Assembly (NCBI RefSeq): GCF_017908595.1
Contig: NZ_JAGKTL010000005.1
Coordinates: 186,001-250,000, forward strand
Source: Rhodothermus bifroesti
GTDB taxonomy: Bacteria > Bacteroidota > Rhodothermia > Rhodothermales > Rhodothermaceae
Direction: 5' to 3'
DNA length: 64,000 nucleotides
This document shows, piece after piece, positions 1 through 64,000 of this stretch; within the stretch, counting starts at the first letter, position 1; each line of letters starts with the position of its first letter. The translations under genes and the position numbers were made by a program. The notes below the pieces were generated by a model, which was not told the DNA's origin, ran no database searches, and saw only the letters and a program-made list of their open reading frames with translations.

Positions 1-2
1 CA

Positions 3-68
3 AACGCGGACTTCTTCACCTTCTTCAATCCGCGGCGCGTGTTCTTCGGTATTCGGGTCTCGTTCTAA
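3..68 (+). CDS. C-terminus of a TonB-dependent receptor (5' end outside window)
   Basis: Only the last 21 residues and a TAA stop at 66-68 are present. The frame ends in FFNPRRVFFGIRVSF, which closely matches the last residues of the complete TonB receptor at 12829-16092 (FLNPRDVYFGVRITF), a typical terminal beta-strand ending in an aromatic residue for outer-membrane barrel insertion. The following gene starts 15 bases later and is a paralog of the gene that follows the complete receptor, so this fragment is taken as the receptor of module A. The call rests on the short match plus conserved gene order. Confidence 0.75.
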   Translation, partial: NADFFTFFNPRRVFFGIRVSF

Positions 69-83
69 CAAGAAAGTAAAAGG

Positions 84-2321
84 ATGAGGATATCTATGAT
101 TGCAACCCACAAAACGGCAAGTTTAGGGCGTTGCGTGGGAGCCTTGTTGCTCCTGCTGATCTTCAGCGACATCGCGCAAGCCCAGTGGAGCGGTCGCTGG
201 CTTGCCATTGGCCGGCTACAATCCCACTACTTAGGGGGTGGCTCAGAGCCAGAAAGTATGGCTGGTATTGATGGTACCGGCACGTATACCTGGCCAGGCC
301 ACCACATTGGTGCCTACTGGGGCCACTGGCGAGGACTGTGGGTGAGCGCTAAAAATTGGCGTTCGCCTGATGGACAGACGTTCCCCGTGCGCATTGAGCA
401 TATCGGTCCTCGCTTTAACGGGGTAGGAGAGGTGTTTCAAGATGTGATTAAATTGGTCTACAAATTTGAGCAGCCAGAAATTGTGGTTGATGGCCTTCGC
501 ACTTTTGATAAACCTGCTATACCTGACGAAATTGATCCTTCGCTCAAAGCCGATGCCATGGTATACAATAAAACACGTAATGCCATGGGCATCGAGATGG
601 AGCGCAAAGTATATCAATTCAGTAACGAAATCCATCAGGATTATCACATTATCGAATATGTATTTACCAATACCGGCAATGTAGACGAAGACGACGAGAT
701 TGAACTGCCTAACCAAACCCTGCAAGACGTTTACTTCACGTTCTTCTATCGCAACAAAGCCAATGCGCCAGCGGGTGCATGGGATAACAGTGGGGGTGGA
801 GCAGCCTGGGGACAGTTTACGATGAATGATGCGCTGGTGCCGGGCTTTCAAGAATATGGGCAGTCGTTTGCCCAACGCCATGCTGCGCAGTTTTCCTGGT
901 TGGGACATGTGCCGGCGCAGACCGTGTTCAACACCATTGGTAACCCCATGTGGTTTGAACTGCAGCCCTGGATTGCCCATATCGGGGGTGACACTACAGG
1001 GCGCTTAGGCGCAGCTGCCATGTTCGGTACGTTGACTATCCATGCGGATCAGTCGGCAACCAACAAGACCCATGATCCCAGCCAGCCCCGGATGATGACG
1101 CGGCTAGACTCGGACGATGCCGAGCTAACAGCGCGTAATGACCACAACGACCTCAGCGTCATGCAGCTGGAACGCAACTGGCTTGAGGATGGCAATAAGG
1201 TGGCCAGTGATCCAGCCAATGCCCGCTATAACCCCAACAACCCCACGCATGCGTATATCATCCAGCCAGACGGTCGCTTCCATCTGCAAACTTCTGATCC
1301 TTCGCAAGGCCGTCCAGGCGGATGGGGCTATGTCCAAAGCTTTGGCCCGTACACGCTTCAGCCCAACCAGAGCATCCGCATTGTTGTGGCCGAAGGCATC
1401 GCAGGCCTAAGCGACAAGCTTAGCTTTATGCTGGGCAAGTGGTATAAGAACAAAGTTCGGGCAGAAGGGCAGGCTGCTGCTAACGCGGCACGCTTCAGCT
1501 GGAATCCAGTGACGGATAGTCCCTGCCAGGAGGGAAGCCCAGGCTGCGTTAGCCTGACCAAGAATGAGTGGGTGATGACTGCCCGCGACTCACTCTTCCA
1601 GCTCTTCCAGCGGATCCTCAACGTATGGGAGAACAACTTGGACATCCCACAGCCACCTAAACCGCCACGTCGGTTCGTGGTGACCTCAGGCACCGATCGC
1701 ATTACGCTGGAATGGGAGACCTATAGCGGCGAGCCGGATCCACCTGGAGGCTGGGAAATCTGGCGTGCCCAAAGCTTCTACTTTGGTATCCCCCTGCCCG
1801 ATAGCTCTACGGTTTACCAACGGATCGCAACGCTGCCTGGCAATGCGCGCTCGTACGTCGATGAAAACGTGACGCGCGGGGTCAACTACTACTACTACAT
1901 CCAGGCGGTGGGCAATGAAGTCGACGATCCAACCGCAGGTCGCCGCGTGCGCCTCAAGAGCAACCGGTACTGGACGCAAACCTACCAGCCGGCTGTGTTG
2001 CGGCGGCCGCCAGGAAGGTCGTTGGATGAAGTGCGCGTAGTCCCCAACCCCTACAACCTGGAGGCAGACTTGGGCGTCCGCTTCCCTGACCTGCAAGACA
2101 AGATCGCCTTCTACGGCCTACCTGCTCGGGCAACGATCCGGATCTACACAGAGCTAGGCGAGCTGGTCAAGGTGATCGAACACACTGACGGAAGCGGTGA
2201 CGAGTTCTGGGACCTGACTACCTCGTCGCGTCAGGTGGTGGCTAGCGGCATCTACTTTGCCGTCATCACCGACGCAGATACCGGCGCCCAGACCACGCGC
2301 ACCATTGTCATCATCCGTTGA
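84..2321 (+). CDS. Secreted FN3 / T9SS-sorting-domain-like protein, module A
   Basis: The 745-residue product has a signal peptide (hydrophobic core near residues 18-30, likely cleavage after A33 in AQA|Q). A long unrecognised region follows, then a fibronectin type III-like domain at about 523-640, and a C-terminal domain from about 650 beginning VRVVPNPYN. That domain has the FlgD-Ig/T9SS type A pattern: IYTELGELV, a WDL strand, SGIYFAVI and a terminal IVIIR. It is paralogous to the product of 16122-18392, sharing the mature start (WSGRW / WNMRW, then a GGG..PE motif) and the segment KNEWVMTARDSLFQL. It lies between a TonB receptor and a PorV-like gene, so it is probably exported to the cell surface. 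The SD-like AAAAGG lies just before the ATG. The molecular function is unknown. Confidence 0.85.
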   Translation: MRISMIATHKTASLGRCVGALLLLLIFSDIAQAQWSGRWLAIGRLQSHYLGGGSEPESMAGIDGTGTYTWPGHHIGAYWGHWRGLWVSAKNWRSPDGQTFPVRIEHIGPRFNGVGEVFQDVIKLVYKFEQPEIVVDGLRTFDKPAIPDEIDPSLKADAMVYNKTRNAMGIEMERKVYQFSNEIHQDYHIIEYVFTNTGNVDEDDEIELPNQTLQDVYFTFFYRNKANAPAGAWDNSGGGAAWGQFTMNDALVPGFQEYGQSFAQRHAAQFSWLGHVPAQTVFNTIGNPMWFELQPWIAHIGGDTTGRLGAAAMFGTLTIHADQSATNKTHDPSQPRMMTRLDSDDAELTARNDHNDLSVMQLERNWLEDGNKVASDPANARYNPNNPTHAYIIQPDGRFHLQTSDPSQGRPGGWGYVQSFGPYTLQPNQSIRIVVAEGIAGLSDKLSFMLGKWYKNKVRAEGQAAANAARFSWNPVTDSPCQEGSPGCVSLTKNEWVMTARDSLFQLFQRILNVWENNLDIPQPPKPPRRFVVTSGTDRITLEWETYSGEPDPPGGWEIWRAQSFYFGIPLPDSSTVYQRIATLPGNARSYVDENVTRGVNYYYYIQAVGNEVDDPTAGRRVRLKSNRYWTQTYQPAVLRRPPGRSLDEVRVVPNPYNLEADLGVRFPDLQDKIAFYGLPARATIRIYTELGELVKVIEHTDGSGDEFWDLTTSSRQVVASGIYFAVITDADTGAQTTRTIVIIR

Positions 2322-2333
2322 TTTCTTGGGATA

Positions 2334-3392
2334 ATGATCACGCAAACGTTGCCGATGACCATGAAACGCAGCTATATCGGGACCAGCCTCTTGCTATTGG
2401 GCTGGCTGGTTTTCCCGGCCTTACTCTACGCTCAGGGTACAGGAACGGGGACCGAGCTGGAAACCAAAAAGCTGGCCCAAACCGGGTTTAAGTTCCTTAG
2501 CGTATCCGTAGACCCCAGGGCAGCCGCAATGGCCGATGCCCTCACGGCCCGCGATAACGCTTCATCACTGGCCCTTTTCTATAACCCGGCCAGCATGGCT
2601 TACTTCGATCGCACGTTCCACTTTGCAGCTGGACAAACGCGCTGGATTAACAGCACCGACTATAATTTCGCCAGCCTGGCCTATCGCCCCATGGGCGGCC
2701 AGTTTGGCGTGATCGGGCTCAGCGTGGTAGCCGTAAGCTATCCGGAGGTGCTCCGGACTATCTTCGCTAACAACGAACAGGGCTACCTGGACCAGGGCAC
2801 GTATAGCCCCAGCGCATTAGCGATCGGATTGGGCTATGCGCGTGCGATCACCGACCGCTTTGCCGTTGGCGGACATGCAAAGTTTGCCCGCCAAAACCTG
2901 GGTGAGGCCCAAGTTACCCAAGGCGGTCGCATGGAAAGCTACGCGAAGTCGACGATCGCTGTAGACTTTGGCGTGCTCTACCGGACAGCGCTGCAAAGCC
3001 TAACCTTTGCGATGAGCGTGCGAAACTTCTCGCGCGAGCTAACCTATGTGGAGGAAAGCTTTGAGCTGCCACTGGCCTTCCAAATTGGGGCTACCTATAA
3101 CCTCATGGATCTGCTCGCGCCGGCCAACAGCACGCATACGCTTTGGCTTAGCGTCGATGCTGTCCGGCCCCGCGACTACCCTGAGCAAATTAAGGTAGGC
3201 ATGGAATATGGTTTCATGGACCTGCTATTCTTGCGGGCCGGCTACATCACACCTACCGATGAACAAGGGATCAACGTGGGTGCCGGTTTGCGCTTAGGGT
3301 CAGAAAGCTTTCGCATTGGGGTCGATTATGCCTACACCTCGTTTGGCATCTTCGACAACGTCCATCGACTAGGCTTACAGCTGGCCTTCTAA
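2334..3392 (+). CDS. PorV/PorQ-family outer-membrane beta-barrel protein, module A
   Basis: The family (UPF0164-like, FadL-type barrels) includes PorV, the T9SS shuttle protein that carries cargo to the attachment complex. The hallmark N-terminus is present: KKLAQTGFKFLSVSVDPRAA, then a NPASMA motif. The rest is alternating beta-strand sequence ending in LGLQLAF. A signal peptide is read from the internal Met at 2361 (MKRSYIGTSLLLLGWL...YAQ), so 2361 is a better start than 2334; no convincing SD separates the choices. It follows the cargo gene by 12 bases and a paralog occupies the same place in module B. A dedicated cargo-PorV pair is inferred. Barrel family confidence is high; the shuttle role is inferred. 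Confidence 0.88.
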   Translation: MITQTLPMTMKRSYIGTSLLLLGWLVFPALLYAQGTGTGTELETKKLAQTGFKFLSVSVDPRAAAMADALTARDNASSLALFYNPASMAYFDRTFHFAAGQTRWINSTDYNFASLAYRPMGGQFGVIGLSVVAVSYPEVLRTIFANNEQGYLDQGTYSPSALAIGLGYARAITDRFAVGGHAKFARQNLGEAQVTQGGRMESYAKSTIAVDFGVLYRTALQSLTFAMSVRNFSRELTYVEESFELPLAFQIGATYNLMDLLAPANSTHTLWLSVDAVRPRDYPEQIKVGMEYGFMDLLFLRAGYITPTDEQGINVGAGLRLGSESFRIGVDYAYTSFGIFDNVHRLGLQLAF

Positions 3393-3415
3393 AGCAGAAG
3401 AGCGCGAAAAGAATG

Positions 3416-3450
3416 CAGAGCCCCGACCGGTACGGCCGGTCGGGGCTCTG
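3416..3450 (+). terminator. Perfect GC-rich hairpin after the PorV gene
   Basis: A 15-base stem (arms 3416-3430 and 3436-3450, starting CAGAGCCCC and ending GGGGCTCTG) with a five-base loop lies 24 bases after the PorV stop. No T-run follows, so it may stabilise the upstream mRNA or attenuate rather than fully terminate. The next gene begins 28 bases downstream. Confidence 0.65.
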
Positions 3451-3478
3451 ATGTGTCAACAGCAGTGGGAAGAGCAAG

Positions 3479-4762
3479 GTGTTGCGCATACGTCTTTGGA
3501 TTGGCTTAAGTCTACTGATCTTTACCGGCTGCCGGCCAACAGCGCCGGAGGCTTACCGTCCGCCCTCGGAACGCGTGCTGACCGCAGCACAGGCAGCACG
3601 GCTGCATCAGGCCTGGCAAGCTTATGCTCAAGGGGCCTACCAACATGCCATGCAGCTTGCCGATAGCTTGCTGCAAGAAGGTGCTGAAATCGCGGAGGTT
3701 TATTTACTCAAAGGCCGCATTTACCTGGACATCAATGCATTTGAAGAAGCCTTAACCCACCTCGAAAAAGCCCGGGCTTTAGATGCTTACCTGCGGGGAA
3801 TCGATTTCCAAATCGGACACGCGGCGTTTCTTCAAGGGTTCTATCGCCGCGCACTCGCTTACTACTTAAAAGAGCTCGCTTTGATTGAACAGTCCCCTAC
3901 AGAAGTGCAGCGTTACTACGCCGAAACAGACCGCATCGCTAAGGTAGCCATTTATCGACAAGCTGGACGTGCCTGTTTTTTGCTCGATAGCTTGCAGGCA
4001 GCCCGCCAGTTCTATCACCGCGCCTTGGAACTGGATTCCCTAGACAGCGAAAGTTACCGATGGCTGGCTGAACTAGAAGAACAAGAAGGGAACCTTCAAA
4101 CCGCGTTGCAGCTTGCCGAAAAAGCACTCGCCCTGAATCCTAAAGAGCTGGAAAACCTGTATACCTTCGCTCGTTTGCTGCTGCGCACGGGACACACCGA
4201 AGACGCAGTGCATTTTTTGCAGCTGGTTTTGGAACGCCACCCCTTGCACCGGGGCGCAAACTACAACTTGGGCCGCGCCTTGATGTTACGAGGAGAGACG
4301 CGTGCAGGGGAATTCTACCTGGCGCGAGCCCAGCGGATTCAACAGCTCACAGGGAAGATCGATCAAGCCCGATTAGCAGCCTATCAGACCGGAGACGTAC
4401 GCCACTGGAAAGAGCTAGCCACTTTGTTGATTGAAGCTGGAAGATACGTAGAGGCCCGTCGTGCTTTGGATGTTGTGCTGTTTTTGGAGCCGCATAACCT
4501 GGCTCTCGAAAATGACCGTGCAAATTTAGCCCTCCTGCTGGGCGACACGCTAGATGCCCTTGCGCGCTATCAGCAGCTTCTACGTCGCGACCCTACGCTT
4601 GCTGATGTTTGGCTCAATCTAGGCGTTGTCTATGCCCAGCAGAAACAGTACGAAGCAGCCCGCAAGGCCTGGCAACAAGCCTTGCGCTACCGTCCCGATG
4701 ATGATACCTTACGGCAGTATCTGCAGCTGCTGGACCGTCGTATGCACTCGGAAGGGTCTTAA
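3479..4762 (+). CDS. TPR-repeat lipoprotein, module A
   Basis: The 427-residue product begins at a GTG and has a short lipoprotein signal with lipobox IFTGC, so it should be lipid-anchored in the envelope. The rest is tandem tetratricopeptide helices, for example the repeat around GDTLDALARYQQLLRRDPTLADVWLNLGV (shown here only as a landmark near residues 355-380). The C-terminal pattern W.NLG..YA......A..AWQ.AL..P is shared with the TPR lipoproteins at 9261, 21253 and 22548. TPR lipoproteins next to TonB receptors are reminiscent of SusD, which is itself TPR-like, but no SusD signature was recognised. Probable role: a protein-protein scaffold or ligand-binding partner on the outer membrane. 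The start is fixed by the lipobox and lack of an in-frame ATG upstream. Confidence 0.82.
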   Translation: MLRIRLWIGLSLLIFTGCRPTAPEAYRPPSERVLTAAQAARLHQAWQAYAQGAYQHAMQLADSLLQEGAEIAEVYLLKGRIYLDINAFEEALTHLEKARALDAYLRGIDFQIGHAAFLQGFYRRALAYYLKELALIEQSPTEVQRYYAETDRIAKVAIYRQAGRACFLLDSLQAARQFYHRALELDSLDSESYRWLAELEEQEGNLQTALQLAEKALALNPKELENLYTFARLLLRTGHTEDAVHFLQLVLERHPLHRGANYNLGRALMLRGETRAGEFYLARAQRIQQLTGKIDQARLAAYQTGDVRHWKELATLLIEAGRYVEARRALDVVLFLEPHNLALENDRANLALLLGDTLDALARYQQLLRRDPTLADVWLNLGVVYAQQKQYEAARKAWQQALRYRPDDDTLRQYLQLLDRRMHSEGS

Positions 4763-4776
4763 TCTGTCTTGCGGCT

Positions 4777-7491
4777 ATGTCTCGTCGTAAACGTCTGTTT
4801 TATCTCCCCGATAAGCAGCGCCGTTGGGTGAGCGTTTTGCTTGGCGGCTTTCTGGTGATGCTTCTCAACAGCCTTGTGCTGATTCTTTTCGATCGCTCCA
4901 GCGCGCTGGTTTATATGAGTAACGTGCTCTTGCACGTAGGCCTGGGGCTGTTGCTTAGTGTGCCTTTTGTGATTTTCCTTGCGGCCCACCTGCGTACCAT
5001 GCCGATCCGCTGGAACCTACGGGCTACGGCGGCGGGGGGCTTTACGGCGCTGTCGATAACCTTGCTTTTAGGCAGTGGTATTTTACTCTTTTTTGGGGGC
5101 TCTACCGTGGCCCAGGGCTGGGTGCTGACGCTGCATGTCGTCACCGCAGCCACTTCGGTGTTGGGTTTTGCCCTACATGTTTCCCTCAAACGAGGACAGC
5201 GTTACCGCTTTTTGCTCCTAGAAGGCCTGTCCCAGCGAGCCCAACTTTTGCGGCATCCACTCGCGCTTACTTTAGGCGCCGGTCTGGTGGTTTCGGTGGC
5301 TTTTTTCGCTGTACCCTGGCTTAAGCGTCCGCAACCAGTATATGTACAAACTGGCGAAGACAATCCGCTGCGGTCTTCCCAAGCGCTGCTAGCACACGAA
5401 GGCTTTTTAAAAGAAGCCGCGCTTTCGGGCTCAAAAACCTGCGGTCAAGCAGGTTGCCATCCCGACATTTACGCCCAGTGGGAAGCTTCAGCACATCGTT
5501 TTGCATCGTTCAATAACCCTTACTACCGCCGTTCCATCGAATACATGCTCGAGCGGCGGCCGGTAGAGGCTGCCCGTTGGTGCGCCTCTTGCCACGATCC
5601 GGTAGTACTTTTTTCGGGCCGTTTCGGCCACCGTATGCCCCTGGATACCACGCACTGGACAGCCCATGAGGGCCTTACCTGCCTCGCTTGCCACGCGATC
5701 ACGGGTTTACGCGATTTGCGTGGCAACGGGCGTTATGTGATTGCTGAACCCGATGAATATCCGTTTGCTCGCAGCACTACGGCTCTAGGTCAATGGCTAC
5801 ACCGCCAGCTTATTTTGGCTCGCCCTGAGCCACACCGGCAAGCTATGCTGCGACCGGTACACCGTACGGAGCAGTTCTGCAGCGCCTGCCATAAGGTAGG
5901 CTTGCCGCCCGACGTGAATTACTACCGCTGGATTCGGGGACAAAATGAATACGATGCCTGGCAGATGAGTGGCGTTTCGGGCAATACCGTGCGCTCGTTC
6001 TACCTGCCGTCCCGGCCGCGCACGTGCATCGATTGTCACATGCCACTGGTGCCCTCCAATGACCAAGGCAACGATGGCGGATTTGTCCGCAGCCATCGTT
6101 TCCTTGCGGCCAACACTGCGCTTCCATTTCTTAAAGGGCATGATGAGCAACTGCATGCAACGCAGGCTTTTTTGCAAGACTCGATCGCAACCGTCGACCT
6201 GTTTCTCGTACGCGTCAACGGTCGCACCTATGGCCCCAATCAACCCATGCCTGTGCTGCAGCCCGGCGATCAGGTGGAACTGACGGTGGTCGTGCGCAAC
6301 CGCAAAGTCGGCCATGCCCTCCCTGGAGGGACCAACGATTCCAATGAGCTTTGGCTAGAAGTGGTTGGACGCAATAGCCAGGGACACGTGGTACTGGCCT
6401 CTGGTTTGCTCGATGCTGAAGGCCGTGTTGATTCAACAGCCCACTTTTTCGGTGCTGTTTTTGTCGATCGCGCCGGTCAAGAGGCCAACAAACGCAACCC
6501 ACATGACTTTCGCACGCCCGTTTACGTGAACGTTATCGGTCCTGGCACCGCCCGCACGGTTCACTATCGCTTTACCATACCCCAAGCGCAGCCGGTTACC
6601 GAGTTGGCCGTGGCCTTCAACCACCGCAAATTCAAATGGTACTTCCATAACTGGACGTTTCGGGGACAGGTAGCTCCTGGAGAAGCGGATTCGCTGGCTA
6701 CACCTGAGGTCGACTACCGCCGCTGGATCTTGGCCGAAGATCGGCAAGCGCCGGCACTACCTATTACAACAATCGCTACAGCCCGACGCGTGGCCGGCAA
6801 ACCCCCCGAAAGCAACACCCCGCTCTGGGAGCGCTGGAATGATTATGGCATCGGTCTTTTCCTTGAAGGCAACAACCGTCGTGCCTTGGAAGCCTTTGAG
6901 CAGGTAAGCTTGCTGGCTCCAGAAAGCCCCGAAGGACCGATCAACCTAGCACGCGTCCTGATTGCCGAAGGGCAATTGGACCGTGCAGCAGAAGCTTTGG
7001 CTGAAGCAGAGCGCCGACGTCCAGGATACCTTAAAACAGCCTACTTCCGCGGGCAAATCCATCAGCGCCGTGGTGAATACGACCAGGCCCTGGCCGAATG
7101 GATGAAGGTCCAAGAACACTATCCTTTGGACCGTATCCTTTTGCAAGAAATTGGACGTGTGCATTACCTCTCGGGGCGCTATGAGGAAGCGTTGCGCTGG
7201 TTCGACCGTATTTTAGCTATCGATCCCGAAGACTTAGGTGGCCTCTATAACCGCATGTTGGCTCTAGGTGCGCTGGGTCGCACCGAAGAATTCCTTGCGG
7301 CCAAGGCGCGTTATGAGTATCATAAGGTGGACGAGGAGGCCTCAGCCTGGAGTACCCCCTACAAACACCGTCATCCCATGGTCAACCGTGAGGCTCAGGC
7401 CATCCATGAGCATGAGCTGCACCCCGTGCTGCCTCAGCCGCAACTAACCCGACAACCTGCTGTAGCTTGGCAATCTCCTGCTTCAAAATAA
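4777..7491 (+). CDS. Fused membrane / pentaheme cytochrome c / TPR protein
   Basis: The 904-residue product has three parts. Residues 1-190 hold about five membrane helices, two of which carry paired histidines (HVGLG...AAH and HVVTAATSVLGFALH), as in bis-His heme b proteins. The periplasmic middle part carries c-type heme motifs at about residues 222 (CGQAGCH, a CX4CH spacing), 269 (CASCH), 302 (CLACH), 368 (CSACH) and 417 (CIDCH), resembling the cytochrome c554/c' family, followed by a beta-rich region with GHALPGG near 510. The C-terminal part, from about 685, is TPR repeats. It is unique to module A. Likely function: passing electrons from the quinone pool or periplasmic donors through hemes to a partner or substrate. 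The heme motifs are seen directly; heme b binding and direction of electron flow are inference. Confidence 0.85.
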   Translation: MSRRKRLFYLPDKQRRWVSVLLGGFLVMLLNSLVLILFDRSSALVYMSNVLLHVGLGLLLSVPFVIFLAAHLRTMPIRWNLRATAAGGFTALSITLLLGSGILLFFGGSTVAQGWVLTLHVVTAATSVLGFALHVSLKRGQRYRFLLLEGLSQRAQLLRHPLALTLGAGLVVSVAFFAVPWLKRPQPVYVQTGEDNPLRSSQALLAHEGFLKEAALSGSKTCGQAGCHPDIYAQWEASAHRFASFNNPYYRRSIEYMLERRPVEAARWCASCHDPVVLFSGRFGHRMPLDTTHWTAHEGLTCLACHAITGLRDLRGNGRYVIAEPDEYPFARSTTALGQWLHRQLILARPEPHRQAMLRPVHRTEQFCSACHKVGLPPDVNYYRWIRGQNEYDAWQMSGVSGNTVRSFYLPSRPRTCIDCHMPLVPSNDQGNDGGFVRSHRFLAANTALPFLKGHDEQLHATQAFLQDSIATVDLFLVRVNGRTYGPNQPMPVLQPGDQVELTVVVRNRKVGHALPGGTNDSNELWLEVVGRNSQGHVVLASGLLDAEGRVDSTAHFFGAVFVDRAGQEANKRNPHDFRTPVYVNVIGPGTARTVHYRFTIPQAQPVTELAVAFNHRKFKWYFHNWTFRGQVAPGEADSLATPEVDYRRWILAEDRQAPALPITTIATARRVAGKPPESNTPLWERWNDYGIGLFLEGNNRRALEAFEQVSLLAPESPEGPINLARVLIAEGQLDRAAEALAEAERRRPGYLKTAYFRGQIHQRRGEYDQALAEWMKVQEHYPLDRILLQEIGRVHYLSGRYEEALRWFDRILAIDPEDLGGLYNRMLALGALGRTEEFLAAKARYEYHKVDEEASAWSTPYKHRHPMVNREAQAIHEHELHPVLPQPQLTRQPAVAWQSPASK

Positions 7492-7494
7492 GCT

Positions 7495-9240
7495 ATGCGT
7501 ATAGACAACATGTGGAAAGCCTCCTTTTTAGGCATCCTGTTGCTTTTGACCAGTGCGTGTGAACGCGCCGAGCAGGTGCAGCGGCCACTCGATGCAGCGC
7601 CCACCTCAACCGTGCAGATTGCCTTTACCGATGTGACCGAAACAGCTGGCTTGGGGGCTTTCCGGCATGAAACAGGCGCTTTTGGACAAAAGTGGTTCCC
7701 TGAGTCGATGGGCTCGGGATGCGGCTTTATCGATTATAACAACGACGGGTGGCTCGACATCGTCCTGGTTGGAGGTGGGGTGTGGCCCGGTCGCAGTGCA
7801 AAAGATTGGGTACGACCCCTCTGGCTCTACCGCAACAACGGTGACGGCACCTTTACCGACGTTACCGACGAAGCCGGTCTAGGAAACCTTACGGCTTATG
7901 CCCTGGGCATCACCGCAGCCGACTACGATAACGACGGCTATGAAGACCTCTACGTAACCACCCTTTGGAAAAACATTCTTCTCCGCAACAACGGCAATGG
8001 GACGTTTACCGACGTAACCCAAAAAGCAGGCGTGGCAGGCGACTCGGTGTGGAGTAGCTCAGCGATTTTCTTTGATGCCGACGGCGACGGCGACCTGGAC
8101 CTGTTTGTCGGCAATTATGTCTACTGGACGCCTGAAACCGACCTCTGGTGCTCGCTTGATGAAAAAACCAAAGGGTACTGCACCCCTGAGGCCTACACCG
8201 GAATTCCACCGTATTTCTTCCGTAACAACGGCAACGGCACCTTTACCGACGAAAGCCAAAAGGCAGGCTTTGCACCCGCACCGGGGAAAACGCTAGGCGT
8301 GGCCGAAACAGATTATAACCACGACGGCTGCCCTGACCTCTATGTGGCCAACGACACGCAACCAGACCAGCTCTACCGCAACAACTGCGATGGGACGTTT
8401 ACCGACATTGGCCTCATTAGTGGGGTAGCTTACGATGAAAACGGCAAAGCCCGCGCCGGCATGGGTAACGATGCGGGCGTGGTCGATACCACCGGACAGG
8501 TCACGTTCTTTGTAGGTAATTTCTCCAAAGAGATGATCGGTGTCTACCGCTACATCGGCAACGACTTATTTATCGACCGGGCAGCTGTCTCAAAAATCGG
8601 CCGTGCGAGCCTGCAGACGTTGACGTTTGGGTTGTTCTTGTTTGACGTAGAACGGGACGGTGATCTGGATTTGTTTGCGGCTAATGGACACGTGCAAGAT
8701 GAAATCGAGCGCGTTCAGGATGGCATTACCTATGCCCAACCACCTCACCTGTTTCTGAACGACGGCTACGGCTTTTTTGAAGACGTGGCCCCTAAGGCTG
8801 GGGGCGTGTTGGCACAACCTATCGTGGCCCGAGGCGCCTGCTATGGTGACTTTAACCGGGATGGTTTGGTTGATATTTTGGTCACCGAAAACAGTGGTCG
8901 GGCGCACCTGTGGCGCAACGAAACCAAAGGTGCTGGCCATTACCTGCGCGTGCAGCTGGTCGGGACCAAGAGCCATCCCCAGGGAATCAGTAGCCAAGTG
9001 GTGGTGCGCCTAGGCCAGCGTCGCTTAGAGCAGCGGGTGCGAACAGGGGGAAGCTATTTGTCCGTTTCTGAAAAAACCCTCACCTTTGGCCTTGGCACTG
9101 CGCGACGCGTCGATGCCGTTGAAGTCCGCTGGGCTTCAGGACTTCAGGAGACCTTTGGGCCGTTTGACGCCGACCAGGAAGTGCGTCTGGTCGAAGGTAC
9201 CGGACGTCCTGCAACAACGTTGGCACAGGCAGGACAGTGA
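7495..9240 (+). CDS. FG-GAP/VCBS-repeat, ASPIC/UnbV (CRTAC1-like) lipoprotein, module A
   Basis: The lipoprotein signal ends in lipobox LTSAC near residue 22. The body is a beta-propeller of FG-GAP/VCBS blades with repeated DxDxDG calcium loops (DYNNDGWLD, DYDNDGYED, DADGDGDLD) and the recurrent RNNGNGTFTD motif. The C-terminus matches the ASPIC/UnbV domain (GGSYLSVSEKTLTFGLG). It starts three bases after the cytochrome stop, so the genes are co-transcribed. Its paralog is 19625-21340. CRTAC1-like proteins are extracellular calcium-binding propellers of poorly known function; surface display as a lipoprotein is inferred. A second ATG at 7510 would also give a workable signal. Confidence 0.87.
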   Translation: MRIDNMWKASFLGILLLLTSACERAEQVQRPLDAAPTSTVQIAFTDVTETAGLGAFRHETGAFGQKWFPESMGSGCGFIDYNNDGWLDIVLVGGGVWPGRSAKDWVRPLWLYRNNGDGTFTDVTDEAGLGNLTAYALGITAADYDNDGYEDLYVTTLWKNILLRNNGNGTFTDVTQKAGVAGDSVWSSSAIFFDADGDGDLDLFVGNYVYWTPETDLWCSLDEKTKGYCTPEAYTGIPPYFFRNNGNGTFTDESQKAGFAPAPGKTLGVAETDYNHDGCPDLYVANDTQPDQLYRNNCDGTFTDIGLISGVAYDENGKARAGMGNDAGVVDTTGQVTFFVGNFSKEMIGVYRYIGNDLFIDRAAVSKIGRASLQTLTFGLFLFDVERDGDLDLFAANGHVQDEIERVQDGITYAQPPHLFLNDGYGFFEDVAPKAGGVLAQPIVARGACYGDFNRDGLVDILVTENSGRAHLWRNETKGAGHYLRVQLVGTKSHPQGISSQVVVRLGQRRLEQRVRTGGSYLSVSEKTLTFGLGTARRVDAVEVRWASGLQETFGPFDADQEVRLVEGTGRPATTLAQAGQ

Positions 9241-9260
9241 ACCCTAATCTAGCATAGAGG

Positions 9261-10475
9261 ATGGGCCGTGCGTGGAGTGTTTTGCTGCTGAGTGCTGGAC
9301 TGGTTGCTTGTCGCGCCAATCCGTCAAGCTATGCACCACTGCCTCCTGAAGCTGAGGCGCTCCTAGTGCAGGCAGAAGCCGCCTTGCAACAGCAGGCTTT
9401 TATCGAAGCCCTTCAGCTAGCCAATCGGGCAGAAAGCCAGGCGCCAGCGCACCCCGATGTACTGTTTTTTAAAGGACGCCTCTACACGCGCATGATGCTG
9501 CTCGACGCGGCCGACAGCCTGTATCATCTGGTGGCACAACGCGTGCCCGACTATCCCGGTCTGTGGCATAACCTAGCGAACAATGCCGCCCGAAGAGGAC
9601 AGTTCGGGCAAGCTGTGGCTTACTATCGCAAAGAATTGAAACAAAAACCAACGCCCTTGGCATGGCGAGGGCTTGCCCGAGCTTATCAGGAACTGGGACG
9701 CGTCGATAGTGCCCATGTCGCTTATGAGATGGCACTGCGTTTAGACAGTACCTATGCCGAGGCTTGGTTGGACCTGGCAGAACTGTACGAAAAAGAAGGA
9801 CGCCTCCAAGAGGCGCTCCTGGCCGCGCGGCGCGCTTGGGAGCAGGTGCCGCACAGCTTGATTGCCCGCTACCGACTAGGGAATCTGCTTCGGCAAACCG
9901 GCCAGCTGGAGGCCGCTCGGGTCTTGTTAGCGTCGGTCGTACAGGAAGCCCCATGGCATCATGCTGCTCACTACAGCTTAGGCCTGCTGCTGCAGCAGCA
10001 AGGAGCACGGGAGGCAGCCCAACACCTCATTAAAAAAGCCGAAACGCTGCGCGCCTTGCAGGCCAAGGTAGAACAAGCCGAACTCATGATTTCTAACACG
10101 CCGCGCGATCCCTATGCTTACGCTACGCTAGGTTCACTCCTGCGCCGCTTGGGCCAGTATGCTGAAGCGCTCTATGCCTACCAGGTAGCCCGCTATCTGG
10201 ACCCGAAAAATCTGGAATTTCAAAACAACATCGCCATCTTATACTTGCTCCTGGGTCAGGCAGACCAAGCCCTTGCCTGGCTAGAGCAAGCCGTACAACA
10301 AGACTCGACGTTTGTCGATGGCTGGATCAACTTAGGTATCCTCTATGCGCGGCGTGGCAACGTTGCTGCTGCACGTGAGGCCTGGGAGCGGGCACGCCGT
10401 TTGGCCCCCAACCGTCCAGAGCCTCAACGCTACTTGACCCAACTTGCAGCAGGGACAGCGCCCAATGGGCCATGA
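9261..10475 (+). CDS. TPR-repeat lipoprotein, module A (second)
   Basis: The 404-residue product has a signal with lipobox GLVAC and about nine or ten TPR units. It is closely similar to the product of 22548-23747: both contain WHNLAN, a KELK or NELK segment and the motif GR.YRELG.VDSA..AY. Gene order (FG-GAP gene then this TPR gene) is the same as in module B. Its stop overlaps the next start by four bases (ATGA), indicating translational coupling with the downstream FG-GAP protein. Likely an envelope scaffold or adaptor of the module; substrate unknown. Confidence 0.83.
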   Translation: MGRAWSVLLLSAGLVACRANPSSYAPLPPEAEALLVQAEAALQQQAFIEALQLANRAESQAPAHPDVLFFKGRLYTRMMLLDAADSLYHLVAQRVPDYPGLWHNLANNAARRGQFGQAVAYYRKELKQKPTPLAWRGLARAYQELGRVDSAHVAYEMALRLDSTYAEAWLDLAELYEKEGRLQEALLAARRAWEQVPHSLIARYRLGNLLRQTGQLEAARVLLASVVQEAPWHHAAHYSLGLLLQQQGAREAAQHLIKKAETLRALQAKVEQAELMISNTPRDPYAYATLGSLLRRLGQYAEALYAYQVARYLDPKNLEFQNNIAILYLLLGQADQALAWLEQAVQQDSTFVDGWINLGILYARRGNVAAAREAWERARRLAPNRPEPQRYLTQLAAGTAPNGP

Positions 10476-12703
10476 AGCTGTGCCAAAGCATGGTGATAGC
10501 CCTCTGCGTGGGGGCGATCTGGGGATGCCGAGCTACTGACCAAGAGCTTGCAGTTCCCCAAAACGGCACTGCGCGTATGGTTGATACTTTGGCGGCGATC
10601 TATCGCCGGGCGCAGCAGCAACCGATGGACTATTACCTGCTCAATACACTTCGGGCAGCATGGTGGCAAAAGCAACTGGCATCGGCTGGCGACAAAGCTA
10701 GCACCCTCCACCGGATTAGCTACGCCCAAGAGCTTTTAGCTGCTGGCCAAACCGAAGAGGCTATTCGAGAAATTAAGGCCCTTCTGGCACGCTACCAGCG
10801 CTCGGCCTATTGGCAGGCACCAGAAACGCGCGGCCTGCTTGAGATGCTAGCTACGGCCTACTTTCGGCTTGGAGAACAGCAAAACTGCCTAGCCGGTCAT
10901 GCCGACGAAGCCTGCATCCTGCCCTTGCGCGGCCGCGCCATCCACCGCCATCCTGAAGGCGCACAACAGGCCATAACGCTCCTCACACGTCTTGTAGAAA
11001 GCAGCCCGTTTGATTTCCAATCACGCTGGCTTTTAAACTTAGCCTACATGGCGTTGGGTCGCTATCCTCAAGAAGTACCCCAGCGCTGGCGCATCGAGGG
11101 CCTATCTATCCCCGAAGCGACAACGCCGCTTTTTCGCAACGTAGCCCTGAGTCGCAACGCAGCAGTCGTTGGGCTTGCCGGCGGTGTGGCCGCTGAGGAT
11201 TTCAACAAAGATGGTTTTGTCGATCTCTTGGTCACTTCCTATGGACTCAACGACCAGGTTCGACTTTTGCTCAACAACGGCAAGGGCGGCTTTATAGACC
11301 ATACAGCGCAAGCCGGCCTAATCGGCATTGTGGGCGGACTCAACGTGGTGCAGGCCGACTATAACAACGATGGTTACGTCGATGTCCTGATCCTGCGCGG
11401 TGCCTGGCTTGGACCCGCGGGGGCCATCCCTATGTCGCTCTTGCGCAACAACGGCAATGGCACGTTTACTGACGTTACGTATGCAGCCGGCTTAGGCACA
11501 CCTTGCCCCACCCAAACTGCTGCCTTCGGTGACTTTAACCTGGACGGATGGATCGATCTCTTTGTAGGATGCGAGTCGCAAGGAGGATCGGTCATGGGCT
11601 TGGGCGCGGCTGCTGCGACAGCTCCCCTGGACTTCCCCTGTAAGCTCTACGTAAATAACCGCGATGGCACGTTTACCGATATTGCATCCGAAGTAGGACT
11701 GGACGTGCGCGCTTGGGTAAAAGGGGTGGTATGGGCAGACGTGAACAACGATGGGCTTCCAGATGTGTATCTGTCGATCCTAGGCGCCCCAAATCGGCTT
11801 TTTTTGAATCGGGGAAGTAGCGATGGACGCCTGTGGCGCTTTGAAGACGCAACCGAGCAAGCCGGCGTTGGACAGCCACTTTTTAGTTTTCCCGTCTGGG
11901 CTTTCGATTACAACCAAGATGGGTGGGAAGATTTGCTGGCCGCCAGCTTCGACCTGCGCTATTTAGGGGAAGCCCCCGCAGAGTTTGCGCTAGATTGGCT
12001 GGGGCATCCTATTCGCTCTGAAAAACCTGTGCTCTACCGCAACAACGGCGACGGTACGTTTACCGACGTAACAAAAGCTGCAGGCCTTGACCGCGCTTGC
12101 TTTACCATGAGTGGAAACTATGGCGACCTAAACAACGACGGCTGGCCCGATGTGTACTGGGGAACCGGAACCCCTGATTTTCGAGCACTGGTCCCTAATC
12201 GCCTCTTTTTTGGACAAGGAGAGCATTTCGTGGAGCAAACGCTCCTATCTGGAACCGGTCACCTCCAAAAAGGCCATGGGGTTGCTATGGCCGACTTCGA
12301 TCAGGATGGGGATCTGGACCTGTACGTTGTGCTGGGAGGTGCCTATGAAAGCGACGTTTTCCCCAATGCACTTTTCGACAACGAAAAAGCAGCCTCAGGA
12401 AACTGGGTGCAGCTCCGGCTTGAAGGCCAACGTGCCAATCGGGCAGCTATCGGGGCACGTGTACGCTTGGTTGTACGGCAACCCTCTGGCTCGCATCGCG
12501 TTTTGCACGCCACCGTTTCTTCTGGGGGAAGTTTTGGCGCTTCGCCCTTGATGCCCTGGATAGGCCTAGGCGATGCCGTGCAAATCGATACACTCGTTGT
12601 TGTTTGGCCTACACCTGATCGCCGCCAAGACGTTTGGACGCATCTGGCCGTAAATCAAACCTATCACCTGCAGGAAGGCGCAAGCTTAAAGCCGCTCAAG
12701 TAA
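10472..12703 (+). CDS. Helical (TPR-like) + FG-GAP + ASPIC/UnbV lipoprotein
   Basis: The 743-residue lipoprotein has a signal with IWGC near residue 19. A helical N-domain (about 20-205) carries a repeat-like segment (AQELLAAGQTEEAIREI) and a conserved cysteine-containing stretch (NCLAGHADEACILPLRG). Seven or so calcium-type DxDxDG propeller loops follow (DFNKDGFVD, DYNNDGYVD, DVNNDGLPD, DFDQDGDLD) and a C-terminal ASPIC/UnbV domain (SSGGSFGASPL). It combines in one chain the two element types that module genes otherwise encode separately. The ATG overlaps the previous stop. It has no counterpart in module B. Function unknown; surface location inferred. Confidence 0.83.
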   Translation: MKLCQSMVIALCVGAIWGCRATDQELAVPQNGTARMVDTLAAIYRRAQQQPMDYYLLNTLRAAWWQKQLASAGDKASTLHRISYAQELLAAGQTEEAIREIKALLARYQRSAYWQAPETRGLLEMLATAYFRLGEQQNCLAGHADEACILPLRGRAIHRHPEGAQQAITLLTRLVESSPFDFQSRWLLNLAYMALGRYPQEVPQRWRIEGLSIPEATTPLFRNVALSRNAAVVGLAGGVAAEDFNKDGFVDLLVTSYGLNDQVRLLLNNGKGGFIDHTAQAGLIGIVGGLNVVQADYNNDGYVDVLILRGAWLGPAGAIPMSLLRNNGNGTFTDVTYAAGLGTPCPTQTAAFGDFNLDGWIDLFVGCESQGGSVMGLGAAAATAPLDFPCKLYVNNRDGTFTDIASEVGLDVRAWVKGVVWADVNNDGLPDVYLSILGAPNRLFLNRGSSDGRLWRFEDATEQAGVGQPLFSFPVWAFDYNQDGWEDLLAASFDLRYLGEAPAEFALDWLGHPIRSEKPVLYRNNGDGTFTDVTKAAGLDRACFTMSGNYGDLNNDGWPDVYWGTGTPDFRALVPNRLFFGQGEHFVEQTLLSGTGHLQKGHGVAMADFDQDGDLDLYVVLGGAYESDVFPNALFDNEKAASGNWVQLRLEGQRANRAAIGARVRLVVRQPSGSHRVLHATVSSGGSFGASPLMPWIGLGDAVQIDTLVVVWPTPDRRQDVWTHLAVNQTYHLQEGASLKPLK

Positions 12704-12813
12704 AAATTGCCCTTTTGTGAATAAAGCGTGAAGTAATTGAGGGGAATAGGAAGCGGTTTGGGTGCTCTTGTCTCTTCATTAAGAACGCACAAAAAGTGCC
12801 TTTCAACCCAGCC

Positions 12814-12819
12814 GGAGGT
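12814..12819 (+). promoter_or_regulatory. Shine-Dalgarno GGAGGT deciding the TonB receptor start
   Basis: GGAGGT lies nine bases before the ATG at 12829 and abuts the ATG at 12820. It favours 12829 over the upstream GTG at 12796 as the start. Strong SD sites are uncommon among the neighbouring genes. Confidence 0.6.
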
Positions 12820-12828
12820 ATGTTTGCA

Positions 12829-15800
12829 ATGGGACAGTTACGGCAGCTAATGTTCATTGGATTGGTATGGATAGGCGTAGGGATTCCAGGAGCATGGGCG
12901 CAGACAGGGAAGATTGCCGGTGTGGTAACAGACGCCGAAACAGGCGAGCCGCTCCCAGGCGTGAACGTCGTGATTGAAGGCACGACGATGGGGGCCACCA
13001 CAGATATTGAAGGATACTACGTTATCCTGAATGTGCGTCCGGGTACCTATCGCGTGCGGGCTTCGTTTGTGGGTTATGCGCCCGTTGTGGCAGAAAACGT
13101 GGATGTAAGCATTGGGCTGACGACCGAGCTCAATTTCCGCTTGCAGCCGCAGGCAATCGGGTTAGAGGAAGTGGTGGTTACGGTGCAGCGTCCGGTCGTG
13201 CAGCCCGACGTTTCAGCCTCACTGGCTAATATTCGGGCTGAACAGGTCGAAAACCTTCCAGTGGTCAGCATCGCAGATGTGATTGGCCTGCAGGCAGGCT
13301 TTGAGCCAGGGCTGACCATTCGCGGTGCCGGAGGGGATCAGGTGGCTTTTGCGATTGATGGAATGTCGCTTGCCGACCCCCGTGGCAACACGCCGATTCT
13401 GGGTGTAAGCTTTACCGCCATTGAAGAGGTGCAAGTGCAAACCGGGGGCTTTAATGCAGAATATGGGAACGTGCGCAGCGGCCTAATCAATGTGGTTACG
13501 AAAGAGCCCACGACCAATCGGTATTTTGCTGATGTCTTAGCGCGCTACTCTCCACCATCCCGTCCGTATTTTGGGGCTACACCTGGTGATTTAGAATCCT
13601 ATTTTGTTAAACCATTCTTAGATACGACGCCACTTGAAGGATGCCCGCGGGGTGTAGCCTACTGCGGCACCAGTGTATGGCCTCGATGGCTCCAGGAAGA
13701 GTATCCAAGCCATCAGGGATGGGATGCCTTAGCGGGGGGAACGCCTTGGACGCCAGAGCAACTCTATTCAGCCTATCAGTGGCTGGTGCGTAAAGATTTT
13801 ACCATTCGCGAGCCAAACTATGAGTTTGATGGCACCATTGGAGGTCCTGTTCCGCTGGTGAGCCGGTACTTAGGCAATTTGCGTTTTACCGCTTCCTACC
13901 GCCAGGTGCAAACGGCACTTATGTTTCCCGAGCAGCGTCCTGCCTATCGGGATCGCCTCTTTCAGGGGAAGCTGATCTCAGATATCGCCACGGGCATGAA
14001 GCTGAGCATCGATGGGCTGTACCGAAAACAGCTTGGGCATGCGGCCCATCGGGATGGTAGAGGGACGATTCTCACCGGGGAGATGCCCCGCTATCCTTGG
14101 GATAGCCGAGAGGATCTCATGCCGGTACAAATGAACATCGGCTTTAACATCAACATGGCCCTGTTTGGTGACTGGGGCTTTAGCCCAACCAACATTACCC
14201 AGTCGATGATTGGGGCAAAGTTTACCCATGCCCTGAGTCCGGCTACATTCTACGAGGTGCAGCTGCAGCGCATTGAGTCGGATTATTTCACGTTCATGCC
14301 TCGCCCGCGTAAGGGTGGCATTACCGGTCCGAGCGCGATTGTGAAGTGCATTCGTCGAGATGGTTCGTTTGCCGATCCACAGAATGGCCAGTGCGCGGCA
14401 GGTGAACTGGGCGTGACCGAAGCGCCGTTTGGGTTTAAAGAGTCCTATGAGAATGCGGCTACGCCCACGCCGTTTGGGCTTTTAGGTTCACAGGCAGGTT
14501 CGGCACGGGACACTTCCAACATTGTGCGCTATGCTGGCCGCGTGGATTTGACCAGCCAGGTAAACCGCGTTCTTCAGATCAAGACAGGGCTGGAGTACAT
14601 TTTCAGTGACTACCACATCCGGCATGGCGTCTATGACCCAGCCAACCCGCATCATGAAAACGAAAAATTCCGCTGGGATCGTACCCCTGTGCAGGCTGCT
14701 TACTACGCTCAGGCTAAGCTGGAATTCAAGGGCATGATTGCCAACCTGGGGTTACGCTTCGACTATTTCAATCCCAGCGGTAGGTGGTACGACTATACAG
14801 CCTTTGACCGGGCGCTTTCGGCCAGTATCGGCATTCGACGGCTCGATCAGGTGCTGCCGCGTAAGCCGGTAGAAAAGCAACTTACCGTTAGCCCGCGTTT
14901 AGGTGTGTCGTTCCCCATTACGGAGAACAGCAAGCTTTATTTCAACTACGGCCATTTTCGTCAAATGCTCACCCCACAAGACCTCTTCCGGGTTGAGTAT
15001 ATCTCAAATGGTGCCATTTTTAGCATTGGCAATCCCAACCAGCCGCTGCCTCGGACAATCGCCTACGAGCTGGGGTTTGAGCAGAATATCGCAGACCAGT
15101 TTCTGCTGCGCCTAGCAGGTTTTTATCGCGACCTGCACTATCAACCGCGCGAAGTGGAATATATCAGCGTAGATGATGCTGTGGATTACTTCCGGGTTGA
15201 ACCACTGAACTATGGCGATGTGCGCGGCTTTGAACTCACCGTGGAAAAGAACCGTGGGCGGTGGATCCGTGGGTTTGTGAACTATACGTATCTGGCACGC
15301 AAGTTTGGCAATTTTGGCTACGGGCAGATCAACGAAAACCGGGCAGAATTTCGCCAATACCTAACAACCACTACAGATCACTACCCATGGGCACCAGTGC
15401 CTGAGCCGTTTGCACGGGTCAACCTGGAACTGATCGTTCCCGAGGACTATGGTTTGTTGCTGGGCGACTGGCGCCTGAACCTGCTAGGCGAGTGGCGGGC
15501 AGGTGCTAAGGGCACCTGGAATGGCCAAAACTTTGAATTTGGCCCAGGCAACGATCCTGAAATCGCCTTTAACACGGGCTGGAAGGATTACTACAACCTA
15601 GACCTTCGCCTCAGTAAAAACTTGCAAACGTCCGTTGGGCGCGTCCAGTTCTTTGTCGACGTGACCAATGTGCTAAACCTGCGGCGGATGTATTGGAGCA
15701 ATGGCTCCATCTTTGAAGGACCCAATGACCTGACCAACTACTTCCGCTCGCTTCACCTGCCAGGTGATATCTTTGGTGAAAAAGATCCAGGCTATGTGTG

Positions 15801-16092
15801 GGTGCCAGGCAAGGATAAACCAGGAGACTACCGTAAACCCGGTGTCGCCTATGATCCCATCTTTGCCGTTTTGGACGTCACCCAGGTTACTGATCCTATA
15901 CCGAATGTGCTCTACTGGGACAAGAAAACAGGCCAGTACATGACGTATGCCAACGGGAGTTGGGGACCAGCAGATAAACGGCGGGTGGATTATGTGCTGA
16001 AAAATAAAGCCTATATCAGCATGCCCAGTGAGTCGTACCTGGCCTTCCTGAATCCACGTGACGTCTACTTTGGCGTGCGCATCACCTTCTAA
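12829..16092 (+). CDS. TonB-dependent receptor with carboxypeptidase-regulatory N-domain, module B
   Basis: The 1087-residue product starts MGQLRQLMF with a signal ending in GAWAQ. A CarboxypepD_reg-like domain follows (GKIAGVVTDAETGEPLPGV, about 24-105), then the plug (SIADVIGLQAG, IRGAGGDQVAFAIDGM, FNAEYGNVRSGLINVVTKE) and the 22-strand-type barrel ending in YFGVRITF. This is an energy-dependent outer-membrane transporter. The substrate is not evident; no SusD gene follows. Instead a cargo protein and a PorV-like gene do, as at the window's left edge. The 12829 start is chosen over the in-frame GTG at 12796 because of the SD and a clean signal peptide. Confidence 0.92.
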   Translation: MGQLRQLMFIGLVWIGVGIPGAWAQTGKIAGVVTDAETGEPLPGVNVVIEGTTMGATTDIEGYYVILNVRPGTYRVRASFVGYAPVVAENVDVSIGLTTELNFRLQPQAIGLEEVVVTVQRPVVQPDVSASLANIRAEQVENLPVVSIADVIGLQAGFEPGLTIRGAGGDQVAFAIDGMSLADPRGNTPILGVSFTAIEEVQVQTGGFNAEYGNVRSGLINVVTKEPTTNRYFADVLARYSPPSRPYFGATPGDLESYFVKPFLDTTPLEGCPRGVAYCGTSVWPRWLQEEYPSHQGWDALAGGTPWTPEQLYSAYQWLVRKDFTIREPNYEFDGTIGGPVPLVSRYLGNLRFTASYRQVQTALMFPEQRPAYRDRLFQGKLISDIATGMKLSIDGLYRKQLGHAAHRDGRGTILTGEMPRYPWDSREDLMPVQMNIGFNINMALFGDWGFSPTNITQSMIGAKFTHALSPATFYEVQLQRIESDYFTFMPRPRKGGITGPSAIVKCIRRDGSFADPQNGQCAAGELGVTEAPFGFKESYENAATPTPFGLLGSQAGSARDTSNIVRYAGRVDLTSQVNRVLQIKTGLEYIFSDYHIRHGVYDPANPHHENEKFRWDRTPVQAAYYAQAKLEFKGMIANLGLRFDYFNPSGRWYDYTAFDRALSASIGIRRLDQVLPRKPVEKQLTVSPRLGVSFPITENSKLYFNYGHFRQMLTPQDLFRVEYISNGAIFSIGNPNQPLPRTIAYELGFEQNIADQFLLRLAGFYRDLHYQPREVEYISVDDAVDYFRVEPLNYGDVRGFELTVEKNRGRWIRGFVNYTYLARKFGNFGYGQINENRAEFRQYLTTTTDHYPWAPVPEPFARVNLELIVPEDYGLLLGDWRLNLLGEWRAGAKGTWNGQNFEFGPGNDPEIAFNTGWKDYYNLDLRLSKNLQTSVGRVQFFVDVTNVLNLRRMYWSNGSIFEGPNDLTNYFRSLHLPGDIFGEKDPGYVWVPGKDKPGDYRKPGVAYDPIFAVLDVTQVTDPIPNVLYWDKKTGQYMTYANGSWGPADKRRVDYVLKNKAYISMPSESYLAFLNPRDVYFGVRITF

Positions 16093-16121
16093 ACCCGCTG
16101 ACGCGATCTTGGAAGTTTGCT

Positions 16122-18392
16122 ATGAAAACGTTACAGAAACGCGCAATGAAGGGGCTACGAAACGCTTTTTTAGCGCTGCTTGTCAGTGCGATAGGCATAC
16201 CCCAGGCCTGGGCACAATGGAACATGCGTTGGTTGTCGGTAGGGGACTTTCAGCACCGGTATGTGGGTGGGGGCGCCCAACCTGAAACCTACGATGAGGT
16301 CATGTTCCAATGGCCCGGCATCCGTCCCCAGGTGTCCTACATGCACGGTCAGGCCTTATGGGTCAGTGTAAAGAACTTTACCGATGAAAAGGGCACGCAA
16401 TTCCCCGTACGCGTCTCGCATATTGGCCCCCGTACGGAAGGCATTGGGGAGTTCTTTGAGCGTGACCTCAAGCTTGTGGGAAGCTTTGAAGCCCCACAGG
16501 TGCTGGTCGATGGGGTCGAGTCGTTCCGGCGTCCAGCTCCCCTAGACGAAGTGGACCCTGAGCTCAAGGCCGATCGCATGGTGTACAACGAGGTGAATAC
16601 CTCGGTGGGCATTACCATGCAGGTGCGCGCTTATCAGCTCAGCAACGAATTCCATGACGACTACCACATTGTAGAATATACGTTCGTCAATACCGGCAAC
16701 GTCGATGACGACGACGAAGTCGAGCTGCCGAATCAGCAGCTGGAGGACGTATACTTCACCTTTGTTCGACGTCCGAAAATCAATGCTCCCGCGGGTTCCT
16801 GGGGCGGTAGCGCCAATGCTACTGCCTGGGGCGGCTATGTGATGACCGATGCCGTGGGGGATGGATACCAAGATTACGGTCTGGATGCAAGCTGGCGCGG
16901 ACATTTCTCCTGGCTAGGCTACATTCCGGAGCAAGCCCGCTTCAATACCATCGGTAACCCCATGTGGGAAAACTCGGTCGGGTGGTGGTACACGCTCAAT
17001 GTGGATACCATCGGTCGACTGGGTGGCGCAGCTATGGTAGGGACTTTTGTGCTGCATGCCGATGGCACACCCCATACAGGAGCAGTGCTTCCAGACGACC
17101 CAACCCAGCCGCGCGTGATGACTTATCTGGACTCGGACGATGGAGACCTGACGGGTAGCAACAACCACAATAACGTTCCCGGAATGCAGCTGGAACGGCA
17201 GTGGATCGAGCAAGGAGCGCCAGCGCGCAGCTATAGTACTACCGGCTGCACATGGACAGGCATTCGGACGATTCCCTCACAGGCTTTCTGCGCCTGGCCG
17301 CCGCCAGATCCTAATACGCCGGTCGATTTTGTTCGGCATTTCGCTGCGCAGAAGAGCGACCCGCGCATCGGGTACAACAGCTGGAGCTACGCCTATGGCT
17401 TTGGTCCCTTTGACATGGCTCCAGGACAAATGTACCGCGTCGTGCTGGTAGAAGGTGTGGCTGGTCTCAGTGACGAGCTGAGTCTCCAGCTTGGGCGCTG
17501 GTACAAACGCCAGGTACTTTCACGCGGCGTAGAGGCAGCCGACGCAGCCATTTTCTGGTGGGATCCAAAACGCAACCAAACCTGCGAAGAAGGGGAGGAA
17601 GGCTGCATTGGCATGACCAAAAACGAATGGGTGATGACCGCGCGCGACTCGCTCTTCCAGTTGGTGGAGCGTGCTAAGGCGGTCTATGCAGCTGGGTTCA
17701 ACGTCATCCGTCCACCGTTGCCACCACGCCGCTTTGAGGTTACCTCGGGCGTAGACCGCATCACCATCACGTGGGAACCCTATCCAGGCGAGTTGCCCCC
17801 AGGGGGCTGGGAGCTCTACCGAGCCCAGAACCGCTTTGATGGGATTCCGGCTCCAGACGACCGCACGCGCTACCAACTGATTGCAAGACTGCCCGCTAAT
17901 GTAACCCGCTATGAAGATACCGATGTGGCCCGCGGCGTAGCCTACTACTACTACCTGCAGGCTGTAGGCAATCCTACGCCGGTTGACCCCATGGCCATTA
18001 ACGGCACACCCGATGGGCGTCCCTTGCGGAGCAGTCGTTACTATACGCAAACCTATGATCCAGCTATCCTGAAGCGGCCCCCGGGTGAAACGATCGCTAA
18101 AGCCCGCATTGTGCCCAATCCCTACATCATCGCTGCGGACCAAGACCTGCGCTGGCCCGACCAGCAAGACAAGATCGGCTTCCTGGATATCCCAGGCCAG
18201 TGCACCATTGAGATTTATACCGAGCTCGGCGAGCTCGTAAAGCGGATCGAGCACACCGACGGTAGCGGAGATGAGTATTGGGATCTGACCACCGATGCCC
18301 GACAGGTGATTTCCAGCGGGATCTATATCGCGGTCATTAAAGACCACACCACAGGTCAACAGCTCATCCGCAAGTTTGTCGTGATTCGATGA
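16122..18392 (+). CDS. Secreted FN3 / T9SS-sorting-domain-like protein, module B
   Basis: This 756-residue paralog of 84-2321 has a signal peptide (LLVSAIGIPQAWA|Q), the shared unrecognised large N-region, the KNEWVMTARDSLFQL segment, a fibronectin III-like domain from about 530, and a C-terminal sorting-type domain from about 661 (ARIVPNPYI, IYTELGELV, WDL, SGIYIAVI, FVVIR). An internal Met at 16146 is an alternative start and gives a shorter signal. It lies 29 bases after the receptor stop and before a PorV-like gene, so receptor, cargo and shuttle probably form one transcription unit. The T9SS route is inferred from the C-terminal pattern and PorV neighbour; the core T9SS genes are not in this window. 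Confidence 0.85.
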   Translation: MKTLQKRAMKGLRNAFLALLVSAIGIPQAWAQWNMRWLSVGDFQHRYVGGGAQPETYDEVMFQWPGIRPQVSYMHGQALWVSVKNFTDEKGTQFPVRVSHIGPRTEGIGEFFERDLKLVGSFEAPQVLVDGVESFRRPAPLDEVDPELKADRMVYNEVNTSVGITMQVRAYQLSNEFHDDYHIVEYTFVNTGNVDDDDEVELPNQQLEDVYFTFVRRPKINAPAGSWGGSANATAWGGYVMTDAVGDGYQDYGLDASWRGHFSWLGYIPEQARFNTIGNPMWENSVGWWYTLNVDTIGRLGGAAMVGTFVLHADGTPHTGAVLPDDPTQPRVMTYLDSDDGDLTGSNNHNNVPGMQLERQWIEQGAPARSYSTTGCTWTGIRTIPSQAFCAWPPPDPNTPVDFVRHFAAQKSDPRIGYNSWSYAYGFGPFDMAPGQMYRVVLVEGVAGLSDELSLQLGRWYKRQVLSRGVEAADAAIFWWDPKRNQTCEEGEEGCIGMTKNEWVMTARDSLFQLVERAKAVYAAGFNVIRPPLPPRRFEVTSGVDRITITWEPYPGELPPGGWELYRAQNRFDGIPAPDDRTRYQLIARLPANVTRYEDTDVARGVAYYYYLQAVGNPTPVDPMAINGTPDGRPLRSSRYYTQTYDPAILKRPPGETIAKARIVPNPYIIAADQDLRWPDQQDKIGFLDIPGQCTIEIYTELGELVKRIEHTDGSGDEYWDLTTDARQVISSGIYIAVIKDHTTGQQLIRKFVVIR

Positions 18393-18401
18393 GCCAACCC
18401 T

Positions 18402-18430
18402 GGTGTGCGGGCCCCCAGGGCCCGCACACC
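18402..18430 (+). terminator. Perfect hairpin between cargo and PorV genes, module B
   Basis: A 13-base stem (arms 18402-18414 and 18418-18430, GGTGTGCGGGCCC and its complement) with a three-base loop starts 10 bases after the cargo stop. No T-run follows. Its place inside the gene set suggests attenuation or mRNA stabilisation rather than full termination. Confidence 0.6.
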
Positions 18431-18482
18431 CCTAACGCCGCTAGCGCTGTTGTTTCAAGTGTAAACCTACAGACGACTTCCC

Positions 18483-19535
18483 ATGAAAACACATGTACTA
18501 CGCTGGGGATGGGGCCTATTTCTGATCCTGTTCTGGATGGGGTCCCCTGCTTACGCGCAGCCCTTAGGCGAAGGAGGGTTCCAGCAGGCAAAACGTGAAA
18601 AACGCGCTCAAACAGGCCTGAAATTTTTGAGCATGTCGCTGGATCCCAGGCTCTCGGCTATGGGAGGAGCCGCCACAGCCCAAAATCTAGGCAACTCCTT
18701 GGCGCTCCTATATAACCCAGCCACGATGGCGCACATGGCCGACCGTCTCCACCTTGCGGTCATGCAAACGCAATGGATCGCCGACATCCGTTACAATGGC
18801 GGGACGCTCGCCTTTAGTCCACGTGGCGGCATCTATGGGGTTTGGGGGGTGTCGGTAACCGCCGTGGACTACGGCGAGTTTATCGGGACCATCCGGGCAG
18901 ATAACGAAAGTGGCTATGAAGACACGTTCAACTTCAGTCCTACCGCGCTGGCCATCGGCGTAGGTTATGCCCGAGCCTTAACCGACCGCTTTGCCGTCGG
19001 CGGCCAGGTGAAGTACGTCAATCAAGATCTGGGCAGCTTCCCGGTCGCTTTCGGTGACGGTGGAGACCTGGTGCACAAAGACTACCGTAAAAGCACAGTA
19101 GCCTTTGACTTCGGCGTCATCTATCAAACGGGCTTCCGAAGCCTAACGTTTGCCGTTAGCGCCCGTAACTTTTCGCGTGAGCTTAAGTACGAACGCGAAA
19201 ACTTTGAACCGCCGCTTACCTTCCGCATTGGCGTAGCCATGAACCTGCTCGACCTGACTAACCAAGATCCTAATATGCACCGGCTTCTGGTAGCCGTAGA
19301 TGCCGAGCGCCCGCGCGACTTCGACGAACGACTGCACATTGGCGCTGAATATCTGCTGCTCAACACACTGGCCCTGCGGGCTGGCTATGCCTACCCCTCG
19401 GACGTGGAAGGCGCTAGTCTGGGCGTAGGCGTGCGGCAACGCTTTGGCTCGGTGAACTTTGCTTTCGATTACGCCTACACCGTCTTTGAAACCTTCAGCA
19501 ACGTCAACCGCCTAGGTATCCAAATTTCCTTTTAG
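18483..19535 (+). CDS. PorV/PorQ-family outer-membrane beta-barrel protein, module B
   Basis: The 350-residue product has a signal (WGLFLILFWMG...YAQ) and the family N-terminus KREKRAQTGLKFLSMSLDPR followed by YNPATMA. The rest is alternating amphipathic strands and a terminal aromatic strand (LGIQISF). It aligns along its length with the module A copy, including FAVGGQVKYVNQDLG versus FAVGGHAKFARQNLG and NFSREL in both. A role in moving the adjacent cargo protein to the surface by T9SS is inferred from PorV; PorQ-like or fatty-acid-transport-like roles remain possible. Confidence 0.88.
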   Translation: MKTHVLRWGWGLFLILFWMGSPAYAQPLGEGGFQQAKREKRAQTGLKFLSMSLDPRLSAMGGAATAQNLGNSLALLYNPATMAHMADRLHLAVMQTQWIADIRYNGGTLAFSPRGGIYGVWGVSVTAVDYGEFIGTIRADNESGYEDTFNFSPTALAIGVGYARALTDRFAVGGQVKYVNQDLGSFPVAFGDGGDLVHKDYRKSTVAFDFGVIYQTGFRSLTFAVSARNFSRELKYERENFEPPLTFRIGVAMNLLDLTNQDPNMHRLLVAVDAERPRDFDERLHIGAEYLLLNTLALRAGYAYPSDVEGASLGVGVRQRFGSVNFAFDYAYTVFETFSNVNRLGIQISF

Positions 19536-19566
19536 GTAGCGTAAACTATAGCATTAGAGCCTTGTA

Positions 19567-19606
19567 AACTCGGTCTGCCCTTTTTAGGTGCAGACCGAGT
19601 TTTTTC
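19567..19606 (+). terminator. Rho-independent terminator after PorV gene, module B
   Basis: A 12-base stem (arms 19567-19578 and 19590-19601, AACTCGGTCTGC and its complement) with an 11-base loop is followed by a T-run. It ends the receptor-cargo-PorV unit and separates it from the FG-GAP/TPR genes that start at 19625. Confidence 0.88.
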
Positions 19607-19624
19607 CTTTGTACCAAAGGAGTC

Positions 19625-21340
19625 ATGGCAAAGCAGCTGGGATGTTATCTAGGCCTCTGGGGGATCCTCCTTGTTGGATGGGGATGTCACGCTCCTGAAC
19701 CAGCAACCGATGTCGATACACCGCTTTTTGAAGAAGTCACCTCTGAAGCCGGCCTGGCTGATTTTCGCCACCAAACCGGTGCATTCGGCAAAAAATGGAT
19801 GCCGGAAAGCCTTGGCGGAGGGGGCGGATTTGTAGACATCGATGGGGACGGCTGGTCCGACATTGTGCTGGTCACCGGTGCCCACTGGCCTGGCCACGGG
19901 CCTGCATTGCCTGCCCTGACCGTGTATCGCAACCGGGGCGACGGCACATTTGAAAACTGGACCGAGAAAACAGGGCTGGATCGCTATACAGCCTATGGGA
20001 TGGGACTCGCAGCGGCTGACTACGATAACGATGGCGATATGGACCTTTTCCTTACAGCCCTAGGGCCAAACCTGCTTTTTCGGAATGAAGGAGGACGGTT
20101 TATCGAAGTCAGCCGTGAGGCCGGATTACCCCGCGATGCGCAATGGAGCACTGCAGCGATTTTTTTGGACGCCGATCGAGATGGATGGCTGGATCTCTTC
20201 TACGGAAACTATGTGGACTGGACCCCAGAGACCGATTTGTTTTGCTCAACTGATGGGGTACATAAAGATTATTGCACGCCACGTCAGTACCCAGGGGTGT
20301 CGGGACGCTTTTTCCGCAACAACGGCAACGGCACCTTCACTGAGCAAACCCACAAAGCCGGCTTTGCTGCCATGCCTGGCAAAACACTTGGCGTTGCCGA
20401 GCTGGACGTAAATCGCGACGGCTGGCCCGATCTTGTCGTGGCCAACGACACGCAACGCAACCTGCTTTTTATCAACAATGGCGATGGGACCTTTACCGAG
20501 CAAGGCCTTGCCGCTGGTATTGCCTTTGACGCCAATGGTCGCGCTCGAGCAGGCATGGGGATCGATGTAGGGTTTATCGGCACAACGGCTACACCGGTCA
20601 TTGCGATTGGTAATTTTTCCAACGAAATGGTCGCTTTTTTTCAGTACGTTGATCAAGGGGTTTTTATTGATCGGGCCCCACAGGTTGGACTGGGCTCTTC
20701 GACCCTGCTGAGCTTAACATTTGGACTGTTTTTCTTTGATGCGGATCTGGACGGAAGACTCGACCTCTTGCTCTGCAATGGCCATATCCAGGAAACGATC
20801 GAACAGGTACAGGATGGCGTAACCTTTCGGCAACGTCCTCAGCTTTTTATGCAGCGTGCGGAGGGTATTTTTGAAGCATGGCCACCCCAAGGACCACTAG
20901 CACAACCGCTTTTGGGGCGCGGGGCTGCCTATGCCGACTATGATCGCGATGGCGATCTCGATGTGCTGCTCATTGAAAATGGTGGCCCGGTACATTTGTG
21001 GCGTAACCGGGTAAACCCAGGAAGTCCTGGAGCGCCTTATAGCGTGCAGCTTGAGTTGCAGGGAACGCGCAGTAACCGCAACGCTCTAGGCACACACCTA
21101 ATCCTCTACGCAAATGGCCAGCGACAAGAGCGCCGTGTCCATGGAGGGAGCAGCTATCTTTCTCAGCATGAATATCGCCTAACAGTTGGTTTAGGCTCAG
21201 CCCGGCAAATTGACTCGCTGTTTGTGCTATGGCCTAGCGGCCAAATTGACCGATGGGTACAACTACCGGCGCAAAGTGCATGGCGCGTAATCGAAGCCAA
21301 AGGCCTCGAGCCGCTTCCGCTTCCTGGAAGCAAACGATAA
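19625..21340 (+). CDS. FG-GAP/VCBS-repeat, ASPIC/UnbV (CRTAC1-like) lipoprotein, module B
   Basis: The 571-residue paralog of 7495-9240 has lipobox VGWGC, repeated calcium loops (DIDGDGWSD, DYDNDGDMD, DADRDGWLD, DYDRDGDLD), the FRNNGNGTFTEQ motif and a C-terminal ASPIC/UnbV domain (HGGSSYLSQHEYRLTVGLG). Early segments are strikingly alike in the two paralogs: ADFRHQTGAFGKKWMPES here and GAFRHETGAFGQKWFPES in module A. An SD-like AAAGGAG lies just before the ATG. It begins a second unit after the terminator at 19606. Surface or extracellular protein of unknown ligand. Confidence 0.87.
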   Translation: MAKQLGCYLGLWGILLVGWGCHAPEPATDVDTPLFEEVTSEAGLADFRHQTGAFGKKWMPESLGGGGGFVDIDGDGWSDIVLVTGAHWPGHGPALPALTVYRNRGDGTFENWTEKTGLDRYTAYGMGLAAADYDNDGDMDLFLTALGPNLLFRNEGGRFIEVSREAGLPRDAQWSTAAIFLDADRDGWLDLFYGNYVDWTPETDLFCSTDGVHKDYCTPRQYPGVSGRFFRNNGNGTFTEQTHKAGFAAMPGKTLGVAELDVNRDGWPDLVVANDTQRNLLFINNGDGTFTEQGLAAGIAFDANGRARAGMGIDVGFIGTTATPVIAIGNFSNEMVAFFQYVDQGVFIDRAPQVGLGSSTLLSLTFGLFFFDADLDGRLDLLLCNGHIQETIEQVQDGVTFRQRPQLFMQRAEGIFEAWPPQGPLAQPLLGRGAAYADYDRDGDLDVLLIENGGPVHLWRNRVNPGSPGAPYSVQLELQGTRSNRNALGTHLILYANGQRQERRVHGGSSYLSQHEYRLTVGLGSARQIDSLFVLWPSGQIDRWVQLPAQSAWRVIEAKGLEPLPLPGSKR

Positions 21341-22542
21341 GGCTGGGTGTTGCTGCAGCATTCCTGCTAAGCAGTTGTTACCCGGAGCCTGCTTCGCGGC
21401 CGGAGCTGCCTCCACCAGCACAAGTCTATCTGGCCCGCCTGCAACAGGCGCTGGCAACGCAGTCCTATGCCCTGGTATGGGCGCTGGCAGATAGCATTGC
21501 CCAATATGCTCCTGAATGGCCTGATGTGCATTTTGCACGTGGGCTGGTCTATATGCAACAGCGTCGCCACGAAGAAGCCGAAGCCGCTTTTCGCCGCGTA
21601 CTGGCGGTGCAACCCGATTACGCAGGCGCTTGGTTTAATCTGGGGCAAAACGCTGCACTGGCCCGAAAATACCGCGAAGCCCTGCACTACTACCGACAAG
21701 AGCTGGCGTTGGCACGTAAAGTAACCGTAGACCCACGCGCGCTTGCCGCCATCTATGCCCAAATGGGACGCGCTTACGAGCGGTTAGCGCAAGACGACAG
21801 TGCGCGAAGTGCTTACGCCCAGGCGCTGACCATCGATAGCACGTTTGCCGAAGCCCACGACGGCCTGCGCCAAGTGCTCGAGCGCCAAGGACGTTATGCA
21901 GAAGCCCTAAAGCATGCTCAAAAAGCTTTGCTGCAGCACCCAGAGCATATCGCCTATCGCTACCACGTAGGCGCCCTATTGGTACAGTTGGGACGTTTTG
22001 CAGAAGCCCGACCGCTTCTGGAGGAAGTTGCACGCCGCTGGCCGGGACATGACGGTGCAGCCTATAACCTGGGCCGCGCTTTGATCGGTTTAGGACAAAC
22101 CGCTGAGGGCCAACGTTATCTGCAAAAAGCCGATTCGCTGCAGCGTGTAACCGAAACACTTCTTTTGGCACAGCGACGCGTTGAACTAAGTCCTCGCGAT
22201 CCCGAAGCTTGGTCCAATTATGCGCGCCAGCTTATGCAGGTCGGCTATCTAGAGGAGGCCTACAGAGCGCTACAGACAGCTTTGAGCTTAGCTCCAGGGA
22301 ATCTGGCCTTGCTGAGCAACTTAGCGCAGCTTTACCTGGCCATGGGCGATACCGCAAGTGCCTTAGCTGGCATGGAGCGCATCGTCAAAGCCGATACTAC
22401 CTTTGCCGAAGGCTGGTTCAACCTCGGCGTGCTCTACGCGATGACTGGCCGCCGAGAGGCTGCCCGCCGGGCCTGGCAGCGCACGCTGCAGCTGAACCCC
22501 TCCCACACGCTAGCCCAAACGTATTTGCGACAACTCCCCTGA
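21253..22542 (+). CDS. TPR-repeat lipoprotein, module B (first)
   Basis: The coding frame overlaps the end of the FG-GAP gene by up to 88 bases because the lipoprotein signal (RLGVAAAFLLSSC) is encoded right after that gene's stop. The usable ATGs are 21253 and 21280; 21280 gives a shorter basic n-region and is equally plausible. The remainder is TPR repeats with the shared C-terminal pattern WFNLGVLYAMTGRREAARRAW. Homologous to 3479, 9261 and 22548. The overlap implies coupling to the FG-GAP gene. An envelope scaffold role is inferred. Confidence 0.8.
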   Translation: MGTTTGAKCMARNRSQRPRAASASWKQTIRLGVAAAFLLSSCYPEPASRPELPPPAQVYLARLQQALATQSYALVWALADSIAQYAPEWPDVHFARGLVYMQQRRHEEAEAAFRRVLAVQPDYAGAWFNLGQNAALARKYREALHYYRQELALARKVTVDPRALAAIYAQMGRAYERLAQDDSARSAYAQALTIDSTFAEAHDGLRQVLERQGRYAEALKHAQKALLQHPEHIAYRYHVGALLVQLGRFAEARPLLEEVARRWPGHDGAAYNLGRALIGLGQTAEGQRYLQKADSLQRVTETLLLAQRRVELSPRDPEAWSNYARQLMQVGYLEEAYRALQTALSLAPGNLALLSNLAQLYLAMGDTASALAGMERIVKADTTFAEGWFNLGVLYAMTGRREAARRAWQRTLQLNPSHTLAQTYLRQLP

Positions 22543-22547
22543 GCGCA

Positions 22548-23747
22548 ATGAAACCCTGCTTTGCCCTACTCTGCCTGATCAGCCTCGCACTTGTCGCCTG
22601 CAACCAGCCAGGCGCAAAAGAGCGGCCGGTTCATAAGCGCGTGCAGTACTTTCTGCTCCGCGCCGAGGCAGCACTCGAGCGCTATGCTTTTGCCGAAGCA
22701 TTGGCTCTGGCAGACAGCGCTGCCCGATACGATCCGGACGAGCCAGCAATTGCGTTTTTGCGTGGACGGCTTTATGCTGAAATGGCCCAGTTTGCACAAG
22801 CCGAGGCTGCCTACCAGGAGGTGCTACGCCGCAATCCCCGCTTTAAAGGCGCTTGGCATAACCTGGCCAATCTTAAAGCACGGCAGCATCAATTCCGTGA
22901 AGCCATACGCTTGTACCATAATGAACTCAAACACCACCCCGGTGCGGCTTCCTGGCAAGCTATAGGACGGGCTTATCGTGAACTCGGCCAAGTAGACAGC
23001 GCTGCTTACGCCTATCAGCAAGCCTTAAGCCTAGACAGCAGCTACGTACCTGCGTATATCGGCATGGCCCAATTGCTGGACAATGAGGGCCGCTTTGAAG
23101 CGGCTTTACCCTATGCCGCAAAGGCGCAGCAACTCAGCCCAGCTAGCCCCGAGACGAATTATCTGCTGGGCGAGCTGCTGATGAAAAACGGACGGTTCGA
23201 AGAGGCCCTTCGGTATCTCCAACAAGCCGCGACGGCCTGGCCTTGGCATGCCGCAATCCAGTATAGCATAGGTCAGACGCTCTTACGATTGGGACAGCGC
23301 GCAGCTGGCGAAGCTGCCCTTCGGCGCGCAGAACAGCTCCGGCCACTGAATGCCCAACTGCAGATGATGGAAGAAGCCGTGCGAACCACACCCGGCAATC
23401 CCTACGCATTTGCTGCATTAGGATCTGTACTGCGCCGCTTGGGACGTTACGACGAAGCGCTGCGTGCCTACACCATCGCGCTCTTTCTTTCCCCGAACAA
23501 TCCTGAAATTTTGCACAACGTAGCTGCCCTGCACTTTGTGCAGGGCGATACGCTCACGGCCATAGCCACCTACCAGCAGGTGCTGGCCATCGACTCTACG
23601 TTTGCCGACGCTTGGCTGAATTTGGGCATTCTCTATGCTCTGCGCGGCGAACGCGAAGCCGCAAGGCATGCCTGGCAACAGGTGTTACGTTACGATCCAG
23701 AGCATCCAGCTGCACGTCGGTACCTAGCCCGCCTAGCGCGCCCTTAG
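22548..23747 (+). CDS. TPR-repeat lipoprotein, module B (second)
   Basis: The 399-residue product starts MKPCFALLCL with lipobox ALVAC, five bases after the previous stop. The frame is open further upstream to 22209, but that extension lies inside the previous TPR gene and has no signal peptide, so the start at 22548 is chosen. The sequence is TPR repeats most similar to 9261-10475 (WHNLANLKARQ, GRAYRELGQVDSAAYAYQQAL). It is the last gene of module B and is followed by a terminator at 23779-23804. Confidence 0.86.
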   Translation: MKPCFALLCLISLALVACNQPGAKERPVHKRVQYFLLRAEAALERYAFAEALALADSAARYDPDEPAIAFLRGRLYAEMAQFAQAEAAYQEVLRRNPRFKGAWHNLANLKARQHQFREAIRLYHNELKHHPGAASWQAIGRAYRELGQVDSAAYAYQQALSLDSSYVPAYIGMAQLLDNEGRFEAALPYAAKAQQLSPASPETNYLLGELLMKNGRFEEALRYLQQAATAWPWHAAIQYSIGQTLLRLGQRAAGEAALRRAEQLRPLNAQLQMMEEAVRTTPGNPYAFAALGSVLRRLGRYDEALRAYTIALFLSPNNPEILHNVAALHFVQGDTLTAIATYQQVLAIDSTFADAWLNLGILYALRGEREAARHAWQQVLRYDPEHPAARRYLARLARP

Positions 23748-23778
23748 CGGTGTAAGCATGGGAACGCTTCCAACAAGA

Positions 23779-23804
23779 AAGTCCCTATCTAGGGACTTGT
23801 TTTT
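23779..23804 (+). terminator. Rho-independent terminator closing module B
   Basis: A stem AAGTCCC(TA)/(TA)GGGACTT (arms 23779-23787 and 23790-23798) is followed by GTTTTT. It lies about 30 bases after the TPR gene and separates the envelope modules from the sugar locus. Confidence 0.82.
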
Positions 23805-23841
23805 ATCGATTGTTTTGCTCTAAAATCTCTTCACGTTTTCA

Positions 23842-23855
23842 GGATAGCGCTTTCT
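23842..23855 (+). promoter_or_regulatory. Degenerate LacI-type operator candidate before the MFS gene
   Basis: GGATAGCGCTTTCT matches the inner part of the LacI-family pattern TGNAANCGNTTNCA but misses both outer bases and one inner A. It lies 25 bases before the transporter ATG. It is considered only because a better palindrome (30927-30940) occurs in the same locus. Confidence 0.25.
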
Positions 23856-23879
23856 CGAAAACCTAAGCCCACCGTAGCT

Positions 23880-25142
23880 ATGAAAAACTTTCTTAGCGCA
23901 CGGCTAAGTGCCATGATGTTTCTCCAGTTCTTTATCTGGGGAGCTTGGTATACGTCGGTAGCTGTGTACATGACCGCCGAAGGTATGGAAACCCTTACGC
24001 ACTGGCCGTACACGGTTAACCCCATCGCAGCCATTGTCGCTCCTTTCTTTTTGGGCTTGGTGGCCGACCGGTTTTTTGCTACTGAAAAGGTGCTGGGCGT
24101 GCTTCATCTGCTGGGAGGATTCGTGATGCTGCTGGTGCCGCAGTTTAGCAGCACACCTGTGGCGTTTATCTTGCTGTTATTGCTCTATAACCTCTGCTAC
24201 ATGCCTACACTGGGCCTAGCCAACTCGCTCGCTTTTCACAATATCCAAAGCCAAGAAAAGCAATTTCCGCTTATTCGCGTCTTCGGTACAATCGGTTGGA
24301 TTATAGCTGGACTATTTGTCAGCTTTGTGCTTAAAGCGTTGGTGACGGATGGGCGTTTGCCTGAGCAGACACCTATGCCCATCTACACGGCCGCGGTGGC
24401 CAGCATCCTTCTGGGGCTTTATAGCTTTACGCTGCCCCATACACCCCCGCCTGCTGCTGGGCAGCGTGTCTCGATACGCAGCATCGTAGGGCTCGACGCT
24501 CTGCAGCAACTGGGCAGCCGGCCTTTTTACGTGTTCCTTGTGAGTTCCTTTTTAATCTGCATTCCCCTGGCGGCTTACTACAACTTCACGCAGCTTTTCC
24601 TGAAAGCTACGGGCTTTCAGAACATTGCCGGCACACAGACACTCGGCCAAATGTCTGAGGTGATCTTCATGCTACTTATGCCGTTGTTTTTTGCCCGCTT
24701 GGGCGTCAAATGGATGCTTCTGGTTGGCATGGGCGCTTGGGTACTGCGCTACGTGCTGTTTGCGCTGGCTGCCCCCGATACAATTTTCTGGATGATCATC
24801 CTGGGTATTCTGCTGCACGGCATTTGCTATGACTTTTTCTTTGTCACTGGCCAGATTTACGTGGATAAAAAATCCACGCCAGAAATTCGCGGCCAGGCGC
24901 AGGGAATGCTGGTGCTGGTAACCTATGGCGTCGGTATGCTGATTGGCGCTCAAGTGGCTGGTAACGTGTACAACAGTTTTCTAAACGGCGCCTCGGACCT
25001 AACCCTGGCTCAGTGGCAGCAGTTCTGGTTTATCCCAGCTGCCTTTGCGGCTGTGGTTATGGTGGGCTTTGGACTGCTCTTTAACGATCGCGTAGAACGG
25101 GCTCCGGTAACAGCTCCCCAAGCCACTACTGCAGAACAGTAA
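23880..25142 (+). CDS. MFS transporter, nucleoside:H+ symporter (NupG/XapB-like) family
   Basis: The 420-residue protein has about 12 hydrophobic helices and the family N-terminus [19 protein letters not shown], followed by [20 protein letters not shown]. Members of this family (PF03825) import nucleosides in enterobacteria, but in Bacteroidota and Planctomycetota they often sit in carbohydrate-oxidation loci with Gfo/Idh/MocA and TIM-barrel isomerase genes, as here. It is the first gene of the sugar locus, 17 bases before the isomerase gene. A sugar or keto-sugar substrate in the inner membrane is inferred; nucleosides are the alternative. Confidence 0.85.
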
Positions 25143-25158
25143 TCCAAAAATCCATGCC

Positions 25159-26073
25159 ATGAACCGACGTGACTTTCTGCGCCATACGGCTGCCTGCGTG
25201 GTGGCCAGTACAATGATGCCACGCTGGGCATTTTCGGCCGATGAGCCTTGGTTTAAGATCTCGCTGGCTGAATGGTCACTGCACCGCACAATCTTTGGGG
25301 GAAAGCTCGACCATCTGGATTTCCCGCTGGTTGCGCGACGCACGTTTGGCCTGGATGCTGTAGAGTACGTCAACCAGTTCTTTTTTGACCGCGCAAAAGA
25401 CCAGGCCTACTTGCAGGAAATGAAACTGCGTGCCGAAGGGGAAGGGGTCCGCAGCTTGCTCATTATGTGCGACCGGGAAGGTCGACTCGGTGACCCGGAT
25501 CCCGAAAAGCGCCGCCAGGCCGTGGAAAATCACTACAAATGGGTTGAAGCCGCACGTTTCCTAGGATGTCATTCTATCCGGGTCAATGCTGCCAGCGAAG
25601 GCTCCTATGAAGAGCAGCAAAAATTGGCTGCCGATGGGCTGCGCCGGCTAACTGAGTTTGCCGCTGAGTATGAACTGAACGTGATAGTGGAAAACCACGG
25701 TGGGCTTTCCAGCAATGGGGCCTGGCTGGCTGGGGTCATCCGTATGGTCGACCACCCCCGCTGCGGTACGCTGCCGGACTTTGGCAACTGGCGCATAGAA
25801 GCCGACACTTGGTACGATCCCTATCAGGGGCTGGCTGAGCTCATGCCGTTTGCCAAAGGCGTGAGCGCCAAATCCCATGACTTCGACGCGCAGGGAAACG
25901 AAACCCGCTTGGATTACTACCGGCTGCTGCGCATCGTGCACGACGCCGGCTATCGCGGCTACATCGGTATCGAGTACGAAGGCAACCGGCTCGAGGAGAT
26001 GGAGGGCATTCGGGCTACCAAAGCCCTTTTGGAGCGCGTGCGCGATGCTTTGGCTGTTTCTTCCGAAGAATAA
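25159..26073 (+). CDS. Tat-leader sugar phosphate isomerase/epimerase (TIM barrel)
   Basis: The 304-residue protein has a twin-arginine leader ([12 protein letters not shown], then ...WAFSA), so it is probably periplasmic. The xylose isomerase-like/AP endonuclease 2 barrel shows the usual acidic and His metal-ligand segments: [20 protein letters not shown] and IGIEYEG. Such proteins isomerise or epimerise keto-sugars; the phosphate in the family name need not apply to periplasmic members. It belongs to an operon with the transporter upstream and DUF1080 gene 12 bases downstream. Reaction and substrate are inferred from context. Confidence 0.84.
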
Positions 26074-26085
26074 ACCAAACCTCCA

Positions 26086-26796
26086 ATGATAAAGATTGCT
26101 CCCTTGCTTCCTGTCGTTGTGCTACTGACCGCGTGCACACCGTCCCGTTCCGATAACCCTTCGGGTTCGGCCCCAGTGGCCGATACGAGTGCTGACTGGA
26201 TCGTCCTGTTTGACGGCACTAGCCTGGATGCCTGGCGAGGCTACCAAAGCGAAACCATTCCGCCTTGCTGGCAAATTGCTGAAGACGGCTCGCTGCATTG
26301 CACCGGTGAAGGCAGCGGCGACTTGGTGACCAAGGCGCAGTTTGCCGATTTTGTGCTGGAGCTAGAGTGGAAAGTCGCTCCAAAAGGCAACAGCGGCATC
26401 ATGTACCGCGTCACCGAGGCTTACGAGGCCCCATGGATGAGTGGGCCGGAATACCAAATCTTGGATAACGCTGGTCATGCCGATGGCAATGACCCCAAAA
26501 CCAGTGCTGGGGCTTGCTATGCACTCTATCCGACCGATCCAGCCGCTGTGCGACCCGCAGGGGAGTGGAACCATACGCGCATTGTGGTCGACAGCACGCA
26601 CGTGGAACACTGGCTTAACGGCCGCAACGTCGTCACGTACACGCTGGGCAGCGACGACTGGAATGCCCGTGTGGCAGCAAGTAAGTTTCAAGTTTATCCT
26701 GATTTTGGCAAAGCACGTCAAGGGCATATCGCCCTCCAGAATCATGGCGATCCGGTTTGGTATCGCAACATTCGCATTCGTCCACTGAATCCCTGA
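26086..26796 (+). CDS. 3-keto-disaccharide hydrolase-domain (DUF1080) lipoprotein
   Basis: The 236-residue protein has lipobox LLTAC (Cys17) and the DUF1080/PF06439 concanavalin-like fold signatures: WIVLFDGTSLDAWRG, FADFVLELEWKV, NSGIMYRV, GPEYQILDNAGH and a closing FQVYPDFGKARQGHIALQNH region with WYRNIRIRPL. The family is assigned to hydrolysis of 3-keto-glycosides made by glucoside 3-dehydrogenases. That fits the GMC/small-subunit genes and Gfo/Idh/MocA genes in the same locus. It is anchored in the envelope, probably facing the periplasm. Confidence 0.88.
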   Translation: MIKIAPLLPVVVLLTACTPSRSDNPSGSAPVADTSADWIVLFDGTSLDAWRGYQSETIPPCWQIAEDGSLHCTGEGSGDLVTKAQFADFVLELEWKVAPKGNSGIMYRVTEAYEAPWMSGPEYQILDNAGHADGNDPKTSAGACYALYPTDPAAVRPAGEWNHTRIVVDSTHVEHWLNGRNVVTYTLGSDDWNARVAASKFQVYPDFGKARQGHIALQNHGDPVWYRNIRIRPLNP

Positions 26797-26799
26797 GCC

Positions 26800-28197
26800 A
26801 TGGAACGTTCTGAACCATCGCGGCGCGATTTCTTGCGCTGGAGCGCTGCTTCGCTTCTGGGCGTAAGCGTAGGACCTTGGGTGCTTGCGCGTTCCTCAAA
26901 AGCAGAAATGTTGCATCCCGAACCCCTGCGGCCAGGGCCACCTTCTGACACGATCGGCTTGGGGATGATCGGCATGGGCATCATGGGCTTCGGGAATGCC
27001 CGTACAGCGCTGCAGATCCCTGGCGTGCGTCTTGTAGCCGTAGCCGACTGCTACGACGGACGCCTCGTGCGCACCAAAGAAGTGTTCGGCCCTGAGGTGT
27101 TCACCACGCGGGACTATCGCGAAGTGCTAGCACGAACCGATGTCGATGCTGTGGTCATCTCCACACCAGACCACCTGCATGCCCAAATCGCAATCGAGGC
27201 GATGGAAGCCGGCAAGGATGTCTACCTGGAAAAGCCTATGGTCCAGCGCATCGAGGATGGCTTGCGGGTGATTGAGGCCGAGCGGCGCACTGGACGTGTG
27301 CTCATCGTAGGCAGCCAGCGCGTCAGCTCCATCCTCTACGCCAAAGCCCGAGAGCTTTTCCGCGCTGGTGCTATCGGCCAGCTTAACATGGTCGAGGCCT
27401 ATATGAATCGCAACTCGGCCATTGGCGCTTGGCAATACACCATCCCGCCGGATGCTTCGCCGCAAACCGTTGACTGGGAGCGTTTCTTAGGACCCGCCCC
27501 GCGGCGGCCCTTCGATGCCGTACGCTTTTTCCGCTGGCGAAACTACTGGGACTATGGCACAGGCATCCCAGGCGACCTGTTCGTGCACCTGTTTTCCGGC
27601 ATTCACTACGTGCTCGATGCCCTAGGCCCCACCCACATTTACGCTTCTGGTGGACTGCGCTTCTGGAAAGACGGCCGCGACGTGCCCGACGTGATGGCCG
27701 GTTTGTATGAGTATCCCGACACCGAATCCCATCCTTCCTTTACGCTCTCGCTCAAGGTAAACTTTGCCAACGGTGGAGGAGGTGGGGAAGCCTTCCGCTT
27801 TATTGGAGATGAAGGCATGATTGAAATCGGCTGGAATCAGGTACGGCTTTCAAAGCTACCTCCCCGCCGCCTAAGCGAACAGGAATTTCGCGGGTGGAAT
27901 TCGCTTTCGACGTTCCCAGAAGCCATGCAGCGGCAACTCCTGGAAGCATTCCGGGCCGAAAACCCCCCGCAGCGAGAGGTATCAGAAACCCAAGAAGTGG
28001 TCTATCAAGCACCACCCGGTTATGACGACCGGCTCGACCACTTCCGCAACTTTTTTGAAGCCGTGCGCACACGGGGCAAAGTGGTCGAAGATGGTGCGTT
28101 TGGTTTTAGGGCTGCTGCACCTGCCTTACTTTCGAACACAAGCTACCTTGAGCATCGGGTCATTGGATGGGATCCGCAAACCATGCAGCTCACCTAA
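26800..28197 (+). CDS. Gfo/Idh/MocA-family oxidoreductase, Tat leader (1)
   Basis: The 465-residue protein has a twin-arginine leader (PSRRDFLRWSAA) and a Rossmann domain (GLGMIGMGIMGFG, about 51-63). The loop VISTPDHLHAQ and the EKP motif near residue 144 are typical of the family, and a C-terminal GFO_IDH_MocA_C-type domain follows. The nucleotide-binding glycines are partly altered, with bulky Met between them. These enzymes oxidise or reduce sugar hydroxyl/keto groups with tightly bound NAD(P). It sits three bases after the DUF1080 gene and 13 before a second paralog. Periplasmic action is inferred from the leader. Confidence 0.87.
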   Translation: MERSEPSRRDFLRWSAASLLGVSVGPWVLARSSKAEMLHPEPLRPGPPSDTIGLGMIGMGIMGFGNARTALQIPGVRLVAVADCYDGRLVRTKEVFGPEVFTTRDYREVLARTDVDAVVISTPDHLHAQIAIEAMEAGKDVYLEKPMVQRIEDGLRVIEAERRTGRVLIVGSQRVSSILYAKARELFRAGAIGQLNMVEAYMNRNSAIGAWQYTIPPDASPQTVDWERFLGPAPRRPFDAVRFFRWRNYWDYGTGIPGDLFVHLFSGIHYVLDALGPTHIYASGGLRFWKDGRDVPDVMAGLYEYPDTESHPSFTLSLKVNFANGGGGGEAFRFIGDEGMIEIGWNQVRLSKLPPRRLSEQEFRGWNSLSTFPEAMQRQLLEAFRAENPPQREVSETQEVVYQAPPGYDDRLDHFRNFFEAVRTRGKVVEDGAFGFRAAAPALLSNTSYLEHRVIGWDPQTMQLT

Positions 28198-28210
28198 ACG
28201 GACGTAAGCC

Positions 28211-29545
28211 ATGGCGGATCAAGGTATTTCACGGCGTAAGTTTTTGGGACAATTGGCAACCGCTGGCGTGGCCTTTACGATCGTGCCCCGACATGTGCTA
28301 GGCCGTGGTTTTGTACCTCCCAGCGATAAGCTGGGTATAGCCTGCATCGGGGTAGGAGGTCGGGGCGCGGCAAACGTGCGCGGCGTAGCCAGCGAAACGC
28401 TGGTGGCTTTTTGTGACGTCGACGACGAGCGGGCTGCCGAAATCTACCGGACGTATCCGAACGTGCCGCGCTACAAAGACTTTCGGATCATGCTGGAGCG
28501 GGAAAGCCAGCACATCGATGCCGTCGTCATCTCCACCCCCGACCATACGCACGCCGTAGCGGCAATGATGGCGATCCAGATGGGGAAACATGTCTACTGC
28601 GAAAAGCCGCTTACGCGTACGATCTATGAGGCCCGCCGCCTGGCTGAAGCGGCCCGCCAGCACCGCGTGGTCACGCAAATGGGCAACCAAGGCCATGCCG
28701 GCGAAGGCACACGCCAAATTCGCGAATGGATCGAGGCTGGCGCAATCGGCATAGTGCGCGAGATCCACTTCTGGACCAACCGTCCAATTTGGCCGCAAGC
28801 GATTGCACGGCCCATGGAGGCTTACCATGTCCCGCCTACGCTGGACTGGGATCTGTGGCTGGGACCCGCCCCTGAGCGACCGTATCACCCGGCCTACGTA
28901 CCCTTCAGATGGCGAGGATGGTGGGACTTTGGCACCGGGGCTTTGGGCGACATGGGCTGCCACATCATGGATGCCGCGTTCTGGACTTTCGACCTGCGCG
29001 ATCCGGTGCGCGTGACGGCCGAAACCACGCCTGTTTTCCCCGAGACAGCCCCCCTGGTATCTCGCGTAACATACGAGTTTGCTGCCCGAGCCAATCGCCC
29101 AGCCCTTCACGTGGTTTGGCGTGATGGCAACCTGGCACCCCCGCGCCCACCTCAGTGGGAAGCCGACAAACCCTGGCCGCCGATGGACAGCGGCCAAATG
29201 TTCATTGGCGACGAAGGCGTGCTCATTGCCGGCACCTACGGCGAAAACCCTCGCCTGGTCCCCGAAAAACGCCACCAGGAATGGATTGCCTCGGCCCCTG
29301 CCCCGCGCTATCCCCGCTCTCCAGGTGTCTACCAAGAATGGATCGATGCTTGTAAAAACGGCACTCAGGCTGGTTCCAATTTTCCAGATTACGCTGGACC
29401 GCTTACGGAAATGGTGCTGCTGGGCAACTTGGCCATTCGTGCAGGCGGCACCATTGAATGGGATGCTGCAACCATGCGCGTGACCAACCTAACAGTGCCA
29501 GAGGAATACCTCCGTCCCGTCTATCGCAACGGCTGGCATCTGTAG
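28211..29545 (+). CDS. Gfo/Idh/MocA-family oxidoreductase, Tat leader (2)
   Basis: The 444-residue protein has leader SRRKFLGQLATAGV, Rossmann sequence IACIGVGGRGAANVRG, VISTPDHTHAVAAM, the EKPL motif near residue 131 and the common family segment TQMGNQGHAGEG. The C-domain includes WWDFGTGALGDMGCHIMD. This subfamily is abundant in Bacteroidota and Planctomycetota sugar loci and is often found with DUF1080 proteins and TIM-barrel isomerases. It is the last gene of the first rightward unit. It converges with the leftward gene at 29599; the 53 bases between hold no strong terminator. Confidence 0.88.
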   Translation: MADQGISRRKFLGQLATAGVAFTIVPRHVLGRGFVPPSDKLGIACIGVGGRGAANVRGVASETLVAFCDVDDERAAEIYRTYPNVPRYKDFRIMLERESQHIDAVVISTPDHTHAVAAMMAIQMGKHVYCEKPLTRTIYEARRLAEAARQHRVVTQMGNQGHAGEGTRQIREWIEAGAIGIVREIHFWTNRPIWPQAIARPMEAYHVPPTLDWDLWLGPAPERPYHPAYVPFRWRGWWDFGTGALGDMGCHIMDAAFWTFDLRDPVRVTAETTPVFPETAPLVSRVTYEFAARANRPALHVVWRDGNLAPPRPPQWEADKPWPPMDSGQMFIGDEGVLIAGTYGENPRLVPEKRHQEWIASAPAPRYPRSPGVYQEWIDACKNGTQAGSNFPDYAGPLTEMVLLGNLAIRAGGTIEWDAATMRVTNLTVPEEYLRPVYRNGWHL

Positions 29546-29598
29546 AGTGTCTACGATGCGCTAGGGAGCAGTTGATTTGGACCTCAAGCCTAGAGCGC

Positions 29599-30843
29599 TC
29601 ACCGTAGGACCGGTTGCCAGCTGCCCTGTGCAACGGCGGGCACAAAAGTCTCTAACCCTTCTGGCTTCCAAGGCAGCGTGCGCTCTTGCTCGGCACTCAT
29701 GTAGGCTGTCATCAGGAGCTCGACAACCTCGAGGCCTGCCTGGAAATCTTCTTCAGGCTGACGACCCTCAAGGAAACAGCGTACAAAGTAGCGGTTTTCC
29801 CACTCGTAGCCGTATTCCGCTGCCTCGTTGCCTACGAGGGGCATCCAGCCTTGCTCAGCGTTTTGCTTTTCGACCAGGTCTTCGCCTGCCTCGCCTTGCA
29901 CACGTCGGCTGAAAAACAGCCGGGCACCACTGTCCAGCGAGTTCACCTGCAGCGAGTACTCCGGACCCAAAAGCTCGGCCGAAAGCCGCAGCCCCGGACC
30001 AACATAGCTCCAAGAGGTGGTCGTCTCAGCAATCAGCGTGCGGCCGGCCTCATCCACAAATTCAATGGTCGCACGCGCAAAATCCTCAACCGGGTGCCGC
30101 TCAAAATCCAAACGAGCATCCATATGCTCCCGAAGCCAGGCAGCATACTCGGGACGAGACCACTTCAGGCTGGCAATCTGGGCAGTAACTTTAACTGGAC
30201 GAATGCTCTGGCGCGACGCACCCGGCTCCGTAAGCAAAAAGCGGGCAACCTCAACGCTGTGGCACATCATGTCGTTCAGCACACCACCCCCTTGCAGATG
30301 GCCAAACCAAAACCAGGGAGCATGCGGCCCGCTATGCTCTTCCGCTGCACGAGCCAGATAAGGCCGACCGGTCAACGCTGCACCGCGCTTCCAGATGATT
30401 TCCCGGCCGCGTCGAATTGCAGGGGTAAAAAGCTGATCTTCTAAGTAACCATGCAGTAATCCTGCCTGCTTGACCAGCTCCACCATGCGCCGTGCTTCGG
30501 CCACATTCCGGGCCAGGGGCTTTTCGCAAGCCACACCAATAAGCTCGCCCTTACCACGCGCTAGCGTGTCGACAATGGCCTCCAGGTTCTCAATGCGCTT
30601 GTGGTTGGGACCGCAAATCCAAATCGCATGGATGGCTGGATCGGCCACCATCGCTTCAATCGAGTCAAAAACGCGGGCTTCCCCAACGTGCAGCGCACGC
30701 GCTAGCGCTGCCGCCGCTTCGGCATGAGCGCGATTAGGACTCCAGATGCCCAAAATATCGGCATCCCGTACAGCCTGCCAAGACTGAATGTGAAATCGCG
30801 TAATAAAACCACTTCCAATAAAGCCAACGCCAAGACGTTTCAT
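29599..30843 (-). CDS. Gfo/Idh/MocA-family oxidoreductase, cytoplasmic (3)
   Basis: The 414-residue protein starts MKRLGVGFIGSGFITRFHI, directly with the nucleotide-binding strand and without a leader, so it is cytoplasmic. The frame extends upstream to 30903, but the added 20 residues look non-native for the family, so the ATG at 30843 is preferred. It carries GPNHKRIENLEA and the CEKPLARNVAEA motif near residue 107. It reads opposite to the rest of the locus and shares the 30844-31020 intergenic region, with its LacI-type palindrome, with the GMC gene. Substrate unknown; a keto-sugar or inositol-like substrate is typical. Confidence 0.86.
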   Translation of the reverse strand: MKRLGVGFIGSGFITRFHIQSWQAVRDADILGIWSPNRAHAEAAAALARALHVGEARVFDSIEAMVADPAIHAIWICGPNHKRIENLEAIVDTLARGKGELIGVACEKPLARNVAEARRMVELVKQAGLLHGYLEDQLFTPAIRRGREIIWKRGAALTGRPYLARAAEEHSGPHAPWFWFGHLQGGGVLNDMMCHSVEVARFLLTEPGASRQSIRPVKVTAQIASLKWSRPEYAAWLREHMDARLDFERHPVEDFARATIEFVDEAGRTLIAETTTSWSYVGPGLRLSAELLGPEYSLQVNSLDSGARLFFSRRVQGEAGEDLVEKQNAEQGWMPLVGNEAAEYGYEWENRYFVRCFLEGRQPEEDFQAGLEVVELLMTAYMSAEQERTLPWKPEGLETFVPAVAQGSWQPVLR

Positions 30844-30926
30844 AAGCGGCCCAAATTGATTCCTCTTCCCAAGTAACCTGTAAAATAGATCCACAACATA
30901 CAAAAAAGAAGCCCCTCTTTCTGCAT

Positions 30927-30940
30927 TGGAACCGGTTTCA
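30927..30940 (+). promoter_or_regulatory. LacI-family operator-like palindrome in divergent promoter region
   Basis: TGGAACCGGTTTCA matches the LacI/GalR-family consensus TGNAANCGNTTNCA at every fixed base, with a central CG and symmetric halves. It lies between the leftward Gfo/Idh/MocA gene (start 30843) and the rightward GMC gene (start 31021), where it could control both. No LacI-family gene is in the window, so the regulator would act from elsewhere. Confidence 0.6.
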
Positions 30941-31020
30941 AGGTTTGCGTAAAGAGTCTTTAAAATCCTATCTTCTATCCGTTCTTTTGATGAAAGGGCT
31001 TTCGTTTTGGTGGATGACCT

Positions 31021-32739
31021 ATGAAAAAGAACGTGTATGTGGCGCGACAGCCTGAGGTGTACGATGCAATTGTGGTAGGCTCGGGCATCTCGGGCGGTTG
31101 GGCAGCCAAAGAGCTTTGCGAGCTGGGCCTAAAGACGCTGGTTTTGGAACGCGGTCGACCGCTGGAGCACGGCAAAGACTACATCACCGAACACCTGCCC
31201 CCGTGGCAGACGCCGTTCCGCGGTCAGGAAGACCGAAAACGCATGCTGGAAGATCACTACATCCAGCTGCAAGCCGGTCCGGTCAACGAGTACAATATTC
31301 ACTTTTTTATTAACGACCGGGAAAACCCCTATGTGTACGATCCAGACAAGCCCTTCCTATGGATCCGCGGAGATCAGGTCGGTGGCCGATCGATCATGTG
31401 GGGCCGGCAAAGCTATCGTTGGAGTGATTTGGATTTTGAGGCGAATGCGCGGGATGGTTTTGGGGTAGACTGGCCGATTCGGTATCGGGACCTTGCGCCG
31501 TGGTACGACTATGTGGAGCGTTTTGCGGGCATTAGTGGTCAGGCCGAAGGGTTGCCGCAGCTTCCGGACGGGCAGTTTTTGCCGCCGATGCCGATGAACT
31601 GTGTGGAGCTGCACGTGAAGGAGCGCATTGAGCGGGCTTTCCCTGGTCGCAAGATGACCATCGGACGGGCTGCCGTTCTGACGCAGCCCCTAAACGGCCG
31701 CGCCGCCTGCCACTACTGCGGTCCCTGTGATCGCGGATGCACCCCAGGCGCCTATTTTTCGAGTTTGAGTGCGACGCTTCCTGCGGCGCGTGCTACGGGG
31801 AACTTGACGTTGCGTCCGAACAGCATTGTGCACAGTGTGATTTATGATGAGGAGCGGGACCGTGCGGTTGGGGTTCGGGTGATTGATCGGGAGACGAAGG
31901 AGATGTTGGAGTTTTATGGTCGGGTGATTTTTTTGTGTGCTTCGACGTTGGCGACGACGCAGATTTTGTTGAATTCGAAGTCGCGTCGTTTTCCGAATGG
32001 GTTGGGGAATTCGAGTGGGGTGCTAGGCCACTACCTTATGGACCACCACTTCAAGGTAGGAGCCAGTGCCGAATTTCCTGGTTTTGAGGACAAGTACTAC
32101 TATGGCAATCGTCCGAATGGCATCTACATTCCCCGCTTCCGAAACCTAGGGGATCGCGCAACGCGGCATCCAGACTTCTTACGGGGCTACGGCTATCAGG
32201 GAGGCGCAAGTCGGGGTAGCTGGTGGCGTGGTGCGGAAATGGACGGCTTTGGTGTTGCCCTCAAACAGGCATTGCGGGATCCGGGGCCTTGGCGCATGGG
32301 CCTTACCGGCTTTGGTGAGATGCTGCCGCGCTATGAGAACTATGTGGAGTTGGACCCGGAGCGTACGGATGCCTGGGGCATGCCGCTGTTGCGGATTCAC
32401 TGCACCTTGAGCGAAAACGAGCTCAAGATGCGAGAAGACATGGCCAATGCAGCCGCAGAAATGCTGGAAGCGGCTGGTGGAAAAAATGTGCGGCCTTTCA
32501 TTGACGACTATAAGCCCGGTGAAGGTATTCACGAGATGGGCACGGCGCGGATGGGTCGGGACCCGAAGACGTCGGTGCTTAATGCGTACAACCAGATGCA
32601 CGATGTGCCGAATGTGTTTGTAACCGATGGGGCCTGCATGACCTCGGCAGCGTGCCAAAATCCGTCGCTTACCTACATGGCGCTGACGGCGCGGGCAGCG
32701 CACTATGCCGTTGAACAGCTCAAAAAGGGTAACCTCTAA
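31021..32739 (+). CDS. GMC-family FAD oxidoreductase, glucoside 3-dehydrogenase-like (copy 1)
   Basis: The 572-residue protein has the FAD Rossmann motif GSGISGG (residues 20-26), GMC signatures (VGGRSIMWGRQSYRW) and C-terminal catalytic His504 (HEMGTARMG) and Asn547 (CQNPSLTY). A four-cysteine motif CHYCGPCDRGC at 230-240 sits where related membrane-linked FAD dehydrogenases carry Fe-S ligands. It lacks a signal peptide; export as a partner of the Tat-leader small subunit (34494) is the likely route. It probably oxidises sugar C3-OH and passes electrons to a respiratory carrier. Tandem copy 2 starts 15 bases downstream, with large near-identical nucleotide blocks. Glucoside specificity is inferred from the context. 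Confidence 0.87.
   Translation: MKKNVYVARQPEVYDAIVVGSGISGGWAAKELCELGLKTLVLERGRPLEHGKDYITEHLPPWQTPFRGQEDRKRMLEDHYIQLQAGPVNEYNIHFFINDRENPYVYDPDKPFLWIRGDQVGGRSIMWGRQSYRWSDLDFEANARDGFGVDWPIRYRDLAPWYDYVERFAGISGQAEGLPQLPDGQFLPPMPMNCVELHVKERIERAFPGRKMTIGRAAVLTQPLNGRAACHYCGPCDRGCTPGAYFSSLSATLPAARATGNLTLRPNSIVHSVIYDEERDRAVGVRVIDRETKEMLEFYGRVIFLCASTLATTQILLNSKSRRFPNGLGNSSGVLGHYLMDHHFKVGASAEFPGFEDKYYYGNRPNGIYIPRFRNLGDRATRHPDFLRGYGYQGGASRGSWWRGAEMDGFGVALKQALRDPGPWRMGLTGFGEMLPRYENYVELDPERTDAWGMPLLRIHCTLSENELKMREDMANAAAEMLEAAGGKNVRPFIDDYKPGEGIHEMGTARMGRDPKTSVLNAYNQMHDVPNVFVTDGACMTSAACQNPSLTYMALTARAAHYAVEQLKKGNL
31024..31209 (+). repeat. Near-identical block 1 of the GMC gene pair (matches 32760-32945)
   Basis: By eye the two 186-base blocks differ at one position (31183, A versus G in copy 2). 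They encode the FAD-binding N-terminus. Identity ends abruptly at the CAG codon ending at 31209. Confidence 0.85.
31417..32036 (+). repeat. Near-identical block 2 of the GMC gene pair (matches 33147-33766)
   Basis: By eye these 620-base blocks differ at four positions only (31659, 31670, 31671, 31674). They cover the core of the enzyme including the four-cysteine motif. The portion from about 31760 has unusual G/T-ending codons in both copies. Confidence 0.87.
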
Positions 32740-32753
32740 AACCGGCAAGGCCT

Positions 32754-34475
32754 ATGGTTAAAAAGAACGTGTATGTGGCGCGACAGCCTGAGGTGTACGA
32801 TGCAATTGTGGTAGGCTCGGGCATCTCGGGCGGTTGGGCAGCCAAAGAGCTTTGCGAGCTGGGCCTAAAGACGCTGGTTTTGGAACGCGGTCGACCGCTG
32901 GAGCACGGCAAAGACTACGTCACCGAACACCTGCCCCCGTGGCAGTTTACCTTCCGGGGTCGCGGTGAGCGCAGCCTCTTTGACGAAGCGTACGCCATCC
33001 AAAAAAACTGCTACGCCTGCCGGGAGGATACCAAGCACTTGTTTATCAACGATAAAGAAAATCCCTACATTCAGCTTGAACCGTTTATCTGGATTCGGGG
33101 CGACCGTGTGGGAGGGCGCTCGCTGATGTGGGGCCGGCAGTGTTACCGTTGGAGTGATTTGGATTTTGAGGCGAATGCGCGGGATGGTTTTGGGGTAGAC
33201 TGGCCGATTCGGTATCGGGACCTTGCGCCGTGGTACGACTATGTGGAGCGTTTTGCGGGCATTAGTGGTCAGGCCGAAGGGTTGCCGCAGCTTCCGGACG
33301 GGCAGTTTTTGCCGCCGATGCCGATGAACTGTGTGGAGCTGCACGTGAAGGAGCGCATTGAGCGGGCTTTCCCTGGTCGCAAGATGACTATCGGACGGGT
33401 AGCTGTTCTGACGCAGCCCCTAAACGGCCGCGCCGCCTGCCACTACTGCGGTCCCTGTGATCGCGGATGCACCCCAGGCGCCTATTTTTCGAGTTTGAGT
33501 GCGACGCTTCCTGCGGCGCGTGCTACGGGGAACTTGACGTTGCGTCCGAACAGCATTGTGCACAGTGTGATTTATGATGAGGAGCGGGACCGTGCGGTTG
33601 GGGTTCGGGTGATTGATCGGGAGACGAAGGAGATGTTGGAGTTTTATGGTCGGGTGATTTTTTTGTGTGCTTCGACGTTGGCGACGACGCAGATTTTGTT
33701 GAATTCGAAGTCGCGTCGTTTTCCGAATGGGTTGGGGAATTCGAGTGGGGTGCTAGGCCACTACCTCATGGACCACCACTTTGTGGTTGGGGCCACCGGG
33801 GAGATTCCTGGTTTTGAGGACAAGTACTACTATGGCAATCGTCCGAATGGCATCTACATTCCCCGCTTCCGAAATCTAGGCGATAAGGCCTCAAAGCGTT
33901 CAGACTATCTGCGCGGCTTTGGCTACCAGGGAGGGGCTTACCGGGCAGGATGGGACCGGGGAATTGACATGCAAGGTTTTGGTGTTTCCCTCAAACAGGC
34001 ATTGCGAGACCCAGGGCCATGGATCATGGGGTTAGGCGCTTGGGGTGAGATGCTGCCGCGCTATGAGAACTATGTGGAGTTGGACCCGGAGCGTACGGAT
34101 GCCTGGGGCATGCCGCTGTTGCGGATTCACTGCACCTGGAGCGAAAACGAGTTGGCTATGCGCAAAGATATGGCGCAGAGCGCAGCCGAGATGCTGGAAG
34201 CCGCAGGTGCGAAGAATATCCAGGTCTACGATGCTATTGAGTACGCTCATCCGGGCTTATGCATTCACGAGATGGGTACGGCGCGGATGGGTCGGGACCC
34301 GAAGACGTCGGTGCTCAATGCGTACAACCAGATGCACGATGTGCCGAATGTGTTTGTAACCGATGGGGCCTGCATGGCTTCATCGGCCTGCCAGAATCCG
34401 TCGATTACGTACATGGCGCTGACGGCGCGGGCAGCGCACTATGCCGTTGAACAACTCAAAAAAGGTAATTTGTAA
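32754..34475 (+). CDS. GMC-family FAD oxidoreductase, glucoside 3-dehydrogenase-like (copy 2)
   Basis: The 573-residue tandem paralog of 31021-32739 has the same FAD motif, a four-cysteine motif at 229-239, His505 and Asn548. It differs mainly in residues about 64-131, at about 338-435 and in a short segment before the catalytic His. Its first variable segment contains a Cys pair (KNCYACRED) absent from copy 1. The variable segments probably line the substrate or partner interface, so the two copies may oxidise different glycosides with one shared small subunit. No signal peptide. It lies 18 bases before the small-subunit gene, its likely partner. Confidence 0.87.
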   Translation: MVKKNVYVARQPEVYDAIVVGSGISGGWAAKELCELGLKTLVLERGRPLEHGKDYVTEHLPPWQFTFRGRGERSLFDEAYAIQKNCYACREDTKHLFINDKENPYIQLEPFIWIRGDRVGGRSLMWGRQCYRWSDLDFEANARDGFGVDWPIRYRDLAPWYDYVERFAGISGQAEGLPQLPDGQFLPPMPMNCVELHVKERIERAFPGRKMTIGRVAVLTQPLNGRAACHYCGPCDRGCTPGAYFSSLSATLPAARATGNLTLRPNSIVHSVIYDEERDRAVGVRVIDRETKEMLEFYGRVIFLCASTLATTQILLNSKSRRFPNGLGNSSGVLGHYLMDHHFVVGATGEIPGFEDKYYYGNRPNGIYIPRFRNLGDKASKRSDYLRGFGYQGGAYRAGWDRGIDMQGFGVSLKQALRDPGPWIMGLGAWGEMLPRYENYVELDPERTDAWGMPLLRIHCTWSENELAMRKDMAQSAAEMLEAAGAKNIQVYDAIEYAHPGLCIHEMGTARMGRDPKTSVLNAYNQMHDVPNVFVTDGACMASSACQNPSITYMALTARAAHYAVEQLKKGNL

Positions 34476-34493
34476 CAGCGATTCGATAGCCGT

Positions 34494-35159
34494 ATGGACC
34501 GACGAGAAGCACTGAAGCGTCTGGCCCTGTTAGCGGGCGGGGCGCTGTCGATGTCGACAATTGCCGGCGTTCTAGGAGGGTGCCGGGCAGGTTCAGCTCC
34601 AGGAGCTTACAAGCCGCAGACGCTGGCCTCCGATCAGTACGATCTGGTCAGTACGATTGCCGAGCTCATCATTCCGGAGACGGATACGCCAGGGGCAAAG
34701 GCAGCCGGGGTGCCGGAATTCATTGACCGGATGCTGACGGACTGGATGTATGCAGCCGAGCGGGAGCATTTTCTGGCTGAGCTGAAGCGCGTGGATACGA
34801 TGGCCAGGGAGCGGTTTGAACGGTCGTTTGTGCAGCTTGCGGAAGCCCAACAAGTGCAACTCTTGGAGGAGCTGGAGCAGGAAGCCCGGCAGGCCCAATC
34901 GCGACGGGTGGTCATCGACCGCACGACCGGACAAATCATCGATGGGCCAGACACGTCGGCCGAAGACGTTGCGCAAGGACGTCCGCCACGCACGCTGACG
35001 GTCGAGCTGCGGCCGTTTTTCCGGGTAATGAAAGAGCTAACGATCGTGGGCTACTACACTTCAGAAGTGGGCGCAACGCAGGAGCTGCGCCTGAACCTCG
35101 TGCCAGGGCGCTACGATGCATGCGTGCCCTATGCTGAACTCGGGCGCGCTTGGGCATAA
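34494..35159 (+). CDS. Gluconate 2-dehydrogenase subunit 3-family protein, Tat leader (GMC small subunit)
   Basis: The 221-residue protein has a twin-arginine leader (MDRREALKRLALLAGG) followed by a possible lipobox (LGGC near residue 29) and the family sequence LVSTIAELIIPETDTPGAKAAGVPEFID. Proteins of this family are small subunits of GMC-type sugar dehydrogenases; they carry the Tat signal for the leaderless flavin subunit and help its maturation. Position right after the two GMC genes supports this. A cytochrome c subunit, present in some such complexes, is not encoded nearby. Confidence 0.88.
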   Translation: MDRREALKRLALLAGGALSMSTIAGVLGGCRAGSAPGAYKPQTLASDQYDLVSTIAELIIPETDTPGAKAAGVPEFIDRMLTDWMYAAEREHFLAELKRVDTMARERFERSFVQLAEAQQVQLLEELEQEARQAQSRRVVIDRTTGQIIDGPDTSAEDVAQGRPPRTLTVELRPFFRVMKELTIVGYYTSEVGATQELRLNLVPGRYDACVPYAELGRAWA

Positions 35160-35180
35160 GCTTAAGACCTGTAAGATGCT

Positions 35181-36038
35181 ATGGACCGGAGAAACTTTTT
35201 GCGCACGGCAGGCGGATTAGCTTTGGGTAGCTTGGCTTGGGCAAGCCTAGGCTGCGACCGCCCAGAGGCGTCATCAACGGCAGGTGGTAGCCGCCGGCTG
35301 GAACGCATCGGCTTGCAGCTCTATACGGTGCGGACGCTCATGGAGCAGGACGTACCACGTACGCTCGAGCAAGTAGCGCAGCTCGGCTACCGCGAAGTGG
35401 AGTTTGCCGGTTACTACAACTACACGCCCCAAGAGCTGCGCCAAATGCTCGACCAACTAGAGCTCTCGGCGCCAGCCACGCACGTCCCCTTCCAGATGCT
35501 CGAAGAAAACCTAAGCGCCCTGCTCGAGGCTGCCCATACGCTGGGGCACCGCTATGTGATTGTGCCTTGGCTACCGCCCGAGCAGCGTCAGACGATCGAC
35601 GACTACCGACGCTGGGCAGAACGCTTCAACCGCTGGGGTGAAGCCTGCAAAGCCGCTAACGTCCAGTTTGCCTACCATAACCACGACTTCGAGTTTGCAC
35701 GCATCGGCGACCAGGTCCCCTACGACGTGCTGCTGGCCGAAACCGACCCCGAGCTGGTTAAAATGGAACTGGACCTCTACTGGATCACCTATGCCGGTTT
35801 TGATCCGCTGGTCTACTTCCAGCAGCATCCGGGACGGTTCCCCCTTTGCCATGTAAAAGACATGACAGCCGACCGGCAAATGGTGGATGTAGGGCAGGGA
35901 ACGATCGATTTTGTGAAGATTTTCGCGCAGGCGGCAGGCGTGCAGCTCCAGCATTATTTTGTAGAGCATGACCAGCCGGCCGATCCGCTGGCCAGCATCC
36001 GCCGCAGCTATGAATACCTGTCGCAACTAACCTTCTAA
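35181..36038 (+). CDS. Tat-leader sugar phosphate isomerase/epimerase (2)
   Basis: The 285-residue TIM-barrel protein has the leader MDRRNFLRTAGGLALG and a possible lipobox (SLGC near residue 25). The xylose isomerase-like barrel follows: IGLQLYTVRTLM, REVEFAGYYNY, FAYHNHDFEF, MELDLYWI, CHVKDM and FVEHDQP. The His and acidic residues in YHNHDFEF, ELDLYW, HVKD and EHDQ are the usual metal-site segments. Probably periplasmic, acting on keto-sugars released by the GMC and DUF1080 steps. It follows the small-subunit gene by 21 bases and precedes an oxidoreductase by 13. Confidence 0.86.
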   Translation: MDRRNFLRTAGGLALGSLAWASLGCDRPEASSTAGGSRRLERIGLQLYTVRTLMEQDVPRTLEQVAQLGYREVEFAGYYNYTPQELRQMLDQLELSAPATHVPFQMLEENLSALLEAAHTLGHRYVIVPWLPPEQRQTIDDYRRWAERFNRWGEACKAANVQFAYHNHDFEFARIGDQVPYDVLLAETDPELVKMELDLYWITYAGFDPLVYFQQHPGRFPLCHVKDMTADRQMVDVGQGTIDFVKIFAQAAGVQLQHYFVEHDQPADPLASIRRSYEYLSQLTF

Positions 36039-36051
36039 ACCGCAAGAAGCA

Positions 36052-37224
36052 ATGCCACTAAACCGTAAACTTCGGTATGGCATGGTTGGGGGCGGACCAG
36101 GTGCCTTTATCGGTGCAGTGCACCGCAAGGCCGCTGCCCTGGATGGTGAAATCGAACTGGTTGCTGGGGCCTTCTCTTCGGACCCGGAAAAGTCGCGCCA
36201 GATGGGCACCGTGCTGCACCTGGACCCGCGGCGCGTCTATCGCTCTTATGAGGAGATGGCCGAAAAAGAAGCAGCCCTGCCCCCAGAAGAACGCATCGAC
36301 TTTGTTGCGATCGTTACGCCCAACCACCTCCACTATCCCATCGCCAAAACCTTCATTGAAGCTGGCTTCCACGTGGTCTGCGATAAGCCGCTGACCACCA
36401 CGCTGGAGGAAGCAGAAGCGCTGTGCCGCTTGGTTGCGCAACACAAGGTGCTCTTTGCGCTTACGCATAACTACTCGGGCTACCCCATGGTGAAGCAGGC
36501 CCGGGCTATGGTGCAGGAAGGACTGCTGGGCGAGATTCGCAAAATCGTGGTGGAGTACCCCCAGGGCTGGCTGGCTACGCCGCTGGAACAGACGGGCCAG
36601 AAGCAGGCTGCCTGGCGCACCGATCCAAAGATGGCAGGGGCCGGCGCCCTTGGCGACATTGGCTCTCATGCCGAACACCTGGCCCGCTACATTACGGGAC
36701 TTGAACTGGACCGGCTCTGTGCTGACGTGACTACGTTTGTGCCAGGCCGTAAGGTCGAAGACGACGCCAACCTGCTCGTACATTACCAAAACGGAGCGCG
36801 CGGCATCCTCTACGCCTCGCAGGTTTCCGTAGGAGAAGAAAATAACCTGCGCATTCGCATCTACGGCGAAAAAGCCGCACTGGAGTGGCACCAAGAAGAG
36901 CCTAACTACCTATACGTGCGCTATCCCGATCGGCCGGAGCAGGTATACAAACGCGGAAATGACTACCTGGCGCCAGCAGCCCGCCGCGCTTCACGCCTGC
37001 CTTCAGGCCATCCCGAAGCCTTTATTGAGGCCTTTGCTAACATTTACCTCAACTTTGCTCGGACGCTCAAGGCGCACCTGGCGGGTGAAAAGCCAGATCC
37101 CCTAGATCTCGATTTTCCAACGGTTCAGGATGGCGCGCGCGGCGTGCATTTCATCTTGACTGCGCTTGAAAGCGGCCGTCGCCGCGCATGGGTCGATGCC
37201 CGCTACACGCCCCCAGGAGCATGA
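36052..37224 (+). CDS. Gfo/Idh/MocA-family oxidoreductase, cytoplasmic (4)
   Basis: The 390-residue protein has no leader. It shows [29 protein letters not shown] and a DKP motif (CDKPLTTT near residue 110) in place of the commoner EKP; the Lys-Pro pair is retained. The segment [12 protein letters not shown] is typical of this subfamily. Its stop overlaps the possible upstream start of the next isomerase gene, so the two are coupled. Likely a cytoplasmic NAD(P)-dependent step on an imported keto-sugar, working with the isomerase. Confidence 0.88.
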
Positions 37225-37256
37225 ATGCCAAACGTAAACGCTTAAACCCAAAAGCC

Positions 37257-38279
37257 ATGGCACGACCAGTAACCTTGTTTACAGGCCAATGGGCAGATTT
37301 GCCGCTGGAAACCCTTGCACGAAAAGCGGCCGAATGGGGCTATGATGGTTTGGAACTGGCTTGCTGGGGTGATCACTTCGACGTGCAACGGGCCCTGAAG
37401 GAAGAGGGCTACTGCGAACAGCGACTGGAGCTACTGGCCCGGTACGGACTGAAAGTTTGGGCCATTAGCAATCATCTGGTGGGCCAGGCTGTTTGCGACC
37501 TTATCGACGAGCGCCATAAAGCCATTCTGCCCCCCCACGTCTGGGGCGATGGCAACCCCGAAGGTGTGCGCCAGCGAGCCGCCCAGGAGATGATGGATAC
37601 CGCGCGCGCAGCAGCCAAGCTGGGCGTCAAAGTGGTCAACGGCTTTACCGGCAGTAGCATTTGGCCGCTACTTTATGCCTTTCCGCCGCTTTTGCCTGGC
37701 ATGATCGACCAAGGCTATGAGGACTTTGCCCGGCGCTGGCATCCTATTCTCGACGTGTTTGAAGAAGTTGGGGTACGTTTTGCCCTAGAGGTGCATCCTA
37801 CCGAGATCGCTTTCGATATCGCCTCGGCCGAACGGGCACTCGAAGCCCTAGGCTACCGCGCTTCCTTTGGCTTTAATTACGACCCCAGCCATCTAGGGTA
37901 TCAGGGCGTCGACTATGTGGCCTTCATTGAACACTTTGCCGACCGCATCTACCACGTGCACATGAAAGACGTCTGGTGGTCGCCCGTGCCTAAGCGCTCA
38001 GGGGTCTTTGGCGGCCATTTGGCGTTTGGCCACCGCGATCGCTATTGGGACTTTCGCTCTATCGGTCGCGGCAACATCCGCTTTGAAGAGATTATCCGCG
38101 CCCTGAACCGTATTGGCTACAACGGTCCGCTTTCGATCGAATGGGAAGACATTGGCATGGACCGTGAGCACGGCGCACAAGAAGCCTGCGCGCGTGTCAA
38201 GGCCATGGACTTCCCGCCTTCAGCTGCCGCCTTCGATGCAGCGTTTGCTCGGGAACGCCAAACCCAGACCGCTTCCTAA
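37257..38279 (+). CDS. Sugar phosphate isomerase/epimerase, cytoplasmic (3)
   Basis: The protein starts [18 protein letters not shown], a TIM-barrel isomerase without leader. Metal-site segments include [25 protein letters not shown] and LSIEWED. The frame is open to 37188, and an ATG at 37221 overlaps the previous stop (ATGA) and would add 12 mostly basic residues. The start at 37257 is preferred because the barrel's first strand begins there; 37221 is the alternative supported by coupling. It pairs with the preceding Gfo/Idh/MocA gene. Confidence 0.85.
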
Positions 38280-38297
38280 CTTAGGGCTTAAGGTGCC

Positions 38298-39053
38298 ATG
38301 AAGCACACCGCGCATTTTTGGGTGGCGGGGGCCCTGCTGCTGGGCGCCTGCGTGGCTCCATCCAGCCAGCATAACGCCGACGCCCAGCCGGCTTTCCGCG
38401 TGTTGGTTTTTAGCCGAACCTTGGGCTACCGGCACGATTCCATCCCAGAGGGCATCGCTGCCATCAAAGCTTTAGGCGCTGAGCACGGCTTTGCCGTGAC
38501 CGCAACCGAAGATCCTACCTACTTTCAGCCCGATACGCTGGCCCAGTTTGCTGTAGTGGTTTTTTTAAATACCTCAGGCGACGTGCTCGACACGCTCGCA
38601 CAGGAGGCCTTTAAAGCCTACATCGAAGGTGGCGGGGGCTATGTCGGCGTGCATGCAGCCAGCGACACCGAGTACGACTGGCCTTGGTATGGCCAACTGG
38701 TCGGTGCTTATTTTGAAAGCCATCCGCATATCCAGGAAGCCGTGGTGCGCGTCGTAGACCGCACCCATCCTTCCACGCAGCATCTTCCCGAAGCCTGGGC
38801 GCGCACCGACGAGTGGTATAACTTCCATGCCAACCCACGGCTGCACAACGTGCACGTGCTGGCTGTGCTGGATGAGACTACGTACGAAGGCGGCAAGATG
38901 GGCGAAGATCACCCCATTGCCTGGTATCACACGGTAGGCGAAGGTCGCGCTTGGTACACGGCTATGGGCCACACCAAGGAAAGCTACGCTGAGCCGCTAT
39001 TCCGGCAGCACCTGCTCGGGGGCATCCTTTGGGCAGCCCGTCGCGCCGATTAA
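38298..39053 (+). CDS. ThuA-like domain lipoprotein
   Basis: The 251-residue protein has lipobox LLGAC and the ThuA fold (PF06283, class I glutamine amidotransferase-like): VLVFSRTLGYRHDSIPEGI, FLNTSGDVLD, GGGYVGVHAASDTEYDW, WYNFHANPR, HPIAWYH and ending HLLGGILWAAR. ThuA/ThuB act with 3-keto-trehalose in rhizobia, which agrees with the 3-keto-glycoside theme of the locus. It is the last gene of the unit. A weak hairpin without T-run follows at 39084-39108. Confidence 0.88.
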   Translation: MKHTAHFWVAGALLLGACVAPSSQHNADAQPAFRVLVFSRTLGYRHDSIPEGIAAIKALGAEHGFAVTATEDPTYFQPDTLAQFAVVVFLNTSGDVLDTLAQEAFKAYIEGGGGYVGVHAASDTEYDWPWYGQLVGAYFESHPHIQEAVVRVVDRTHPSTQHLPEAWARTDEWYNFHANPRLHNVHVLAVLDETTYEGGKMGEDHPIAWYHTVGEGRAWYTAMGHTKESYAEPLFRQHLLGGILWAARRAD

Positions 39054-39083
39054 GCCGAACCTTCCTGGATTTTTGCGGTTGGA

Positions 39084-39108
39084 GATTGCAGCGTAAACGC
39101 TCGCAATC
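39084..39108 (+). terminator. Weak hairpin after the sugar locus
   Basis: GATTGCAGCG and CGCTCGCAATC pair with one bulged base around a TAAA loop. No T-run follows. It could help end the sugar operon or be incidental, since the next gene starts 16 bases later. Confidence 0.35.
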
Positions 39109-39123
39109 AGCACGGCACCCCCA

Positions 39124-40011
39124 ATGGCCTCTCACAAACGCCGCTCTGCAGCAGCAAGCAATGCAAACGCTTCGCCAGAGCAGCCGCTTCCGGATTCCTT
39201 AGCCCCTTTCGAGGCGTTTCTGGAAAACTGGCTTGAAGAAGACGTTCTGCCAGCCCCCGACAGTACGCCGCTCGAGCAGGCCCAAATGCTGGTCTACCAG
39301 GCTTGGAAAGAGCCTGCCTCGGAACGCCGTCTTCAACTGGCGCATCAGGCTTTAAGCCTGTCGTCCGATTGCGCCGATGCCTACGTCCTCCTTGCCGAAG
39401 AAGCCGCAACGCCAGAAGAAGCACTCCAGTGGTACCGGCAAGGCGTTGCCGCAGGCGAGCGCGTGCTGCCGCCAGCCTGGTTTGAGCGGCATCTCGGCCG
39501 CTTTTGGCATCTTCCGGAAGCCCGTCCCTACCTACGGGCGCGCCTAGGACTAGCCCAAAGCCTCTGGCTGTGCGGCCAGCAAGAAGAAGCCCTGAGCCAT
39601 TTTTGGGAACTGCTGCGGTTGGATGCGGGCGACCACCAAGGCGTACGCTACCTCTTGCTGGAAGCATTACTGATGCGCAAAGACGTCGAAGCACTGCGCA
39701 TGCTGCTGGACATGTACCCAGACGACGACTCGGCTGCCTGGACCTATAGCCGGGTGCTTGTGCTCTATCAACAGGAAGGAGATACGCTCGAAACCCGCCA
39801 GGCACTACGCCAAGCCCGCCAGGCTAACCCGCATGTGCCCGCATACCTGCTGGGGCAGAAAAAATTGCCGCGACAGCTTCCAGAACAGATCACGCCGGGC
39901 CAACCAGACGAAGCGATCGACTACGTGTCTGTGGCCTTGCCCTATTGGAAAACCACACCTGGTGTGCTGATTTGGTTAAAACGTCAGTTGGCACGCGCCT
40001 CTTGCCGATAA
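39124..40011 (+). CDS. Cytoplasmic TPR-like protein of unknown function
   Basis: The 295-residue protein has no signal peptide. After a low-complexity start, its helical repeats include QLAHQALSLSSDCADAYVLL, TPEEALQWYRQGV, LARLGLAQSLWLCGQQEEAL-like segments (about 140-165) and DDDSAAWTYSRVLVLYQQEG. Similar standalone proteins, sometimes annotated ST7-like or TPR, occur widely in bacteria with no known function. It is separate from the sugar locus by composition and lack of export signal, and is followed by a strong bidirectional terminator. Confidence 0.75.
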   Translation: MASHKRRSAAASNANASPEQPLPDSLAPFEAFLENWLEEDVLPAPDSTPLEQAQMLVYQAWKEPASERRLQLAHQALSLSSDCADAYVLLAEEAATPEEALQWYRQGVAAGERVLPPAWFERHLGRFWHLPEARPYLRARLGLAQSLWLCGQQEEALSHFWELLRLDAGDHQGVRYLLLEALLMRKDVEALRMLLDMYPDDDSAAWTYSRVLVLYQQEGDTLETRQALRQARQANPHVPAYLLGQKKLPRQLPEQITPGQPDEAIDYVSVALPYWKTTPGVLIWLKRQLARASCR

Positions 40012-40042
40012 ATTGTACGATTTTTGCTACAATCGTTGGGTC

Positions 40043-40077
40043 GTCCACGGTGTCCCGCAGTTGCTTGCGGGGTGGAC
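40043..40077. other. Two-step hairpin preceding the terminator
   Basis: GTCCAC/GTGGAC outer arms (40043-40048, 40072-40077) enclose an inner CCCGCA/TGCGGG stem (40054-40059, 40066-40071) with a short internal loop. It directly abuts the A-run of the following terminator. It may be the 3' end of the preceding transcript or part of a small RNA. Confidence 0.5.
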
Positions 40078-40114
40078 AAAAAAAAGCCGGGCCTTGAGCC
40101 CGGCTTTTTTTTTT
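40078..40114. terminator. Bidirectional rho-independent terminator
   Basis: A run of eight A, a GCCGGGC/GCCCGGC stem (40086-40092, 40098-40104) with loop CTTGA, and a run of ten T make a terminator that works on both strands. It serves the rightward TPR gene and the leftward FmdB-like gene. Confidence 0.93.
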
Positions 40115-40127
40115 GGCTAGCGCCTAT

Positions 40128-40376
40128 TTAGTCGCTTTTACTCTCGGAGCTTGCCTCGCTTTTGGCTTTGCTACCGTTAGCACTGTTGCTGCTCCCTTTG
40201 CGCGCATAGTCGGTCAGATAAAAGCCGCTTCCTTTAAAGATCAGTCCGGCTGAGCCCGTAATCAAGCGCTCGACACGCTGGCCGGTTGTCGGACAATGCG
40301 TCAGGGGTGGATCCGTGATACGCTGCTCCATTTCAAAGATGCTTCCATCCTCACGACGGTAGACGTAGGTCGGCAT
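40128..40376 (-). CDS. FmdB-family zinc-ribbon protein, degenerate
   Basis: The 82-residue protein has the FmdB/CxxC_CXXC_SSSS layout: MPTYVYRREDGSIFEMEQ, then THCPTTGQRVERLITGSAGLIFKGSGFY and a Ser/Lys-rich tail. In the family the first position is usually a CxxC before FE; here it is RREDG, and the second pair is CPTTG with one Cys, so the zinc site is largely lost. The rest of the fold signature is intact. Possibly a regulatory or nucleic-acid-related small protein; function unknown. Confidence 0.82.
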   Translation of the reverse strand: MPTYVYRREDGSIFEMEQRITDPPLTHCPTTGQRVERLITGSAGLIFKGSGFYLTDYARKGSSNSANGSKAKSEASSESKSD

Positions 40377-40477
40377 ACGACACCCTTTCTGGCTGGTTTA
40401 ACGGGTTGCCCATACGTTTGGGCTGGGAGCGAGTGCAAACAACATTCCAGCCCGTCAATATGACAGACAGCGCTCTT

Positions 40478-43378
40478 TTACGGCAGCAGGGCTTCTAAGT
40501 TCAATTGGGGCGGACCGATGATCGCCTGCCAGGCCAAGTCGGCTAAAGCAGCACGTATGGCCAGGTGCTTCTGGTTTTCCCGGGTGGGATAAACGCGGTT
40601 GGTCAGTAAAATCACAAAGAGCTGTTGCTCTGGATCGATCCAGAGCGAGGTGCCTGTAAAGCCGGTGTGCCCAAAACTCCTTAGGCTAAAGAAGCGGCCG
40701 GCCGAAGTGTAGCCCTGTGGGCTTTTGGTATCCCAGCCTAGGGCACGTGTGCCGGCACGCGGAGGATCAACCGGTGTGGTGAACAGCCGAATGGTCTCAG
40801 GTTTGAGGAACTGCCGCCCACCAATGCGGCCTTCGTTAACCAGCATGTAAGCAAAGCGTGCGAGGTCTGCTGCCGTTGAAAAAACGCCGGCATGCCCAGC
40901 TACACCCCCCAGTATCCAGGCAGTTTCATCATGCACTTCGCCCTGAAGGAGGCGATGGCGAAAGATCGTATCCACCTCTGTGGGCACCACCGTGCTGTCG
41001 CTCCAACCTACAGGCCGAAAGCGGGTATGGCGCATCCCCAGGGGCTGGAAAATATGGGCTTGTGCATACGCATCAAGCGGTTGGCCTGTAATACGCTCGA
41101 TAACCCAGCCCAGTACAATCATGCCTAGGTCGCTGTAGCGCGCTTCGGTGCCAGGGGCGTAGACGAGCGTGTCGGCCAAAATTGCTTGCCGCACCGCTTC
41201 GGCTGTGGTCAGGCCCATCCGATGAAACGGACGGTAGGGGGCCAGACCAGAGGTGTGCGACAGCAGCTGCCGTATGGTTACCTGGTCTTTGCCATTTTGC
41301 GCAAATTCGGGTAAGTAACGGGCAACCGGCGCCTCTAGGTCCAACTTTCCAGCCTCGTAGAGCTGCATGGCTGCGGTCGTTGTAACCACAACCTTGGTCA
41401 GCGAAGCGAGGTCGAAGACCGATTCAGGCGTGACGCGTTGGTCGGAGCTGTAGGTATAGTGGCCGTAGCCCTTAAGCCAGACGATCGCTTCGCCACGCCC
41501 GATGGCCACAGCGGCGCCAGGAAACGCCTTCTGGCGGATTGCCGCTTCAAGCAGGGAATCGATCCGGTAAAGCCCTTCGGTGCGCATGCCAACTTCTTCA
41601 GGATAGGCGCGGCGCGGGGCAACCTGCGGTAGCACCATGCCTTCGCCCCGTCGAAAATAGCCGGGAATCGTGATCGGAAGTTTTCCCGAGAAGCCCGCCT
41701 GCCCAAACAAGGCTTGGACAACCGCCCGCTGGGTCGATTCGTTGCCGCTGTAGGCCACCACGTACGCTGCTGGTTGTCTTTTGAGATCCATGATGATGTA
41801 GGGATTGCCAAAAGCGATCAGCACGACAGGCTTACCTTGGGCAATGAGCGCATCCAGAAAAACTCGGTGCGCCTCGGGAAGGCGGATGCGGCCGCTTCCA
41901 GAGCGCACAAACACATAAGCTGGCACGACCACAAAGTCGTGCTGCGCTGCAGCCTGCAAAACGCTTTGGTAGTCGTCGGCATGCGAGCGAACGTCAAGCA
42001 AGCGAGCGCTGACAAGCGCATCAGGGGCTGCTTCCCGGATCGCCTGCACAAAAAAACGGCCGGTTGCAGGATCGTCGCTGTCGCTAAGCGAGGCAACCAG
42101 CAAGCGGTAGGGGGTAAGCGGTGCATCGGGCAGAGGAAGCACCGACCCTTCGTTGCGCAGCAGCGTTAGCGAGGCCCGAGCAATGGTCTGGCTAATGGCT
42201 TGGTGCGCGGCAATCCCAACCACTTGTGGAATCACCTCAAGGTCGACCAGCCGATCTCGGTGTAGGTTCAGCCGCTCTTTGAGCTGCAGGATGCGGCGTG
42301 CAGAAACGTCGATCCGCGCTTCCGATAGCCTGCCAGACTGAACAGCTTGCACAATAGCCGCCCGTGCGGCCTCAACGTCTTCTGAGAGCAAAAGCACGTC
42401 GGCGCCAGCTTCAAGGGCGCGAACGGCTGCTTCGCCTACGCCAAAGTACTGGGTCACACCGCGCATCTCTAAAGCATCGGTCACCACCAGGCCGTCAAAG
42501 CCTAGTTCCCCGCGCAGCAAGTCGTGCGTGATGCGGCGCGAAAGTGAAGCCGGAAGATGGGGGATGGGCTCCAAACGCGGTAAGGCCAGATGACCGGTCA
42601 TGACGCTAGGCACGCCTGCTGCAAGGGCTGCCCGAAAAGGTACCAGCTCTAGCGTATCGAGCCGGTTGCGGTCAAAGGGCAATACAGGAAGCTCGCTGTG
42701 CGAGTCGATGGCCGTGTCGCCATGGCCAGGAAAATGCTTCACCGTAGCAATAGCGCCTGCCCGGCCAACACCGCGCACAAACGCCTGCACCATGGTCGCT
42801 ACCAGGTAGGGGTCTTCCCCAAAAGCCCGAACGTTAATGATTGGATTCAACGGATTGTTGTTGACATCAGCTACTGGAGCGTACAGCTGGTGTACGCCCA
42901 GGGCGCGCGCTTCGCGTGCCGTTACGTAGCCAACGGCATAGGCGTACTGTGGATTGCCCGTTGCGCCGATAGCCATGGCACGGGGAAAACTTGTGGTGCG
43001 GGCTACACGCATGGCCACACCCCACTCGGTATCCTGGGCAATCAAGAGGGGGATTCGGCTGCGGCGCTGAAGGTCGTTGGCTAGCATGGCTTGGGCGTAG
43101 GGGTCCCCTTGAAAGAAAACCACACCCCCAACTTCAAGATGCTCAACCAGCCTTACCAGCTCACGGTACTCTGGATCATCTACGCTTTGGAAAAGGCCTC
43201 GGGCACGTACGGCAAAAAGCTGACCGATTTTCTGCTCCAGCGTCAACGTGCGCAGCTGGGCTTCGGCCCAGCTTGCAGCTTCCATTTCTGTGGCTGCAGC
43301 ACTATCAAACGGCGACCGGGGTGCGCGGCAACCTAGCCACAATAGGCAGAGCAGCACAAAAAGTCGACACGCCAGCAT
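40478..43378 (-). CDS. GH3-family glycosidase fused to class C beta-lactamase-like serine hydrolase, lipoprotein
   Basis: The 966-residue lipoprotein has lipobox LWLGC. Its N-half is a glycoside hydrolase family 3 domain with the NagZ-type motif KHFPGHGDT at about 213-221, followed by a GH3 C-terminal domain. Its C-half, from about 590, is a penicillin-binding-like serine hydrolase with SLTK at 659-662, a YSD Tyr motif and GHTG near the end. This fusion is common in Bacteroidota and is thought to act on peptidoglycan: removal of N-acetylglucosamine by GH3 plus peptidase or amidase/esterase activity. Probable envelope location. It ends four bases before the stop of the HerA-like gene to its right, so they are co-oriented. 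Confidence 0.92.
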   Translation of the reverse strand: MLACRLFVLLCLLWLGCRAPRSPFDSAAATEMEAASWAEAQLRTLTLEQKIGQLFAVRARGLFQSVDDPEYRELVRLVEHLEVGGVVFFQGDPYAQAMLANDLQRRSRIPLLIAQDTEWGVAMRVARTTSFPRAMAIGATGNPQYAYAVGYVTAREARALGVHQLYAPVADVNNNPLNPIINVRAFGEDPYLVATMVQAFVRGVGRAGAIATVKHFPGHGDTAIDSHSELPVLPFDRNRLDTLELVPFRAALAAGVPSVMTGHLALPRLEPIPHLPASLSRRITHDLLRGELGFDGLVVTDALEMRGVTQYFGVGEAAVRALEAGADVLLLSEDVEAARAAIVQAVQSGRLSEARIDVSARRILQLKERLNLHRDRLVDLEVIPQVVGIAAHQAISQTIARASLTLLRNEGSVLPLPDAPLTPYRLLVASLSDSDDPATGRFFVQAIREAAPDALVSARLLDVRSHADDYQSVLQAAAQHDFVVVPAYVFVRSGSGRIRLPEAHRVFLDALIAQGKPVVLIAFGNPYIIMDLKRQPAAYVVAYSGNESTQRAVVQALFGQAGFSGKLPITIPGYFRRGEGMVLPQVAPRRAYPEEVGMRTEGLYRIDSLLEAAIRQKAFPGAAVAIGRGEAIVWLKGYGHYTYSSDQRVTPESVFDLASLTKVVVTTTAAMQLYEAGKLDLEAPVARYLPEFAQNGKDQVTIRQLLSHTSGLAPYRPFHRMGLTTAEAVRQAILADTLVYAPGTEARYSDLGMIVLGWVIERITGQPLDAYAQAHIFQPLGMRHTRFRPVGWSDSTVVPTEVDTIFRHRLLQGEVHDETAWILGGVAGHAGVFSTAADLARFAYMLVNEGRIGGRQFLKPETIRLFTTPVDPPRAGTRALGWDTKSPQGYTSAGRFFSLRSFGHTGFTGTSLWIDPEQQLFVILLTNRVYPTRENQKHLAIRAALADLAWQAIIGPPQLNLEALLP

Positions 43379-43382
43379 AAAC

Positions 43383-45050
43383 TTAGTAAAACCACTGTTT
43401 CATGTTGCGGTCTAAGCTGTCGAAGTCCTGGCCAGGCAAGTCGCTGCTGCGCAGCGCTGCATAGAACGCGTCGTCATAGGTGCGCGTTTTGACCACGATG
43501 GGCATGGGTACCGCATGGCCTAAGATGAGCGCCTGCTGCTTGGAGTCCAGCGAAGCCAGCACCTGGCGCAGCGCACCTGCATCCCGCGTGCCCACCAAGG
43601 CCGCAGCGATATCCTTGTCGTCGTTCAGTTGGGCAATAATGCGCGTGCCGATCTGGCTCAGCACCTCCTCATCGATAGCACTAGGCCGCTGGTCAACCAC
43701 CAGCAGCGACACAAAGTACTTGCGCATTTCCCGGGCAATTTTGCCAAAAGGCGTTTCGCGGGCAATGCCGGGCATAAGGAATTTGTGCGCTTCTTCAATG
43801 GTGATGACAAGCTGGGGTGGGCGATCAGCTTCGTTTTGGGTTTGCAAATAGGTGGTGGTCATCTCCTCGTAAGCAGCCCGCACGCGCCGCGTGATAACCT
43901 GGGCCACCAGCATGTAGACGCGCAAGTCGTCGTAACGGCCAAATTCAAAGACTACCGATTTTTGGCTGCGCAGCGCTTCAAGCAAGTCTTCCAGAACATC
44001 TCGCTTACCCGTCGAAGGTTCGGTCTTAAAGAAGGAATAGCGTTCAAAAGGGGACAGTTTGCGTCGTAAGGCCCCAAGGGAGGCAGGATGGGCACCGACC
44101 GCTTCGGCCAAGTCATTGAGCTCAGTTTCTGGAGTCTGCAGCAGCTGAAGCAGCCAATTGCGGCCAAACTTACGTTGCAAAAGAAAGCTGCTTTCGGCTG
44201 CGGTTTCGTTGAGGTTAAGGGTTTCCTGCAGCGGCAGAATGTCTTCTGGCTCGATTTGGTCGGCATAAAGGTAAACGTCGCAATCTGGGGTGCGCTGCGT
44301 ACGCTTACGGGTGCCTTCAGGGTCAAGTGAGAAGACCACAACACGCGTCGGGAAAAGCTCCCGCAGGCCTTTAACAAACGTGCCGTCTTCTTTACGGGCA
44401 CTGTAGCCATACTCTGAGTGCATGTCGAACACCAGGTTGACGGCCTTGCCCGTTTTGATCGTACCACACAGGAGCAGCCGCGTAAGGAACGTTTTGCCGG
44501 TGCCCGTTTTGCCAAAAACCGCATTCGAGCGCTCTACCAGACGATCTAAGTCCATGCATACTGGAATTCCGGGCATACCCAGCGGCTCGCCAACCTGAAA
44601 ATAGCGGTTGCCGCCCTCGTTGGCTTCGTGGCCAAAGATGCGCGTTACATCTTCAGCGGTGGCGCGGTAGACCGCTGCAAAATGGCTGGGTACCGTTTTG
44701 ACGGGTTGCACCTCGGCGAGCTCTTGCAGCCCATCGTTGCGCATCATCAGCATGGGCTTGAGCGTGACCGTGGCATAGGTCCCTGAACCGCGCAAGATCT
44801 GGCGCAGCAGATTGTTCTCTGCCGATGGCGGATGTAGAAGGATGTTTTCGTTGGCTGCATCGATGCGCACGTCGGTGATCATCGAAAAAAAGTCATACTT
44901 TTCGCCTTGAATGACCACAAACGTGCCGGCAACCACCTCTTCGATCGACTCGCTGGCTTCGAGCTTCATCTCGACGCCTTGGCTGAGCGAGCCGTGGGTG
45001 ATAACGCCCAGCCGATCTGGACGTTCAGGTGGTCGACGCAGGGGTTCCAT
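43383..45050 (-). CDS. HerA-like ATPase (DUF87)
   Basis: The 555-residue protein has an N-terminal HerA barrel-like region (RLGVITHGSLSQGVEMKL), Walker A GKTGTGKT at 180-187, Walker B ITIEEAHKFL and a sensor region RPSAIDEEVLSQIGTRI. HerA ATPases are hexameric DNA translocases that in archaea and some bacteria pair with the nuclease NurA in end resection or with effectors in defence systems. No NurA or known defence partner gene is next to it. It overlaps a small membrane protein gene by 26 bases at its start. Cytoplasmic; specific role unknown. Confidence 0.88.
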   Translation of the reverse strand: MEPLRRPPERPDRLGVITHGSLSQGVEMKLEASESIEEVVAGTFVVIQGEKYDFFSMITDVRIDAANENILLHPPSAENNLLRQILRGSGTYATVTLKPMLMMRNDGLQELAEVQPVKTVPSHFAAVYRATAEDVTRIFGHEANEGGNRYFQVGEPLGMPGIPVCMDLDRLVERSNAVFGKTGTGKTFLTRLLLCGTIKTGKAVNLVFDMHSEYGYSARKEDGTFVKGLRELFPTRVVVFSLDPEGTRKRTQRTPDCDVYLYADQIEPEDILPLQETLNLNETAAESSFLLQRKFGRNWLLQLLQTPETELNDLAEAVGAHPASLGALRRKLSPFERYSFFKTEPSTGKRDVLEDLLEALRSQKSVVFEFGRYDDLRVYMLVAQVITRRVRAAYEEMTTTYLQTQNEADRPPQLVITIEEAHKFLMPGIARETPFGKIAREMRKYFVSLLVVDQRPSAIDEEVLSQIGTRIIAQLNDDKDIAAALVGTRDAGALRQVLASLDSKQQALILGHAVPMPIVVKTRTYDDAFYAALRSSDLPGQDFDSLDRNMKQWFY

Positions 45051-45291
45051 GCGCTTTTAGGGCTTTTGGTTTGCGTTGTAGCCACAAAGCCACCTTTTCC
45101 GTAAGCAACCCGACCGTCACGGCCAGCAGCACTTCAAGCAAGAGATGCGGTAAAACGCGCCGAAACAGCAGACGCAAAAGCCGCGGGAGCATCACCACAG
45201 CTAGCGCTCCCCCCATCACCCCTAACATCCAGCGCCCTAAGCTCCACTGCAGCTCAGCAACAGGATCCGTCGACAGTTGTTGCTTTTTCAT
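45025..45291 (-). CDS. Small membrane protein overlapping the HerA-like gene
   Basis: The 88-residue product starts MKKQQLSTDPVAELQWSLGRW and has two hydrophobic stretches (MLGVMGGALAVVMLPRLL and LLLEVLLAVTVGLLTEKVAL) flanked by arginines and a basic tail. The frame extends to 45327, but the ATG at 45291 gives a sensible start. The 26-base overlap with the HerA-like gene suggests coupling. No family recognised. Confidence 0.65.
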   Translation of the reverse strand: MKKQQLSTDPVAELQWSLGRWMLGVMGGALAVVMLPRLLRLLFRRVLPHLLLEVLLAVTVGLLTEKVALWLQRKPKALKAHGTPASTT

Positions 45292-45339
45292 GGCCGGTTG
45301 CGACGTTGGTGAGCAGCTTACCGACAAGGTCTGTCAACG

Positions 45340-46476
45340 TTATGACACGGCCTCGGCGATGCTTTGTTCACGCACAGCCAGTTGGCCGCAGGCGGCCTGG
45401 ATCTCTTCGCCACGGCTACGTCGCACGGTGACCGTAACACCGCGGGCTACCAGAACCCGGAGGAATGCTTCTAAGCGTTCCTCCGAAGGACGCCGAAAAG
45501 GTGCCCCTTCGACAGGATTGTAAAGCATGAGGTTGACTTTGCCAGGGGCTTGGGCAACAATATCGGCCAGGCGCTGCGCGTCTTCGGGACGGTCGTTAAA
45601 GCCTTCAAACAAGCAATACTCGTAGGTGACCTTTTGGGCGGTTTTTTGCTCAAAGTAGCGAATTGCTTCGATGAGGTCGTCAAGGTCGGTCTGCTCGTTG
45701 CGGTTGACTGGCATAATGGCTGAGCGTTGGGCGTTGGTTGGGGCATGGAGCGAGACAGCCAGTCGGAAGCGCACGCCCTCGTCGGCCAGCTGCCGAATGC
45801 GGCGTGCCAGGCCCACGGTCGACACCGTGATTCGGCGGGGTGAAAGACCTAGCCCGTCGGGATCGGTCAAGAACGCAATGCTTTCTAGCACCGCAGCATA
45901 GTTTAAAAGCGGCTCGCCCATGCCCATGTAGACCACGTTGGTAATGCGGCGGCCAAAGCGCGCTTCGGCTAGGCGATTGAGCTGCCAGACTTGGTCGTAA
46001 ATCTCTCCGGCCGTCAGGTTCTGCTGAAAACCCATCAGACCGGTTGCACAAAAAGCACAGCCCATGGCGCAGCCCACCTGGCTCGAGACGCATACCGTCA
46101 GCCGACGCACCTGCCCAGAGGCCTCAACGTCTGGAATGAGCACTGCTTCTACATGCCGTCCCGAGGGTAGGCGAAACAGCACCTTAACCGTCTGATCACG
46201 GGCGATAAGCTGTCGAACGGGTTCGAGCGTGCGAATGCACGCCTGGCGCTCGAGCGCTTCCCGAAAGGTCTTGGGGAGATCGGTCATCTGCGCAAACGAC
46301 GTAGCCCCCTTGCCGTAGAGCCATTTAAAAAGCTGGCGCCCCCGGTAGCGCGGCTCGCCTAACCGCTCCGCTAGCGCTTCTAGCTCCGCTCGGCTTAGCG
46401 TACGCAGATTGATGAGAGCAGGTGCGTGCACGACAAGGCAAGGCTTTTTTAAAGCTATTCCAACGCAGGCCTGCAC
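45340..46476 (-). CDS. rlmN: 23S rRNA (adenine(2503)-C(2))-methyltransferase RlmN
   Basis: The 378-residue radical-SAM protein has the cluster motif CAMGCAFC with cysteines at about 136, 140 and 143, the N-terminal segment EPRYRGRQLFKWLYGKG, QVGCAMGC, NVVYMGMGEPLLNY and RNEQTDLDDLIEAI of the RlmN family. It methylates C2 of A2503 in 23S rRNA, and of A37 in some tRNAs. Catalytic Cys near the C-terminus is consistent with the QAACGQL segment. The N-terminus may be some 15 residues shorter, since homologs begin near INLRTLS; a GTG nearby could serve. Leftward, distinct from its neighbours. Confidence 0.95.
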   Translation of the reverse strand: MQACVGIALKKPCLVVHAPALINLRTLSRAELEALAERLGEPRYRGRQLFKWLYGKGATSFAQMTDLPKTFREALERQACIRTLEPVRQLIARDQTVKVLFRLPSGRHVEAVLIPDVEASGQVRRLTVCVSSQVGCAMGCAFCATGLMGFQQNLTAGEIYDQVWQLNRLAEARFGRRITNVVYMGMGEPLLNYAAVLESIAFLTDPDGLGLSPRRITVSTVGLARRIRQLADEGVRFRLAVSLHAPTNAQRSAIMPVNRNEQTDLDDLIEAIRYFEQKTAQKVTYEYCLFEGFNDRPEDAQRLADIVAQAPGKVNLMLYNPVEGAPFRRPSEERLEAFLRVLVARGVTVTVRRSRGEEIQAACGQLAVREQSIAEAVS

Positions 46477-46549
46477 GAAGGGTTCAAGCCCGATACAAGG
46501 CCTATTTTAAAGGTACTTTTTTGCGTCTTTAGCGCCTCAAATGCCTTTC

Positions 46550-46563
46550 CCCAAAGCTTTGGG
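46550..46563. promoter_or_regulatory. 14-base perfect palindrome between divergent rlmN and amidohydrolase genes
   Basis: CCCAAAGCTTTGGG is self-complementary and sits 46 bases before the amidohydrolase ATG and 74 bases from the rlmN start. It may be an operator; no regulator is indicated and chance is possible. Confidence 0.35.
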
Positions 46564-46608
46564 TATCGTATTCTTAAAAGGTGCGCTCAACCAATCGGGA
46601 GGCTGGTC

Positions 46609-47931
46609 ATGCAAGCGCTTAGGCTGATAGGTGTCTCGATGCTGGCTGTGCTGGCTTGTCAAGCGCAGCCAGCGCCGGAGTCGGCAGTGGCATTTGTCGG
46701 TGTGAACGTGCTGCCGATGGATCGGGATACGGTGCTGGTTAACCAGACGGTACTCGTTCGTGGTACGCGAATCGTTGCGGTGGGTCCTGCCGAGGCTATA
46801 ACGATTCCCGACGGGGCGCAGCGCATTGAGGCTGCGGGTCGCTACCTGATGCCAGGCATGGCTGAGATGCATGGACATGTGCCTGGGGGTAACGCTTCGC
46901 CGCAGTACATCGAGGATGTGCTGTGGCTCTACGTGGCCAATGGCATTACCACAGTGCGGGGTATGCTGGGGGATCCTGCGCAACTAGTGCTTCGGGAGCG
47001 GATTCATCGTGGTGAGCTTGTGGGACCTACGCTTTACCTGGCGGGTCCTCCTTTTAGCGGCGGCTCGGTCACCTCGCCTGAGCAGGCCGTCGAAAGGGTA
47101 CGCCAGCAAAAAGCAGAAGGGTGGGATTTGCTGAAAGTATTGCCTGGGCTGAGCCGGGAAGTCTACGATGCCATGGCACGCACGGCCCATGAAGTAGGGA
47201 TCCGCTTTGCCGGTCACGTGCCCGAAAGCGTCGGGCTTCGGCATGCCTTGGAGATGGGGCAAGAGACGTTCGATCACTTGGATGGCTTTATAGCCTACCT
47301 GGATGCCTTCGACAAGCCTATCGACGAAGCCCGCCTGGCCGAAGTTGTCCGGCTCACCCGTGAAGCGCAGGCTTGGGTGGTGCCCACGATGGCGCTGTGG
47401 GAAGTGCTTATGGGCGTTCTGGATCTGGAGACGGTTCAGGGGTATGAAGAACTACGCTATATGCCGGCGGAGATTGTCGACCAGTGGGTAGAGGCTCACC
47501 AGCGCCGCTTGACCAATCCGCAGCTTAACCGCGAAGCAGCGCGGCAGCATATTGCTAACCGTATGCGGCTGCTCAAGGCATTGGCCGACGGTGGGGTTGG
47601 GATTTTGTTTGGCACAGATTCGCCGCAACAGTTCAGCGTGCCAGGTTTTTCAACATATCGAGAAATAGAGCGCATGCAAGCTGCTGGCCTGAGGCCTTAC
47701 GAGATTTTGCGCTCGGCTACGTATAACGTTGGACGTTACTTCCAGCGGCAGGACAGCTTTGGGGCTGTGGCTATCGGGCACCGGGCCGATTTGATCTTGC
47801 TGGAGGGGAATCCGCTGGAGGATTTAGGCCATCTGCGGCGCCGGCTGGGGGTGATGCTGCGCGGTCGCTGGTTTCCAGCAGATCAACTCCAGGCAAGGTT
47901 AGAAGCAATTGCTGCCCGGTATGCCCGGTGA
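46609..47931 (+). CDS. Amidohydrolase-family lipoprotein (imidazolonepropionase-like)
   Basis: The 440-residue lipoprotein has lipobox AVLAC (Cys17). The amidohydrolase barrel has the N-terminal metal motif HGH (His88, His90), FAGHVPES and TFDHLDGF histidines, and GTDSPQQFSVPG with the catalytic Asp. The small beta-domain (VNVLPMDRDTVLVNQTVLVRG, HRADLILLEGNPLEDL) is characteristic. Related secreted proteins hydrolyse dipeptides or amides such as Xaa-Pro or organophosphate-like compounds; the substrate is not evident. It is an isolated transcription unit between the palindrome at 46550 and the terminator at 47968. Confidence 0.9.
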   Translation: MQALRLIGVSMLAVLACQAQPAPESAVAFVGVNVLPMDRDTVLVNQTVLVRGTRIVAVGPAEAITIPDGAQRIEAAGRYLMPGMAEMHGHVPGGNASPQYIEDVLWLYVANGITTVRGMLGDPAQLVLRERIHRGELVGPTLYLAGPPFSGGSVTSPEQAVERVRQQKAEGWDLLKVLPGLSREVYDAMARTAHEVGIRFAGHVPESVGLRHALEMGQETFDHLDGFIAYLDAFDKPIDEARLAEVVRLTREAQAWVVPTMALWEVLMGVLDLETVQGYEELRYMPAEIVDQWVEAHQRRLTNPQLNREAARQHIANRMRLLKALADGGVGILFGTDSPQQFSVPGFSTYREIERMQAAGLRPYEILRSATYNVGRYFQRQDSFGAVAIGHRADLILLEGNPLEDLGHLRRRLGVMLRGRWFPADQLQARLEAIAARYAR

Positions 47932-47945
47932 GTGATGTCAACGCC

Positions 47946-47963
47946 AGCAGCGCTAGCGCTGCT
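47946..47963. repeat. 18-base palindrome before terminator
   Basis: AGCAGCGCTAGCGCTGCT is fully self-complementary and lies 15 bases after the amidohydrolase stop. A related GCTAGCGCTG core occurs near 18439. Possible REP-like or protein-binding site, or simply part of the 3' structure. Confidence 0.4.
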
Positions 47964-47967
47964 CTGT

Positions 47968-47995
47968 AAAAAGCCCCCAGAGGGGGCTTTTTTTT
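47968..47995 (+). terminator. Rho-independent terminator after amidohydrolase gene
   Basis: AAAAAGCCCCC/GGGGGCTTTTT arms with an AGA loop and a T-run. It separates the amidohydrolase gene from the polysaccharide cluster. Confidence 0.93.
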
Positions 47996-48081
47996 ATGGA
48001 ACCGAAAGTCCTACTTTAAAAGTATCTGGGCCTGGTTTTTGTTGGTGCTGCTATTAAGCAATCTTGGTGCACTGGTCAGAG

Positions 48082-49293
48082 ATGAATCCTACCGACACTT
48101 CAGAGCGCGCTGCAGCCGGTTCGTCTGCTTCCCCACCGCCGGGTTGGGTACCGTACTATGCTTCTGCAGAAGCGGATGAAATTTCCCTTTTGGATTTGGG
48201 TGTGGCCATTGCCCGTCAACGGCGCGTGATCGTAGTCAGCGTGCTGGCTGCGCTGGTGCTGGGTGTAGTAGTGGCCCTGCTTATGCCAAGGTCCTACGTG
48301 GCCGAGGCCAAGCTAGCTCCTAGCACGTCGCCAAGTAGTAGCGGTGCCCTTTCGGCATTGCGCTCGTTTGGATTGTCGATAGGAGGTGAGGAGGTTGTTA
48401 GTCCTAGCGTCTATCCCGACATTGTTCAGAGTCCGGATTTTTTGCTGGCGTTGGCGCGCGACACGTTCTACATTGCCGAAGAAGGCCGGCGCATGACGCT
48501 AGTGGAATACTACGGGAAGGAATCCTGGTTGGCTTACCTTAATCCGCTACGCTGGTTGCGGGGTAGCGCTAGAGCACCTGTGCAAGACCTGTACTCGGGT
48601 GTGATTGTTCTGCCCACCGAGGAGGAATATGCGGCGATTCGGGAGCTTCGTAGCGTTCTTAGCGCTTCCCAGAAAACAGGAGGGGGGTTGCTGCGGGATA
48701 TGCCGGGAGTGATTGTGTTGCGTGCTGAAAGCAAGGACCCTTACCTTTCGGCTGCATTGGTGGAGCGGGCTATTTGGCATTTGCAGGCTGCGGTCAACCG
48801 GATTAAGACGGAGAAGGCGCGGCAGGATTTGCGTTTTTTGGAGCAGAAGTTTGCCCAAGTAGAAGCTGAGCTGCGGCAGGCTGAAAACGAGCTCGCGCGC
48901 TTTTTGGATGCCAACCGCAATCCGCAAACAGCCCAGCTGCGGGCCGAGATGGAGCGGTTGCAACGGCAGTTGAGCTTTAAGGAGCAGCTTTACCGAGAGC
49001 TGCAGATTCAGAAGACGCAAGCCGAGATTCAAGTGCAAAAAGAAGCTCCGGTGTTGAGTATTGTGCAGCCGCCCGTGCCTCCCAATGAGCCTTCGGGGAT
49101 GAGTCGTAAAGTAATTGTATTTTTGTTTTTGTTCTTGGGAGTATTTTTGGGCTTGGGCTTAGCCCTAGTGCGGCACTGGCTGTCGCGTGCGCCTGCAGAC
49201 CGCGAGGCGCAGCAGAAGGTTGAGGAAGTGCAGGCGCTGTTTAAGCCCTCAACCTGGTGGGGAGAGTTTAAGGCCCTATGGCAGCGGTCGTAG
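48082..49293 (+). CDS. Wzz-like chain-length determinant protein
   Basis: The 403-residue protein has one membrane helix near residues 50-70 (VIVVSVLAALVLGVVVALLM), a periplasmic part with a coiled-coil region (FLEQKFAQVEAELRQAENEL) and a second helix near 335-360 before a short basic tail: the classic Wzz/GNVR layout. The ATG at 48082 is chosen over an in-frame TTG at 48064. Such proteins set the modal length of Wzy-polymerised polysaccharide. There is no tyrosine-kinase domain. It starts the EPS/O-antigen cluster and fits the Wzx/Wzy genes that follow. Confidence 0.87.
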   Translation: MNPTDTSERAAAGSSASPPPGWVPYYASAEADEISLLDLGVAIARQRRVIVVSVLAALVLGVVVALLMPRSYVAEAKLAPSTSPSSSGALSALRSFGLSIGGEEVVSPSVYPDIVQSPDFLLALARDTFYIAEEGRRMTLVEYYGKESWLAYLNPLRWLRGSARAPVQDLYSGVIVLPTEEEYAAIRELRSVLSASQKTGGGLLRDMPGVIVLRAESKDPYLSAALVERAIWHLQAAVNRIKTEKARQDLRFLEQKFAQVEAELRQAENELARFLDANRNPQTAQLRAEMERLQRQLSFKEQLYRELQIQKTQAEIQVQKEAPVLSIVQPPVPPNEPSGMSRKVIVFLFLFLGVFLGLGLALVRHWLSRAPADREAQQKVEEVQALFKPSTWWGEFKALWQRS

Positions 49294-49411
49294 TTGCCAG
49301 CCGGGTTACATCAAACCTTCAAAAGAATCTAGGGCTAGGGGATATAATTTTGGAGCTGAATTTGTGCAAATCGCAGCGCTGAAAGCGCGGTAGCGGACAG
49401 AGGCCAATAAA

Positions 49412-50762
49412 ATGGGTTCAGGTTCTCCAGAGATATTTTCTGAAATCACCTCGCCTCCTGATCAGAATGGCAAGGCAGCGCCTTCACGTCTTGTTTCTGT
49501 TTTCGGTTGGGCCCGCAAGGGATTTTGGGCGGTGCTGGATCAGGGTCTTTTTGCCGGTAGCAACTTCCTGGCTAGCGTGCTTCTGGCGCGGTGGCTGGAG
49601 CCTGCTAGCTACGGCGCTTTTTCTGTGGCGTTCTCCATTTTTCTCCTGCTCGGCACCCTGCACACCGCCCTGTGGACCGAGCCCATGCTGGTGTATGGCT
49701 CAGGCAAGTTTCGGGAAGCCTTTTTGGGGTATCAACGGGTACTTATCGGCTACCATTGGCGCTTCGGGGTTTTCGCAGGAGTAGCTTTTGCCCTTGCTTC
49801 GGCGGGTTCTTGGGCTGGGGGGCAACGCGAGATGGCCCTGAGCCTCCTGGGCTTGGCGTTTGCTGCGCCCATGGTCCTTTACCTGTGGCTTGTTCGGCGA
49901 GGAGCCTATGCCCTTCTGGAGCCCAGGGTGGCAGTTTACGGTGGTGCTTTTTATTTAGCGTTGTACCTGGGGGCTGCGTGGGTTCTTCTAAAGGTGGGCT
50001 TATTGAATGAAGCTACTGCGTTATTGAGCATGGCGGCGGCAGCTTTTTTGGCGGCGGAGGTGGTGCGTTTCAGACCAAGGGTTGGCTCTACCCATCCGGT
50101 AGAGCCAGGCCAGGTTCGGTCTCTCCACTGGAACTACAGCCGCTGGGCTCTCTTGGCTGGAGGTCTTTCCTGGGTGCCAGGAAACATTTACTACCTGGCC
50201 CTGCCTGCTTTCCACGGTCTGGAGGCAGCTGCGCAGCTAAAAGCCTTGATGAACCTTCTTATGCCCATTCTGCACTTTAACGGAGCGTTGGCCCAGCGCC
50301 CTAGTACCTGGGATGGTGCGGGCTCGGGCAATGGGTGGTCTTGGGCACTTTATCAAAACCAGCCTGGTAGCTTCCCTGGGCTTTACCTTGGTGTACTTTG
50401 TACTCCTATTGGGATTAGGCGGGGATTTAATGCGCTGGCTTTATGGGGAGAGGTACCTTCAAGCCTCGGTTTGGCTTCCCTGGCTTAGTTTCCTGCCGAT
50501 GCTTACTGCTGTCACCTCGATGGCGGGTTCCGTGCCCCGAGCATTGGAGCGGCCACAAGCGGTGGCCACGGTTTATGCGATGCTGGCAGGCTTTTCGGCC
50601 ACAGTGGGGATAGCCCTTGTGTGGATCCACGGCCTCAGGGGGGCTGTTGAGGCTCTTTTACTGGTGAACGTTTTTAGTGCATTCGCCTTCTGGTTAGCCA
50701 AAGGAAGGAATTGTGAGTATGCGCATCGCGCACGTGCTGCTCGGCCGCTGCAACCCCGATAG
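49412..50762 (+). pseudogene. Frameshifted polysaccharide flippase (Wzx-like)
   Basis: The first frame, from 49412, reads as the N-terminal 295 or so residues of a Wzx/MATE-like flippase (FWAVLDQGLFAGSNFLASVLLARWL region, repeated hydrophobic helices). After the codons for HFNGALAQ near 50290 its sequence turns non-hydrophobic and ends at 50488. The other frame continues the protein from about 50297 (ALVPGMVRARAMGGLGHF) through more helices to 50762. A single-base change near 50290-50300 explains both. It may be a genuine pseudogene, since a second intact flippase lies at 57161, or a sequencing error. An intact copy would start at the ATG at 49412. Confidence 0.85.
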
Positions 50763-50820
50763 CGCTAACGGGGTGGACAAGACCGTCTACCCATTGGCCC
50801 GCCACCAGGCGCTCTTGGAG
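50719..50820 (+). pseudogene. N-terminal remnant of a GT4-type glycosyltransferase
   Basis: MRIAHVLLGRCNPDSANGVD, followed by KTVYPLARHQALLE, is the standard first 34 residues of a GT4 glycosyltransferase, starting with an SD-like AGGAAGGA upstream. The similarity stops at about 50820, and the open frame continues to 51138 with sequence that does not look like a glycosyltransferase. The start overlaps the end of the broken flippase by 44 bases. A deletion or replacement of the rest of the gene is inferred. Confidence 0.65.
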
Positions 50821-51125
50821 GTGTGGGATGAGATCAAGGCCTACATTCAAGCACAGACAGGCCGGTCCCCCAAAGCTCTGACCCACCACGACCAAGGGCG
50901 AGCAAGGGAACGCAACCTGATGGCTGACCCCGAGCCGCGAGTGGGTAGCGTGGTTGCTCCTTGTAGATGGATAACGGGTTTCCGGAACATGTTCCCTACG
51001 GGAAGCAGCCAGCCTGAGAGGCCGCAGGAGAACGCGGTGGTGAAGTCTCTATTCAAGGCAAGGGGAGAACCGGATTTTCTTGGGGTGCGCGGTGATTACA
51101 GAAGATTAAGTGGGGTGATAGCGGT
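50821..51125. other. Unassigned 305-base stretch between remnant and kinase-like gene
   Basis: No recognisable protein is read in any frame. The frame open across it gives low-quality sequence rich in Arg/Pro. Several short inverted repeats are visible: AGAG/CTCT enclosing GCCGC/GCGGT near 51026-51053, GGAACATGTTCC near 50985, and CAAGGGAAC...GGTTGCTCC (imperfect). Could be recombination debris or a structured RNA. Confidence 0.5.
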
Positions 51126-52403
51126 ATGGATTTTCTGAATAATCTGCAGTACTGCGTTCTCCACGGCTGGCATGGGCTGCCCGAGTATCTTCCCTCGGAC
51201 TTGGACATCGTTGTGGCTCCGGAGTACCTGCCGGGGCTCGAAGAGAACCTGCTTTATACTCCAGGAGCTAAGTTGGTGAATCTGCTGCAACACGAGAGCA
51301 CTTGTTACTACTTCATTGTCGCGTCGGAGACGAGTGAAGGGATGCGCTTTATACCGGTGGATGCGGCGACGGATTACCGAAGGGATGGGAGGATTTGGTT
51401 TACTGCGGAGGAACTCCTTGAAGGTAGGCGGGCATGGAATGGCTTCTGGGTGGCAGCACTGGAGGTGGAGTTCAAGTATCTGCTGGTGAAGAAGATTCTG
51501 AAGCAGGGAGTGCCCGAACATGCCCAGGCACGTCTTCAAGAACTCGCTGGTCTCTTAGGCTCGCTGGCGGATCAGGAGGCGCAGCGTCTTTTGGGTCGTC
51601 AATGGGGGAGTAAAGTCATCGGCTGGATTCGGGATGGAAAGTGGTCGGAGATAGAGGCTCATCTGCCAAAGCTGAAGCAGGTTCTTAAGTGGGAAAAGTT
51701 GAGGCGGGAACCCCTCAATGCGTTCCGTTACTGGCTCCCCGAACTCGCCCGCGTTTGGCGGCGGTGGCGACAACCTACCGGGCTCTTTGTAGCCGTGCTG
51801 GGGCCTGACGGGGCAGGGAAGAGTACGCTCATCGAGGGTCTCCTCAAGGAAGTGGCGGGAGCGTTCCGTCGGACAGCGCGGTTTCATCTGATGCCTGCGT
51901 TGCTGCGGAAACAAGGTGACGGCGGTCCTGTCACCGATCCACATGGCAAACCGCCACGCTCCTGGTTTGGCTCACTGCTCAAGCTGGCCTATTACTGGCT
52001 GGACTACACCTTGGGCTACTGGCTTAAGATTCGGCCCTTATTGGTTCGCTCTACCTTGGTACTTTTTGACCGCTACTACGATGACCTGCTCATCGATCCC
52101 AGGCGTTACCGCTACGGCGGTCCGGTATGGCTTGCTCGGCTTTTGGGGCACTTCATTCCGAGACCGGACCTCTTCATCGTCCTGGACCTCCCCGCTGAAG
52201 TAGCGCACGCCCGTAAGCCGGAGGTATCCATTGAGGAAGCCCAGCGCCTCAGGCAGAGGTACCTGGAGTTTGCGCGATCGCAGCCCAATGCATATGTCCT
52301 GGACGCAAGCCATTCTCCTGCGGAGGTGGTGGCGGAGGCACAGCGGCTTATTCTGGAATACTTGGCTGCCCGCACGGCAAAAAGGCTTAAAGGTATCCGA
52401 TGA
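51126..52403 (+). CDS. Nucleotidyltransferase-like + thymidylate kinase-like fusion
   Basis: The 425-residue protein begins YCVLHGWHGLPEYLPSDLDIVV near residues 9-30, resembling nucleotidyltransferase-fold proteins (LPSD.D). The C-terminal half has a P-loop GPDGAGKS at 226-233 and a kinase-type DRYYDDLL segment (VLFDRYYDDLLIDPRRYRY). Such proteins recur in polysaccharide clusters, usually next to an aminoglycoside phosphotransferase-like gene, as here. They probably phosphorylate or modify a sugar or lipid rather than dTMP. It overlaps the next gene by four bases. The N-terminus may be shortened, since the gene follows directly the unassigned stretch. Confidence 0.8.
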   Translation: MDFLNNLQYCVLHGWHGLPEYLPSDLDIVVAPEYLPGLEENLLYTPGAKLVNLLQHESTCYYFIVASETSEGMRFIPVDAATDYRRDGRIWFTAEELLEGRRAWNGFWVAALEVEFKYLLVKKILKQGVPEHAQARLQELAGLLGSLADQEAQRLLGRQWGSKVIGWIRDGKWSEIEAHLPKLKQVLKWEKLRREPLNAFRYWLPELARVWRRWRQPTGLFVAVLGPDGAGKSTLIEGLLKEVAGAFRRTARFHLMPALLRKQGDGGPVTDPHGKPPRSWFGSLLKLAYYWLDYTLGYWLKIRPLLVRSTLVLFDRYYDDLLIDPRRYRYGGPVWLARLLGHFIPRPDLFIVLDLPAEVAHARKPEVSIEEAQRLRQRYLEFARSQPNAYVLDASHSPAEVVAEAQRLILEYLAARTAKRLKGIR

Positions 52404-53437
52404 TGGACGGGCTTGCGTTCTTTCCGGAAGATACGCCTGTTGTCGCTCTGCCCAATTGGAATGCACCGCGCTTGTACGTGGCTGCTTGGAATCTGGTTCA
52501 ACGTTGGTCTGCCAGCGCTTTGTTTCCTGCCTTTCGCAGGGTGGCTCGGTTCCGGAGAATGCTTTTGCGCCTCCAGGGTACGTTCGTTCCTTCGGTGCGG
52601 AGGGCCCGTGCCGGATGGATTTTGGAGAAATTTTTGCAAATGGCTAGCCATCCTGACCTGGTGCCGTGGGCGGTCCTCGTGGGTACGCCGGGTCCTACGC
52701 AAAAACTCACGGTGCAGCTCCGTGGGAGGGAGGGTGAAGTAGTAGCCTATCTGAAATATGGCGAAACAGAATTTGCTAAAAAGCGCTTAGCAAATGAGTG
52801 GAAGGTACTGCAAGGCCTGCCGCCGGGCTTTTCTCCGAGGCCGATAGCCTTTGGGCCTATCGGACCGGGAGTAGGGATACTGGTCTCGGCCTTGCCGGGC
52901 ATTCCGTTGGTCGCTAATCCAGTTCCCCCAGCGATGGTGAGGGCTTACCTCCACGCTATCCAGGACATGCCGGGTTTGCAGGTGGAGGTGGACGAACACC
53001 CATGGGTGCAAGCTTTGGTCAAGGCCAATCCTGCATTGGAGATCGCAGTTGCGAATCTTGCTAAGAGATCCTGGAAGGTTGTTCCCTACCACGGAGATTT
53101 TGCGCCATGGAACCTGGTGCAAAGCAAAGGCAAGGTGATGGCCTGTGACTGGGAATATGGCGAACTGCAGGGTTTTCCTGCAGCGGATCTGGTCTACTAT
53201 GTTTTGCAAACAGGGGTGCTTCTGAAGCGATGGAGTCCAGAGCGGGCTGTGCAGCATGCCATACGGGTTCTATCAGATGGAACGTGGCCGGGTTTGAGTC
53301 CTTTAGAAGCGGGGGCACTGGTCCGCTTAGTGGCCTATGATGCCTACACGAAAGCGCTTGAGGATGGGCATTCTCCAGAGACTCCGCTTCAGCGATGGAG
53401 GAAATACGTATGGGAAAGTCGGTGGCGCGCCGTTTAA
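52400..53437 (+). CDS. Aminoglycoside phosphotransferase-like kinase
   Basis: The 345-residue protein has the APH/choline-kinase catalytic loop HGDFAPWN at 231-238 and the metal-site Asp at about 250 (CDWEYG), with a Lys/Glu-containing N-lobe (LKYGETEFAKKRLANEW). Substrate is probably a sugar or lipid intermediate of polysaccharide synthesis. It is coupled to the preceding kinase-like gene (ATGATG overlapping TGA). An antibiotic-resistance role is unlikely given the context. Its last codons overlap the SD of the next gene. Confidence 0.82.
   Translation: MMDGLAFFPEDTPVVALPNWNAPRLYVAAWNLVQRWSASALFPAFRRVARFRRMLLRLQGTFVPSVRRARAGWILEKFLQMASHPDLVPWAVLVGTPGPTQKLTVQLRGREGEVVAYLKYGETEFAKKRLANEWKVLQGLPPGFSPRPIAFGPIGPGVGILVSALPGIPLVANPVPPAMVRAYLHAIQDMPGLQVEVDEHPWVQALVKANPALEIAVANLAKRSWKVVPYHGDFAPWNLVQSKGKVMACDWEYGELQGFPAADLVYYVLQTGVLLKRWSPERAVQHAIRVLSDGTWPGLSPLEAGALVRLVAYDAYTKALEDGHSPETPLQRWRKYVWESRWRAV
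53397..53402 (+). promoter_or_regulatory. Shine-Dalgarno GGAGGA deciding the GT start at 53410
   Basis: GGAGGA lies seven bases before the ATG at 53410, while the upstream in-frame ATG at 53395 lies just in front of the SD and could not use it. The site is inside the preceding gene's last codons. Confidence 0.65.
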
Positions 53438-54663
53438 AGATTCTTGTGAGTGCCTACGCCTGCGAGCCTGGCAGGGGTTCCGAGCCCGGAGTGGGCTGGA
53501 ACTTGGCCCGCCACCTGGCCGAGCACCACGAGGTCTGGGTTCTCACCCGGGCCAACAATCGCCCAGCCATTGAGGCGGAATTGGCGCAAAGACCTGTTCC
53601 GAACCTCCACTTCGTCTACCACGATCTGCCTCCATGGGCCCGGTTCTGGAAACGTGGGCAGCGGGGTGTGCAGCTGTACTATTACCTGTGGCAACTCACA
53701 GCCATCTCCGTGGTACGGCGGTTGCACCGAGAGGTGGGCTTTGACGTAGCCCACCATGTTACCTTTGTGAAGTACTGGGCACCGAGTGCCTTGGCCTTCC
53801 TGGACGGGGTGCCTTTCGTATGGGGCCCGGTGGGTGGGGGGGAGTCCGCGCCTCTGGCTTTCTGGCGTACTTTTGGGTTGAGGGGTATTGCTTACGAGGT
53901 TGCTCGCACAGCGGCCCGTTTCCTAGCCGAATGGGACCCCCTGGTTCGCTTCACCGCCCGCCGGGCGAGCCGAGCCCTGGCCACCACGCCAGAGACCAGG
54001 GCTCGGCTCAAGCGCCTGGGAGTGAAGCATGTGGAGGTCCTGAGCGAGGCAGCCTTACCGGAGGAAGAGATGGAGGTGCTTGGGCGCATTCCACCCCCGC
54101 CACCAGGGCCTGTGCGCTTTCTCAGCATTGGGCGTCTGTTGCACTGGAAGGGGGTTTACCTGGGCCTGGAAGCCTTTGCCCGAAGTGAGCTCAAGGAGGC
54201 AGAGTATTGGATCGTAGGGGACGGCCCTGAGCGAAGGCGCCTCGAAGCTCTTGCCCGAAAGCTGGGTGTGGCGGACCGGGTGCGCTTCTTCGGACGGCTT
54301 CCCCGGCCGCAGGTGCTGGAACTCCTTTCCCAGGTGCACGTCCTTGTCCATCCCAGCCTGCATGACTCTGGTGGTTGGGTGTGCCTAGAGGCCATGGCGG
54401 CGGGTAGACCGGTGATTTGCCTGGACTTGGGCGGGCCCGCAGTGCAGGTGGCGGAAGAAACGGGTTTTAAGATTCCGGCCCGCAGGTCGGAGCAGGCGGT
54501 TGAAGAGATGGCGGAGACGATGTGGAGACTAGCAAAAGATTCTGACCTGCACCGCGCAAAGGGCGAAGCAGCCCGCCGGAGAGTGCAGGAGGTTTTCAAA
54601 TGGAGGCAGCGAGCCTCTCAAATCGCTAAATTGTACCTATCTCATTTTGGGGAAAGTGATTAA
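53410..54663 (+). CDS. GT4-family glycosyltransferase (1)
   Basis: The 417-residue protein has GT-B fold features: ILVSAYACEPGRGSEPGVGW, a middle region FLSIGRLLHWKGVYLGLEAF and the donor site segment VLVHPSLHDSGGWVCLEAMAAGRPVICLD, with the EX7E-type acidic residues. It transfers a sugar from a nucleotide donor onto a growing lipid-linked oligosaccharide at the cytoplasmic membrane face. Start at 53410 supported by the SD. Composition is GC-rich with many G/C-ending codons, unlike the following Wzy gene. Confidence 0.88.
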   Translation: MGKSVARRLKILVSAYACEPGRGSEPGVGWNLARHLAEHHEVWVLTRANNRPAIEAELAQRPVPNLHFVYHDLPPWARFWKRGQRGVQLYYYLWQLTAISVVRRLHREVGFDVAHHVTFVKYWAPSALAFLDGVPFVWGPVGGGESAPLAFWRTFGLRGIAYEVARTAARFLAEWDPLVRFTARRASRALATTPETRARLKRLGVKHVEVLSEAALPEEEMEVLGRIPPPPPGPVRFLSIGRLLHWKGVYLGLEAFARSELKEAEYWIVGDGPERRRLEALARKLGVADRVRFFGRLPRPQVLELLSQVHVLVHPSLHDSGGWVCLEAMAAGRPVICLDLGGPAVQVAEETGFKIPARRSEQAVEEMAETMWRLAKDSDLHRAKGEAARRRVQEVFKWRQRASQIAKLYLSHFGESD

Positions 54664-54676
54664 GGAAAGTAAATCA

Positions 54677-55993
54677 ATGGGAACACATCTGCACTATACT
54701 CACAGGGAAGGGTTGGGTGCTCAGAGCCTTTCGAGAAGGCTAGGTATCTTTTCTATCTCGGGAATCACACTGAAATCCTTAGCGTTGGTCTTCTCCTTAG
54801 TGTTATTAGGTTCTGTCGTGTATTCGAGAGAATTCCCAGGCCCGGACGGTACCGCTTCTCTTATTTACTCGCATTTGGCATTTGGCTTTCGGTGGATTGA
54901 TGTTGTTTTGCTTATTTCGTCCAGCTTTGCTTTGCTAATTCACATGTCCAGGGGAAGGCTAAGAGTTTGGGGGGCTATTCGTAAGTGGATACTTGCGCCT
55001 ATATTTTGGTTCTGGGTATCTGTCTCTATTGCCATGCTCTACGGTTTCACTCTCGGTGGTGAAAATATGTTCTATGAGTGGAGGGCGATCGCTTTAGGAT
55101 TGCTTATGGGAAGTGTCTTTCGAATCTTCTTAAGCTCAGGACACTTTTATAGAGTAGCTTATAGCATTTTTATATTGATTTCACTTCACTCTCTTTTACT
55201 CCTTGGTAGGTGGGCGTGGTTTGGAGGGGTTCCTCCTTTTAATGGGCCAACGTTCGATGGTCCAACCCTGAGCAACGCTGTTGCAGGAGTCAGTCTGGGA
55301 GTGGCTATATTCTTAGGCAAGCGCAACCAAAAGCGATTGTGGAGACTCACAATTCCGTTTCTTATTGCAAGTAATGCAGCTCTTGTATTGCTTGCGTGGC
55401 GTCGTACCTATTGGATGGAGCTATTGATAACCATCGGAGTATTAACTATTTTATATAATCGTAATAGACTTCGGATTATTGGGTTTGCAACAATAAGTGT
55501 AGTGGTCATACTACTCACCTTTCCTAAGGAGGCGATCTGGGCCCGTGTAATGAGTGCGGTTAACCTATTCGACGAAACAAATCCTTACTCAAGCACAAAC
55601 ATTGGACACGTGGAGGATGTGTTGGACGCCATGCTTCAGATTCAGCGATCACCTATCCTCGGTATAGGACTTGGTACCACTTATGAAACTATCTATACCC
55701 GATGGAAAACGGAATCATGGGGTGTTCATAACGGTCCGCTTCACGTGTGGCTGCGGTTCGGTCTATTGGGGCTATTAGCCTACTTGTGGTTCCATTGGAG
55801 GGTAATCAGTTTCCTGTGGTCTCACAGGCAATTGGTCTTGACGCGAGGGTTACTAGCATACTGGCTTGGTATTTTTATTCCGACGCTATTTTTTAGCCCG
55901 TGGCCCTATGGTGCTCTCCAGAATACTCTGTTACTAGGTGTGCTTTTTGCGTTAGTGGATGTAGAAGTGACGTATTGGAGACGAATAATATGA
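54677..55993 (+). CDS. O-antigen polymerase / ligase-like membrane protein (Wzy-like)
   Basis: The 438-residue protein has about 10-12 hydrophobic helices and the O-antigen ligase/Wzy region GIGLGTTYETIYTRWKTESWGVHNGPLHVWLRFGLLG (around residues 330-370; motif shown in part: HNGPLHVWLRFGLLG). The HN.......G.L.G pattern is typical. The ATG at 54677 with an AAGGAAAG SD is preferred over the TTG at 54647. Base use is AT-richer with ATA and AGA codons, in contrast to GTs on each side, indicating separate origin. It probably polymerises repeat units in the periplasm. Confidence 0.82.
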   Translation: MGTHLHYTHREGLGAQSLSRRLGIFSISGITLKSLALVFSLVLLGSVVYSREFPGPDGTASLIYSHLAFGFRWIDVVLLISSSFALLIHMSRGRLRVWGAIRKWILAPIFWFWVSVSIAMLYGFTLGGENMFYEWRAIALGLLMGSVFRIFLSSGHFYRVAYSIFILISLHSLLLLGRWAWFGGVPPFNGPTFDGPTLSNAVAGVSLGVAIFLGKRNQKRLWRLTIPFLIASNAALVLLAWRRTYWMELLITIGVLTILYNRNRLRIIGFATISVVVILLTFPKEAIWARVMSAVNLFDETNPYSSTNIGHVEDVLDAMLQIQRSPILGIGLGTTYETIYTRWKTESWGVHNGPLHVWLRFGLLGLLAYLWFHWRVISFLWSHRQLVLTRGLLAYWLGIFIPTLFFSPWPYGALQNTLLLGVLFALVDVEVTYWRRII

Positions 55994-57153
55994 ATGTAAT
56001 CCACATAATTCCTAAGTTCACGAAATCCATTTGGGGAGGAGCAGAGAGTATTATCGTAGATCTCGTCAGGAATTATCCCTCGGAGGTCAAAGGTGAGGTA
56101 TGGACGTGTAGAACGCCGCACGATGCAGGAAGCGAAGTGGTTGACGGTATACGGGTGAAGCGTTATCCTGCGCTGTACCTATTTGGAAAGCATATGATCG
56201 GTCTGGGCAAGTCGGGGATACCGCCAGAGCTCCTAATGGACCTACTACGTCTGAGCCAAAGGCGAGAACCGGTCCTCTTGCACCTTCACGTGCATAACAT
56301 CTTGTCTGGCTTAAGTCTTATCAGTGCAAGATTGAAGGGAATAAAGACTGTACTGACTTTACACAGCCGAGTAACTCATCTTAAACCAACCTGGCGGTAC
56401 TTTCTGTCAAACATATTCCCAATAAAGGGCGCGACTCGAGTTGTAGCCGTGAGTGAAGTGGTAGCGAGGGAAGCAAGAGAAGTAACAGGTCGGCAAGACA
56501 TAGAGGTAATACCGAATGGGATCGACTTGGACTGGCTCAGACAAGGCGATCGGAAGAGAGGCCGTGAATTTCTCCGGGTACATCAAAATATGGAGGCAAA
56601 GATCCTCCTTTTTGTTGGGCGCCTAGCGCGCGTAAAGAACCTTGAAGCTCTACTGAAAGCATTCGCTATTCTAATAAAATCCATGGAGGGGATGTGTCGT
56701 CTCGTGCTGGTAGGACCTGAAGCCGAAGTTGGTTATAAAGATGCCCTTCAAGAGACTTCATTGCGCTTGGGAGTGGCAGATCATGTGATCTTTGTGGGAG
56801 CTGTGCCGCATAGGTCCACGCTTCTAGCCGACCTTTATGCAGCCTCAGATGTCGTAGCGATACCCTCAAGATACGAGGCGCAGCCTGTTTCGATACTAGA
56901 AGCGTGGGGTGCCGGGCGCGCAGTAGTAGTCGCGGATGTAGGTGGTGCGGGGGCGATGGTGCGGGAGTGGGGTGCTGGTTTCCTTTGGTCGCCGGGTGGG
57001 GACTCTAGAGATTTGGCCCAGATACTCTGCCAGGCACTGACGGACTGGTCTACAGAGATGGAAGAGAAGATCAGGCGGGCACGGGAATACTATAGCGCCC
57101 AAAGGATGGTAAAGGATTATGTGGCCCTCTATCAGGCAGTTGTGGGCGACTGA
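55990..57153 (+). CDS. GT4-family glycosyltransferase (2)
   Basis: The 387-residue protein starts MNVIHIIPKFTKSIWGGAES, overlapping the previous stop by four bases. It shows GT-B features: VVAVSEVVAREAREVTG, IEVIPNGIDLDWL, ILLFVGRLARVKNLEALLKAF and the C-terminal acidic pattern PSRYEAQPVSILEAWGAG. An upstream open frame to 55900 lies inside the Wzy gene and is not used. Shares the AT-richer base use of the Wzy gene. Confidence 0.88.
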   Translation: MNVIHIIPKFTKSIWGGAESIIVDLVRNYPSEVKGEVWTCRTPHDAGSEVVDGIRVKRYPALYLFGKHMIGLGKSGIPPELLMDLLRLSQRREPVLLHLHVHNILSGLSLISARLKGIKTVLTLHSRVTHLKPTWRYFLSNIFPIKGATRVVAVSEVVAREAREVTGRQDIEVIPNGIDLDWLRQGDRKRGREFLRVHQNMEAKILLFVGRLARVKNLEALLKAFAILIKSMEGMCRLVLVGPEAEVGYKDALQETSLRLGVADHVIFVGAVPHRSTLLADLYAASDVVAIPSRYEAQPVSILEAWGAGRAVVVADVGGAGAMVREWGAGFLWSPGGDSRDLAQILCQALTDWSTEMEEKIRRAREYYSAQRMVKDYVALYQAVVGD

Positions 57154-57160
57154 AGGACCT

Positions 57161-58558
57161 ATGGGTGCAGAAGAATCCTCTGTACGAGCCCGTTGGCTTG
57201 GTCAAATTCCTGCATACATCCTATCCCATGGTGTCGCCTTTCTTACGGGGTTGGTGAGTATAGCTATTTTGCCTCGCATTCTAGGGCCTGAGCAATACGG
57301 AGCCTACGCCCTGATTATGGCCACGGCTAATATGGCAGCTTCCCTGTTTGGGGAGTGGCTGGTTCCTTCTGGCATTCGCCTATCTTCCGAAGTCCCACAC
57401 GGGTTCATTTGGAATACCCTGGGTTGGATGGCCGTTTTCTCAAGTATCCTTGGGGGCGTAGCGGTGGGTGCCTTGCTCAGCGGCCAGCAGCTGTCCCCGC
57501 ACGTGGGTCTCTGGGCCTCCTTGTTTGCAGTGGCTATGATCTTATCCAAAGCGAGCATGGCATACATTCGCACGACTCTTGACCGACGGCTCATCGCGGG
57601 ATACACCTTCGTTAGTAGCTTGGGTTCGCTCCTTTTAAGTCTTTCTCTTTTCTTAGTCGGTAGGCATTTGACCTGGCTGATTGTTGGCTTAAGCATCGCT
57701 CCATGGTCCTTATTCCTCATTTACAGCTTTAAATTCAGGTGGTTTCTAACGCAGCCCAGACTAGACCTTGTGCAGAGTGTTTTGCGTTTTGGACTACCTA
57801 TTGCGATCACTTCCATTGGAGGTCAGATTCTCCAAGTCGCAGACCGTTACATGCTCGCGCTTTTTAAGACCCATGCAGATGTGGGAATTTACAACGCTAC
57901 CTACAATCTTTCCGATAAGTTCTTGGGACTCTGCTTTTCTGTACTGTTCTCAAGTATGTATCCTGTTGCATCACATGCATGGGCGCGGGGGAATCGAGCA
58001 GATGCTGAAAGCTTACTCGTAAACCTTTTCAGATTCATGACGATAGTCGCAGGAGCTTTTGCCTGGTTTCAGGCGGCGTCAGGTGTTTCTTTCATTAGGC
58101 TGTTGGCTGGCGAAGCGTTTCGCCCGCCTTCATTGGTGCCGGTCCTCGTGGCCCTGGGAAGTTGGATTTGGTTCACGGGTATTCTCCAACATCAGCCCCT
58201 TGAGTGGGATAAACGCACTCTTTGGGTGACAGCAATGACCCTTTTTACTGCCATTTTGAACTTGGCTTTGAACTGGATTCTAATACCTTCATTGGGGGTG
58301 ATTGGAGCTGCAATAGCAACTTTAGTCTCGTATTCAGCTTATTTGTTAGTATGTACATTTGTTACAAAGCATTATGGATATTACGCACGTGTGTGGGAGG
58401 TTTGGGTTATTTTAGGAACCAGTCTTGGTGCGTTCCTCCTATGGTATCGATTTCAAGGGAACGCGGGCCTTTTGCAGGGCACGCTGGCTGCTTTGGTTTA
58501 TGTTGGTTTAGGTCTTGGCTCCAGGTTACTTCTTAAAATCAAGAAGGGAGCTCAATAA
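57161..58558 (+). CDS. Wzx-like polysaccharide flippase (intact)
   Basis: The 465-residue protein has about 12-14 helices with the polysaccharide biosynthesis/Wzx pattern: YILSHGVAFLTGLVSIAILPRILGPEQYG near the N-terminus (first 50 residues), VADRYMLALFKTHADVGIYNATYNLSDK in the middle, and SLLVNLFRFMTIVAG later. The start at 57161 follows AAGGA by three bases; the in-frame ATG at 57119 lies inside the preceding gene. It flips the lipid-linked repeat unit across the inner membrane and probably replaced the frameshifted flippase at 49412. Confidence 0.9.
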   Translation: MGAEESSVRARWLGQIPAYILSHGVAFLTGLVSIAILPRILGPEQYGAYALIMATANMAASLFGEWLVPSGIRLSSEVPHGFIWNTLGWMAVFSSILGGVAVGALLSGQQLSPHVGLWASLFAVAMILSKASMAYIRTTLDRRLIAGYTFVSSLGSLLLSLSLFLVGRHLTWLIVGLSIAPWSLFLIYSFKFRWFLTQPRLDLVQSVLRFGLPIAITSIGGQILQVADRYMLALFKTHADVGIYNATYNLSDKFLGLCFSVLFSSMYPVASHAWARGNRADAESLLVNLFRFMTIVAGAFAWFQAASGVSFIRLLAGEAFRPPSLVPVLVALGSWIWFTGILQHQPLEWDKRTLWVTAMTLFTAILNLALNWILIPSLGVIGAAIATLVSYSAYLLVCTFVTKHYGYYARVWEVWVILGTSLGAFLLWYRFQGNAGLLQGTLAALVYVGLGLGSRLLLKIKKGAQ

Positions 58559-59730
58559 TGAGAGTCCTTATGCTAACTGACTTTCCCTCCACACTGTTGC
58601 GGAGTGCCGAGGGCGAGGAATTATGGAGGAAGCACTTCTTACCTACCCCTGTGTTGAACCTGCTAGAAAGCCTTTCTCGCATTTCTGAGTTGGAGGTTTC
58701 AGTGCTATCCTTCAGCCGTAGTGGAACTGCAGCTGGGACGCTGTGGGGACGTATCCATGTGGAGATGCTTCAGGTTCCAAGGGGAAGTGGGCTCAGTACG
58801 CTTTACCTTCTTCGTAGGCCGTCAGTTCTAAGGGCGGTGGAACGCCTTCGCCCGGATATCGTGCATGGCCAGGGGATCGAAGCTGGATATGCTTGGTTAG
58901 CTACGCTTCAACCATGTCCGCACCTTCTGACTTTCCATGGCGTCTACGGTGTAACAGCATATCTGAAACCTCGAGGCATATGGCAGCATCTTGGGCACGT
59001 ACTCCAGCGCGTGACGCTGCGAAGGGCACGGCACATAGTTGCGATTTCTCATTACTTGGAGGACTGGTTTCGTCAAAGCACGCGGGCAAGTGTCTACTTT
59101 ATTCCGAATGCGGTTAACAATCGTTTTTATCAGGTAAAGTCTACCGGAAAGGCTGAGTTTGACCTACTTTACGTGGGGCGTATCACGGAGTCTAAGGGAC
59201 TTCTGGAGGCAATTAAGGTAGTAGCCAGGTTGGAAAAGAAAGGGGGAAGGGGATTGAAGATGGCTGTGGTGGGAAGAGCGAGTGATATGGGAGGCGAAGA
59301 TTACCTGAAGCGGTGTCGCCAGCAGGCAGAGGCACTGGAGCGCTCAAAGGTGTTTTTTTTAGGAGCCGTACCTAATGATAAATTACCCGAGATACTTTCT
59401 GTATCAAAACTGCTGGTTCTTCCAAGTCAAGGAGAAAACTTTAGCATGGTGGCTGCCGAGGCGAGTGCGGCGGGGGTGCCAGTGGTTGCTTATCGCGTGG
59501 GCGGTTTGCCTACCGTAGTGGAACACGGTGAAACTGGTCTTCTGGTGCCTCCAGGCGATATTCAGTCCTTGAGCAGTGCTGTAGAAGAACTGATCGGGGA
59601 TGAGAGGCTGCGCCTGCGTTTCGCTAGAGCTACCAGGGAACGAGCGATGAGTTGGCACCAGGATACGGTGGCGCGACGCACTGCCGAGCTTTATGGTAAG
59701 ATTATTGCTAAGGAGACGTCATGGCGTTAA
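58558..59730 (+). CDS. GT4-family glycosyltransferase (3)
   Basis: The 390-residue protein has the GT4 pattern: MRVLMLTDFPSTLLR, DIVHGQGIEAG, HLLTFHGVYGV, VAISHYLEDW, FDLLYVGRITESKGLLEAI and LPSQGENFSMVAAEASAAGVPVV. Its ATG shares one base with the flippase TAA. It is coupled to the next gene by a 10-base overlap. Sugar specificity unknown. Confidence 0.9.
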   Translation: MRVLMLTDFPSTLLRSAEGEELWRKHFLPTPVLNLLESLSRISELEVSVLSFSRSGTAAGTLWGRIHVEMLQVPRGSGLSTLYLLRRPSVLRAVERLRPDIVHGQGIEAGYAWLATLQPCPHLLTFHGVYGVTAYLKPRGIWQHLGHVLQRVTLRRARHIVAISHYLEDWFRQSTRASVYFIPNAVNNRFYQVKSTGKAEFDLLYVGRITESKGLLEAIKVVARLEKKGGRGLKMAVVGRASDMGGEDYLKRCRQQAEALERSKVFFLGAVPNDKLPEILSVSKLLVLPSQGENFSMVAAEASAAGVPVVAYRVGGLPTVVEHGETGLLVPPGDIQSLSSAVEELIGDERLRLRFARATRERAMSWHQDTVARRTAELYGKIIAKETSWR

Positions 59731-60581
59731 TTAGTGTGCTCACACCGAGCCTGAACTATGGTCGATTCCTGGAAGATGCTATTTTGAGTGTCCGGTTCCA
59801 GGAGGGAGTGGACGTCGAGCATGTTGTTCAGGACGGGGGCTCGACGGATGGCACCCAAGAATTGCTGAAGAGGTATTCATGGGTGCAGTGGGATAGCAGT
59901 CCTGATAAAGGACAGTCAGACGCGCTCAACAAAGCCTTGCGACGTGCGCGGGGCGATTGGATCGCGTGGTTAAATGCGGACGAGTTTTTTCTCCCTGGCG
60001 CGCTTTCTCATTTACTGAGCCAAGCTATAGCTTCAGGCGCAGACGTGGTTTACGGAGATTGCCTCTTTGTCGATGAAAAGGGACAGTTCTTGAGGTTGCG
60101 TACTGCACATACCTTTAGTCAATTCGTGCTGTGGCATTACGGGCCGTTTATTCCCTCCTGCGCTGTTTTAATAAGGAGAGAGTTGCTTGGGATAGATCCA
60201 TGGCACGTTGATGTTGACCGCGTCATGGATTGGCAGCTTTACTTGGACCTTGCCCTGAAAAAAGCCAAGTTTGTGTGGACACCATGTCCAATAGGCGTTT
60301 TCAGGGTACACGCTGCGCAGATTACTGCTCAAGACTGGAGGCGTTTTGCTCGTTCTTACCGCCTTTTGACAGAGCGTTACAGAGCGAGGCCAAGTCGGTT
60401 GCACTTTGAGTATGGGCGGCTTTGGCACCGCATCTTGAAGTTGAAGGATGGATGCTATCTGAGTGAGTTCCGCGCGCTGAACTTTCGTGGTCGAAGCTTC
60501 CGTTGGTTTAAGGGAGAACAACAGGCAAGCAATTTCTTGGAGTTTCTCAGAGCGTGCTACGGGTCCGAAAAAGAGGCTTAA
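59721..60581 (+). CDS. GT2-family glycosyltransferase
   Basis: The 286-residue GT-A protein has ISVLTPSLNYGRFLEDAI at residues 4-21, VVQDGGSTDGT, and the metal site segment WLNADEFFLPGAL, in which the usual D.D is NADE. FRVHAAQITA supports the C-terminal part of the same family. No membrane helices, so a cytoplasmic peripheral enzyme. It overlaps the preceding GT by ten bases and precedes a differently composed GT gene. Confidence 0.9.
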   Translation: MALISVLTPSLNYGRFLEDAILSVRFQEGVDVEHVVQDGGSTDGTQELLKRYSWVQWDSSPDKGQSDALNKALRRARGDWIAWLNADEFFLPGALSHLLSQAIASGADVVYGDCLFVDEKGQFLRLRTAHTFSQFVLWHYGPFIPSCAVLIRRELLGIDPWHVDVDRVMDWQLYLDLALKKAKFVWTPCPIGVFRVHAAQITAQDWRRFARSYRLLTERYRARPSRLHFEYGRLWHRILKLKDGCYLSEFRALNFRGRSFRWFKGEQQASNFLEFLRACYGSEKEA

Positions 60582-60583
60582 GG

Positions 60584-61783
60584 GTGGGAGTCCAGGAGGT
60601 CTGCGGCATAAGGCGAATACTCGTCCTCCACAACCGCTACCAGCAGCCTGGCGGTGAGGACGCGGTCTTTGAGGCCGAGAAAGCTCTGCTGGAAAGTAAA
60701 GGACACGAAGTCATTCCCTGCGCACTCCATAACCGAGCCTTAGAAAGCATGCCCCGTAGGCGTCAGGCAGCGGTGACGGTTTGGAATGGAGAGGCCTACC
60801 AAAACTTCCGGGCGCTCATCCGAGAAAAGCGTCCCCAAGTAGTACATATCCATAATACTTTCCCCTTGGCTTCCCCTGCGGTCATTCATGCTGCCAAAGC
60901 CGAAAAGCTCCCCGTAGTCATGACCCTTCACAACTACCGCCTTCTCTGTGTAAACGCTCTCTTCTTTCGCCAGGGGCGGGTGTGTGAGGACTGCCTTGGG
61001 CACCTACCCTGGCGGGGGGTGGTGCACGGGTGCTATCGGGATAGCCGCGCAGCCAGTGCGGTGGTGGCGGGCATGTTGACTTTCCACCGATTGCTGGGCA
61101 CCTGGGACATGGTGGATCGCTACATCGTCCTTACAGAGTTCTCGCGACAGAAGTTCATTCGGGCTGGATTCCCACCGGAGAAGCTGGTAGTGAAGCCTAA
61201 CTTTGTTCACCCAGACCCTGGAGTAGGTGCCGGGAAGGGCGGGTATGCCCTCTTCGTGGGGCGGCTTTCGCCGGAGAAGGGGGTGGGAACCCTCCTAAAG
61301 GCCTGGGAAAGCTTGGGAGGAAGGGTGCCCCTTAAAATCGTGGGCGATGGCCCCTTAGCCCAGGAGGTGAGCCTGACAACCCAAAGGATACAGGGGGTGG
61401 AATGGCTGGGGCGCAAAGACCTGGAGGAAGTCTACGCCCTGATGGGGGATGCGGCCTTTTTGGTTTTCCCCTCGGAGTGGTACGAGGGGTTCCCTAGGGT
61501 GATAGCCGAGGCCTTCGCGAAAGGGTTGCCGATCTTGGTGACAGCCGTTGGCTCCCAGGGTAGCATCATTGACGATGGCCGTACCGGCCTCCTCTTCTGC
61601 CCTGGCGATCCCGAGGACCTGGCCGCCAAGGTGGAATGGCTTCTGGCCCATCCTAGGGACCTTGCCCGCATGCGGCAGGAGGCCCGGGCGGAGTACGAGG
61701 CCAAGTATACGGCGGAGCGGAACTATCAGATGCTCATGGAGATCTACCAGCAGGCGATTGATAACCATCGCAAGGGCAGATAG
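60584..61783 (+). CDS. GT4-family glycosyltransferase (4), unusual start
   Basis: The GT-B protein has RRILVLHNRYQQPGGEDAVF, VVHIHNTFPLASPAVIHAA, LTEFSRQKFIRAGFPPEKL, YALFVGRLSPEKGVGTLLKAW and FPSEWYEGFPRVIAEAFA with the acidic donor-site residues. The frame opens at a GTG at 60554, GTG 60584 lies three bases after the previous stop, and a strong SD precedes ATA at 60608. The annotated start at 60584 is therefore provisional. Codon use, with many G/C-ending codons plus AGG and GGG, resembles Thermus-type genes rather than its neighbours. Confidence 0.83.
   Translation: MGVQEVCGIRRILVLHNRYQQPGGEDAVFEAEKALLESKGHEVIPCALHNRALESMPRRRQAAVTVWNGEAYQNFRALIREKRPQVVHIHNTFPLASPAVIHAAKAEKLPVVMTLHNYRLLCVNALFFRQGRVCEDCLGHLPWRGVVHGCYRDSRAASAVVAGMLTFHRLLGTWDMVDRYIVLTEFSRQKFIRAGFPPEKLVVKPNFVHPDPGVGAGKGGYALFVGRLSPEKGVGTLLKAWESLGGRVPLKIVGDGPLAQEVSLTTQRIQGVEWLGRKDLEEVYALMGDAAFLVFPSEWYEGFPRVIAEAFAKGLPILVTAVGSQGSIIDDGRTGLLFCPGDPEDLAAKVEWLLAHPRDLARMRQEARAEYEAKYTAERNYQMLMEIYQQAIDNHRKGR
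60595..60600 (+). promoter_or_regulatory. Shine-Dalgarno GGAGGT before an ATA codon
   Basis: GGAGGT is followed, seven bases later, by ATA at 60608, where homologous proteins would begin (IRRILVLHNRYQQPGGEDAVF). This suggests initiation at ATA or a mutated former ATG. Confidence 0.5.
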
Positions 61784-61785
61784 GG

Positions 61786-62550
61786 ATGCCACAGGTCCAG
61801 CACCGCTACATCTTAGGCATGCGTGTGGATGCCACTAGCTATGCGTGGGCTACAAAGCAAATTATAGACTGGGCAGAGGCAAGGGAAAGTCGGTATGTAT
61901 GCGCGGCGAATGTGCATATGGTAATGGAAGCGTACGACAGTCCCGACTTTCGGGCTATTGTGAATGCCGCGGATTTGGTAACACCCGACGGCATGCCACT
62001 GGTCTGGACGCTTCGCCGCATGGGGATCCCTAAGCAGGAGCGTGTCTATGGTCCCACACTAACGCTCTGGGTAGCGCAAGAAGCTGCGCGTTGTGGTATT
62101 CCCGTAGGGTTCTATGGCGGGCATCCAGAGGCGACACAGGGGATTTCGGAAAATCTTTCCCGTCGATTTTCTGGCTTGCAGGTATCTTATTGCTACAGTC
62201 CACCCTTTCGACCACTCACTCCCGAAGAAGATAAGAAGGTGGTTGAGGCTATTAATGCTTCGGGTACACGGATTCTATTCGTCGGCTTGGGATGCCCAAA
62301 ACAGGAATATTGGATGGCAGCGCATAAAGGACAGATTCAGGCTGTTATGGTGGGGGTTGGTGCTGCTTTTGATTTTCATGCGGGGAGGATACGCCAAGCG
62401 CCTTTTTGGCTGCAACAGATGGGTCTAGAATGGTTCTTCCGCCTGCTAATGGAGCCGCGCCGGCTCTGGCGGCGATATGTTCGGCATAATCCTCGCTTCG
62501 TAGTACTCGTCGGACGACAATTATTAAAGCAAAAAGGGCACGCTCTATGA
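61786..62550 (+). CDS. WecG/TagA/CpsF-family glycosyltransferase (GT26)
   Basis: The 254-residue protein has the WecG/TagA pattern: [17 protein letters not shown] (with the typical N.H), [41 protein letters not shown] and [11 protein letters not shown]. Such enzymes add ManNAcA or another N-acetyl sugar onto a lipid-linked primer. It starts three bases after the previous stop and overlaps gmd by four bases (ATGA). Confidence 0.93.
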
Positions 62551-63593
62551 AAAAGGCACTAATTACGGGAATTACCGGCCAAGATGGATCTTATCTCACA
62601 GAGTTTCTGCTGGAGCAAGGCTATGAAGTACATGGTATTATCCGCCGCACTTCAACCTTTAATACCGATCGCATCGACCACCTCTATCGCGATCCTCATG
62701 ATCCAGAGGCGCGACTTTTCCTTCATTACGGCGACCTTGCAGATGGTACTGGGCTGCGTCATATTCTAGAACGCGTTCAACCGGATGAGATTTATAACCT
62801 AGGAGCCCAATCCCACGTGAAAGTTTCTTTTGAACAACCTGAGTATACGGCTGATATTGTAGCGACAGGAACTTTACGCCTCCTAGAAGCCGTCAGAGAC
62901 TTTGTGCGCAGCAGCGGAAAAGCGGTGCGTTTTTATCAAGCTGGCTCATCAGAAATGTTTGGGGCTGCTCCTCCTCCACAAAATGAAAAAACGCCTTTTT
63001 ATCCTCGCAGTCCTTATGCTGCAGCTAAGGTGGCAGCTTACTGGTACGCGGTAAACTATCGAGAAGCCTATGGTTTGTTTATCTGCAACGGTATCCTGTT
63101 TAACCACGAGTCGCCACGGCGAGGTGAGACGTTCGTCACGCGTAAAATCACGCGAGCAGCTGGGCGTATCAAAGTAGGTCTACAAGATCGGCTCTTTTTA
63201 GGTAATCTAGAGGCGCGACGCGATTGGGGCTTTGCCGGTGACTATGTGGAAGCTATGTGGTTGATGCTCCAGCAGGATGAGCCCGATGACTATGTCGTTG
63301 CCACAGGTGAGTCGCATTCGGTACGAGAGTTTCTGGAATTAGCATTCGATATGCTTGATCTGGACTGGAAAAAACACGTGACGATTGACCCTCGTTACTT
63401 TCGCCCAACTGAGGTGGACTATTTGCTAGGAGATGCCACAAAAGCCCGAGAAAAATTAGGCTGGCGTCCAAAGGTTGGCTTTAGGGAACTGGTGCGGATG
63501 ATGGTTGAGCATGACTTGGAATTGGCGCGCCAAGAACGCACTTTAAAAGATGCTGGCCATGTAATTGCTTTGCGAGGTATGCTCAATGACTAA
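62547..63593 (+). CDS. gmd: GDP-mannose 4,6-dehydratase
   Basis: The 348-residue extended SDR protein has the nucleotide motif [10 protein letters not shown] at residues 8-17, [21 protein letters not shown] and the catalytic YAAAK ([12 protein letters not shown]), and [20 protein letters not shown]. It converts GDP-D-mannose to GDP-4-keto-6-deoxy-D-mannose, the first step to GDP-L-fucose, GDP-rhamnose or perosamine-type sugars. It overlaps the next gene by eight bases, and that gene completes the fucose route. Confidence 0.96.
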
Positions 63594-64000
63594 GGACAGC
63601 AAAATCTTCATCGCTGGCCATCGGGGGCTGGTGGGATCGGCTATTGTGCGCAAGCTCCAGGCAGCAGGCTACACGCATCTCATTACGCGCACGCGCAATG
63701 AACTGGACTTGCGCAACCAAGCAGCCGTAGAGCGCTTCTTTGCCGAAACGCAGCCAACGTACGTCTTTTTGGCCGCAGCCCGGGTCGGCGGCATCTTGGC
63801 CAACAGTACCTATCCAGCCGACTTCATTCGCGATAATCTGCAAATCCAAACCAACGTGATCGATGCCGCCTATCGCTTCGGCGTAAAGAAGCTGCTTTTT
63901 CTGGGCTCCTCTTGCATCTATCCCAAACATGCTCCACAACCGATGAAAGAAGAATATCTCCTCACAGGAGCCCTCGAACCTACCAACGAATGGTACGCAG
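63586..64000 (+). CDS. fcl: GDP-L-fucose synthase, 3' end outside window
   Basis: The open frame reads [20 protein letters not shown] and continues through [33 protein letters not shown] and [22 protein letters not shown] to the window end, exactly the GDP-fucose synthase (GDP-4-keto-6-deoxymannose epimerase/reductase) N-terminal half, with the GxxGxxG motif and SSCIYPK. The gene continues past 64000. It overlaps gmd by eight bases. Together they predict GDP-L-fucose as a precursor for this polysaccharide. Codon use returns to the style of the native genes. Confidence 0.95.

Follow-up and report, generated by a model that had tools for sequence, protein, structure and literature searches.

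Receptor, cargo and PorV-family barrel triads in Rhodothermus bifroesti: a probable class of SusD-independent outer-membrane importers

The window analysed here is a stretch of 64,000 nucleotides from R. bifroesti (contig NZ_JAGKTL010000005.1, positions 186,001 to 250,000). At its start lie two head-to-tail gene sets, module A (window -3207..12703) and module B (12796..23747). The real unit in both is not the whole module but a triad of adjacent genes for a TonB-dependent receptor, a cargo protein with a C-terminal sorting domain (CTD) and a barrel of the PorV family. The two modules are probably members of a large SusD-independent class of outer-membrane importers, the core of which would be the receptor, a T9SS-exported cargo and a dedicated PorV-family barrel. 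All genes of the modules are on the + strand, with gaps or overlaps of at most 92 bp. Domains of the module proteins were assigned with Pfam and NCBIfam; no Rfam or tRNA features were found in the window. The features are:

1..68, +: 3' end of the module A TonB-dependent receptor; whole gene at window -3207..68 (C5:182794-186068), 1091 aa
84..2321, +: module A cargo (signal peptide, N-domain, FN3, C-terminal sorting domain); PorZ C-terminal match 7.4e-12
2334..3392, +: module A PorV/PorQ-family outer-membrane barrel, dedicated paralog; NF033709 193 bits
3479..4762, +: module A TPR lipoprotein 1; carries lipobox FTGC, not matched by SusD models
4777..7491, +: membrane-anchored tetraheme cytochrome c554-like protein with C-terminal TPRs; 4 CxxCH, PF13435
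7495..9240, +: module A FG-GAP/ASPIC (UnbV) lipoprotein, CRTAC1-like propeller; PDB 9etn, cartilage acidic protein 1, 7e-11
9261..10475, +: module A TPR lipoprotein 2; 43% identical to its module B counterpart
10472..12703, +: module A TPR + FG-GAP/ASPIC fusion; lipobox-like N-terminus
12796..16092, +: module B TonB-dependent receptor, 1098 aa; TIGR04056 75 bits, cut-off 368
16122..18392, +: module B cargo, CTD class as in the A cargo by profile matches
18483..19535, +: module B PorV/PorQ-family barrel; NF033709 196 bits
19625..21340, +: module B FG-GAP/ASPIC lipoprotein; domain match and alignment to A
21280..22542, +: module B TPR lipoprotein 1; corrected start, 61 bp overlap with the preceding gene
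22548..23747, +: module B TPR lipoprotein 2; start corrected to MKPCF..., the longer ORF (from 22209) being mis-started
23779..23798, +: terminator-like 8-bp perfect hairpin and T run, in the gap separating module B from the sugar genes that follow
23880..29545, +: 3-keto-glycoside-type genes next to module B (MFS permease, TIM-barrel, 3-keto-disaccharide hydrolase, two GFO/IDH/MocA oxidoreductases)

Two paralogous modules and their common core

A preliminary description of this DNA proposed that one gene order occurs twice and that each part has a paralog in the other module. Protein alignment confirmed one-to-one paralogs with 36-53% identity: 52.7% over 1111 aa for the receptors, 51% for the cargos, 50% for the barrels, 50% for the FG-GAP/ASPIC proteins, 36% for TPR1 and 43% for TPR2. 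The two head-to-tail sets are real, but their full order differs (A: receptor, cargo, PorV, TPR, tetraheme-cytochrome/TPR, ASPIC, TPR, TPR/ASPIC; B: receptor, cargo, PorV, ASPIC, TPR, TPR). Only receptor-cargo-PorV is collinear; the ASPIC, TPR and cytochrome genes form an addition in shuffled order. The same description had placed the A receptor in the stretch, of which the last codons alone lie inside the window, and had overlooked the tetraheme cytochrome fused to TPRs at 4777-7491.

Recent tandem duplication of A and B is ruled out by the cargo tree, because the nearest relatives of module B outside the genus sit in other families of the same order, and in two members of the genus only module A was seen. 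The tandem placement is incidental; the triad is what counts.

Of 69 sampled cargos of the family, 66 lie immediately downstream of a receptor gene and are followed at once by a PorV-family barrel gene, save that a single extra gene precedes PorV in three of the 66 (counted after removal of antisense-ORF artefacts). The order was kept in 60/60 in-phylum genomic regions and with 4/7 cargos from other named MAGs, and the triad was also found in Marinimicrobia, Calditrichota and Ignavibacteria MAGs. This conservation is well beyond chance. It upholds the earlier suggestion that a PorV-type barrel, a T9SS-type cargo and a TonB transporter belong together, and the paralogs are not scattered in relatives. 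One genome holds a cargo of the family with neither receptor nor PorV nearby (locus L040).

Viewed from the barrels, 40 PorV paralogs of six other genomes comprised 28 behind a receptor and CTD cargo, 5 directly behind a receptor, 5 PorU-linked housekeeping copies and 2 that were neither. Thus 33/35 non-core paralogs stand behind a receptor, 28 as full triads and five as dyads with no cargo directly beside the receptor; the chance of 33/35 adjoining a receptor is ~1e-44 by a generous baseline. About 9 receptor-PorV units are present in the R. bifroesti genome.

The accessory genes were rejected as core parts, their context (context i) being a single clade (21/66) of the cargo tree. FG-GAP/ASPIC propellers are confined to this clade; at the same position, the examined loci of the other clade have an IPT/TIG + propeller lipoprotein. 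The propeller family after the triad differs between clades, and the invariant neighbour is not a propeller. Calcium-binding propellers had been described as part of the apparatus: they are present in both modules, but their FG-GAP/ASPIC form is limited to one cargo clade. Downstream matches to the cytochrome were confined to some of the context-i loci, and it is absent from module B and most sister loci; a homolog lies directly 3' of PorV at the Marinimicrobia locus L038. A stand-alone cytochrome-ASPIC-TPR cluster was observed at L036.

Components of the triad

Both module barrels passed the PorV/PorQ family model NF033709 (cut-off 90) with 193.2 (A) and 196.3 (B) bits. They failed the equivalog models for PorV (NF033710, cut-off 250; 79.5 and 71.6 bits) and PorQ (NF033711, cut-off 220; 68.5 and 89.3 bits), as well as PorP/SprF (TIGR03519, cut-off 90.55; B 26.4 bits, A none). 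Pfam matches to Toluene_X/FadL were weak. The genome has a T9SS machine (SprA 2428 bits, PorU 998 bits), and its core PorU-linked PorV is a true PorV (294 bits). PorV paralogs group by cargo class and not by genome: on a tree of 52 sequences from 7 genomes, cargo class has to change 8 times (27.5 on average after shuffling, 0/200) and genome 37 times. Receptor, cargo and PorV distances among 8 triads of this genome correlate with r = 0.93-0.96 (permutation p <= 0.0004), the cargo-PorV patristic correlation across species is only 0.61, and PorV lineages follow the enzyme content of the loci. The dedication of the barrels to their cargo is shown, as is the gene order.

The A cargo consists of a signal peptide (Q at the mature N-terminus), an N-domain of ~490 aa, FN3 and a distinct CTD. 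A profile built from triad CTDs gave 53-126 bits for the CTDs of triad cargos and at most 22.5 for neighbouring enzymes, whereas the type A profile gave at most 25.5 and 106-137 bits, respectively. Judged by these scores, the triad CTD is cleanly separate from the type A signal of the neighbouring enzymes. With the type A models TIGR04183/PF18962 the A cargo reached 20 bits against 23, and the other triad cargos examined gave no match. The nearest named match of the triad CTD is the C-terminal ~100 aa of PorZ; the PorZ hit is limited to that part, and the full-length model (cut-off 260) did not match the cargo. AF2 modelled the cargo poorly (mean pLDDT 55.6 for the full protein, 50.5 for the N-domain). 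Foldseek searches with these models returned FN3 repeats for the full cargo and GH94/GH65-type phosphorylases (TM 0.2-0.27) for the N-domain, which is only a hint that this domain may be a sugar-binding-like beta-supersandwich.

Against the SusC/RagA model TIGR04056 (cut-off 368) the receptors scored 78.7 (A) and 75.3 (B) bits, with matches in the N-domain alone, and the TIGR04057 signature is absent from both; the A N-domain is carboxypeptidase-regulatory-like. A genuine SusC upstream of the window scored 846.6 bits and carries the TIGR04057 signature. Since the module receptors fall below the cut-off, they are not SusC. SusD had been reported absent, which is correct for the modules (no Pfam or NCBIfam match among their proteins) but not for the genome: it has 5 SusD-family matches, and 6-17 kb upstream of the window a classical SusC-SusD pair is found with two large ASPIC proteins after it. 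As ordinary SusCD pairs are also present in the cell, it would be too simple to see the triad as their substitute in every case.

The preliminary description suggested that the TPR lipoproteins may replace SusD. SusD contains TPR-like helices and TPR lipoproteins occur in both modules, yet these proteins have no SusD family match and the hhalign probability of relationship was 0.2%; moreover, no TPR match was found downstream of the triad in the 45 loci of this cargo family that have context ii, so that most triads lack them. Such a substitution is very improbable. The gene at the SusD position in these loci is the cargo, which was itself rejected as a SusD relative, the profiles being unrelated (hhalign, Pfam).

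Carbohydrate context and known systems

Other triads in this genome adjoin enzymes of starch, beta-glucan and xylan type. Their neighbours are LacI-like, CBM9, GH12 and GH10 (L025), LacI-like, CBM9, Glycoamylase family and GH3 (L026), CBM4_9 and an ABC sugar-binding protein (L027), and CBM20 and alpha-amylase (L029); in other genomes CBM9+GH16-malectin, GH94 and CBM20 are found nearby. Modules A and B themselves contain no glycoside hydrolase and only adjoin the 3-keto-glycoside locus. Throughout the genus the module has MFS genes at its side, in some cases with 3-keto-glycoside genes, and the linkage is kept in other members. We infer that the substrate of A and B is a glycoside, imported for use by the neighbouring 3-keto-glycoside genes. 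The hairpin at 23779..23798 lies between module B and the sugar genes and was counted against the import link; as a terminator it is suggestive by position only, the overall number of such sites being at chance level.

An arrangement of the same kind can be seen in the xylan locus of R. marinus, where Rmar_1067-1073 are LacI, GH43, Xyn10A, TonB receptor, CTD hypothetical, hypothetical and CTD hypothetical (PMC6987092). The wider locus (Rmar_1067-1081) shares the order LacI, CTD enzymes, TonB receptor, CTD hypothetical, hypothetical, CTD hypothetical. In that article the genes are given as hypothetical proteins and PorV is not mentioned, and the passages covered here do not note the general pattern; Rmar_1072 is probably a PorV-family gene.

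Like SusC/SusD importers, the triads combine a TonB receptor with a fixed adjacent surface-protein gene, have receptors with an N-terminal carboxypeptidase-regulatory-like domain, and include sister loci beside GH, CBM and LacI-like genes. Unlike them, they have no SusD, their receptor fails the SusC/RagA cut-off and signature, and the partner is not a lipoprotein but is exported by the T9SS and comes with a PorV-family barrel of its own. BtuG of the BtuB-BtuG vitamin B12 importer is a lipid-anchored beta-propeller lipoprotein that caps the TonB receptor. It is a non-SusD surface protein, and propeller lipoproteins also occur in triad loci; however, BtuG is itself the lid, whereas the invariant partner in triads is the cargo-barrel pair. 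PorZ retains its CTD and binds PorQ through it (PMC10202324), a known case of a CTD cargo held on its cognate PorV-like barrel, and triad CTDs match the PorZ tail best. In contrast to PorZ-PorQ, the triads are linked to TonB receptors and occur in many copies per genome, the cargo has no full-length PorZ match and the barrels fail the PorQ cut-off. According to a recent paper, all type A signals share the single PorV, and type B signals depend on a cognate PorP/SprF (PMC12618676). The type B pairs of F. johnsoniae resemble the triads in having one barrel per cargo, encoded directly 3' of it, and several pairs per genome, but the triad CTD is not type B, the barrels are of the PorV family and a partner receptor is present.

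Proposed mechanism and its alternatives

In the proposed mechanism the cargo would cross the inner membrane via Sec and the outer membrane via the cell's single SprA/PorU-type T9SS. By analogy with PorZ on PorQ, its PorZ-like CTD would stay docked on its own PorV-family barrel, with no recycling through the housekeeping PorV. Barrel and cargo would be placed beside or over the receptor, where the cargo probably serves as lid or capture protein: its N-domain would capture an oligosaccharide or glycoside and pass it to the receptor, which would import it with TonB energy. The surface propeller lipoprotein (FG-GAP/ASPIC in the A/B clade, IPT/TIG + propeller in the sister clade) may be an accessory capture protein.

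Many PULs carry separate genes for surface glycan-binding proteins. The triad cargo could likewise be a free-standing protein of this kind, carried by the PorV paralog only as a shuttle, then cleaved and attached elsewhere, with receptor proximity reflecting co-regulation; in F. johnsoniae, PorV does carry type A cargo as a recycling shuttle (PMC12618676). A shuttle that recycles would not have to exist in one copy for each cargo, but every cargo class is matched by a PorV lineage of its own. Taking into account also that the triad CTDs are not type A, that the receptor is the immediate neighbour in 66/69 cases and that receptor distances track cargo distances, we regard a pure shuttle as rather unlikely.

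PorV is a FadL-fold barrel, and the weak Toluene_X/FadL matches and the five dyads would also fit a FadL-like porin forming a second substrate channel beside the receptor, unrelated to cargo display. This is improbable: the family scores of 193-196 bits exceed the cut-off of 90, PorV lineage co-varies with cargo class, and the FadL homologue BamG demonstrates that such a barrel can hold a surface protein instead (PMC12578637). There is similarly little to recommend surface redox or metal chemistry, rather than sugar uptake, as the function of A and B. The tetraheme cytochrome gene of module A and L038, the calcium-binding propellers and the L036 cluster would suit it, but the cytochrome is missing from module B and most sister loci, sister triads with the same core sit in glycan loci, and throughout the genus the module is bordered by MFS and, in some cases, 3-keto-glycoside genes.

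No previous description of receptor-CTD-PorV triads was found in the literature covered, which excluded subscription journals and preprints. The importer reading of the triads implies a large, previously unnamed class of nutrient-import loci, apparently in place of classical SusC/SusD. PUL finders keyed on SusC/SusD pairs would miss them (about 9 receptor-PorV units against 5 SusD matches here), and the signature of receptor, distinct-CTD cargo and PorV paralog could serve to annotate glycan loci in Rhodothermia, Ignavibacteria and Marinimicrobia, with PorV lineage perhaps predictive of substrate. The finding also bears on an open T9SS question, as the triads bring a third class of signal, separable and paired with PorV-family barrels of its own, alongside types A and B. 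It is about as likely as not that, in the deep-branching Bacteroidota-like lineages Rhodothermia, Ignavibacteria, Calditrichota and Marinimicrobia, this third pairing of a distinct, PorZ-like signal with a dedicated PorV paralog underlies an entire class of SusD-free TonB glycan importers; most PorV paralogs in these genomes would therefore be importer subunits and not general secretion parts.

Modules A and B

The window corresponds to G000:C5:186001-250000 of a 2.88-Mb genome, and the two modules were located as follows (negative numbers are upstream of the window):

-3207 to 12703, + strand, module A
12796 to 23747, + strand, module B

The receptor gene of module A starts upstream of the window, and only its last codons lie inside. 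The preliminary description had the same gene order occurring twice. This held for the first three genes, encoding a TonB-dependent receptor, a T9SS-type surface protein with a C-terminal domain (CTD), here called cargo, and a PorV-family barrel, but not from the fourth gene on. Module A continues with a TPR lipoprotein, a membrane-anchored tetraheme cytochrome/TPR protein, an FG-GAP/ASPIC lipoprotein (ASPIC), a TPR lipoprotein and a TPR/ASPIC fusion, module B with ASPIC and two TPR lipoproteins (gene starts corrected at 21280 and 22548). Identities in blastp between the modules were 52.7% (receptor), 51.1% (cargo), 50.0% (PorV-family barrel), 50.4% (ASPIC), 36% (TPR1) and 43% (TPR2). Because gaps are at most 90 bp inside the modules and 92 bp between them, A and B could be a single transcription unit. 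A and B are old paralogs: module A was present in 5/5 genus members and module B also in three of them, and in the cargo tree the module B cargo clusters with sequences of two further families in the order.

The receptor-cargo-PorV triad

The conserved unit is the receptor-cargo-PorV triad, whose gene order and spread were observed directly. With the best two candidates per genome scored, the cargo was found in 76 of 394 genomes and 48 of 170 genera of the phylum, and the cargo profile search detected relatives in MAGs of Marinimicrobia, Calditrichia, Ignavibacteriales, Melioribacteraceae and Balneolaceae. Among 69 cargos scored strand-wise (60 in-phylum regions, both window modules and the MAG cargos), 66 were flanked immediately by a receptor on the 5' side and a PorV-family gene on the 3' side, namely all 60 in-phylum regions, both modules and regions L038, L039, L041 and L042; three of the 66 had one extra gene between cargo and PorV. 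L038 (Marinimicrobia), with receptor, cargo, PorV, tetraheme cytochrome/TPR, ASPIC and TPR, is an almost complete module A, and L042 (Calditrichia) has receptor, cargo, PorV, ASPIC and TPR. The three exceptions were two cargos on one Marinimicrobia contig (L040) and one Balneolaceae cargo (L043). The L040 copies lie side by side (L040:9706-14281) with neither receptor nor PorV near, and adjoin proteins with twin-arginine-like N-termini.

The triad is a general arrangement that extends beyond the cargo family of modules A and B. Eight of the 13 PorV-family matches in the window's genome (E <= 1e-15) sit in triads (A, B, L025-L029, L032). The others are L030, where the gene follows a receptor and a CTD protein lies further upstream; L035, the housekeeping PorV beside PorU (294 and 998 bits, respectively); L031, a PorQ-like protein (214.6 bits, cut-off 220); L034, where a CTD protein ending in a PorZ-like tail precedes the gene and there is no receptor; and the unassigned L033. 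In L034 (6510-9112) the divergent PorV-family gene is directly 3' of the CTD protein, possibly a free-standing cargo-barrel pair of the triad kind. Forty PorV-family regions of six other genomes, drawn non-randomly from the highest-scoring matches listed, comprised 28 triads, 5 receptor-PorV dyads, 5 PorU-PorV pairs and 2 others. The ten genomes searched in the window's class each had 6-16 PorV-family matches; elsewhere in the phylum the count reached 18, with 0-5 in many other families.

Export signal, dedicated barrels and accessory genes

The window's genome has a T9SS, and the triad CTD is a distinct signal class. Two profiles, one built from the tails of triad cargos and the other from the type A tails of neighbouring enzymes, told the two groups apart without overlap. 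The triad profile gave 53-126 bits for the cargos, including A/B-family members outside its building set, against 22.5 bits or less for the enzymes; the type A profile gave 106-137 bits for the enzymes against 25.5 or less for the cargos. No named NCBIfam CTD family matched the triad cargos above cut-off. Six of nine cargos tested (A, B, L025, L028, L041, L042) had a match to the C-terminal ~65-105 residues of PorZ (7e-12 to 4e-3). PorZ retains its CTD and binds PorQ through it, and protection of CTDs from cleavage has been suggested for cognate PorV-like barrels (PMC10202324). According to Paillat et al. 2025, PorV serves all type A CTDs, and type B CTDs go with cognate PorP/SprF (PMC12618676); the triads fit neither pairing.

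The PorV paralogs are dedicated to their cargos. Pairwise distances over the eight triads of the window's genome correlated at r = 0.96 (receptor-cargo), 0.95 (receptor-PorV) and 0.93 (cargo-PorV), with permutation p <= 0.0004 and little change without the A-B pair. On a tree built with 52 PorV sequences of seven genomes, cargo class required 8 changes, against a shuffled mean of 27.5 (0/200 shuffles as low), and genome of origin 37, no better than shuffled; the housekeeping PorVs formed one clade (support 99). PorV lineages also track the adjoining enzymes:

L029/L142/L160: CBM20 at L029 and L160, alpha-amylase at L029
L026/L139/L151: Glycoamylase family at L026, GH94 at L151
L150/L158/L168: CBM9, with GH16 at L158 and L168

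In the starch-lineage triads L142 and L160, from two distant genomes, a PPIC-type rotamase gene is directly 5' of the receptor.

The cargo tree separated a clade of 21 linked to ASPIC, mostly with TPR, from a clade of 45 with neither; the label changes once (SH-aLRT 100). The receptor tree has the same single split (support 99); in the PorV tree the label changes twice. A surface propeller lipoprotein recurs across both clades with a change of family, since it is FG-GAP/ASPIC, as fourth or later gene, in the clade of 21 and IPT/TIG + propeller, with a propeller CTD protein, in the clade-of-45 loci examined, which GHL10 or NAGPA-domain enzymes often accompany. The second-clade triads L088, L098, L105 and L080 are flanked by GHL10-type CTD enzymes, L098 also by NAGPA (phosphodiester glycosidase), and their substrate may be a cell-wall-like glycan. 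In L119 and L121, ASPIC-type triads of another family, two genes with sodium/solute symporter-like N-termini (by eye) are directly upstream of the receptor. A cytochrome(4 heme)-ASPIC-TPR cluster stands alone, without receptor or PorV, at L036:3283-7914 (G000:C2 ~493-498 kb); this set therefore appears to be a portable submodule.

Carbohydrate context and relation to SusC/SusD

The sister triads of the window's genome are part of carbohydrate loci (LacI-like assignments were made by eye from N-termini):

L029: CBM20, alpha-amylase
L025: LacI-like, CBM9, GH12, GH10
L026: LacI-like, CBM9, Glycoamylase family, GH3
L027: CBM4_9, ABC sugar-binding protein

The R. marinus xylan locus, as listed in PMC6987092, has the same order, and its middle genes are annotated hypothetical. 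Neighbours of A and B encode an MFS permease, 3-keto-disaccharide hydrolase, GFO/IDH/MocA and GMC oxidoreductases and ThuA; these sugar genes are kept in the genus at least in part, and a terminator-like hairpin (23779-23798) separates them from module B. The two adjacent GMC genes (31021-32739 and 32754-34475), whose protein ends are nearly identical, probably arose by recent tandem duplication; a gluconate-2-dehydrogenase subunit 3-like gene comes next. A 966-aa fusion of GH3 and beta-lactamase-family domains is encoded at 40478-43378 (- strand).

The receptor of the modules is not SusC, and no resemblance to SusD was detected in the cargo or the TPR lipoproteins, which speaks against the earlier suggestion that the latter replace SusD. 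A SusCD-ASPIC locus at window -17322 to -5834 (L024:1679-13168) adjoins these SusD-less modules: a classical SusC (TIGR04056, 846 bits) and SusD come first, then two FG-GAP/ASPIC proteins of ~1100 aa that share 49% identity. A related set is at L037.

Structure predictions of the cargo were weak. In the proposed geometry the cargo would be retained on its own PorV-family barrel and would contact the receptor. Precedents are BtuG, a propeller lid of a TonB receptor (PMC10404256), and BamG, a FadL-type barrel whose extracellular loops hold a surface protein beside another barrel (PMC12578637). The cargo would then capture glycans, and a glycoside would be the substrate of modules A and B.

Follow-up and report, generated by a model that had tools for sequence, protein, structure and literature searches.

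The window analysed here, a stretch of 64,000 nucleotides of the Rhodothermus bifroesti genome, contains the gene of a putative membrane-anchored multiheme cytochrome (CYT), which is best explained, taken as a whole, as one half of a CYT/CRTAC1 pair that would carry the electrons of glycoside oxidation to the quinone pool. A probability of roughly 0.45 may be given to this reading.

Gene order and domain architecture

The gene is located in module A, the first of two gene modules in the window, which are followed by a series of sugar genes, as listed below.

84..2321, + strand: T9SS-cargo-like surface protein of module A (C-terminal matches below the cut-offs)
2334..3392, + strand: PorV/PorQ family protein of module A (NF033709)
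3479..4762, + strand: TPR protein 1, with a lipoprotein-like start, 14 bp before CYT
4777..7491, + strand: CYT, membrane/pentaheme c/Ig-like/TPR cytochrome as predicted (904 aa, ATG start)
4804..5331, + strand: CYT residues 10-185, five TM helices with the predicted b-heme ligand histidines
5440..6039, + strand: CYT residues 222-421, five covalent c-heme motifs
6178..6636, + strand: CYT residues 468-620, Ig-like beta domain with the invariant H513 (GHxxPxG)
6829..7317, + strand: CYT residues 685-847, TPR repeats
7495..9240, + strand: ASPIC1, CRTAC1-type FG-GAP propeller and ASPIC lipoprotein, after a 3-bp gap from CYT
9261..10475, + strand: TPR protein 2 (lipoprotein)
10472..12703, + strand: ASPIC2, TPR-FG-GAP-ASPIC protein outside the CYT-partner clade
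12796..16092, + strand: TonB-dependent receptor heading module B
16122..18392, + strand: T9SS-cargo-like protein of module B (51% to the module A copy)
18483..19535, + strand: PorV family protein of module B (50% to the module A copy)
19625..21340, + strand: ASPIC3, module B CRTAC1, in the CYT-partner clade
21253..22542, + strand: TPR protein 3 of module B
22548..23747, + strand: TPR protein 4 of module B (lipoprotein)
23880..29545, + strand: Nuc_H_symport transporter, TIM barrel, 3-keto-disaccharide hydrolase and two GFO/IDH/MocA proteins, several with twin-arginine starts
31021..35159, + strand: two GMC oxidoreductases and a Gluconate_2-dh3 small subunit

The TonB receptor that heads module A lies just before the window (contig C5, about 182793-186000) and shows 53% to the receptor found within it. 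The first-pass annotation had described a 904-residue reading frame with a helical domain, five c-heme motifs and TPRs, placed between the PorV-cargo set and two FG-GAP/ASPIC proteins; its length and coordinates were exact, and the same neighbours were recovered in the window, as were the helices, c hemes and TPRs, while the Ig-like beta domain of about residues 468-620, which stands between the hemes and the TPRs (strands 471-618), had been missed.

The searches with Pfam assigned Cytochrome_C554 at residues 226-306 (26.3 bits, cut-off 20.8) and TPR_2/16/19 around 694-819. The AlphaFold models of CYT-type proteins, which are built without hemes, have a mean pLDDT of 69.2 and 58.2, with a heme core mostly below 50, and the matches of the first structure search with CYT were filled by the TPRs. 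As judged from the sequence, the architecture is very probably as described here.

Predicted b hemes and c hemes

The five predicted helices (residues 12-37, 43-74, 81-111, 113-137, and 161-182) include two that carry paired histidines, H53 and H71 in helix 2, with a spacing of 18, and H120 and H134 in helix 4, with a spacing of 14. In 20 aligned relatives, no histidines other than H53 and H120 are invariant, and in a wider alignment each of them is His in 66 of the 73 rows, the rest being gaps, bar one N at position 53, which is thus His in 66/67 of the rows that have the TM2 column. The second pair, H71 and H134, is usually retained or lost jointly, with both His in 43, neither in 17, and discordance in seven of 67 rows (Fisher 1.6e-9, uncorrected for kinship). 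The rows of the wider alignment were picked for at least four CX2CH motifs and more than 600 aa, which makes the conservation of the heme motifs partly a product of construction, and this does not apply to the TM histidines. The conservation does not speak against the pairing of helix histidines proposed by the first-pass annotation. H53 and H120 would form a nearly universal b-heme site on the periplasmic side, and H71 and H134 a second site, on the cytoplasmic side, in most members.

The best structural matches of the TM part in VIA alignments were STEAP2 (Z 11.4, rmsd 4.0, 169 aligned), FdnI (Z 10.2, rmsd 4.4, 143 aligned), NOX5 (Z 9.8, rmsd 4.4, 154 aligned), and SpNOX (Z 9.7, rmsd 3.7, 150 aligned), although a Z under about 13, as are these values of 9.7-11.4, may in helical bundles reflect a common arrangement only. 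All four are b-heme membrane proteins and have a helix bundle with paired histidines on two helices, as is predicted for CYT. No Pfam or NCBIfam family above its curated cut-off, and no convincing PDB profile match, was obtained for this part, which in the models most resembles b-heme membrane proteins, with the b heme itself predicted. A b-type membrane part fused to many c hemes, as predicted for CYT, is also present in the CbcL-type inner-membrane cytochromes of metal reducers, whose fold family and partners would be other than those of CYT.

The c-heme motifs are one CX4CH, at residue 222, and four CX2CH, at 269, 302, 368, and 417, and all ten cysteines of the protein fall inside them. By sequence and model comparison, the family closest to the heme part is that of pentaheme c552, given the matches to 5ze8, the c552 of Thermochromatium tepidum, by profile (E 3.5e-8, main segment at positions 14-126), by Foldseek (E 8.8e-8), and, for model residues 398-626, by VIA (Z 9.6, rmsd 3.9, 145 aligned). 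A weak third segment of the profile alignment sets the H513 region against the HAMPTG stretch of 5ze8; in the VIA match list the beta domain dominates from row 6 on, where missing cytochrome folds are uninformative. In the accessible part of PMC11976967, the c552/PHC proteins (ExtKL, Gsu2801, and the cable-bacteria sPHC) carry an Ig-like domain behind their five c hemes, as does CYT, whereas the heme part of CYT is anchored by a TM domain with histidines, fused to TPRs, and paired with CRTAC1.

The paired histidines and five hemes fit the earlier proposal of an electron-transfer protein, and CYT would, with heme occupancy and topology as predicted, be one of the inner membrane.

Distribution and probable partnership with CRTAC1

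The statement that module A alone carries a cytochrome holds inside the window and fails for the genome, in which a second pentaheme paralogue (CYT2), without TPRs, lies on another contig, next to a CRTAC1 of its own and a TPR gene that is not fused to it, so that CYT2-CRTAC1-TPR make up three genes where CYT has its TPRs fused. This paralogue, together with relatives in other phyla, also rules out that CYT is unique to module A. The same domain fusion recurs in the Rhodothermota, Bacteroidota, Marinimicrobia, Acidobacteriota, and Armatimonadota, and a scan of viral contigs gave no relative. Alignment A1 holds 24 of 27 CYT loci, having omitted L052 (split ORF), L053 (cut by a contig end), and L054 (distant), and the 49 neighbourhood regions come from 20/32 Acidobacteriota genomes, 9/11 genomes of the Marinimicrobia set, and otherwise from Rhodothermota and Bacteroidota. 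One locus drawn from the Marinimicrobia set (L137, genome G550) has a Rhodothermus-like module, which may represent a transfer or a binning error.

The next gene on the same strand is a CRTAC1 for 46 of the 77 CYT/CYT2 genes, and one occurs within two genes for 52. After dereplication by hand, which dropped 22 loci, these counts are 34 and 40 of 55, six of which end at a contig edge; the neighbours were labelled by BLAST to proteins of the window or of their own genome, by which divergent CRTAC1s can be missed. Among 40 related genomes (kinship unmodelled), a close CRTAC1 is present in all 22 that have CYT, as against two of the 18 that lack it, both of which are fragmented assemblies, in about 490 and 780 contigs. 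In a FastTree phylogeny of 43 CYT-bearing or own-genome loci and three window proteins, 26/27 CYT partners fall in one clade (SH 100), which includes the module B CRTAC1, and all nine CYT2 partners in a separate one (96), while four Marinimicrobia partners located two genes from CYT were placed in another clade. Loci L031-L040 and L042 had no CRTAC1 match in the flanks examined; genomes G020, G030, and G039, probably of the same family, have several close copies elsewhere.

The CRTAC1 partner has neither a heme motif nor an evident redox motif, and most of the residues conserved in it are Asp of the Ca-site type. The CRTAC1/ASPIC proteins give five to 29 matches per relative genome with CYT. 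Beside another CRTAC1, an NQR2/RnfD-like protein without the (S/T)GAT FMN-type motif was observed. In the titles and abstract openings covered by the literature search, nothing described CYT with CRTAC1, and no function was given for bacterial CRTAC1/ASPIC proteins. In the portion of PMC12758564 that was available, CRTAC1 genes also occur in hydrazine-synthase-like clusters, beside genes of heme enzymes as at the CYT locus, although the heme protein family differs from CYT.

The link to FG-GAP/ASPIC proteins in the first-pass annotation is therefore real and conserved across phyla, by adjacency, co-occurrence, and the partner clade, and CYT and its dedicated CRTAC1 clade are in all likelihood a functional pair on these comparative grounds, presumably in physical contact. 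The first-pass annotation further suggested for module A the role of a redox version of module B; one cytochrome serving both is the preferable reading, since the module B CRTAC1 sits in the CYT-partner clade; module B may thus share the cytochrome of module A.

Proposed electron source and direction of flow

The region 23880-38279 bears GMC, Gluconate_2-dh3, 3keto-disac_hyd, GFO/IDH, TIM barrel, and transporter genes, the set of a 3-keto-glycoside operon, and is presumably a locus for 3-keto-glycoside utilisation. The GMC dehydrogenases, Gluconate_2-dh3, keto-hydrolase, and twin-arginine GFO/IDH genes point, by their predicted families, to periplasmic oxidation. At four loci (L028, L029, L161, and L162) the transporter, TIM barrel, keto-hydrolase, and GFO genes come directly after the CYT-CRTAC1 block, and at the two other Rhodothermus loci covered (L159 and L160) this block runs into a TonB receptor, as in the window. 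In 6/7 genomes of the genus, the Gluconate_2-dh3 gene shares its contig with CYT, at a distance of 11-30 kb. It is found in 22/22 genomes with CYT, yet also in 13/18 without, so that it does not need CYT, and its candidacy as an obligate partner is weakened. Outside the genus, homologues of the 3-keto genes near CYT are only scattered, and the remaining neighbours are diverse (amidases, transporters, a kinase, regulators). In one Rhodothermales family, CYT is immediately preceded by a FAD_oxidored gene with a twin-arginine start, and the cluster of L137 includes a PQQ dehydrogenase. A fixed substrate gene across phyla was ruled out, given the mixed families that Pfam returned for the operon neighbours. 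The literature search yielded no published 3-keto-glycoside locus that has a CYT/CRTAC1 module.

In the proposed mechanism, the c hemes and Ig-like domain would stand in the periplasm, followed by the TPR arm, and the TPRs and CRTAC1 would hold a substrate or an enzyme complex in place. In Rhodothermus, the GMC/Gluconate_2-dh3 dehydrogenases of the adjoining operon would free electrons by periplasmic oxidation of glycosides, and CYT would take these and pass them through the c and then the b hemes to the quinone pool. This inward flow is favoured over metal export because the module runs into the periplasmic 3-keto-glycoside operon with its FAD dehydrogenases. The direction from periplasm to quinone has nearly as good a chance of being right as wrong; glycosides as the electron source, a proposal which draws on synteny in the genus, have a somewhat smaller one.

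On the other hand, the first-pass annotation proposed an outward flow, such that CYT would oxidise quinol and, by way of its c hemes, hand the electrons on to surface proteins of the CRTAC1/TPR kind, and from there to metals or oxidised organics. The topology and hemes permit both directions, the TonB receptor, T9SS cargo, and PorV are surface proteins of the cluster, and the nearest heme family includes ExtKL, which the available part of PMC11976967 ties to extracellular cytochrome nanowires. This route is nevertheless unlikely, as CYT is the only ORF of at least 80 aa in the 64-kb window with any C(X2-4)CH, no porin-cytochrome gene was found among the window ORFs scanned with Pfam, CRTAC1 lacks heme and redox motifs, and the ExtKL model (NF040886) reached 16.5 bits with CYT against a cut-off of 250.

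The distal histidines invariant in the 73 rows are only four (240, 353, 440, and 513), for five hemes, a shortfall that may point to an open, catalytic heme and not to pure electron transfer. CYT would then reduce a small periplasmic substrate with quinol electrons, and CRTAC1 would bring or shape the substrate, which recalls the hydrazine-synthase-like clusters in the available portion of PMC12758564. The fifth ligand may, however, simply be less conserved, given that 46 to 59 of the 73 rows have His at each of H342, H362, H556, and H596, and no known reductase family of Pfam or NCBIfam exceeded its curated cut-off, which leaves catalysis improbable.

A role in envelope redox upkeep or metal uptake, in which CYT would reduce a metal or disulfide for TonB/CRTAC1 import with a membrane part like that of the STEAP/FRE-type metalloreductases, draws on the STEAP2/NOX fold match, the TonB receptors, and the Ca-type Asp sites of CRTAC1. 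It is quite improbable, in that this match is generic, CYT has no cytoplasmic NAD(P)H domain, and the nearby genes are sugar catabolic. That CYT is a TPR membrane protein with chance motifs, for which the poor heme-core model is the only argument, is extremely improbable, as none of 20,000 shuffles had more than one CX2CH, the motifs are retained in relatives of five phyla, and the genome has two Cytochrom_C_asm matches.

To return to the CYT/CRTAC1 pair feeding the quinone pool, one CYT would serve several CRTAC1 envelope lipoprotein modules, module B included. CYT and its CRTAC1 clade may possibly, with the odds well against it, be an undescribed envelope redox system of at least five phyla, a quinone-linked b/pentaheme-c hub with interchangeable CRTAC1 propeller modules, every one of which would bring a TonB receptor and surface parts of the T9SS/PorV or SusCD type. 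If so, the CRTAC1/ASPIC proteins would face the substrate, as subunits of a periplasmic oxidoreductase of modular build, the first function for bacterial CRTAC1, whose fixed partnership with a membrane cytochrome opens its role to test. Should CYT accept the electrons of the periplasmic glycoside dehydrogenases, the 3-keto-glycoside route of these bacteria would have its acceptor step, and the association of TonB/T9SS uptake modules with a cytochrome would be accounted for.

Architecture of the cytochrome

4777-7491, plus strand: CYT, the membrane/multiheme c cytochrome of module A, 904 aa

The first-pass annotation of helices, five c-heme motifs and TPRs in a single 904-residue chain was borne out and extended by a motif scan, Pfam and AlphaFold2. 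The four CX2CH motifs and one CX4CH motif use up all ten cysteines, and no other window ORF of at least 80 aa bears such a motif in the scan, while Pfam placed Cytochrome_C554 at residues 226-306 and TPRs at about 694-819. AlphaFold2 predicted five N-terminal helices and a poorly resolved heme region, followed by a beta domain of Ig-like type (about 471-618) and then the TPR arm, resolved well; the mean pLDDT was 69.2, against 58.2 for a TPR-less construct. The first heme motif is CX2CH in place of CX4CH in L047, L051, L052 and other Acidobacteria loci.

A profile built from residues 205-640 led to Thermochromatium tepidum pentaheme cytochrome c552 (5ze8, E 3.5e-8), which also resembles the heme part in structure (Foldseek E 8.8e-8; VIA Z 9.6), and which PMC11976967 groups with ExtKL and the cable-bacteria pentaheme cytochromes bearing an Ig-like domain. 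Four non-motif histidines (240, 353, 440 and 513) are invariant in 73/73 rows of the wider alignment; as there are five hemes, one of them may be open or bound by a different ligand. The conserved C-terminal tail, EAQPIHEH, is a possible ligand or docking site, with H877 and H879 (residues 877-879, window 7405-7413) each His in 55 of the 73 rows.

In the membrane part, H53, G57, G87 and H120 are nearly invariant in the 25-row alignment of relatives (A1), and are the only invariant positions in the 20-row TM alignment. Across the wider 73 rows, H53 and H120 are His in 66 each (the TM2 column being present in 67), while positions 71 and 134 both hold His in 43 rows, neither does in 17, and only one does in 7. 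With the positive N-terminus probably inside, H53 and H120 would lie on the periplasmic side and H71 and H134 on the cytoplasmic side, which would give the pairs H53-H120 and H71-H134. Searching the PDB with a sequence profile brought up no convincing relative of this part. The best VIA-align matches were STEAP2 (Z 11.4), FdnI (10.2), NOX5 (9.8) and SpNOX (9.7), values below about 13 being obtainable from a common helical arrangement. All four are b-heme membrane proteins, with one heme in STEAP2 and two in the others.

A paralogue and the spread of relatives

Module A had been thought to be alone in carrying such a cytochrome, which holds inside the window but not for the genome, where a second copy is encoded.

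C2:493336-495207: CYT2, 664 aa, five heme motifs, no TPR

This paralogue is 32% identical to CYT across residues 22-629, and lies upstream of a 591-aa CRTAC1 (FG-GAP/ASPIC) protein and a separate TPR protein of 287 aa, a trio which recurs in L143, L144 and L146-L149, and is a split form of the window's fusion. The search for the fusion elsewhere was also productive, given that full relatives occur in records named Rhodothermus, Roseithermus, Snuella, Marinimicrobia, Acidobacteria and Armatimonadetes/Chthonomonas. CYT was found in 26/394 genomes of the window's phylum (cut-off E 1e-30), 11/149 of the Marinimicrobia set (E 1e-60), and 32/149 of the Acidobacteria set (E 1e-150). One locus of the Marinimicrobia set (L137, G550:C88) has both the CYT and CYT2 modules, highly identical to those of Rhodothermus (53-62% for PorV, CYT, the CRTAC1s and CYT2), through either transfer or mis-binning; the cluster includes a PQQ dehydrogenase.

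A candidate source of electrons

The proposed role of CYT as an electron conduit is supported in its general form only; there is no support for export to metals.

23880-38279: Nuc_H_symport transporter, TIM barrels, 3-keto-disaccharide hydrolase, GFO/IDH/MocA, two GMC oxidoreductases, Gluconate_2-dh3 subunit, then ThuA

We take this set, in which two GFO/IDH/MocA proteins have a twin-arginine start, to be the gene complement for a 3-keto-glycoside route in the periplasm. The GMC oxidoreductase genes form a tandem pair (31021-34475), 86% identical across 574 aa, upstream of the one Gluconate_2-dh3 subunit. FAD dehydrogenases require an electron acceptor, and the window encodes no c-type cytochrome other than CYT, so the preferred reading for Rhodothermus is an inward flow, in which electrons from the dehydrogenases of this route would pass through CYT to quinone. 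The CYT-CRTAC1(-TPR) block is followed directly by the transporter, TIM, hydrolase and GFO genes in L028, L029, L161 and L162, and by a TonB receptor in L159 and L160, as in the window. In 6/7 genomes of the genus, Gluconate_2-dh3 shares a contig with CYT, at a distance of 11-30 kb. On the other hand, Gluconate_2-dh3 is also present in 13/18 genomes lacking CYT, and the link to the 3-keto genes is scattered beyond the genus, both of which count against an inward flow.

CRTAC1 as the probable partner of CYT

Of all the results, the pairing of the cytochrome with CRTAC1 is both the firmest and the most interesting, and no description of it was found in the literature searched, subscription papers being mostly outside its reach. 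Domain searches of the flanking genes agreed with the neighbours listed in the first-pass annotation, and module A is headed by a TonB receptor immediately upstream of the window start, 53% like the window's own. The next same-strand gene encodes an ASPIC protein in 46/77 CYT/CYT2 genes (37/68 for CYT, 9/9 for CYT2), and one lies at most two genes away in 52/77; after 22 near-duplicates were removed by hand, the figures were 34/55 and 40/55. As this genome has only nine ASPIC matches in 2.9 Mb, adjacency by chance would be well under 1%.

Among 40 related genomes, ASPIC1-like proteins (resembling the CRTAC1 directly after CYT; cut-off E 1e-60) are present in 22/22 with CYT versus 2/18 without (Fisher 2.4e-9, which ignores kinship), the two latter (G007 and G010) being split assemblies of about 490 and 780 contigs. 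ASPIC matches number 5-29 per genome with CYT (mean 11) and 0-9 without (mean 2.6). Three families include both CYT states; CYT and CRTAC1 coincide in f4 and f6, and one f2 genome has CRTAC1 without CYT.

In L031-L040 and L042, no CRTAC1 match was found beside CYT (split in L038), and a FAD_oxidored-type gene lies immediately upstream (two were run through Pfam, and those inspected have a twin-arginine start). Such loci were assigned by place to family f15 (e.g., G030 = L031, G039 = L033), whose genomes have several close CRTAC1s elsewhere. In Snuella sedimenti (L041), CYT and CRTAC1 are enclosed in a polysaccharide-type locus with the order SusC-SusD-CRTAC1-CYT-GH97-GH101. Just 5' of module A (L067, G000:C5:168678-180166), SusC-SusD precede two very large CRTAC1s (1198 and 1118 aa), and there is also an inositol monophosphatase. 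In L065 (G000:C2, 12478-15185, minus strand), another CRTAC1 (621 aa) adjoins a membrane protein related to electron transfer: its gene shares one base with that of a 280-aa NQR2/RnfD-like protein, in which no (S/T)GAT FMN-type motif was found.

In a tree of 71 CRTAC1 proteins, 26/27 direct CYT partners share one clade (34 rows, SH 100), and 9/9 CYT2 partners fall in a separate one (SH 96). The five rows labelled 'other' within the CYT clade, including ASPIC3 of the neighbouring module B, all originate from the window or from loci that carry CYT. Five further CRTAC1s of the window's genome fall outside both clades, namely those that are large or bear TPRs and the neighbour of the RnfD-like gene. 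Given that most genomes have one full-type CYT for 1 to 8 close CRTAC1s, these counts suggest that CYT is a hub serving several CRTAC1 client modules.
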